From: Nannobrachium achirus
Lineage: Eukaryota; Chordata; Actinopteri; Myctophiformes; Myctophidae
Direction: 5' to 3'
Length of the DNA stretch: 64,000 nt
NCBI GenBank assembly: GCA_963921795.1
Contig: OY997641.1
Location: 76,212,279-76,276,278 of the forward strand
This document shows, one piece after another, positions 1 to 64,000 of the stretch; position 1 is the stretch's first letter; every line of letters starts with the position of its first letter. The position numbers and the translations under genes were made by a program. The notes beneath the pieces were generated by a model, which worked only from the letters and a program-made list of their open reading frames with translations, had not been told where the DNA came from and made no database searches.

Positions 1-154
1 CCAAAACCCGAGAAAATTTCATATTATTTAACAGTCATCCAAACCGGCCCAAAAAAAAACCAACAAAAACAACAAAAAAACTAAAAACGGCCCAAAAACG
101 CGCAAAAATCGCGCGCGCGCGATTCGAGAGAGCTCGCCTAGAGCGCCGATTAGA

Positions 155-330
155 CGTGCTACGGCCCTGGTGGGTGGGGTAGGTGAAAGTGGGTAGAGGT
201 GGGTGGAAGTGGGTGGAGATGGGTGGAGTTGGGTGAAATTGGGTGGAGGTTGAGAGAGGGTGGGGGTGGGTGGAGGTGGGTGAAAGTGGGTGGAGGTTGG
301 TGGGGGTGGATGGAGGTGGGTGAAAATGAA
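155..330. repeat. G-rich minisatellite
   Basis: An irregular tandem array of about 12 bases of the type GTGGGTGGAAGT. The plus strand is G-rich with many GGG runs, so quadruplex formation is possible. Next to it (331-460) are repeats of CGGAATGGTGGGGTTTC in both orientations. Confidence 0.8.
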
Positions 331-465
331 ACTGCATATTCGGAATGGTGGTGTTTCTGATTTTCGGAATGGTGGGGTCTTATAGAACAATGGGAAACCC
401 CACCATTCCGAATAATGGAAGTCAATCTTCGGAATGGTGGGGTTTCGGAATGGAGGTGTGTACCC

Positions 466-556
466 AGCGCCCACAGCGTCCCCCTGGAGGGAATTGAACC
501 CAGGACCTTCTAGCTGTGAGGCAACAGCACTAGTACCGACTGCACCACTGTGTCCC
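466..556 (-). mobile_element. tRNA-derived SINE head
   Basis: On the minus strand GTGGTGCAGTCGGTA (A-box like) is followed by GGTCCTGGGTTCAATTCCC (B-box like). The spacing fits a tRNA-related pol III promoter, but the cloverleaf is not intact. Confidence 0.55.
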
Positions 557-589
557 CTACATTTCAACTTTTATGAAAAAAATAAAATA

Positions 590-628
<39 letters not shown>

Positions 629-633
<5 letters not shown>

Positions 634-1857
634 ATTGCGTTAGACCGGAAATTGCCGGATTTGACCGATTTATAATGACAAAGACCGGAAAATATAAACC
701 TCATCGGACATAAGGACCGATTGAAAATGACACGGCAGTTCACCGCAAATCTCTCTCTCTCTCTCTCTCTCTTTCTCAATGTCTCTCTCTCTCTCTCTCT
801 CTCTCCCTCATCACTCTCTCTCACATGCACGTCTGGTTGCACAAACACACACGGGTTAAGTTACACTTTTTCCTGTAAAGAATAACCTGTGTGAAATAAG
901 CTGCATTGGGAGGTGAACGGGAGACACTTTATTGTGAAGGTAAGACAGGAAATGATAGTTGTTGCTGGGTAGGCCTAGTTGTCGGTTTGTTATGTTGTCG
1001 CTATGCTCTCTATGAGCTGCCTTGGTTTTGGAATATGAGCGCGCAGTTTAAGTTATAGTACATGAATGGACAGTCAAAAATAAGTTGTATTATCAGAACT
1101 GTTTAGCCTAAACATTAATTTGCGAATGGGGCGCTGGGGGAGAGAGAAGACAGCAGTCCATTTCAGCGTCATTTTGCAATGCGCACTGTGAACCCATGGG
1201 AATTATTGAAGGCACGCAGGACAACTACAACCCATATAAAACAAACTTTATACACTCGATTGAAGTTCTTTATGAGGAGATGTTATGGAAACTGTACAAG
1301 ATCACCACCAAAGCATTTTCAACCTTCCCAAAGTTGCATAACAGAGATGCAGGATGATCGTGACCACTCGACCATACTAGTGAGTAGTCTATAATTGATT
1401 CCTTTCTGGCCAGATTAATCTATCAACCTATGAAACATTGCGCAGACCCCACTTTCAGACTATTTCTCATTATTCTGTACATTATTATGTGTTGGCCTGA
1501 AATATGATGCAGAACAGAAACAACTTGTTATGAAACCATGCAGTATCTGTGCAAACACACAGCCTGCGTGAGTAGTCCAATATAATTAATTTCCTTATGC
1601 AAGATGATCGATCATCATCAAAACATACAGCTTCGGAAGCTGTATGTTTTTTGTACAGCCTACTACTCCTTTACATTCAATTAGTTCAGTCCCAACTATA
1701 CAGCAGGACTTAAACTGTTGTTATTGGCTATGTTTTTGCACCTGCTTGTCATCCATGCATTAAAATTATTATGTCCGGTATTTTTATCAGATGTCCGATA
1801 AATTTTAATCATGCCGGTCACGGTGACCGGCTGTTAAAAATCCTAGCGCAACCTCTG
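629..1857. mobile_element. hAT-like element, CAGAGATTGCGTTAG termini
   Basis: The left end CAGAGATTGCGTTAGACCGG and right end TCCTAGCGCAACCTCTG are imperfect inverted repeats, flanked by (AT)n on both sides, consistent with an 8-bp duplication in an AT repeat. It is non-coding and carries a (CT)n tract near the left end. It is related to the element at 44417-46088. Confidence 0.65.
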
Positions 1858-1938
1858 ATATATATATATATAATATAACAATAATAACATAATCGTAACA
1901 GCCCTAGTTTTGTGTCCATTCTGGTTCCACTGTTATAT

Positions 1939-2432
1939 TTAAAGGGATCCCTGGCTAATACGACAAATGTGCCTTAATACATTATAATTGTCCTCTATAA
2001 CTACAGTGTAAAATTAAAAATACCTTAAATATTTTATTTCTTAGCTATCTTTCATTCAATAAGGGGAAATCGCAAGTTGATGATGTCATAAAACCATGTG
2101 TGATCTATCCCTATGGAATTTATGGCATGCATAAATGCAAAAAAAAAAACGTAATACTTCCTATGGTTAATATGAGCATCAAATCAATATTTCAAATGTG
2201 TGTGTTCTTTTTTTTCTTTTGCACATGCATGCCATAAATTCCATAGAGATAGATCACAAATGGTTTTATGACATCATCAACTTGCGACAGGCAATTCCCC
2301 TATTGAGTGAAAGATTAGCTATTTCTAGAAGAAATAAAATATTGAAGGTGTTTTAAATTTTACATTGTAGTTATAGACGACAATTATAGTGTACTAAGGC
2401 ATATTTGTTGTATTAGCCAGGAATCCTTTTAA
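1939..2432. mobile_element. foldback MITE flanked by TTAA (piggyBac-like)
   Basis: Arms of about 190 bases are inverted copies (left through GGAATTTATGGCATGCAT, right starting GCATGCCATAAATTCC). The ends read TTAAAGGGATCC and GGAATCCTTTTAA. No ORF. Confidence 0.7.
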
Positions 2433-2690
2433 ACACCCGTAAGGGGCCATTTGGAACCCTGGACCACACTTTAAGACCCACTGGCTTAGCAGAGTTTCCA
2501 GTGAGCCAACATACACAATATCATCACCCTGACTCTGTTTGACCAGAATGGAACAGACTGACCCTTAATTAGTCAAACTAGAAATTCGCGTCCACTCATA
2601 TCTAGAAATCGCACGCTTCGCGTGCTCACATGCACACACGCACAACTGCTCCAAGCCATGTTGCCCACAAAAAGCACTGTTTCTTCATGT

Positions 2691-2694
<4 letters not shown>

Positions 2695-2759
<65 letters not shown>
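2695..2759. repeat. (TG)n microsatellite
   Basis: About 32 units, no nearby gene. Confidence 0.97.
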
Positions 2760-2760
<1 letters not shown>

Positions 2761-3191
2761 GTAATGTCTGCACTACACTGTTCCTGCCACCAGGGGACAC
2801 AGTAGGCCTACTACACTCGTAAGTACACTGCACAGTGGAACTATTTGTAAGTCTGTGTTTCGGCCGGAAGGTTTCTAATGGACTATGATGTAATTCGTAT
2901 GATGTATGATGTAATTCGCGTCATAGCATTAAATTATTGTTTTGTTTAATTGGACATCGTTCAAGTGCAATACGTTCAGGGAAAGCAGCTAATGTAGGGT
3001 GGAAATGCAGCGATGTATGTGTGAAAGGAGGAATCTGTAGAAGCAGTGGTGTGAGAGTCTATCAATGACATGCTTAAACAACACCAGGAGCTGACCTGTC
3101 TATTATAGTAGAAAGATTGGTCAAAACCAAGAGTCACAATGTCACAAAGTTTGGATATGGCTGTTGTGCAAGGAGCCTATTATATTAACCC

Positions 3192-3242
3192 ATTTTAAAA
3201 ATATAGCAGATCTACAAGCTCGTAGATCTGCTATTTTAAAAA
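3192..3242. repeat. AGATCT hairpin, loopless copy
   Basis: Arms meet at AAGCTCG with practically no loop. It is the left bracket of the composite repeat ending at 3520. Confidence 0.88.
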
Positions 3243-3490
3243 TCTTGAACATTTGTGCAAGTCTTTGACTCAATTCTATAAAAGGTTCTAATAAAGGTTT
3301 TTTTGAAAAAAACGCATGTTTCTATGTCAGTGGTGCTCAAGCTTTTTCATGTGAAGGACCCCCAAAATGATATGTATTTGGCCACGGACCCCCATCTCAA
3401 AATATTTAGTTACAGGGACCCCCCAGGAGCTAACTATGAGTTACAAATGTTCGCTTTAAAAACAAAAATGTGCACACATTTTCACGACAC

Positions 3491-3520
3491 TTCAAAAATA
3501 GCAGATCTACAAGTACTTGT
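3491..3520. repeat. AGATCT hairpin, half-site
   Basis: Only the left arm TAGCAGATCTACAAG remains. It is the right bracket of the 3192-3520 composite. Confidence 0.7.
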
Positions 3521-3599
3521 ACTTCTCACCCTGGCTTTGACGCGCGTTATCATTAGCGATAAAAGAGAGGGCAGCTGCAGACCACAGCAGAACAATTAA

Positions 3600-3680
3600 C
3601 TGTTCTGCTGCCCTTGACAGTCCTCACCGTCATTGAAAGGGTTAACACCATGGCACCGTTGACGGTGAGGACTGTCAATC
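3600..3680. repeat. inverted repeat TTGACAGTCCTCACCGTC
   Basis: Left arm at about 3614, complement ending 3679, with a 29-base loop. A smaller palindrome GCAGAACAATTAACTGTTCT lies just before. Confidence 0.75.
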
Positions 3681-4131
3681 TTACTGTATATACAGTAAAG
3701 TTATTATTACTTACTGTACGTCGATCCGCACCCGCCCGCATCGGTAATGTCCGCGATTTGTTTACAACGCACGTCGGGCGTGCACGCGAAGTGAACGTCC
3801 TCCATAGTAAATCCATTGAGAGGCCCATAAAGAGACTTCATTTACTCCAAGAGAGACATTTTGAGCCATTTTGAGCCAGGTCTAATGTAAACAATACACA
3901 CGGCTGGGCGCAGCCATGTTTCTCTTCTGGGCTCACACTGTCATGTGACTAGATGACGTAATCGTTGCCGTCAAGTGATAATCCAAAAAAAACAAAAACA
4001 ACCCCCTTCCGGCCCTTCAAAATAAAAGCGGCGGCCGACGGAGGAAACGGCGCGGCACCAAGGCACCTAGCAACCTTCAGATTAAAAGGCAGTAATTGTG
4101 TTAAGGCTCCCTGATATTATCCTAGATAAAG

Positions 4132-4322
4132 TACTATGTTCTATCCGTCTGTCTTTCAATGTTATATGAGATACTTAAAGTGTGGTTCCTGTGGAAATAA
4201 GCCTCGGCTTTCTAGGATCTCCTTTTAGTTGACCTTGTACCAGTGATTTGTACTGTCATGAAACTGTACTTTTTTCTATTGCAAACTTCTAATAAATTCT
4301 TCAATCAATCAATCAATCAAAA
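4132..4322 (+). mobile_element. 3' end fragment of the (AATC)n-tailed LINE
   Basis: This matches the 3'UTR of the 14258-16880 element (TTCAATGTTATATGAGATAC, then CAAACTTCTAATAAA) and ends in (CAAT)n. It is a severely 5'-truncated copy. Confidence 0.8.
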
Positions 4323-4601
4323 CCTGTACACCACCAAAAAAAAGAAGTTGGAGAGACATAAGTGGGTTCTAGACGGTATGCGGTCACCGCCTCCTAGTAA
4401 TTCATTTTCAATGAGAGGCGGGCGGCTAGTTCGGCCGCGCAGCAAAGTTTAGAGGCGGCGAGGCGAGCGTGAAAATCCCTGCGAGCGCGCTCGTTTGTGC
4501 ATGCGTACGCGGGCGGAGAGAGATGGATTGTGTATCACCACGGCACGGTCCCCGCAGATCCAAGCGGGAGCCCCGGTGGCAACCGCTGCCCGTCTGTAGA
4601 G

Positions 4602-5121
4602 CAGGGGTTCCCAAACTGTTTTGCACCCCGTGAATATTTTTTTTAATCCGAGGCACCCCTACATTATAAATCTCACTCCCAGCACCTTATATTTAGAGCA
4701 TATCGTCCTTGTCGGGTGGAAACCTTGTATGTCCAAAACCGTTCGTTTTGTATTTATCATCTATAAAATGTACTAAACTAGTGAAAACAGCTGATCTACA
4801 AGCACTAGATCGGCTGTTTTCACTAGTTTTGTGCAACAGTCTTGTATGATAAAGCAGGGCTTTGCTTTACCAAAAGACGTACACATTTGAAACATGGAGA
4901 TACGCGGTTTCTGCCCGACAGTGACGATATTTTAGTGATTATGTTGCATAGGAAAACGTTGAGATAATGGCCATTTTGGTTAGAACTGACTGAAAATAAC
5001 TTTGTACTTCAAGTTTAAAATGAAACTAAATATTTTTTCAAGCGTCCAAATAAATTCCAAATATTATCAAATTACCTCGCGGCACCCCAGGGTGCCCCGT
5101 CACCCACTTTGAAAACCCCTG
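4602..5121. mobile_element. hAT-type MITE with perfect 8-bp target duplication
   Basis: CAGGGGTTCCCAAACTGTTT at the left and TTTGAAAACCCCTG at the right are terminal inverted repeats. CTGTAGAG occurs immediately outside both ends (4594-4601, 5122-5129). It contains a hairpin-family copy at 4776-4830. A related copy is at 36359-36865. Confidence 0.88.
4776..4830. repeat. AGATCT hairpin inside the 4602-5121 MITE
   Basis: Variant arms AACTAGTGAAAACAGCTGAT, with outer stem ACTAGT shared with the sister at 36550. Confidence 0.88.
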
Positions 5122-5364
5122 CTGTAGAGCACCATTTCAGCATTTCATACTGCCACTGTGAACCTCTGAATGACGTCACATTGTAGTTTTGTCCCGTGAA
5201 AATCTGCTATCTGCTTGTATATCTGCTATTTTTCAATAGCATAAAATATTGGTTAGACCAGTGGTTCTAAACCTTTTCAGGCCGCGACCCCCAAAAAGAA
5301 TCATATTTTAACTGGGGACCCCCCACCCTGACGAGCACTAAGAGTTGAGGCGTTACATTTTGTG

Positions 5365-5553
5365 TCCACCTGTTTCCGCAAGAATTTACTGTAGCATTAT
5401 CTGCGGGACACTTCCAGTTAACAGCAGGCATACAAGCTCACGTCGCGTCGCAGATGCAACCGTTGTGTGCTTGTAGATCAAACTCGGCTGCGGCGCCGGA
5501 AGCCGCCGCACACCTTCTGCGCAATGCACGAGGGGACGATGGAAAGTTGTGGA
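5365..5553. mobile_element. inserted hairpin-bearing module (copy 1)
   Basis: Bounded by TCCAC and GTGGA, this block interrupts the family seen uninterrupted near 11750. The reverse complement of most of it occurs at 22724-22922 in an unrelated element. It contains a diverged hairpin (5411-5472) and a GC-rich part (CGGCGCCGGAAG). Confidence 0.6.
5411..5472. repeat. AGATCT hairpin, diverged, in the mobile module
   Basis: ACAAGCTCACGTCGCGTCGC with a right arm TGTGCTTGTAGATC. The left arm core is changed to AGGCAT. Confidence 0.65.
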
Positions 5554-5566
5554 TAACTCTGTTCTA

Positions 5567-5612
5567 TTGTGAAAATAGCAGATCTACATGCTCACAAGTG
5601 CTATTTTCACAA
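5567..5612. repeat. AGATCT hairpin, short
   Basis: ATTGTGAAAATAGCAGATCT, then GTGCTATTTTCACAAT. The right inner arm is deleted. Confidence 0.8.
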
Positions 5613-5864
5613 TTTCTGCCTCTAATGTTCGACAGTTTGACGAATGTTTAATTTGTCATTTTAGAGGTATTAAAACTTCCTTAAATTGTCACTTTAGAAA
5701 CGTGCATACACCCTCTATACATTTAAACTTTATGTTGGTTTGTTTACTGTTGAGTGAGAAAACAATGTTTCACATTAAACTAATCATCTGGGGACCCCCC
5801 CCCCCCAAAATAATTTGGGGACCCACAGGTTGAGAACCATTGGGTTAGACGCGTTCCCAGCCTA

Positions 5865-17180
<11,316 letters not shown>

Positions 17181-17577
17181 GTCGATGTGATGTAACGTGA
17201 TGTTTTAACCCCGTTGTCACACCGGAACCACTCCTTTTACAGTCAACAGTCTGCCGAGACTTTCTGCTTCCGGGGTCTTGGTCTTCTGGTTTGTAGTTTC
17301 TTGGTCCATCGCTGACATCTAGCGGCCACATGGAGGCAGCGCACTCATTTTATTCAGTGGCGGAAAAAGCACTCAAATGAGTGACTCAAGTAAAAGTATC
17401 AATACTGCAATGCAGAAATACTCCCTTACAAGTAGAAGTCCGGAATTCCAAATGTACTTGAGTAGAAGTACAAAAGTATTGGTATCAAAATATAGGCTAC
17501 TTAAAGTACTAAAGTATAAAGTAGCCTACTCCTTACGCAGAATGTCCCATTTCACAAGTTATAGAATGTATACAATA

Positions 17578-17657
17578 TTTGAAAATAGCAGATCTACAAG
17601 CTCACAATGTGTTGCATTGCTGCACATTTTGAGCTTGTAGATCAGCTGTTTTCAAAA
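17578..17657. repeat. AGATCT hairpin in hAT MITE 17355-18432
   Basis: Full arms with loop ATGTGTTGCATTGCTGCACAT. The sister MITE has its hairpin at 46936-47015. Confidence 0.88.
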
Positions 17658-17852
17658 GGCCAAACTAGGTTTGAAGAGGTTAATATATGTTTTGTAATAA
17701 TAATAATAATCATTCTACAAAGTAACTAGTAAACTAACATTCAAATAATTGCAGTGAAAGTACAAATACCTCAACATTTTACTTAAGGAGTAACTACTCC
17801 CCCCACGCCCAAATTTTTTTTTTTCTATTGATTGACGCTATGGAGACTTGAG

Positions 17853-17854
<2 letters not shown>

Positions 17855-17895
<41 letters not shown>

Positions 17896-18112
17896 GATTG
17901 ATTGATTGATTGATTGATTGAAGACTTTATTAGAAGTTTGCATAAGAAAAAGGTACAGTTTCATGACGGTACAGTTCACTGGTACAAGGTCAACTAAAAG
18001 GAGATCCTAGGAAAGCACTTGGCTTATTTGTAGGAAACCATTGAAGTATCTCATATAACATTGAATGAGACGGACACAGTAGAACACAGTACTATGCAGT
18101 AGATATAGTAAA
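17855..18112 (-). mobile_element. LINE 3' fragment, (ATTG)n tail, nested in a hAT-like element
   Basis: This is an inverted copy of the same LINE 3'UTR, with the tail at the low-coordinate side. It lies inside the 17355-18432 element. Confidence 0.75.
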
Positions 18113-18432
18113 AAAAATAATAATAATAATAAAAATAAAAGTTCAATAATATGTTTTTGTATGTGTCACATTTCAAAGACAATAATTTGATTAAATAGTA
18201 AATTTACCCCCATTAATTCTGGATAGGGACCCAAATGCATTCAGGTCCCCATAATCGATGGGGTACATTTATTGTAATCAAATTATTGTCTTCATTCAAC
18301 AAAAAACAAAAAATATGATTGAACTCAAGTCTCCATGGCGTGAGTAATCAATAGGGAAAAAAAACATTTTGGGGGTGAACTACTCGTTCAAGTACAGTAT
18401 TATGTAAATGTACTTAGTTACTTACACCACTG

Positions 18433-20273
18433 GTTTTATTGGCATGAAAAAATAGATAAAAACGTATGTTTAAATCCAAACAAAAATACCAGTTGTTTAT
18501 TTATTTTTTTACTCTGGGACCCCACATAATCATTGTAAAATCCTCAATGTTAATTTAACTTTGAGAGTGTACATATGGAACCAAATCCACTTTTTACACT
18601 CTCAGAGTTACAGATTAGGGTCAATTTGGGTCCATGTGTACATTCTCAGAGTTGCAGACCCGTTAGTGTCCATTTGGGCCCATGTGTACACTCTCAGAGT
18701 TACAGACCCATTTGGGTTCCATTTGTAAATTGATTTATTTTTATAAATCAATTTACATCTTGTTATAGCTTTGACTTTAATATGTGTCTATTTTTTTTTT
18801 TTTTTACTGTTGCCTTGTCACCTTCAATTGATAGAACATGTTGGAAATAAGTTTAATAGACTATTTGTTATTCTTAGTAGTGTATAATTTACATTGTTGG
18901 CCTATGTATTTTAATTGCATACATTTTTACCTACCAACCAACAGGGGTGGACTGCAGGGCATCTGGCATACCTGTCGTATGCCCGGTGGGCCGGCTATAA
19001 AAGTGGGCCTCTGGGCCCCCCAAAGAAACAAGGCGCAGAGTGCACATACAGCTCCACCTGTATATGTGGCTGCTGTGATGGTGTGTGACGGTGGAAGCTT
19101 GCTGTGTTTACAGACAGCCCGTGGCTACTCTTGGTGTGGCACACTCTTCACCGCTGAAGGAGCTGGGGGTGTAGTGCGGGCGGTGGCTCAACCTGTAGTG
19201 GGAGAAATATGTGAAAAAGGTGTTCAATTCCGGCAGAAAGCGTGAAAACTTGCGCCTAGAGGTATTTTTGTGCGCTGAATTAAAAAATTTACAGATGCAA
19301 GCACTTTTCCCATGGGATCTGGTGGCTCTAAAATCTTCTTTAAGTAGCATGTGAGGGGTAGCCTAGTTCCAGACCCTGAATCGCTAGCCACACCCCTTTA
19401 ATTTTTTTGTTTCGGCGATTCAGGTCTAGAATCGCTCTCAATGAGGAGGCCTGCCTCGGTTGAAAATCCAAACGGGCGAATCAGCGTCGTGAATCAGCGT
19501 CTTCTGATCAGCGTGGGTGGGGGTTTCCCAGAACTCATGTGTGTTTCCAAGTACACCAGCGCCGCCGCCGTACCGTACCGCACATCGTGTCGCGGTAAAA
19601 TGCGGTAAATTGCGGTAAAATGCGATCGTATCGATCTCGCTATGAAACACCAGTAGCAGGCATGTTATGTTGTGTTTGATTACTAGTTCGTAGTGCTCCT
19701 ATTCTGACTGTTTCTTTGGTTAGCAAGTAGCACTAGCAAGCAACAGGTTAGCCACTAGCCAGCCAGGCACACATAACAACACTATGTCATGTGTTGGTCG
19801 GTGAACCAATCGCTGAACAGTGCCTCATTTTGGCAACGCCCATCCCTGCAAAAGCCGTGGGCGGAACTGACTTCAGACTGAATAATGAAGTGAAACGAAA
19901 TGTCAATTCAGGCTGAGTGTCAGGCTAATGTGAGGGGTCTATCTAGGGGATTTTCATGATTCTGAATCCATTGCAAGGATTTGTTTTGCATGAAAAGCAT
20001 TCCTTGGGCTAGAAATGGACCCCACACAACTATGGTGTAGTATGGTTTAGTGATGAGTCATCACTTTTCACAGTTTTCTAGGGTACCAAACAACCACTGT
20101 GACATCTACTCAGCGCCCCAAGATACAAAAAACGAATTCCAGCGATCAATAAGTATCACAAGATGAAAATCTTCAAAACATTTAATCATGCAGTTATTTC
20201 TTAAACATGGTTGAATAAAACATCCTCGGAGGCTGCTATTCATTTTCCTGTGTATAGCCTATATCTGTTTAGG
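18433..20273. other. intergenic, no gene recognised
   Basis: Contains the 18590-18720 tandem array (CTCAGAGTTACAGACCC) and fragments shared with 49596-50200. The open frame at 18838-19245 shows no recognisable domain. Confidence 0.5.
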
Positions 20274-20320
<47 letters not shown>

Positions 20321-20515
20321 GACTTTATTAGAGTCTGCATAGGAAAGGTACCGTTTCATGGCAGTACACAGAATGACAGAAACATAGTACAGTATTATGC
20401 AGGGGAAAAAAAGAAACACAATGCAAAATAAATGGTATTTGCAATAGAAAGATCAGGGGGAGGTAAGAATAGGCTTTGTTTTCTTTTACCAGTTTCGAAT
20501 AGCAACCGCCTCTAA

Positions 20516-21632
20516 GGCCCCTATTAGACGAAAACAGGCTTCACTGTAAACGTAATGGTTTATAGTCGTTTGTGGGGGGTCATTTAGACGAAAATGGCGT
20601 CTTCGGGGGGTGAAACCGTAACAAAGTGAACCCCCCTCTGAAAGTGGAATAGGTAAAAACGCTTTGTATCTCCCGCTTTCATCTAAATACCGTAAACGCA
20701 GCAAACCACTGAAAATGATAAGATGTGGGACGTCCTAGGGCTGTCCCAGTGGTGTAAACTAAAGTAACTATTAAGTACATTTTTGCTAACGTTAGCCCTA
20801 ATTTATACCGTAGCTATTTGAAAATAGCCGATCTACAAGCTCACAACAACGCGTCGCGGTGCTTGTGAAAATAGCCGATCTACAAGCTCACAGCGCGTCG
20901 CGGTGCGTTGTGAAAATAGCCGACCTACAAGCTCACAAGTTGTGAAAATAGCAAACTGCAAAAATAGCCGACGCTGAAAATAGCGACAGTAGCCTATAAT
21001 GTTTATCATGACTCGATCCAACATCTATAGCTCGTCGTCGTCTGTATGTAATCATCATCATCCCCTCCATAAGCTGCAGTAAAGGCATTGACTCCAGTCC
21101 TCTGTGTTGAAACGAAACGTGAAGTGAACGCCTTTTCTGTATCGTATAATATAGTCCCGAGATGTGTATGGTACATGTGTCTGTTCCGACCGTCTGGAAC
21201 ACACTTTTTAATATAGTTAGCCAGCCAGCCAGTCTGCCTGTGCTGTGTGACGGCAGTGCGTTGTGTTGACTGACTGAGGAGGACTTCTTTGCTGGCTGCT
21301 AGGAAGTAGAACCAGAGCAGTATAATCAGAGAGTGGTGTCACCGCGGGGTCAGAAACAGCGTTGGTCACGTGGTTCATAGTCACTTTACACCTCATAGAC
21401 TTCAATGCATTTTGTGAAGTGAACGGGAGTGACGCAACTCTCCATTCTAGGGCTCTGAGTAGAACGGAACTTGGGCAGTGCGGTCATGGAGACATGCGCC
21501 ACCTAGCGACCTGGCATGCAAATTACCGCGTTTAGGGACAAATTGCGTTTTCATCTAAAGACCACATAAAAAATGAAAACTAAACGGCTCTTAGCCGTTT
21601 ACAGTGAAGCCTGTTTTCGTCTAATAGGGGCC
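20516..21632. mobile_element. PIF/Harbinger-like non-autonomous element with TAA duplication
   Basis: Inverted ends GGCCCCTATTAGACGAAAAC and its complement extend about 37 bases. TAA precedes and follows (20513-20515, 21633-21635). The uninterrupted LINE copies at 52660 and 53950 show the empty site. 1117 bp, no transposase ORF. It carries a cluster of hairpin copies. Confidence 0.88.
20818..20985. repeat. tandem cluster of AGATCT hairpin units
   Basis: AAATAGCCGATCTACAAGCT occurs twice and AAATAGCCGACCTACAAGCT once in direct orientation at about 58-base spacing, each followed by GCGTCGCGGTG-type loop. Two further degenerate AAAATAGC starts follow. Inside the Harbinger-like element. Confidence 0.85.
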
Positions 21633-22388
21633 TAAGTGGCTTTTCAGAGCGATTTTAAAGGAAGTAGGGATTTACTCTCCTTTAAGGCCTTCGGTAGGGC
21701 ATTCCACATTTTAGCGTTATAGCAGGAGAGCCAAATCTGGGTTGGACGTGATCTCTGGTGTTGTAATTGTGAACATCCTTGACGTTTTGTAAGTATTTTG
21801 TCAGGTACATGGGTATCTTAGTGGTGTTGTGTATCTTGTGCAACAGGCCCATTGCAAGATGCTGTTCTCTGTCAGCTACCGTGATCCATGCTTAGAAAGT
21901 TATTAGCGGTAAGGTAAGCCCAAGATGGAAGGTTAAGCAGCAGCCTAATTAGTTTGCTTTGGGCTGTTTGGAGCTTTTTTGTTTGGCCTTTGAGGTGTCA
22001 CGATACCGGCGAAAGCCGAGTGCCAAACAACCCTTGAATGGTAAATTGCTTTTCTACCACCTCTACCATATAAATGAAAGACAACACAGTTGTAACTTGC
22101 AAGGTTATTTAGTTGCAATCATTAATTGTTTCAGTGGGCGGGGTCCGTGAGCCAACTCAAGATTGTTGACTGATTGTTGACTGATCTATTCTTTGATAGT
22201 GTTAGAATAGAATGTAAACAAAGTGTCGGCCTGACAATGGCCAAAATTATTGTTTTATCATTATTTTACGCTTGTTGTGGTCATTTTTTAATTGAAACAC
22301 ATATATGAAGCTTATTCTTTTATAAAATATTTTCGAAACATTTTTATTTTAGCATCCGTTTTTCAAGAAAAAGTTGACTATAGCTCCT

Positions 22389-23049
22389 TTAAAGCTATAC
22401 CGTGTAAGTTGCTCAACTAGTTGTCAGTAGCGGTATAGCAAACCGCGTCGCGTCTGCTTTATTCGTCCGTTTTTCGCCACGGACCGGGCCTTCAGACGCC
22501 CGCGTCCGCCTCGCCCGCCTCGCCACGCATCTCGTGTCCCTCTGCGGACTGGCGTTGGGGAGTTACAGGCTAGACTTCTAGCGTAAACAAAGCTGTTGAA
22601 GCAAGCTATGTGTGTATGATCCGCAATGTGATTGGCCAACGTATACACAACGTATACGGATGATGCAGATGACGTCATTTTGCCGCGAAATCCCGCCCCT
22701 GTCACGGCTAAGTAGAAAACATATCCACGAGTTTCCAACGCCCCATAGTGCATTGCGCAGACGCTGTACCGAGCTTCCGGCGCCACAGCCGAGTGTGATT
22801 TACAAGCTCACAACAGGCTGCATCTGCGACGCGACATGAGCTTGTATGTCTGCTGTTAAACCGGAAGTGTGGTGCAAACAGGTCCAAATAATCTCCAGTA
22901 AACTCCCGCGGAAACAGGTGGATAAAGAAAAGGCTTTTGGGTCTGAAATTAACGGAGTGGGGGTTCTAAAACCTTAGCAATTTAATAGTTAGGACAATTT
23001 TAACTGTTAAGATATGTTTTATAAAAAAAGTTACATAGCATAACTTTAA
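22389..23049. mobile_element. TTAA-flanked MITE (AAGCTATAC family) carrying an extra module
   Basis: Ends TTAAAGCTATACCGTGTAAG and TTACATAGCATAACTTTAA. Same family as 28478-29005 and 45176-45685, but longer because of the 22724-22922 insert. Confidence 0.75.
22724..22922. mobile_element. inserted hairpin-bearing module (copy 2, inverted)
   Basis: Lies inside the TTAA-flanked element 22389-23049. The sister copies at 28478-29005 and 45176-45685 lack it. It shares GTGCATTGCGCAGA, CTTCCGGCGCC and GCATCTGCGACGCGAC with the 5365-5553 block in reverse. Confidence 0.6.
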
Positions 23050-23324
23050 GATTAGAAAAAGCCATTTGAGATGTTTATAGAATTTTTACACACCTGCTGC
23101 CAAATAGTAATTATATAATTCCAGTTCACTGTGCAATGTATGCAGGTCATTTCAATTAAGCTCTCAGTCAGCGCTGGTCTGAACTGAGCAGCTCCCTTTG
23201 TTTAAGAGTTAAGATCTGTTTATTTGACAGGGACCTTGCTCATTAATGGACATGTCAGTTTTCACTTCAATGTAAATGAGCCAGATTTAGCCCGCTGTGG
23301 GCTAATTTCCATCTGCAGTCCCTG

Positions 23325-23497
23325 GACCCCCATTGGTGGTGATCAACCCCCCCAATCCAACCCTTGATGCTGAGTGCCAAGCAGGGAGGCATTTGGGTCC
23401 CATTTTTATAGTCTTTGGTATGACCCGGCCGGGGAATTGAACCCCCGACCTCCCAGTCTCAGGGCGGACACTCTAACCACAAGGCCACTGAGCTGGT
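23325..23497 (-). mobile_element. tRNA-derived SINE, copy 1
   Basis: On the minus strand GTGGTTAGAGTGTCCGCCCT and GGGGGTTCAATTCCC form the A/B-box head. The body reads GACTATAAAAATGGGACC and ends TTGATCACCACCAAT. This matches my memory of a widespread teleost (AFC-like) SINE. Confidence 0.8.
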
Positions 23498-23506
23498 CAG
23501 TCAGTC

Positions 23507-23507
<1 letters not shown>

Positions 23508-23579
<72 letters not shown>

Positions 23580-23580
23580 G
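23508..23580. repeat. (CAGA)n between two SINEs
   Basis: About 18 perfect units. A shorter one is at 7786-7818. Confidence 0.97.
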
Positions 23581-23755
23581 GATCCCCATTGGTGGTGGTG
23601 ATCAACCCCCCCAATCCAACCCTTGATGCTGAGTGCCAAGCAGGGAGGCATTGGGTCCCATTTTTATAGTCTTTGGTATGACCCGGCCAGGGAATTGAAC
23701 CCCCGGCCTCCCAGTCTCAGGGCGGACACTCTAACCACAAGGCCACTGAGCTGGT
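23581..23755 (-). mobile_element. tRNA-derived SINE, copy 2
   Basis: Nearly identical to copy 1, same orientation, separated by a (CAGA)n tract of about 70 bases. Looks like a tandem duplication of one SINE plus flank. Confidence 0.8.
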
Positions 23756-24068
23756 TTAAAGTTAAACTAGGCTATAACATGACTTATAGGCTATAGAATG
23801 GATCTTCAGCCAAGCAGTTGTGAATGAAAACGTAGGCATGCTCTTTCTTATTGTCTTCACCTCAAAGTAAACGCTGGAGTTTCTTCAAATTGACTGGATC
23901 CAACCTGGATCACGCAAGTAAGAGGTAACATCCAGGTCTTTATGCTTTCACATCAAACAAAGTAATCACTCATACATGTGTGACCAAGTTAGAGACTTGA
24001 GATGAGACCTTTTTGCTTTTAGAGAGATTGAACCTCTCTTATGCGCTCTCTCTCTTTTTGAGAGAGTG

Positions 24069-24212
<144 letters not shown>

Positions 24213-25252
24213 TCTGACAGGGGCGCTGGAACTCCCAAATCCCAAGGGGAGCTGAGCTTGGAGGAGTTCATGCGTGAAAACCGAAACCCGGAAATTCACA
24301 TCTTTTTTATCCGGTTTTGGGTTATTTTTATTACGGTTTCAGGTGCTTATTCCCCGCACAATGGTGTAACAAGGAGCTTTATAGTTACTATTTATTTTAG
24401 CACACAGTGCAATACACAGCACACACGCACAGACACACAGTCACTCACGCACACACTACAAAATCGGGTATTATTTTCGTAACTGTTTTCTACTGTTTTT
24501 TATTCCCCATATACAACGGTGTTAGTTTGCAACAATGAGCCTACATACAGTTTCTAGTTCTCAAATAAATAGACTTTGGTTTGCCATCAAAGCGGGATTT
24601 ATTTTAAAACAAAATTTAAATTCGACTTCCCTTCTGACCGGAGGTGGCAAGGTGACCATGTGATTAGGTGACCATGTGATAATCACACCTTTTTTCAACA
24701 TATTTTATTCCCCAAAGTCAAATACATTATTGTTTTAATATAGCTCTGTGTTTGTATATATAGGCCTATATATAAAAATAAAAAATAAAAAATATATATA
24801 TATAAAGTATTTTTCTCCTCCCCACCACCAGGGGAGCTGCAGCTCCCTCAGCACCCCACTTCCAGCGCCCCTGCATTCTGAGCTGCGAGCGGTCCTGAAA
24901 GCAGCCTATATAATGCTGCGCACATACAGTATATAGGCTTACTATATATAATTTGTAAAATACCCAGCAGAGCATTTGGGGAAGCATAGCCTCTCCTAGC
25001 CTTCATTACGCGCCGCCCATGGTTAAGAGGAAGAGCTGTGCAATTGTGTAAGTAATGCAATGCTTTATAATGAGCCATTGAGGAACATTAAGTGTTAAGA
25101 GGAAGAGCTGTGCAATTGTGTAAGTAATGCAATGCTTTATAATGAGCCATTGAGGAACATTAAGTGTTAAGAGGAAGAGCTGTGCGCGTCCAACTAAGGC
25201 ATCTCCCATTATTGATTATAGTTAGTGCGAGTGTGTTGCGTCATGAATGCTG

Positions 25253-25328
25253 AAAATAGTCGATCTGCAAGCTCACATAGCGTCTAATCTACGACGTGTT
25301 GTGAGCTTGCCGATCATCTATTTTCACG
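25253..25328. repeat. AGATCT hairpin in duplication block A
   Basis: Arms GAAAATAGTCGATCTGCAAG and complement; loop contains GCGTCTAATCTACGACG. The paralogue is at 60343-60418. Confidence 0.85.
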
Positions 25329-27298
25329 GACACGTGGAAATTCAGTCGATAGGCTACACAATGTCGCCCCCTGGATGGTTAAAGGCCGTTCCATGGTTAT
25401 TAATTAAAAATATTATTATTATTATTATTATCTGGAGTCTGTGAGGTCAGATGCAGAGGTATTGGCCAGCTCCATATATGGAGATGGCTTGGCCATATAT
25501 GGAGTGTGACATGAGGCGTGACACACGGACGGACATGATCTGCAGGTTTCATACTAAATGACTAATTTGCATACTTAAATGATTGATTTGGAGGATCCCC
25601 CTGGTAAAGTTATTCTGTGGGTAATTCCTTTGCCAAAGTCTACATCAGCCCTGACTTCAGGAGAGGGTGCATAAAGGGGCGGGCCCAAGCCCTCACTGAC
25701 TTAAAGCCTGTCCATAGTCACTCCGAAACTTTTCGTCGGAAAGGACTGGTTCGACTACAAAATGAACTCACACATTTCTACAGTGACTGACAATTACAGT
25801 GCATCAAACTAATGTTTGAGTGCCAAATATAAATGTAGCAATGAATGCAATGATAGTTTTTTTTTCTTCTTTTTATAAAAATGTATTAAACTGTTTTTAT
25901 TTAGGCACTTCTATTATTTGCTGTTATTTGTTGTGTCATATTTTGCTACACTGTTCAAGCTTGATTGTTTTCATGTTGTAACTTTTGTGTTACAGGAAAA
26001 TAAATCTTGTGACCTTGGTGTGAGCCATTTCAAACGTGCATTCCTGATTGGCTGCTGAGTGAAGCAGGAAGTGAAAGTAAAGTTTGGGGACTTTCCTCTG
26101 TGGTCGCATGGAATCATGGGTACAGTGTGAGACAGCTGTCTACAGGAAATGTGTTCATAAACATACTGTATTGTAATGCATTACAAAAATTGGGCATGTA
26201 TAATAGTTATACGTATACAAAATAAATACATGCATTATAAAGTTATGAATGTCGAAGAAGTGTGAAGTTACTATCACTGCATGTGAGGCAAAAACAAAAG
26301 TAGTAAAAACATTTCGCACCAAATGTTTAAAATAATATTAATAAAATAAGGATACATGCATACAGTACATGCATCATAAAGTTATGCATGCACTCATCTC
26401 ATCTCATGACCTGGATCAAGTTATGCATGTGTTAAACAATTAAACAATCATCTCATCTCATGATGACCAGTACTAATACTGTAGGTCTGTGCATGTTAGC
26501 ACAATAGATCTCCTTTTTTTGAAATGTCTGGAAAAGTTGTGCAATCTTTGAATATACTGTGTGTATTTTTACATTTTTGTAACTCAAATATTGCTATCGG
26601 GGGTCCCTGGAACTAAATATTTTGAGATAGGGGTCCGTGGCCAAATACCCTTGACATGAAAAGGTTTGTGTACCACTAACATAGGTTTTTCAGAAACCTG
26701 TTAGGATTTAGGAGACATGTATAGAATCGGGTCAATATATTCAAGACTTTCACAAAAAAAATAGCAGATCTACAAGCAGAGATGGGAAGTAACGAAGTAC
26801 AAATACTTCGTTACTGTAACGAAGTATGTTTTTTCAGTACTTTGTACTTTACTGAGTATTTATTTTTCTGAGTACTTTTTACCTTTATCCGTTACATTTT
26901 AACACAAGTATCTGTACTTTTACTCCGCTACATTTTCAAAACAGGCTCGCTACTTTGGTTTTATGTTAATGTTGCGCCGATGCATGCGTGGCAGATCAAA
27001 CGAAATGATTAGAGCACTCGATCATCATGCATAGAGGCTGCGGTGACGCTCTGGCTGCTGGCCATAGTGAGAGAGTCACACTGTGTGAAGTAGCCAAGCA
27101 TCGGTCTATTTACTTCCTGCAACTAGACTAACACATAAAACTAATCATATAGCCTACATAATAGCCTAATACCTTATGCTCTTATTTTGAAATCCACGGT
27201 TTTCAGAGGACGTCTGGTTTAATTCTACCATCATAACAATGCTGTGTAAACCATTCATCTCGTCATGGCTTTCAAACATGTCAACACAATAGGCTATA

Positions 27299-27702
27299 TG
27301 CATATACGCCATTTTGTTCTACTTCCGGGTGTCTTTCGACTTCCTTCACAGGTGTTACCGATGATACTAATGAAGGGTCTGTTCCATTCTGGTCAAACAG
27401 AGTCAGGGTGCTGATATTGTGCATGTTGGCTCACTGGAAACACTCTGCTACACCAGTGGGTCTCAAAGTGTCCTTGAGTGGGTTCCAAATGTCCCCATAC
27501 AGTTGTGTAACTCTGAGAGTGTACAAATGGAAGCAAATTTGATTCCATTTGTTGATTCCATTTGTACAGAGTTATGGGGGTCCTTGAAATTAAAGAACCA
27601 CTGTACAATAAATCAAACAGAGCCTTCATTAGTATCATCAGTAACACCTGTGAAGGAAGTCGAAAGACATCCGGAAGTAGAACAAAATGGTGTATATGCA
27701 TA
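27299..27702. repeat. foldback element
   Basis: CGCCATTTTGTTCTACTTCC at the left is repeated as its complement at 27675-27700. The arms are about 85 bases (through TTCACAGGTGTTACCGATGA). Between them is a short MITE starting CAGTGGGTCTCAAAG; inverted relatives lie at 2440-2560. Confidence 0.75.
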
Positions 27703-27967
27703 GAGCCTATTCACGTGGATTATAACTTCTATAACATATGGATTATAAACACAAGACTTTGGCCATGCTGCGGAAGTGCGTTCTTTTTGAACCTCCAAAG
27801 CTTAGGTGAGTCATTGGCAGTGTTTTTTATCTCATGATGCTGGATAAGTGTAGCCCTGAAACGGGCTAGATAAATGCTTATGTCAAGTTCTGTGTGGAAA
27901 AAGTGAAATGGTCTGCACAACTGTAGCTTAAACTGTTCGGTCATCTTTGCCTCGCAAGAGGCTTTAG

Positions 27968-28077
<110 letters not shown>

Positions 28078-28204
28078 GCGCGCGCGCGCGCGTGCGTGTG
28101 TGTGTGAAACCAATTCTGGGCCAGTTTTAAGACGTGTGTTTGGTGGGGATCTTTTAATTTTAATATCCTTCAAATTCTAGAAATATACATATACTTATCT
28201 GGAG

Positions 28205-28245
28205 CCAGACGATCTACAAGCATGTCAATCTGCTATTTTTGGCTA
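28205..28245. repeat. AGATCT hairpin, loop-deleted
   Basis: GATCTACAAGCATGTCAATC then TGCTATTTTTGGC. Paralogue at 62680-62708. Confidence 0.7.
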
Positions 28246-28477
28246 AAGTTCTCAGAATATGGACGTTAGGCTTCAAGAAGTTAATATAAAAAAGGAGAAA
28301 AAAATCACTTACAGTAATCACTCAATGATTTGGGGCTCCCCCTGTAGTAACTCTGAGGACGAACCCCCTGTTGAAGACCCCTGCACTAGGGGTTTAGTCT
28401 TTAGTAGGCCTACCTTGCTCAAGGACAGTTTGAACACATACAAGTAACCTGGGGATGTTTGACAGCTGTGCCGACAC

Positions 28478-29005
28478 TTAAAGTTGTACCATGTAACTTT
28501 TTTTATAAAACAAATCTTAAAATTGTCCTAACTGTTAAATCGCTAAAGTTTTAGAACACCCACTCCGTTATTTTCAGCTTCTGAAGCCTTCTCTTTATAT
28601 GTTTTCTATGATCCTGGCCGTGGACCGGATTTCGCGCCAAAATGACGTAATCTGCATCATCTGTATTGTGTATACGTTGCCCAATCACATCGCCGATCAT
28701 GCACACATGGTACACTACCGGCCAATTACAGCGCATCTTGAAGTGGGGTCGCCATATTTGTAGTCGCCCGTGTGTCTCTTTACTCAAAAGGTAATCTCGC
28801 CTACCAGGCAGGGTGAAGTAGTCCGTTTCTCCGGAATGCCTGAACGCACAGGAACCAGGGACCCCTCTAAAGATAGCTCTCGGCGTTGTGGAGGCAGACG
28901 CGGGGGTGTGAAGGTACGAAAAACGGGCGAAAGACGCGAACGCGACCGCGGTTTGCTATAGGGCTACTGACCACTAGTTGAGCATATTACACAGTATAGC
29001 TTTAA
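28478..29005. mobile_element. TTAA-flanked MITE with visible empty site in the paralogous block
   Basis: TTAAAGTTGTACCATG to CAGTATAGCTTTAA. The duplicated block at 62961-62986 reads straight through with a single TTAA, so this is a post-duplication insertion with a TTAA target. Confidence 0.88.
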
Positions 29006-29019
29006 CTCTAGCATTGTAT

Positions 29020-30405
29020 TACAGTTTTTCACGATTGTTAACACACAAAAATCTAAACTTCTGCACAATTTTCACAACCTTCACTTCATGTACCTATAGC
29101 TTGACCTGATTTGGCACTACTTCACACTCGCTTTTCATGCATTAGACTCAGATTTTCTTTCTTTACACTCCAATTTTTGGTTGTTGCACAAACTTCTCAC
29201 GTAAAATATCAAAGCATCAACCTATAACACACAGATGTCAATTACAATTCACCTTTTTGTCGAAACACTATGGGCTACACAATGTTCAGTTGTTGCACAC
29301 ACTTCTCAGGTAAAATCTTAAAGTATCAACACACAACACACAACTATTGAAAACATTCAAGTCTGATGTCAATTACACAAGCACCTTGTTGTCTAAACAC
29401 TACACACAATGTCCAGTTGTTGCACAACTGAACATTGAGACAGGAACCAGAGGCAGATATGGGCACAAAATACAAAAATGATTTGAAATACAAAGATACA
29501 AATACCAGGATATTGTCAATAGGATAGTATCTTGGTGACATTATCCGGGAGAGTGTTTTCTGCAGGTGATTCAGTATGAGTGTATCAAAGGGTGCGTTTG
29601 GAAATGCGCACCGGGTGTGGTTAGGGTGAGGGATTAGGGTTAGGTTTAGGCATAGTTTTACTGAGGTTAAGGTTAGGGTTAGGGTTAGGTTTAGGCATAG
29701 TTTTACTGAGGTTAGGGTTAGGATTGGGGTTAGGTTTAGGCACTCACTACACTGAGCACACACCCGGTGCGCATTTCTGAACGCACCCTTTGATACACTC
29801 GGACTTAATCACCTGCAGAAAACACTCTCCCGACACTATCCTGGTCAATATTAGACCAAGTACTGACCAAGTATTTAGATTTTTTTCAAAATATATTTTT
29901 TTATATTTTGTGCCCATCTCTGACCGGAGGCATGATGCCTAAATCTACTGTAAATCATGTACCAAAATAAAACTTTTTGGATGCATATTTGTGTGCTGTG
30001 TTTGACTATATAAAAAAAGTAGGCCAACACTGAGTAATTTTACAAAAGGAGAAAAAGCTCATTCTCCAGAGTCAATGTCATTCATATGGTGTGTTCCAAT
30101 TCAATGGTGTGTTTTCAATTTTGCACTCCAGTGTGCTGTAAATGCTTGGTAGTGTGCAGCAAATGCTTAGTTGTGTGTACTGAATGAATGGTATGTGTCA
30201 TTTGAAAATATGGCCAAATGTACCAAATGAAAAATGAAGTCCAGTTTGTGAACACAGTGAAGTGATTTGATGGCAAAGAGATCATCTTGGGAAGGGAGTG
30301 TGAGGTTTAGCATTTTGTGTGTGAGGTTTTCAGTTTTGTGTGTGCAGTTTTGAAAAAGCCTTTAGTGTAGTGAAAAACGTGTGTTAACAATCGTGAAAAA
30401 CTGTA
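29020..30405. mobile_element. Tc1/mariner-type MITE at a TA target, with nested elements
   Basis: TACAGTTTTTCACGATTGTT and its complement end the element. The paralogous block (TA at 62985-62986) has an empty site. Inside are a hAT MITE (29454-29922) and within that a foldback with TTAGGG-like repeats. Further copies are at 35035-37486. Confidence 0.85.
29454..29922. mobile_element. hAT MITE nested in the TA-target element, itself interrupted
   Basis: CAGATATGGGCACAAAATAC to TTTTGTGCCCATCTCTG, flanked by ACCAGAGG/ACCGGAGG. The sister at 35462-35636 is only 175 bp. The extra roughly 290 bp here is a palindromic insert (arms GAGAGTGTTTTCTGCAGGTG and complement). Confidence 0.8.
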
Positions 30406-30557
30406 AACACTTAAGAGTGACACACAGACACACACACACAGACAAGAACACACAGACACACACACACAATCAAACAAACAAACAAACAAACAAACAAACA
30501 TACATGTATGTATAATCTGTAATGCTTGATCACTTCAAAAATCCACACTGTCGTCTT

Positions 30558-30600
30558 CCTGGACACAGATGATGCAACATTGCATCTACAATCTGATTGG
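30558..30600 (+). promoter_or_regulatory. MHC class II X-X2-Y promoter module
   Basis: CCTGGACACAGATG at 30558-30571 resembles the X1 box (CCTAGCAACAGATG). It overlaps TGATGCAA, an X2/CRE-like site. CTGATTGG at 30593-30600 is an inverted CCAAT Y box about 20 bases downstream. RFX, CREB and NF-Y bind this array and recruit CIITA. No clear TATA box was seen, as usual for class II. The S box was not identified with confidence. Confidence 0.75.
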
Positions 30601-30742
30601 CTTATACTTTGAAAGTACAGAGCAAAGCCTCTTTAGTTTCTTTTCAGATGTCAGAGCTAGTGTTGAAGTCAACAGCGGTTCATTCTGATCTGTTTGATCT
30701 GATTACTTTGTTCTATTCTGTTCAGCTCTGTTTTGATCTGTA

Positions 30743-46353
<15,611 letters not shown>

Positions 46354-46773
46354 TGCGCCAGAGGTGTCAGTTGGGTATGGCAAGGTGCCAAGCTGCCAAG
46401 CTGGCTACAGGGAACAAAATAATAGAATGTACTTCTTAAAATAAATTCATCATGCCTGTAGCTAAGGTATGGCAACATGACTGGTGTCTTGGACGCGTTG
46501 CCTGGCGTTGCCAGCCTCTATCACACACTTCGTTTTGGGAGGAGAGTCTGGGATTTCAGGAAGAGCTTTCATTTCTGGGGGGCGGGCTAAAGCCTAGTGA
46601 CGCGAGCCCCAAACCACGTGCCCCAAGCATACAACCCTGATTGGCCAACCCTTGAAGCTGGTTGAGGAAATAGAATCTCAATGGATCGGTTCCAGACCGT
46701 ACTACAACACCACTACCGCCAGGGGGTGTTGTTGTGTTCGTTCTGGTTTATTAACCAGGCAATTGCACGTGCG

Positions 46774-47267
46774 CAGTGGTGTAAAAAGTGCTCAAATGTT
46801 TTACTTAAGTAAATACTGCAATGTGGAAATATTCTGTTACAAGTAATAGTCTGGAATTCAAAATTTACTTGAGTAAAAGTACAAAAGTTTTGGTATCAAA
46901 ATGTACTTAAAGAACCAAAAGTAAAAGTACAAAATATTTGAAAATAGCAGATCTACAAGCTCACAACGTGTTGCATCGCGACGCGTTGTGAGCTTGTAAA
47001 TCGTCTATTTTCAAATGGACAAGGTATAAAATAGGGCTAAAGTGCATGGTTTATGTATGTTTTATAATATTATAATTTATATCTGAAAAGTAACTTGTAA
47101 CTAAAGTTTTCAAATAAATGTAGTGGAGTAGAAGTACAATATTTGGATCCGAGATGTAGTGATGTAGTAAGTACTGGAAATTGGAAATACTCAAGTAAAT
47201 TACAAATACCAAAAAATTGTACTTAAGTACAGTACTAGTAAATGTGCTTAGTTACTTTACACCACTG
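46774..47267. mobile_element. MITE with CAGTGGTGTAAAAAGT termini
   Basis: CAGTGGTGTAAAAAGTGCTC to AGTTACTTTACACCACTG, sister of 17355-18432. Contains a full hairpin at 46936-47015. The flanking 8-mers match only 5 of 8. Confidence 0.7.
46936..47015. repeat. AGATCT hairpin, full length, in the class II 3'UTR
   Basis: TTTGAAAATAGCAGATCTAC arm, stem GCTCACAACGTGTTGCATCG and complement. It would lie in the mRNA 3'UTR if transcription runs to AATAAA at 47560. Confidence 0.88.
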
Positions 47268-47559
47268 CACACGCACGAAGACAACAGTCATGTTGCCATA
47301 CCTTAGCTTTAGCTGAACTGACGCCACTGTAAAGCACACATTTAACAAAATATGGTGATTCAAACTGAGACAACCAATCGATTGTTGTGATCATTTAATC
47401 ATTATCATAATCATCTTCAGTATATATTTTTTTCACTGCTTTTAAAATCAAGCTTTCTGTTGTGTCATTGGATGAGACATCATCATATTGACTATACAGT
47501 GATGTTCCTTAATCAATGATTTGTAGAAATATGGAGTTGTATTGTTTCAATAGAACTTC

Positions 47560-47565
47560 AATAAA
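47560..47565 (+). terminator. AATAAA, likely native polyadenylation signal of the class II alpha gene
   Basis: The hexamer lies in sequence just after the MITE insertion that starts at the stop codon, in what looks like displaced original 3'UTR. Another AATAAA at 46440-46445 lies inside the transposon and could give a shorter transcript. Confidence 0.4.
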
Positions 47566-47928
47566 CCATACTGCACCCCTGCTGTTGTTTGACTCCTTGC
47601 AACCAAGAAGCATAGCTGAGAACTTTCAATGAAACTGAAACTTTTCAGATCCTGATTTTGTATTTTTTGTATTTATTTTTTTCCTCCTGGGTGGGGATTT
47701 CTCCTGCAGCAAAAGTAGTTAAAGGGATATTTCACATTACACATATTGTCGATTCAGTATTTAAATATGATATTCATGTTATGATAGCCTATATTTATCA
47801 TGTATTTATTTTCTCTAGAGACACTTTGAATAATGTAACATTTACACACGGGTATCCCTGGCCTGACACAACATATTTTCAAATGGGGGTTCAACCTCTC
47901 TTCATAATAATTGGTCCTCACTAAGTAT

Positions 47929-48065
47929 GCGATAACGTCTTGCTGCGCGGTCATTATGGCTTATATGGACACGACGGGCTGATAATTCCCCGAGGTGGAG
48001 CCGAGGGGAATTATCAGCCTGAAGTGTCCATATAAGCCATAATGACCAAGCAGCAAGACGTTATA
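47929..48065. repeat. long near-perfect palindrome
   Basis: Arms of about 60 bases (ATAACGTCTTGCTGC... GGCTGATAATTCCCC) around the centre GAGGTGGAGCCGAGG. Could extrude as a cruciform. Confidence 0.85.
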
Positions 48066-48623
48066 GCACTTATTACCCGGCTAATACATAAAATTAATAA
48101 TTTGACTCAAAAACGAAAAAAAGTATTTCCTTGTTTAGAGACGGCTGAAAGTGTGTCCCCCCGAGTGCAACATGGTCGCCTTGGAAAACAAGGAAGTGCT
48201 GATCAAATAGAATCCATTTTCTGTTACTGCCTTGTCTATTTCTCGCCTCAAATGTTTTTTAAAACATTCTTCAGAGCAAGGTTTGGTTGTAAATGACGCT
48301 GTGTGTTTGTTTACATAGAAGACATGTTGGATACAGCACTAGATCCACGCCGCAGCCTGAATACAGCAGCTGCTCTGAGCCTTTGATTAGGCAGCGGTCA
48401 TTATACGCCTATAATTCACCGCTGATTTCAGCGCTCGACCAATCAGATTCAAGCATCAAAACAAGCCGGGTAATAATGCTCTTTAATATGATATGGTACC
48501 ATTTCTTGTCTACCCCGTCAGTGTCTCATAGGCCGGAGGGAAGTGGTCAATTAAGAAACCCACCCATCCTGCCCATTGATGATGTCATTGATGGGGAATC
48601 CAAGCTCTTCCAAGCATCGGAAA

Positions 48624-48683
48624 TAGCCGAAATCCAAGCTCGCGCTGCGAAGCATTGTGAGCTTGGAGGTCTGCTATTTTTTT
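48624..48683. repeat. AGATCT hairpin variant
   Basis: GGAAATAGCCGAAATCCAAG arm, right arm GAGCTTGGAGGTCTGCTATT. The changed core (GAGG for TAGA) matches the split copy at 10066/10853. Confidence 0.75.
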
Positions 48684-49595
48684 AAATATTTTTTAGAAAT
48701 GTCAGCCCCTGCCTCTCTAACATTCTCTGCACATCCCTGGTGAGGACCAATTATATGAAGATGAATTGAAAAATTTTCAATAAAGTGTTATGTTTTTGTA
48801 ATGAAACAATGGGCTACTTGAGGCTCCTAGACTTGTTTAACTATGCTATTAACAGAGCTATTAACAGGAAGCATGTACAGTACGTAGCTATTGTTCCTAA
48901 AGACCCCCCAAAAATCTGTTTTAACTCAATTACTGCCGGATGCCGCAAGGTGCCGCTAGAGTGCCAGCCATTCTCCCGTAGACATTCACTATCACATCCG
49001 GGTCCCCAGCCTGAGCTGGCTTGGCTTTACACTGTAATGAGTGCTATGCTAGCGAGCCGGAGGAAGTTAGCTTTCAGTTAGCAATCGGCTATGTAATTTT
49101 TTAGAAGACCGATCTAAAGTTATTCAGCCGCCAAAAAACCTTTCTGCTGGCCTTGGAACACAATCCGGAGAAAATCCGCTGTAAAGATGTGTTTTTCTAT
49201 TGGAGTGGGCGGCGTGGCGCGGCCTTTTTTTCCCATTACGGGCCATGTAAACAGAATCGCGGCCTTGTGCTTAGATGGAAAATTCGACCGGGGCTACGTT
49301 GAGGCCTCCGATTATTTAATTCATTTTACTAAAGGAACCTAAAAATTTCGGTTCTAGCAATCCTTAATACGTCTTGCTGAAACAGCGTTTTTTTGGGGGG
49401 GCTCTAAACTTTTTTCTAAACCATTTTCAATGGAATAAATCATCGGGACAAGTAGAATGGCTCGTTGTGAAGCGGTGGACGAGCCAGGACCACCCACGTC
49501 GCTACTAGCAGCTCAGGGTAAGCGAAATAGATTAAAAAATTAGTATGGGAATGGAAAAAAGAACCGAAATTATTCGGTTCGGGCACTATATGAGT

Positions 49596-49862
49596 TAAGT
49601 AGCATGTGAGGGGTCTATCTAGGGGGTTTACATGATTCTGAATCCATTGCAAGCATTTGTTTTGCATGAAAAACATTCATTGGGCTAGAAATGGAGCCCA
49701 CAAAACTATGGTTTAGTATGGTTTAGTGAAGAGTCATCACTTTTCACAGTTTTGTAGGGTCAATTTTTTGCCCAAGGAATGTTTTTCGTGCAAAACAAAT
49801 GCTTGCAATGGATTCAGAATCATGAAAACCCCCTAGATAGACACCTCACATGCTACTTAAAG
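49596..49862. repeat. inverted repeat, arms about 95 bases
   Basis: AAGTAGCATGTGAGGGGTCT at the left, complement at 49840-49861. Related half copies occur near 19340 and 19921-19990. Confidence 0.8.
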
Positions 49863-50266
49863 AAAACATTTTGGGGGGTCTTTTTCCCCTGTATAGTAAG
49901 TGAATTAGAGCCACCAGATCCCATGAGAAAAGTGCTTGGATCCGTCAATTTTTGAATTCAGCGCACAAAAAATACCCCTAGGTGCAAATGTTCACACTTT
50001 CTGCCGGAAGTGAACACATTAGCCTATTTTTGTTACATATTTCTCCCACTACTGTATCTGCTACAACAGTGGTGGTGGTGAGTACCAAACAACACTGTGA
50101 CATCTACTCAGCGCCCCAAGATACAAAAAACGAATTCCAGCGATCAAGAAGTATCACAAGATGAAAATCTTCAAAACGTTTAATCATGCAGTCATTTCTT
50201 AAACATGGTTGAATTAAAAATCCTCAGAGGCAGCTATTAATTTTCCTGTGTATAATCTGTTTAGGC

Positions 50267-50267
<1 letters not shown>

Positions 50268-50308
<41 letters not shown>

Positions 50309-50325
50309 CTTTATTAGAGTCTGCA
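50268..50325 (-). mobile_element. very short LINE 3' tail fragment
   Basis: (ATTG)n followed by GACTTTATTAGAGTCTGCAT, the terminal bases of the same LINE family, cut off within 60 bases. Confidence 0.6.
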
Positions 50326-50479
50326 TTTTTGTTTGTTTGTTACCTTTATTTAGACTCGGAAATACAATTGAGCGCAAGCACTCATTTTCAACGCAACCGA
50401 GATTGTACAACAATGAACAACAACATACATACATGCATACATTTACAGACATCATTTGAAAAATCAAAAAGAGAATACA

Positions 50480-51905
50480 GATAGATAGATAGATAGATAG
50501 ATACCTATATTATCCCAAGGGGGAAATTCAGTTGTCCAGAAGTAGCACAGCAGTATACAGTTATTTACAAAGTTACAGAGACGTAAGAAAAGATAGATAA
50601 GAGGGAAAAAAACAAAAACAAAGACAAGAGCAGTACAGTACCAATAAAGAGAAGGTGCATCAATAGAGGGGGCGAATAATATATAAGTATATATACATAA
50701 AGTGTCTTGCAAAAGAGACCATAGCAGTCAATGCTAGTTAGTGCAAACAAGTATCTCACTGTCATTGTTAAACAAAGCAAAAATACTCAGAAACTACCAA
50801 CACTAACAACCTAATAGTGCAGTGTCAAAAATCAGTGCGAAAAAAGAAGAAACTAGGAAGCGTGTCACCGCAAGGCGCACATGAGCACTCTTCCTGGAAG
50901 GTCCTTAGAGGTCAAAGTCAATACAGCAATAGTTCCTTAGAGGTCAAAGTCAATACAGCAATGGTTCCGTAAGTCTAAGTTAGGAAGGGAGACCTTTTCA
51001 AGCGTCCGTTATGTGTCTCGTTGTACAGCTTAAGGGCAGCCGGTACAAAAGATTTTCCTAATCTCTCACATCTCCGTACTTGGTAGGTAAAGCGGTCGTT
51101 TCCTCTCTTACTCCAGTAACTGGTGATCTCTAGATGGAGGGGGTGGGAGGAGTTCTCCAAGATGGAACCTAGCTTCTTCGCAGTGCGCACCCTGGTTACT
51201 TCCTCCACCCCCTGCAGAGAGGACCCAACGACAGAGCCTGCTTTCTTCACCAGTCTGTTTAGGTTAAACGTGTCACCTGCTCTGTTGTTGCCACCCCAGC
51301 ATGTTATAAAAAAGAGGACACTTGCCATGACAGACTGATAGAACATCTGTAGCATCCTATTGCACACCCCAAACGATCTCAGTCTTCTCAGGAGGAACAG
51401 CCTGCTTTTCCCCTTGCTGTGAGATGGTGCAGGGGAAGAAAGAGGGCGGCAACCGAGGTCACCGTTTGACCCAGCCGCTGCTTGTTGAACATTAACAGGA
51501 GCACCGTCAAACCGATTGAAAAAACGGTTCATCTCGTTTGCCAGCTCCTCTGTGCCTGACACAGTAGAGTTGGCAGAGCCATACCCCGTGATCTTCCTAA
51601 AACCACCCCACACTTGTCTCGTATTGTTCTCCCTCAGAGAGTTCTCCAGCTTAGCTTTGTAGCTCCCTTTTGCCTGAGCCTTGACTGTTTTAAGCTCCTC
51701 CACCACCACCCTCACGCCCTCCGAGTCACCTGCATGGAACAAATCTCTTTTCCTCTTAAGGAGGTGAATGATTTCTTTTGTCATCCACGGCTTGTTGTTA
51801 GAGAAGCAGCGAACCTTCTTCGTAGGAACGCACACCCTCTCACAGAAGAAGATATAGTCAGTGATAACCTGACAAAGGCTATCTACATCAACCCCAGTGG
51901 GGATG
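50480..51905 (-). pseudogene. second non-LTR retrotransposon with its RT core deleted
   Basis: The minus-strand frame 51900-50975 reads a LINE linker region (CVPTKKVRCFSNNKPWMTKEI...) then, after GSNGDLGCRPLSS, jumps to the post-RT region (KGKSRLFLLRRLRSFGVCNRMLQMF...). No FADD or GVPQG block lies between, so several hundred residues are missing yet the frame stays open. The 3'UTR ends near (GATA)n at 50480. The family differs from the 14258 LINE. Confidence 0.8.
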
Positions 51906-51984
51906 ATGAATACTTGAATGAATACTTGAAAACTGTAGAAAACTGTAGAAAGTTCAAGAAACTAAAAGCTAAATTAATTAAAAC

Positions 51985-52515
51985 ATATACAGTTTAGAAC
52001 AAAGGTGTTAGAAACCAGCATCCTAAAATGGCCTAAGGCCGGCAGATATTTTATTTGTAATGATTTTTGGAGCTTGTTCCATGCAAGTGGAGCACTGATA
52101 GAAAATGCTGCCTTGCCAAGCTCTGTATGAGCAAATGGAACCTTGAGCGTCAAAATGTCGCTTGAGCGCGTCTGATAGGGACTAGGGTCCAGATTCAGCA
52201 TTGAACAAATATAAGGGGGGAGCAATCCTGAGAGAGCTTTAAAAATAAAAAGATACCAGTGTTTATCACGCCTCTCAGATAAGGAGGATAAACCTGAGTT
52301 CCCATATAGTGTACAATAATGGTTCCATAGCTGTCACCAGTGATCCATCTTAGTGCTGAGTGGTACACAGTGTCAAGGCGTTTTAAAGTTGAAGGAGAAG
52401 CAATCCTATATATAATGTCTCCATAATCTAAAACAGAGAGAAAAGTAGCTTCAATAATAGTCTTTTTACAGGATACAGGAAAGCATGCTTTGTTTCTATA
52501 AAGAAACCCGATCTT
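51985..52515 (-). pseudogene. C-terminal fragment of a third LINE family
   Basis: Minus-strand pieces read LDYGDIIYRIASPSTLKRL, then LPPYICSML and, in frame, FAHTELGKAAFSISAPLAWN. This is the typical C-terminus of L2-like fish LINEs. The frame is broken and there is no RT. Confidence 0.65.
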
Positions 52516-53095
52516 TTATCTCAGTTTAGTAGGGTTAGGGAAAAAAGAAAAGAAAAAAGAAAAACACAATGCAAAATAAATGGTATTTGCAATAGAAAGA
52601 TCAGGGGGAGGTAAGAATAGGCTTTGTTTTCTTTTACCAGTTTCGAATAGCAACCGCCTCTAAGTGGCTTTTCAGAGCAATTTTAAAGGAAGTAGGGATT
52701 TACTCTCCTTTATAAGGCCTTCTTTAGGGCATTCCACATTTTAGCAGCATAGCAGGAGAGCCAAATCTGGGTTGGACGTGATCTCTGGTGTTGTAATTGT
52801 GAACATCCTTGACGTTTTGTAAGTATTTTGTCAGGTACATGGGTATCTTAGTGGTGTTGTGTATCTTGTGCAACAGGCCCATTGCAAGATGCTGTTCTCT
52901 GTCAGCTACCGTGATCCATGCTTAGAAAGTTATTAGCGGTAAGGTAAGCCCAAGATGGAAGGTTAAGCAGCAGCCTAATTCGTTTGCTTTGGGCTGTTTG
53001 GAGCTTTTTTGTTTGGCCTTTGAGGTGTCACGATACCATACGTGGACTGTATAGTCAAAGTGTGGTTGAATGATTGCTCCTGCTAGAGTCTTCAA

Positions 53096-53242
<147 letters not shown>

Positions 53243-54390
53243 CCCCTACAGTTTAAATCTTTGTGAATGTTTAAAATGTGTCAATTTGAGAATAAACTGA
53301 CATGAAAAAGTATTTTGTATTTGAAATACAGAAAATACTAGACCTGAAAGTATTTTGATACAAATTACTTTCTTTCTCCATCCCAGCCAAATACAAATGA
53401 CAAACTAGAACTGCTCTTAGCTCCTTTCGGAACCTCTCCCTCCGCTATACAGAATCCTGCTGGTCGTTAGATGCCCAGATGAGATTTTTCTGGCGATAGT
53501 TTGCCACATTTTCCCGATTCTTACCTTCAACACACATCGCACTGGTATATACGTAAGGGTTAGGTAGATGTCTACTTTCTTAGCGGCGAGGGAATTCCAA
53601 GCGTTGAAAGTAAGCCATTTACCATGAGAGGGAGTGGGTTGTTGGCTGATTTACCACTGTTTCAGGGTTGTTTGGCACTCGGCGAGTTCCAAACAACCCT
53701 CGAATGGTAAATTGCTTTTCTACCACTTCTACCATATAAATGAAAGAAAACACAGTTGTAACATGCAAGGTTATTTAGTTACAATCATTAATTGTTTCAG
53801 TGGGCGGGGTCCGTGAGCCAACTCAAGGTCGTTGAGAAAAAGAAAAAAGAAAAACACAATGCAAAATAAATGGTATTTGCAATAGAAAGATCAGGGGGAG
53901 GTAAGAATAGGCTTTGTTTTCTTTTACCAGTTTCGAATAGCAACCGCCTCTAAGTGGCTTTTCAGAGCAATTTTAAAGGAAGTAGGGATTTACTCTCCTT
54001 TATAAGGCCTTCTTTAGGGCATTCCACATTTTAGCAGCATAGCAGGAGAGCCAAATCTGGGTTGGACGTGATCTCTGGTGTTGTAATTGTGAACATCCTT
54101 GACGTTTTGTAAGTATTTTGTCAGGTACATGGGTATCTTAGTGGTGTTGTGTATCTTGTGCAACAGGCCCATTGCAAGATGCTGTTCTCTGTCAGCTACC
54201 GTGATCCATGCTTAGAAAGTTATTAGCGGTAAGGTAAGCCCAAGATGGAAGGTTAAGCAGCAGCCTAATTCGTTTGCTTTGGGCTGTTTGGAGCTTTTTT
54301 GTTTGGCCTTTGAGGTGTCACGATACCATACGTGGACTGTATAGTCAAAGTGTGGTTGAATGATTGCTCCTGCTAGAGTCTTCAATGTAT

Positions 54391-54516
<126 letters not shown>

Positions 54517-55670
54517 CCCCTACAGTTTAAATCTTTGTGAATGTTTAAAATGTGTCAATTTGAGAATAAACTGACATGAAAAAGTATTTTGTATTTGAAA
54601 TACAGAAAATACTAGACCTGAAAGTATTTTGATACAAATTACTTTCTTTCTCCATCCCAGCCAAATACAAATGACAAACTAGAACTGCTCTTAGCTCCTT
54701 TCGGAACCTCTCCCTCCGCTATACAGAATCCTGCTGGTCGTTAGATGCCCAGATGAGATTTTTCTGGCGATAGTTTGCCACATTTTCCCGATTCTTACCT
54801 TCAACACACATCGCACTGGTATATACGTAAGGGTTAGGTAGATGTCTACTTTCTTAGCGGCGAGGGAATTCCAAGCGTTGAAAGTAAGCCATTTACCATG
54901 AGAGGGAGTGGGTTGTTGGCTGATTTACCACTGTTTCAGGGTTGTTTGGCACTCGGCGAGTTCCAAACAACCCTCGAATGGTAAATTGCTTTTCTACCAC
55001 TTCTACCATATAAATGAAAGAAAACACAGTTGTAACATGCAAGGTTATTTAGTTACAATCATTAATTGTTTCAGTGGGCGGGGTCCGTGAGCCAACTCAA
55101 GGTCGTTGACTGATTTACCACTGTTTTAAGCCAATCAGAATCCAGTATCTGAACATGTGACCACAAAAAGTGGTAGAACAATGATTTTAACTTTGTCAGC
55201 CAGTTCCATGTTTTTCCCAGTGAAATTTTACAGAAGCATTAATGTACATGGGTGACTGGCCATCAATCTGTGTTGCAGAAATGTTTCACCACCAAGCGGT
55301 CGGGGCGAGAAAACTGGCCACATGCTGACAAAAACACAGAACTGGCTGACAAAACGAGCGATTTAAAAGTATTGTTTCAACACATGGTTTGAATTTCCCC
55401 CAACGCGAAAAAAAGTAAACATCTGAGAGACGGGTATGGGACCTTTCCTTTTTGGATACGATGTTTGGTGAAGGAAGAATCGGGAAAACGTTGCAAACTA
55501 TCACCAGAAAAATCTCATATGGGCATGTAACGACCAGGAACCTAATATTTACTTTAATTTGTTTGTTTTAATTCAATTCTTATCATGCATTTTTTTAATA
55601 AACATTTCTCTTTCATTTCATCTCCCTTTGAGAAAGCACAATACTGTTTGTTGACTGTTAACTGCGATTC

Positions 55671-56352
55671 ACCAGTAAGATGCCCTAAGGGCGAGAACTA
55701 GTGTTTAATGCCGGGAACCGGGATCCCGGGCCTCCTGGCCTGAGCGCACCTAATTTCCCTCCCGGTTATTGGCTTCAGGAACTGTCATCCCGGAGATTGT
55801 TTTTTTTCTTGTTATAAATTAGGCTACTATAGGCCTACTAATTAGGCCTACTACTACATATATGGACTTTTTATTTTATTTTATCCTTACCCTTTATCCT
55901 ACATACAATATATGTTATGCCCATACATGGAGATGGGCATAAAAAAAACGTACGTTAATTAGTAATGCCAATTGCAGGCCTTGGTGAGTTAGGCCCTTGG
56001 TTTGATGCCTTTGGATCTCCATATATGGGCCATATATGGTACCCTAACATTCTCATTTTCGACCTGGAATTTATGACATCAGAAATCTCCATGTATGGAC
56101 ATAAAAGGTTTTTTCCTTTTTCTGGGAATGACCATAATGGACTTTTATACCGTGAGAAATCTCGTAGCTTGTCTGACTGTCAGTACAGGAAGTGATGTCA
56201 CGTGACATCCTTTTTTATGCCCATATATGAGTCATTCCGTACCACATCACTGTGACTCACCGACATCACACTGACATCACTTCCTGTACGGACGTACGGA
56301 CAGTCAGACAAGCGACAAGGTTTTTCAGGGTATAATTAGACCTTCGGTCGCA
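55671..56352. mobile_element. repeat family with CCAGTAAGAYKCCCTAA start and CGGTCGCAA end
   Basis: Starts CCAGTAAGATGCCCTAAGGG and ends near CTTCGGTCGCAAC. Contains CCATATATGG at 56019-56028 and 56030-56039. Related copies are 56738-57284 and 58850-59572, with shorter pieces near 11510-11590, 25440-25510, 41085-41310 and 60706-60780. Confidence 0.55.
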
Positions 56353-56737
56353 ACGACCTTCGGTCACAACAATCAGAATGAATCAGAACGTCAATATGCC
56401 TACAATAATCCAACCACAAATGAATCTCTCTCTGACTTGCACTGCCTCTTTGATGAGCGCAGCGCGCACATCTCTTCTGGCCAGAGTTGGGTGTAACGCG
56501 TTACAGTAATAATACTACTTTTTTTGGTAACGAGTAGTGTAACGGCACTACTTCTCTGAATAGATAATAACACTACAAATACTGCCTGGTCGCGTTACTC
56601 GCTACTCGCTACTTTCGTGCCTGCAGTTCCTGCTTCTGCCTTCAGCAGGAACCGATTGTAAACATCATCAGTTGTCTTTTAGAACATTGGAACTGTCATT
56701 TCACTAAAATAACTAACCAGAGAAAAGGTAACCAGTA

Positions 56738-57284
56738 AGACTCCCTAATCGGGAGATAAGCGACCGTAGGTCTCGCTAGAAGAGGGCCATGTGAGAAATG
56801 AGGGGTGGGGTCTCCGCGTTGCCTTGGCGGACGAATAGGTACCGGCCCCGGCTCTCCCGGACGCTCCTAGGCCGAGTTAGGGCATTTTATGTGAGCTGCA
56901 GTGGAGGGGGTCCTCCACTGGGGGCGCCACCACTTTTGCATCCGTTCTGGAGTAGCAGGAGTGGGTGGTCCCCGGGAATTCCCCGTGAGCAGCCCCGTGG
57001 GGGTGGTCATTTGGTCATTTTTGCACATTTGGTATTTTTTTTACACCTGGGGGTCCCCCAGGGACCTGGGGGTCCCTGGAACTCCGGGGGTCCTTGGAGG
57101 TTGTAGTTTGGCAGGTAAGGAGTGTGTGTGCAAAATCTGGCATGGATCGGGGCAACGGTTGCGGAGATATGAGTAGGGCAAAAGTGTGACGTCTGACGTG
57201 TGACGGACGGACGGACTGACTGACTGACTGACGCACGGACACCTGGTGGAGCTTTCTGTAGTAAGTGCGACCTACGGTCGCAAT
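56738..57284. mobile_element. copy of the CCAGTAAGACTCCCTAA family
   Basis: CCAGTAAGACTCCCTAATCG to CTACGGTCGCAA. Near the end is GGAGATATGAGTAGGGCAAA followed by (GACG/GACT)n, an order repeated in the other copies. Confidence 0.55.
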
Positions 57285-57819
57285 CAAACACAAGCGAGTC
57301 AGTGCAGCAGCAGGTCACGGTGACATGCCTGCAATCAACAGTAGCAGGCACCCGACATTTGATAACAGTCACACTTATATATTAATAAAAAGACTAAATA
57401 CAACAAAACCCCCAACTAAGGAGATTTATAATATCAAGCTAAGAAATGAATTACTTTTAGGAAGAGAGAGAGAAAGAGAGAGAGAGAGAGATAAAAGAGA
57501 AAAAAAAGAGTCGCACTCTGTGGCAGGCAGCGCATACGGTGCGCAAACCCGACAGTTGCTTAACAAACTAGATTAATATCCTACATGTGACACAATAAAC
57601 CAACACCTCAAAATAATGAGTATTAAATATCCAGCAACACAGGAATGAATTAGCCTAATGGAAACCCATGTATAGGCTGAGAGAGAGGGAAAGAAACCAG
57701 CACCGCCTCACCTCTCTGATACTGACATGACGCTGTCATGATGACGGACAATTAATAAATATAATCCTTATGCAAAAAACATTGGTGATATCTTGCTTTT
57801 TTAAGCATGAAGTTTTCGG

Positions 57820-58362
57820 TAACGCTTTACTTTACAGTACGGTAATTACCAGTTAATTATTGGTAATTACCAGGTAACTATTAGGTAATACCCATTATTT
57901 ACTGGGTATTTACCAGGTAATTACATGCCATTACATACTACCTGCTATATTCCTGAAAACTACCAGGTAATTACCAGGTAATATTAAGTATTTGCCATAA
58001 TTACATGTTAAGTACCTGGTAATACACTTATTAATTACTAGGTTTATTACCTGGTAGTTACCAGGTAATTATGAGTATGTAATTACCCAGTAGTTACAGT
58101 TGAACTGTACTGTAAAGTAAAGCGTGGGTCAATTGGATGACCTTACTTAGTAATTGCTAAGTGTTTACGCAGTAACTAGAATATGTACCTTGCATTTACC
58201 CAGTTAAGTGGAACTACGGTAAAAATAAGTACTTTTTGTTGGGACCAAATGGCATCGTGGCCATGGGTGGATAAAATAACCAGGGAGTGGTAATACCCAG
58301 TAGTTACCTGGTAATTACCTAGTAAGTACCTGGTAATGACTGTACTGTAAAGTAAAGCGTTA
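57820..58362. mobile_element. MITE of GGTAATTACCAGGTAA repeats
   Basis: TAACGCTTTACTTTACAG and its complement end the element. The interior is an irregular array of TTACCTGGTAATTACC-type palindromes. Confidence 0.75.
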
Positions 58363-58960
58363 GCAGCGAGGTATATATAGCCTAATCAGTTTGATACTGT
58401 TTGAGCTGTTTGAGCTGTACACAGTAAATCAATCGCCTCGTTGATCATTCTCCCCTGCTATGCTGTGCTACGCTCTGTGGGGGGAAATCTCCACCAGGTT
58501 AGGTTGTCCACCCCTGGCTTGTAAAATTCATAGGAGCCAAATGGAATGAAATCTGCTTAAACTTACTGACATACGGATACAGAACCATACATACAGAACC
58601 AGGCTATATAATGTCAGGTGGAAACCTTGTATGTCCGTAAATAAAAATGAATAAACTCATTAATGTATGGCAGCTGTTTTTTTTTGCTGCACAATGGGAG
58701 TCCTAAATTACAACAAGGCACCAGGGGCTCTGAAATAATTACATTATCATTTGTATTTATTGTTATTATTATAATTATACTCATTCAAATGACCACCAGT
58801 GAGCACTGGGACTCACTTCATTGAACAACAACTGTATTGTACCAGTAAGACTCCCTAATCGGGAGATAAGCGACCGTTGGTCGCTTATCTCCACAAATAT
58901 CACAACCTCCACCTCTCACGTCATACGGGTAGCCATAGTTACACCTGGAATGTTGAATCT

Positions 58961-59460
58961 CCATATATGGAGATAACCTACGCATCACACAAAGTCTGAC
59001 CTCACCAGCCCATACTTGGGCATGGACGACTTATATCTCCATATACGGAGATGGCCATATATGGAGATACGATGACATCACAGAGTCCACAGCTGATGAT
59101 GTGGCGTGATGTTATACAATACACAAACAAGCCCTATATAAAGGGGCAATTCTCACCAGGGAAGAGAGCATTGCCTGGAATGTTGAATCTCCATATATGG
59201 AGATAACCTACGCATCACACAAAGTCTGACCTCACCAGCCCATACTTGGGCATGGACGACTTATATCTCCATATACGGAGATGGCCATATATGGAGATAC
59301 GATGACATCACAGAGTCCACAGCTGATGATGTGGCGTGATGTCATACAATAAACAAACAAGCCCTATATACTGATGCGATACGATGACATCACAGAGTCC
59401 ACAGCTGATGATGTGGCGTGATGTCATACAATAAACAAACAAGCCCTATATACTGATGCG
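58961..59460. repeat. 230-bp tandem repeat, two copies plus a partial third
   Basis: Units begin near 58947 and 59177 (TGGAATGTTGAATCTCC). A third partial unit runs from about 59379. Each full unit has CCATATATGG twice and GATGACATCACAGAGTCC. Confidence 0.85.
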
Positions 59461-60342
59461 GAGATATGAGCAGGGCAAAGGTGTGACGTGTGACGTGTGA
59501 CCGACCGACCGACCGACGGACGGACGGACGGCCGGTGGAGGTTTTCATAGTAAACTGCTCCCTGACGGTCGCAATTAGATATTATTATAATATCTAATAA
59601 ATATTAATAGATCTAATATATGTTGGCAATGCATTTCATAATTTGTTATGGAGTAACGCAAAAGTAGTGTAACGAGTAGTGTAACTAGGTACTTTCTCCA
59701 GGGAGTAATGAAGTAGTGTAAGGCACTACTTTTTTCAAAGGTAATATGTAATATGTAGTGCACTACTTTTTTGAGTAACGGACCCCAACTCTGCTTCTGG
59801 CTCATTCTCAGAATGAATGGACATTTAGTTTGGCTGTTGATATCACGGGAGGCCGTCAGAGTGCCGTGGAATTCCAAAGCCAGTATAGGCCTACTATAAT
59901 AAACGTAATTGATTCAATCTAATGTGGCGTGGCACCGAAATTATACTGCGTTCCAACAGTCCCTTTACCATTACAGAGAGACCGCCTGTATGCTTATTTA
60001 TAATGCAATGTTTTCCAGCAGCAAATAATAGAAAATTATGAATAACAAGTCTGTTGTTGGCAATCATGCCGTGAAGAATATAAATCCACGTTACATGATC
60101 CAACTGATGTACTGTAAGTAATACGTTCTGTGGTCTACCTTGCTTTCTTGGGGTGAACTATGAAGAATGATCTTGCAAGCATTATATCCCCCCAAATAAA
60201 TACCCAATTGTGTAAGCAATGTGATGCTTTATAATGAGCCATTGAGGAACATTAAGTGTTAAGAGGAAGAGATGTGCGCGTCCAACTAAGGCATCTCCCA
60301 TTATGGATTATAGTTTGTCGTGCGAGTGTGTTGCGTCAGGCT

Positions 60343-60418
60343 GAAAATAGCCAATCTGCAAGCTCACATAGCGTCTAATCTACGATGTGTTGTGAGCTTG
60401 CCGATCATCTATTTTCAC
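60343..60418. repeat. AGATCT hairpin in duplication block B
   Basis: Paralogue of 25253-25328 with a few substitutions in both arms. Confidence 0.85.
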
Positions 60419-62212
60419 GGACACATGGAAATTCAGTCGATAGGCTACACAAAATCTTATAAAGTAGCGAGAACATCAGAGCTTCTTAATACGGCACAGT
60501 TAAGAAGCAGGAGTTAAATTATGAACTGGCTGGTAGAGTCATCGTTGTGATGTCAGAACAGGTCAGCTATATCCATAGGCGCCGATAACGTGCCTGCTGC
60601 AGGGCTGTAGCACCCAGACAGATTTACAGTGATTGATGGGGATGGGGAGCCTCGCCCATAGGCGAGGCGCTCGATTTGGGTTCTGCAACCATTGGCACAC
60701 ACATATCTGGAGTCTGTGAGGTCAAATGCAGAGGTATTGGCCAGCTCCATATATGGAGATGGCTTGGCCATATATGGAGTGTGACACACGGACGGACATG
60801 ATCTGCAGGTTTCATACTAAATGACTAATTTGCATACTTTTAAATGATTGATTTGGAGGATCCCCCTGGTAAAGTTATTCTGTGGGTAATTCCTTTGCCA
60901 AAGTCTACATCAGCCCTGACTTCAGGAAATGGTGCATAAAGGGGCGGGCCCAAGCACTCACTGACTTAAGGCCTGTCCATAGTCACTCCGAAACCTTTCG
61001 TCAGAAAGGTCTGGTTCGACTATAAAATGACGTCACGCATTTCTACAGCGACTGACAATTACAGTGCATCAAACTAATGTTTCAAAACATGTATTAAACT
61101 GTATGTTTTTATTTAGACACTTCTATTATGTGCTGTTATTTGTTGTGTCATATTTTGCTACACTGTTCAAGCTTGATTGTTTTCATGTTGTAACTTTTGT
61201 GTTAATATTGTCTTGGAAAGGGCTTTCTTTGTATAAACTAGACCAGGTCAACCTGGTTGTGCCAGACCCCCTGTCTGTCATCATCATTTATGACATCATG
61301 CCTTTTGTAGGCATGTCATCATCATGTCATCATCATATATACCCTTTATATAGAAAAGGGACAGACCGACATTTGCTTATGTAGGCCTACCCATTTCATG
61401 GGTCTGGCAATAACAGTATAAAAAAAAATCTTGTGATCTTGGTGTGAGTGGGGGGGGGGGGGGCTGTGTACCATTTCAAACGTACATTCCTGATTGGCTG
61501 CTGAGTGAAGCAGGAAGTGAAAGTAAAGTTTGGGGACTTTCCACTGTGGTACATGGACTCATGGTTACAGCGTGAGACAGCTGTCTACAGGAAATGTGTT
61601 CATAAACATACTGTATTGTAATGCTTTATAGAAGTTGGGCATGTATAATAGTTATAGGTATACAAAATAAATACATGCATTATAAAGTTATGAATGTTGA
61701 AGAGGTGTGAAGTTACCATCACTGCATGTGAGGCAAAAACAAAAGTAGTAAAAACAATGTCTTGCCCCAAAGGTTTAAAATAATAATAATAAAATAAGGA
61801 TACATGCATACAGTACATGCATCATAAAGTTATGCATGCACTCATCTCATCTCATGACCTGGATCAAGTTATGCATGTGTTAAACAATTAAACAATCATC
61901 TCATCTCATGATGACCAGTACTAATACTGTAGGTCTGTGCATGTTGGCACGATAGATCTCCTGTTTTTGAAATGTCTGGAAAATGTGTGCAAATCTTTGA
62001 ATATACAGAATGTATTTTTAAACTTTTATAACAAAAAATGTGCTATTGGGGGTACCAGGAACTAAATACATATTATATATGTGGCCAAATACATATCATT
62101 TTGGGGGTCCTTGACATGAAAAGGTTTGTGTACCACTAACATAGGTTTTTCAGAAACCTGTTAGGATTTAGGAGATATGTATAAAATCGGGTCGATATAT
62201 TCAAGACTTTCA

Positions 62213-62275
62213 CAAAAATAGCAAATCTACAAGCTCGCAGCAAGGCAGTCGGTGCCACACTGTGAGCTTGTGAGG
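62213..62275. repeat. AGATCT hairpin, paralogue of an interrupted copy
   Basis: ATAGCAAATCTACAAGCTCG and ACTGTGAGCTTGTGAGG. In block A (26756-26777) the same hairpin is cut after ACAAG by a CAGAGATGGGAAGTAACG element. Confidence 0.75.
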
Positions 62276-63036
62276 TTGGTCCTCAGTCTTTGGTAAACAA
62301 TGAGAGATTCTAGAATTCTACAGAGGTGATGAATGTTTGAACACGGTTTCATCACGTGATTTCTATAGTGCCTATCCATACTTTCACTGCACCAAACGGT
62401 GGAGGCAGCCATGAAAGGCAGGGCAGGGGTCTTCAACGTTTTCAGGCCACAGGCCATGGACCCCTTAGTTGAGAGAGATGAACCAGGGACCCCCACAACC
62501 TGTTCATATATTCCATATAGTTTTGTTTGAAAGCACAATCCTAATGTATTTTGGATTCATCTCAATTTGTGTTTTCATATATTTAACCACTTGAACTGTC
62601 AATACTTAATAAACTTGACCTTTCACTCTGTACTTAGTCTGCTCTTTTTCCCCTTGACACCAAACCTCTTTGCCAGAATATCTACAAGCTTGTAGATCTG
62701 CTATTTGTGGCTAAAGTTCTCAGAATATGGACGTTAGGGTTCAAGAGGTTAATATAAAAAAGGAGAAAATAAATTCTATCACTCAATGATTTGGAGCTCC
62801 CCCTGTAGTAACACTGAAGACCCCTAGGGGTCCTGAACCCCCTGTTGAAGACCCCTGCACTAGGGGTTTAGTCTTTAGTAAGCCTAACATGCTCAAGGAC
62901 AATTTGAACACATACAGTAAGTAACCTGGGGATGCTTGACAGGTACAGCTGTGGCTGTGCCGGCACTTAACTGTAGCATTGTATTAACCACTTAAAACCC
63001 AGCATCCCGTATTCCTGGGAAAAATAGCAGATCTGG

Positions 63037-63197
63037 GTGAGTGAGTGAGTGAGTGAGTGAGTGAGTGAGTGAGTGCGTGAGTGAGTGCGTGAGTGCGTGC
63101 GTGCGTGCGTGAGTTTGTGAGTGCGTGAGTGAGTGAGTGAGTGCGTGCGTGCGTGAGTGAGTGAGTGAGTGCGTGCGTGAGTGAGTGAGTGAGTGAG
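63037..63197. repeat. (GAGT/GCGT)n tetranucleotide
   Basis: Starts immediately after a hairpin half-site AAAATAGCAGATCTGGGTGA at 63018. Confidence 0.97.
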
Positions 63198-63334
63198 AGA
63201 ATGTGAGATAAGACTTCCACCTCAGTAATTTGTTCATAAGCTGACATTTCACTGAGACATGTATATATATATATATATAATATATATAATCTGTAATGCT
63301 AGGAGATCACTTTAAAAATCCACACTGTCGTCTT

Positions 63335-63377
63335 CCTGGACACAGATGATGCAACATTGCATCTACAATCTGATTGG
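63335..63377 (+). promoter_or_regulatory. X-X2-Y promoter module of the second class II alpha copy
   Basis: X box at 63335-63348 and Y box CTGATTGG at 63370-63377 are identical in sequence and spacing to the first copy, so the paralogue probably keeps class II control. Confidence 0.73.
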
Positions 63378-63519
63378 CTGATTCTTTGAAAGTACAGAGC
63401 AAAGCCTCTTTAGTTTCTTTTCAGATGTCAGAGCTAGTGTTGAAGTCAACAGCGGTTCATTCTGATCTGTTTGATCTGATTACTTTGTTCTATTCTGTTC
63501 AGCTCTGTTTTGATCTGTA

Positions 63520-63586
63520 ATGATGAAGATTATAGCCCCCCTCCTCATCCTCTCCTCTGTACTTGGTGTCAAAGCAGTCCCAGGCA
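63520..63586 (+). CDS. second MHC class II alpha gene, exon 1 only (window ends in intron 1)
   Basis: This is near-identical to 30743-30809, with a silent change in the Leu run, the same two Mets, the same A|GTAAGT donor and the same upstream promoter. Intron 1 sequence also aligns with 30810-31225 up to the right edge. It is the start of a tandem paralogue. Whether the rest is intact cannot be seen. Confidence 0.88.
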
Positions 63587-64000
63587 GTAAGTAGACTATA
63601 TTATTATCTAAAATGCTAAATAGCTCTATTTCTATTTTAAAATATATGCATATCTATGGTTATTTGTGTATAATATACATGTATACAACTTCAGTTTTTA
63701 GGCCTGTAAAACATGTGTCTATATTTCTACTCTTATAACATATACAGTAGATTTCTATACCGCTACAGTGCAGTAACTATGAAAAATAAAATCACTGACA
63801 ATTGGGTTTAAAACTGTTTCCCAATGATGTATTGGCATATAAGTGATATTACACTATTGTATATCTGTTCTTGAGGTGAATGTTTATCCCCCAAAATCAC
63901 AAAGGCTAATTTGGGATACACAAATAAGTAGGTGTGTCCAAAAACATAGTTACAATACTTGGGGTTGGTAAGGCAGTACTTTATAAATAAACGTAGTTTA

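Follow-up and report, generated by a model that had tools for sequence, protein, structure and literature searches.

A well-kept palindromic hairpin that looks like a shared module of several kinds of small element in the genome of Nannobrachium achirus

The palindromic hairpin that recurs through this 64,000-nucleotide stretch of Nannobrachium achirus DNA (the window) looks like a well-kept module common to several kinds of small element, neither a local oddity nor a sequence that moves freely today. The reading that we prefer, at a probability of about 0.65, is that it is the fixed internal palindromic core common to hAT-type MITEs that together form a large, mosaic group. The success of MITEs is usually credited to the ends seen by the transposase; if the preferred reading is true, a core common to families with differing ends, kept in shape by paired changes that arose in source lineages alone, would suggest that something internal helps MITEs to multiply.

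The hairpin measures about 75 bases overall. Its canonical copy is 67 nt long (AAT..ATT), with 32 paired positions on each side and a 3-nt tip. DNA folding of six complete copies yielded 35 to 38 pairs around a 3-nt tip, so that most of what the initial annotation took for a variable, GC-rich loop belongs to the inner stem. The 67-nt length was also the commonest in our own count of the scattered-genome listing (24 of 48 sampled pairs); the GATCTACAAGC core is among the best-conserved parts, and conservation drops 3-4 nt beyond the AAT edge. Arms matching at least 18 of 24 positions number 46 in the window, whereas two first-order Markov sequences contain none (at least 16 of 24: 55 versus 6 and 7), and 34 of the 37 positions originally listed for the hairpin have an arm of at least 16/24 within 65 nt, the other three (12926, 31850 and 63018) holding shorter pieces only, as judged by eye. 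At the 18/24 threshold, paired arms are present in 10 of 36 window copies; many others are halves or lack the inner stem. The hairpin family itself is borne out, but the presence of AGATCT in every copy is not: the window has 28 occurrences of the motif, and some hairpin copies are without it. Chance palindromes or AGATCT sites as an explanation were ruled out by the Markov and scrambled-query controls. At the Rfam gathering score the window had no match to known structured RNA, AATAGCMGATCTACAAGCTC had no match among the viral sequences of IMG/VR, and six 14-mers of the arm had none in the literature text searched. The copies catalogued in the window are as follows.

3202..3235, unstranded: hairpin without inner stem (34 nt), A family
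3497..3520, plus strand: lone arm, A family, at the far end of the 3202 element
4602..5121, unstranded: hAT-type MITE (B2), ends CAGGGGTTCCCAA / CAGGGGTTTTCAA, target duplication CTGTAGAG on both sides
4786-4818: shortened hairpin within the B2 MITE 4602..5121
5207..5230, minus strand: lone arm
5259..5842, unstranded: candidate hAT-type element, ends CAGTGGTTCTAAAC / CAATGGTTCTCAAC, duplication GGTTAGAC; contains the hairpins 5420-5486 and 5574-5605 and is probably composite
5420..5486, unstranded: hairpin, C family, imperfect palindrome
5574..5605, unstranded: shortened-stem hairpin, C/D flank type
8375..8418, unstranded: shortened-stem hairpin, A family
8712..8735, minus strand: second-hairpin arm, same A element as 8375..8418
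9388..9443, unstranded: hairpin, D family, ACATGC in both arms
10066..10851, unstranded: H-family hairpin, palindrome split by hAT-like sequence (TAGGGATGGCC..GGCCATCCC)
11772..11818, unstranded: hairpin with left-arm deletion, C/D flank type
12635..12678, plus strand: left arm and inner stem, no right arm; right flank G-like
13068..13091, minus strand: lone arm
14016..14039, minus strand: lone arm, E family
16942..16978, unstranded: short, diverged hairpin
17584..17650, unstranded: 67-nt hairpin, E-like family
20823..20938, plus strand: three tandem arms, flanks E-like
22790..22857, unstranded: hairpin, C family
25255..25322, unstranded: hairpin, F family
26760..26783, plus strand: A-family arm, right part replaced by hAT-like sequence
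28214..28237, minus strand: arm, G family
31858..31902, unstranded: inner stem and partial arm; left flank G-like
32642..32706, unstranded: hairpin, H family
36560..36626, unstranded: 67-nt hairpin, B family
37510..37576, unstranded: 67-nt hairpin, A family
37833..37856, minus strand: second-hairpin arm, same A element as 37510..37576
42310..42376, unstranded: 67-nt hairpin with only a weak A-like flank (E 1e-4)
43190..43213, plus strand: diverged arm, no family match
44745..44810, unstranded: diverged 66-nt hairpin, no family match
46943..47009, unstranded: 67-nt hairpin, E family, used as genome-search query
48622..48678, unstranded: shortened-stem hairpin, H family, TCCAAGC in both arms
60346..60413, unstranded: second F-family hairpin copy
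62217..62240, plus strand: arm, A family
62682..62705, minus strand: arm of shortened hairpin, G family

The window is ordinary in its hairpin content. Its 36 copies in 64 kb compare with 92 in 194 kb of non-N sequence from 20 scattered 10-kb stretches of the genome, about one hairpin per two kilobases in the sample; the density is beyond chance, as had been claimed, but it is not special to this place, and a local cluster peculiar to the window is ruled out by these scattered stretches. In 200 kb of scattered genome there were 132 arms, while 20 scrambled queries found none in 19 cases and one in a single case. Extrapolated to a genome of 1.66 billion bases, the copy number is ~0.8 million, and so many copies in families of different age would make a natural test bed for the decay, flipping and repair of palindromes in an animal genome.

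Where ends can be read, the hosts are short, carry an 8-bp duplication and end in short hAT-type terminal inverted repeats, as hAT-type MITEs do. The stricter search, confined to CAG..CTG ends and 8-bp duplications, found hAT-like ends with 7-8/8 of the duplication at 17 of the 174 hairpins tested (13 distinct elements, 8/8 in eight and 7/8 in five) against 4 of 600 control places; the other hairpins had no readable duplication. That such ends are readable at just 17 of 174 speaks against our reading, as does the A family, with its TTCAA/TTGAA direct repeats beside the hairpins. The looser search, with free ends and again 8-bp duplications only, matched 23 of 174 hairpins versus 29 of 800 control places, and 21 of the 23 matches start with CAG, CAC or TAG (control rate 29/800). 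The earlier placing of copies inside hAT MITEs is upheld by the 13 elements, within searches limited to 8-bp duplications, a design under which no TTAA-type or Harbinger-like host turned up; the ends read were CAG/TAG, and not the CCYT of piggyBac. The palindrome lies inside the elements whose ends could be read and does not make up the whole of them; in those of the stricter search its distance from the left end is 47 to 262 nt, and the end types CAGGGACGTGCTG, CAGGGGTCTTCAA and TAGGRATGGGACRA are mutually unlike. The named host families are 347-596 bp long, and are judged non-coding from length alone. A hAT dimerisation-domain search gave 150 scored matches out of 1653 candidates; the one transposase locus examined (L051) has different ends and lacks the hairpin. 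An open frame of a further locus (L045), hAT-like in appearance, had no match in a Pfam search, and 2.3 kb downstream of it, scanned by eye, held no nameable element end. Two window copies (10066-10851 and 26760) have hAT-like sequence within the palindrome, as seen by eye, which is too few for the hotspot used as a target by other elements that had been proposed.

The flanks were compared through a library of 14 elements, each a single decayed copy with its hairpin masked. Matches were found for 74 of 107 hairpins in the scattered stretches (the other 33, without a family, counting against our reading), for 36 of 48 at other loci and for 32 of 37 in the window, library self-matches accounting by our own count for ~8, ~4 and ~4 of these, as compared with 17 of 200 control places. 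Six families (E, G, H, J, K and F) had no mutual alignment outside the hairpin at E 0.05; since the library elements are single and decayed, missing alignments weigh little. B1 and B2 have a core of ~250 bp in common, hairpin included, and differ in their terminal parts, while C, D and M still have end sequence in common. By eye, a GGGYTHAAGTGGTTAAT-like stretch lies 30-50 nt outside the hairpins of E, G and some family-less copies.

It can be argued that plain common descent, in which one old hAT MITE diversified until only its core could be aligned, with neither exchange nor insertion, would account for the same pattern, and the hAT-like ends of the stricter matches (where CAG..CTG was required) and of 21 of the 23 looser ones, the likeness of the C, D and M ends and the GGGYTHAAGTGGTTAAT-like stretch are all consistent with it. 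Yet the B1 and B2 families have the same core with different terminal sequence, which needs exchange, and the three end types are unlike, and we consider this account somewhat unlikely. The result by which the initial annotation would have been refuted holds in part: the hairpin is a fixed internal part of its hosts, but several non-aligning families stand in place of the one ancestral MITE. An alternative that would explain the same core in otherwise unalignable families is a minimal mobile hairpin of ~75 nt, mobilised in trans and inserting itself, often into MITEs; the commonest length of 67 nt and the fall in conservation just beyond the AAT edge also speak for it. Direct repeats of 5 nt (TTCAA/TTGAA) at equal distance from the two edges were also in excess: 8 of 84 copies have them against a shuffled figure of 2.06, and none of 300 shuffles came as high. 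By eye, A-family flanks surround seven of the eight. These repeats may record an ancient insertion of the hairpin; ACTAGT in the B flanks, which is its own reverse complement, could likewise be a target duplication. However, equal-distance repeats of 4, 6 and 8 nt were not above shuffling, nor were free-distance ones (6 nt, 13 versus 8.3, highest shuffle 15; 7 nt, 2 versus 2.2; 8 nt, 0 versus 0.7), and a search of the sequence at hand with 13 elements showed no clean empty site: short-gap copies among the matches listed retain a piece of the palindrome, and copies without the full hairpin retain remnants. Moreover, the flanks, mostly those of hAT MITE families, are largely common to the copies, so most copies travelled with their MITE. 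For the present copies the minimal mobile hairpin of the initial annotation is therefore not supported, and as a general account it is decidedly unlikely. Bacterial REP/BIME palindromes are short, numerous and spread in trans, their units being moved by a Y1 transposase; the fish hairpin resembles them as a short palindrome in large numbers, but they move as units, whereas in the sequence at hand neither such an enzyme nor unit insertion with empty sites is in evidence.

How the stem has been kept bears on two further alternatives. In a set of 20 copies drawn from different flank types, both partners have changed at 23 of 39 pairs, a figure reached in 0 of 500 shuffles, while among 31 E-family copies covariation was not above shuffling (3 double-change cells versus 2.8). 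Since covariation is found between families but not within one, pairing appears to have been kept in source lineages, with no repair in resident copies; for the same reason a permutation on 11 chosen window copies (p = 0.008) for arm homogenisation is not read as ongoing arm-to-arm correction, which we set aside. A mismatch at pair 14 occurs in 30 of the 31 E copies. It is also present in the E, B, Bq, G and D consensuses, of which the last four were each made from 2 to 5 copies, and in 9 of the 10 listed loci that are double-exact. The 59-mer with the A/C variant at pair 14 and a fixed tip gave a count of 181. Among 57 copies of neither E-query nor A type whose two arms each have A or C, the mismatch is present in 30 versus 27.0 expected (p = 0.25), and in the scattered stretches only, in 18 of 32 versus 14.4 (p = 0.14); being near expectation across families, it was inherited within families, and a universal stem mismatch is ruled out. 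A stem kept purely by mutation, through template switching from arm to arm with neither selection nor a role, has in its favor one report of such switching making and repairing perfect stems (PMC8794818), but the E copies without arm-to-arm correction and the persistence of the pair 14 mismatch both argue against it, and we regard it as unlikely. Were the arms instead transposase binding sites near the ends, with the palindrome two sites set back to back, the strong conservation of the GATCTACAAGC core would be expected; the arm motif (at least 9/11) is, however, absent elsewhere in the 4,836 nt that the 14 elements comprise once masked (the remaining sample has 0.10 per kb), so that a repeated transposase motif was rejected there, the distance from the left end varies, and the paired changes are co-evolution of the arms and not a fixed motif, which makes this proposal improbable.

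Under the preferred reading of a core common to hAT-type MITEs, the present copies would have multiplied as passengers of MITEs that hAT transposases moved in trans; recombination or gap repair, or an ancient insertion, would have carried the core among end types. In the source elements, selection for folding while they amplified, or template-switch mutation, would have preserved the stem, the evidence fitting either cause alike, and copies once landed would simply decay. The conserved cis-signal suggested earlier, with a putative function, is compatible with the between-family paired changes that hold the stem. A bolder form, which we hold only tentatively, is that one palindromic cis-module passed between hAT MITEs of differing end types and was kept foldable because folding helps copying, as a DNA-transposon counterpart of the conserved SINE domains.

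By analogy, the closest precedents appear to be coral CMITEs, Made1 and Angel. The Acropora CMITEs comprise several MITE families in which the terminal repeats are less conserved than the inner region, a region of unknown origin that is suspected of a role in transposition (PMC2872659), and here too the ends are less conserved than the inner region when families are compared; CMITEs are, however, ~100 bp and piggyBac-related, with no hairpin mentioned in the text consulted, whereas our hosts are hAT-type, with a near-perfect palindrome and an extrapolated copy number in the hundreds of thousands. Angel, the zebrafish MITE on which a stem-and-loop amplification model rests, likewise has a single strand that pairs with itself (PMC12628747), but it is described as one element and not one core across several families, the comparison being of descriptions and not of sequence. 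Made1 (hsa-mir-548) is described as a MITE that is almost a perfect palindrome, with two 37-bp repeats flanking 6 bp, and that forms a stable hairpin (PMC1784062); it is a whole element made of its own terminal repeats, while the present palindrome is internal to longer ones. Highly conserved SINE domains such as V are similarly kept in otherwise different elements, which are RNA-borne and, in the excerpt, imply no palindrome (PMC6887750). Finally, parts of the palindrome are inverted relative to the flanks in the B subfamilies and in K copies, and also at the tips of the E family.

The hairpin is abundant and strongly self-complementary, and it has most likely multiplied as a component of hAT MITEs. 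Searching the two strands of the window with its arm, AATAGCAGATCTACAAGCTCACAA, gives 55 matches of at least 16/24 positions, 46 of them at least 18/24, while two Markov controls of the same dinucleotide make-up gave 6 and 7 matches at the lower threshold and 0 at the higher. In twenty scattered 10-kb stretches taken at round coordinates of the 1,658,514,493-base assembly (200,000 bases, including 5,781 N), 92 hairpins of at least 18/24 were present in 16 of the 20 stretches, which extrapolates to about 786,000 copies in the genome (bootstrap 532,000 to 1,040,000); the sample held 132 arms, while of 20 scrambled queries 19 found no arm and one found a single arm. An exact 31-mer, TGAAAATAGCMGATCTACAAGCTCACAACGC, occurs 4,380 + 4,343 times genome-wide (reversed control 0) and a single exact 59-mer 89 + 92 times (control 0). 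The window's density, 36 copies per 64 kb, is ordinary for this genome.

Full copies are near-perfect palindromes, in which conservation across 50 arms begins at the GAA that borders AAT on the outside and tails off some 32 nt inward. The AAT-to-ATT length is exactly 67 nt in 46/69 paired copies from the window and 29 genome loci, 28 of these 46 being, by our own count, matches to the family E hairpin used as genome query, and in 24/48 pairs of the scattered stretches, again our own count from the listing. Folded as DNA, six copies reached -31 to -47 kcal/mol and formed 35 to 38 pairs (shuffle means -9 to -11), and palindromy extends beyond the core by a mean of 3.44 nt, versus 2.21 shuffled. 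At 17/24 the scattered stretches hold 48 pairs, 27 left-only arms and 32 right-only arms; many palindromes have lost one arm or the inner stem, and form a natural palindrome-deletion series. At window 20823-20938 three arms lie in head-to-tail order, the layout elsewhere being inverted.

Element ends were sought around 174 hairpins of at least 17/24 separated from any locus end by 250 nt or more, with all but one of the E-query copies excluded. A strict search (CAG..CTG ends, at least 9/13 in the terminal repeat, at least 7/8 of an 8-bp duplication) enclosed 17/174 hairpins, versus 4/600 control places; the 17 belong to 13 different elements, of which 8 match 8/8 of the duplication and 5 match 7/8. 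A free-end search enclosed 23/174 versus 29/800 control places, a control rate above that of the strict search, and the ends were not hAT-like in 2 of the 23; both searches covered 8-bp target duplications only. The families, under our own names, are as follows.

Hairpin-bearing element families
Family E: ends CAGAGGTGGAAAA, 491 bp, strict end search
Family A: ends CAGGGGTGTCGCA, 514-596 bp, one hairpin at about 0.2 and another at about 0.8 of its length
Family B1: ends CAGGGACGTGCTG, 467-577 bp, plus one of 352
Family B2: ends CAGGGGTTCCCAA, 520-552 bp, window copy at 4602-5121
Family G: ends CAGGGGTCTTCAA, 459-475 bp, strict end search
Family H: ends CAGGGACGTGCAG, 422 bp, strict end search
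Family J: ends TAGGAATGGGACGA, 422 bp, free-end search
Family M: ends CAGTGGTTCCCAAA, 347-369 bp, free-end search
Family K: ends CAGTGTTGTTTTTG, 434 bp, free-end search

With the hairpin masked, flanks of up to 160 nt matched a 14-member library of such elements for 74/107 hairpins in the scattered stretches, 36/48 at other loci and 32/37 in the window (library members' self-matches making up about 8, 4 and 4 of these by our own count), versus 17/200 control places; 33/107 scattered hairpins matched no library family. Under the same masking, no two of E, G, H, J, K and F, a further flank type, aligned at E 0.05, which is weak evidence since the aligned elements were single, decayed copies. B1 and B2 have inner sequence in common, and their terminal parts give no alignment; the end CAGTGGTTCTCAAACC is common to C, D and M. 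Visual inspection shows a GGGYTHAAGTGGTTAAT-like stretch repeatedly flanking hairpins of E, of G and some that are unassigned. B, which matches itself in inverted orientation (ATATCGTC..GAAACC..), is an old inverted repeat enclosing the hairpin.

The core may have become joined to different ends when MITEs recombined or underwent gap repair with one another, or through an insertion long ago. When left and right flank matches of 13 queried elements were joined by coordinates, the gap was exactly 73 nt in 24/39 joins for E, 4/18 for B1, 8/27 for B1b and 1/14 for G, the non-E families being more broken up. Among copies of these 13 elements with gaps below 45 nt there was no clean empty site; such copies retain a piece of the palindrome or are missing flank sequence. 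Equal-distance direct repeats beside 84 copies were not above shuffling at 4 nt (3 versus 3.75), 6 nt (1 versus 1.77) or 8 nt (0 versus 0.02), and free-distance repeats beside the hairpins showed no excess either. Repeats of 5 nt at equal distance did occur in 8 of the 84 copies, versus 2.06 shuffled (0/300 shuffles as high); all eight are TTCAA, TTGAA or TCAAA, and by eye 7/8 have A-family flanks.

Twenty copies, one or few per flank type, showed arm co-evolution, in figures that relatedness may inflate: 83.6% of cells pair (76.2 shuffled), both sides have changed in 23/39 pairs (12.8 shuffled), double-change cells number 67 (27.3 shuffled), 0/500 shuffles attain any of five covariation measures, and pairing falls to 31-44% when the partner is slid out of register. 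Within E, in contrast, 31 flank-oriented copies showed no covariation excess (3 double-change cells versus 2.8 shuffled). Because arms covary between flank types and not within E, it seems that pairing is kept where new families arise, while landed copies decay. Selection or template switching may maintain the stem shape; the latter is reported to produce and mend perfect stems (PMC8794818), and that resident E copies show no repair speaks somewhat against mutation as the sole cause. Measured against their own consensus, E copies reach 95.1% identity within the hairpin, 92.7% and 90.9% over the adjoining 100 nt per side, but this is no evidence of slower change, because the query picked its copies by the hairpin.

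Stem pair 14 is mismatched in 30/31 E copies and is the sole stem mismatch in the consensuses of E (30 copies), B (5), Bq (3), G (3, where the outermost pair is also mismatched) and D (2); both A consensuses (3 copies each) mismatch at pairs 1, 4 and 18, one also at 28, and across all non-E-query copies pair 14 shows no excess. Its A lies on the AT-rich side relative to the flanks in 30/30 classified E copies. Among 8 classified B copies (window 9388, which belongs to D, excluded), 3 have A on that side with C opposite, 3 are reversed, 1 has C on both sides and 1 has C and T; the two K copies are unlike one another, and E tips read GCATCGC in 19/31 and the reverse complement GCGATGC in 6/31. 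Partial inversion of the palindrome fits these orientations, and old subfamily differences would fit them too.

Genes for hAT transposases are plentiful (150 scored dimerisation-domain matches). The single such locus examined carries a 633-aa frame with hAT dimerisation, Hermes DNA-binding and BED domains in an element with ends TAGAGCTTAGA and duplication CTACTTAT, and the hairpin is absent from it. Among the published patterns found, that of the CMITEs (PMC2872659) comes closest, Made1 (PMC1784062) is nearest in form to the hairpin, and Angel (PMC12628747) nearest in host, provided the host here is a fish.

Window 25022-31220 and 60205-64000 have several blocks in common, in the same order and at 85-96% identity, and from this arrangement probably represent an old segmental duplication or a large composite repeat.

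Common blocks
25113-25361 and 60205-60452
25429-25992 and 60704-61204
26019-26777 and 61465-62234
28204-28465 and 62672-62942
30507-31220 and 63281-64000

By eye, palindromes at 10066-10851 and 26760-26805 hold other hAT-like sequences. About 1.29 kb has recently been duplicated in tandem (52548-53835 and 53838-55109, 99% identity), with related pieces at 20406-22175. A long reverse transcriptase frame occupies 14146-16512 (RVT_1, E 1.5e-37), and the DNA of its 3' part recurs on the other strand near 52.6-54.4 kb and near 21.6 kb. In one scattered stretch (L041:5425-7770) a retroelement frame shows RNase H and, at E 6e-6, a Macro domain, both passing the cut-off, with integrase matches falling below it. 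On the minus strand, 7357-7851 contains a translated stretch resembling a mitochondrial ClpP exon.
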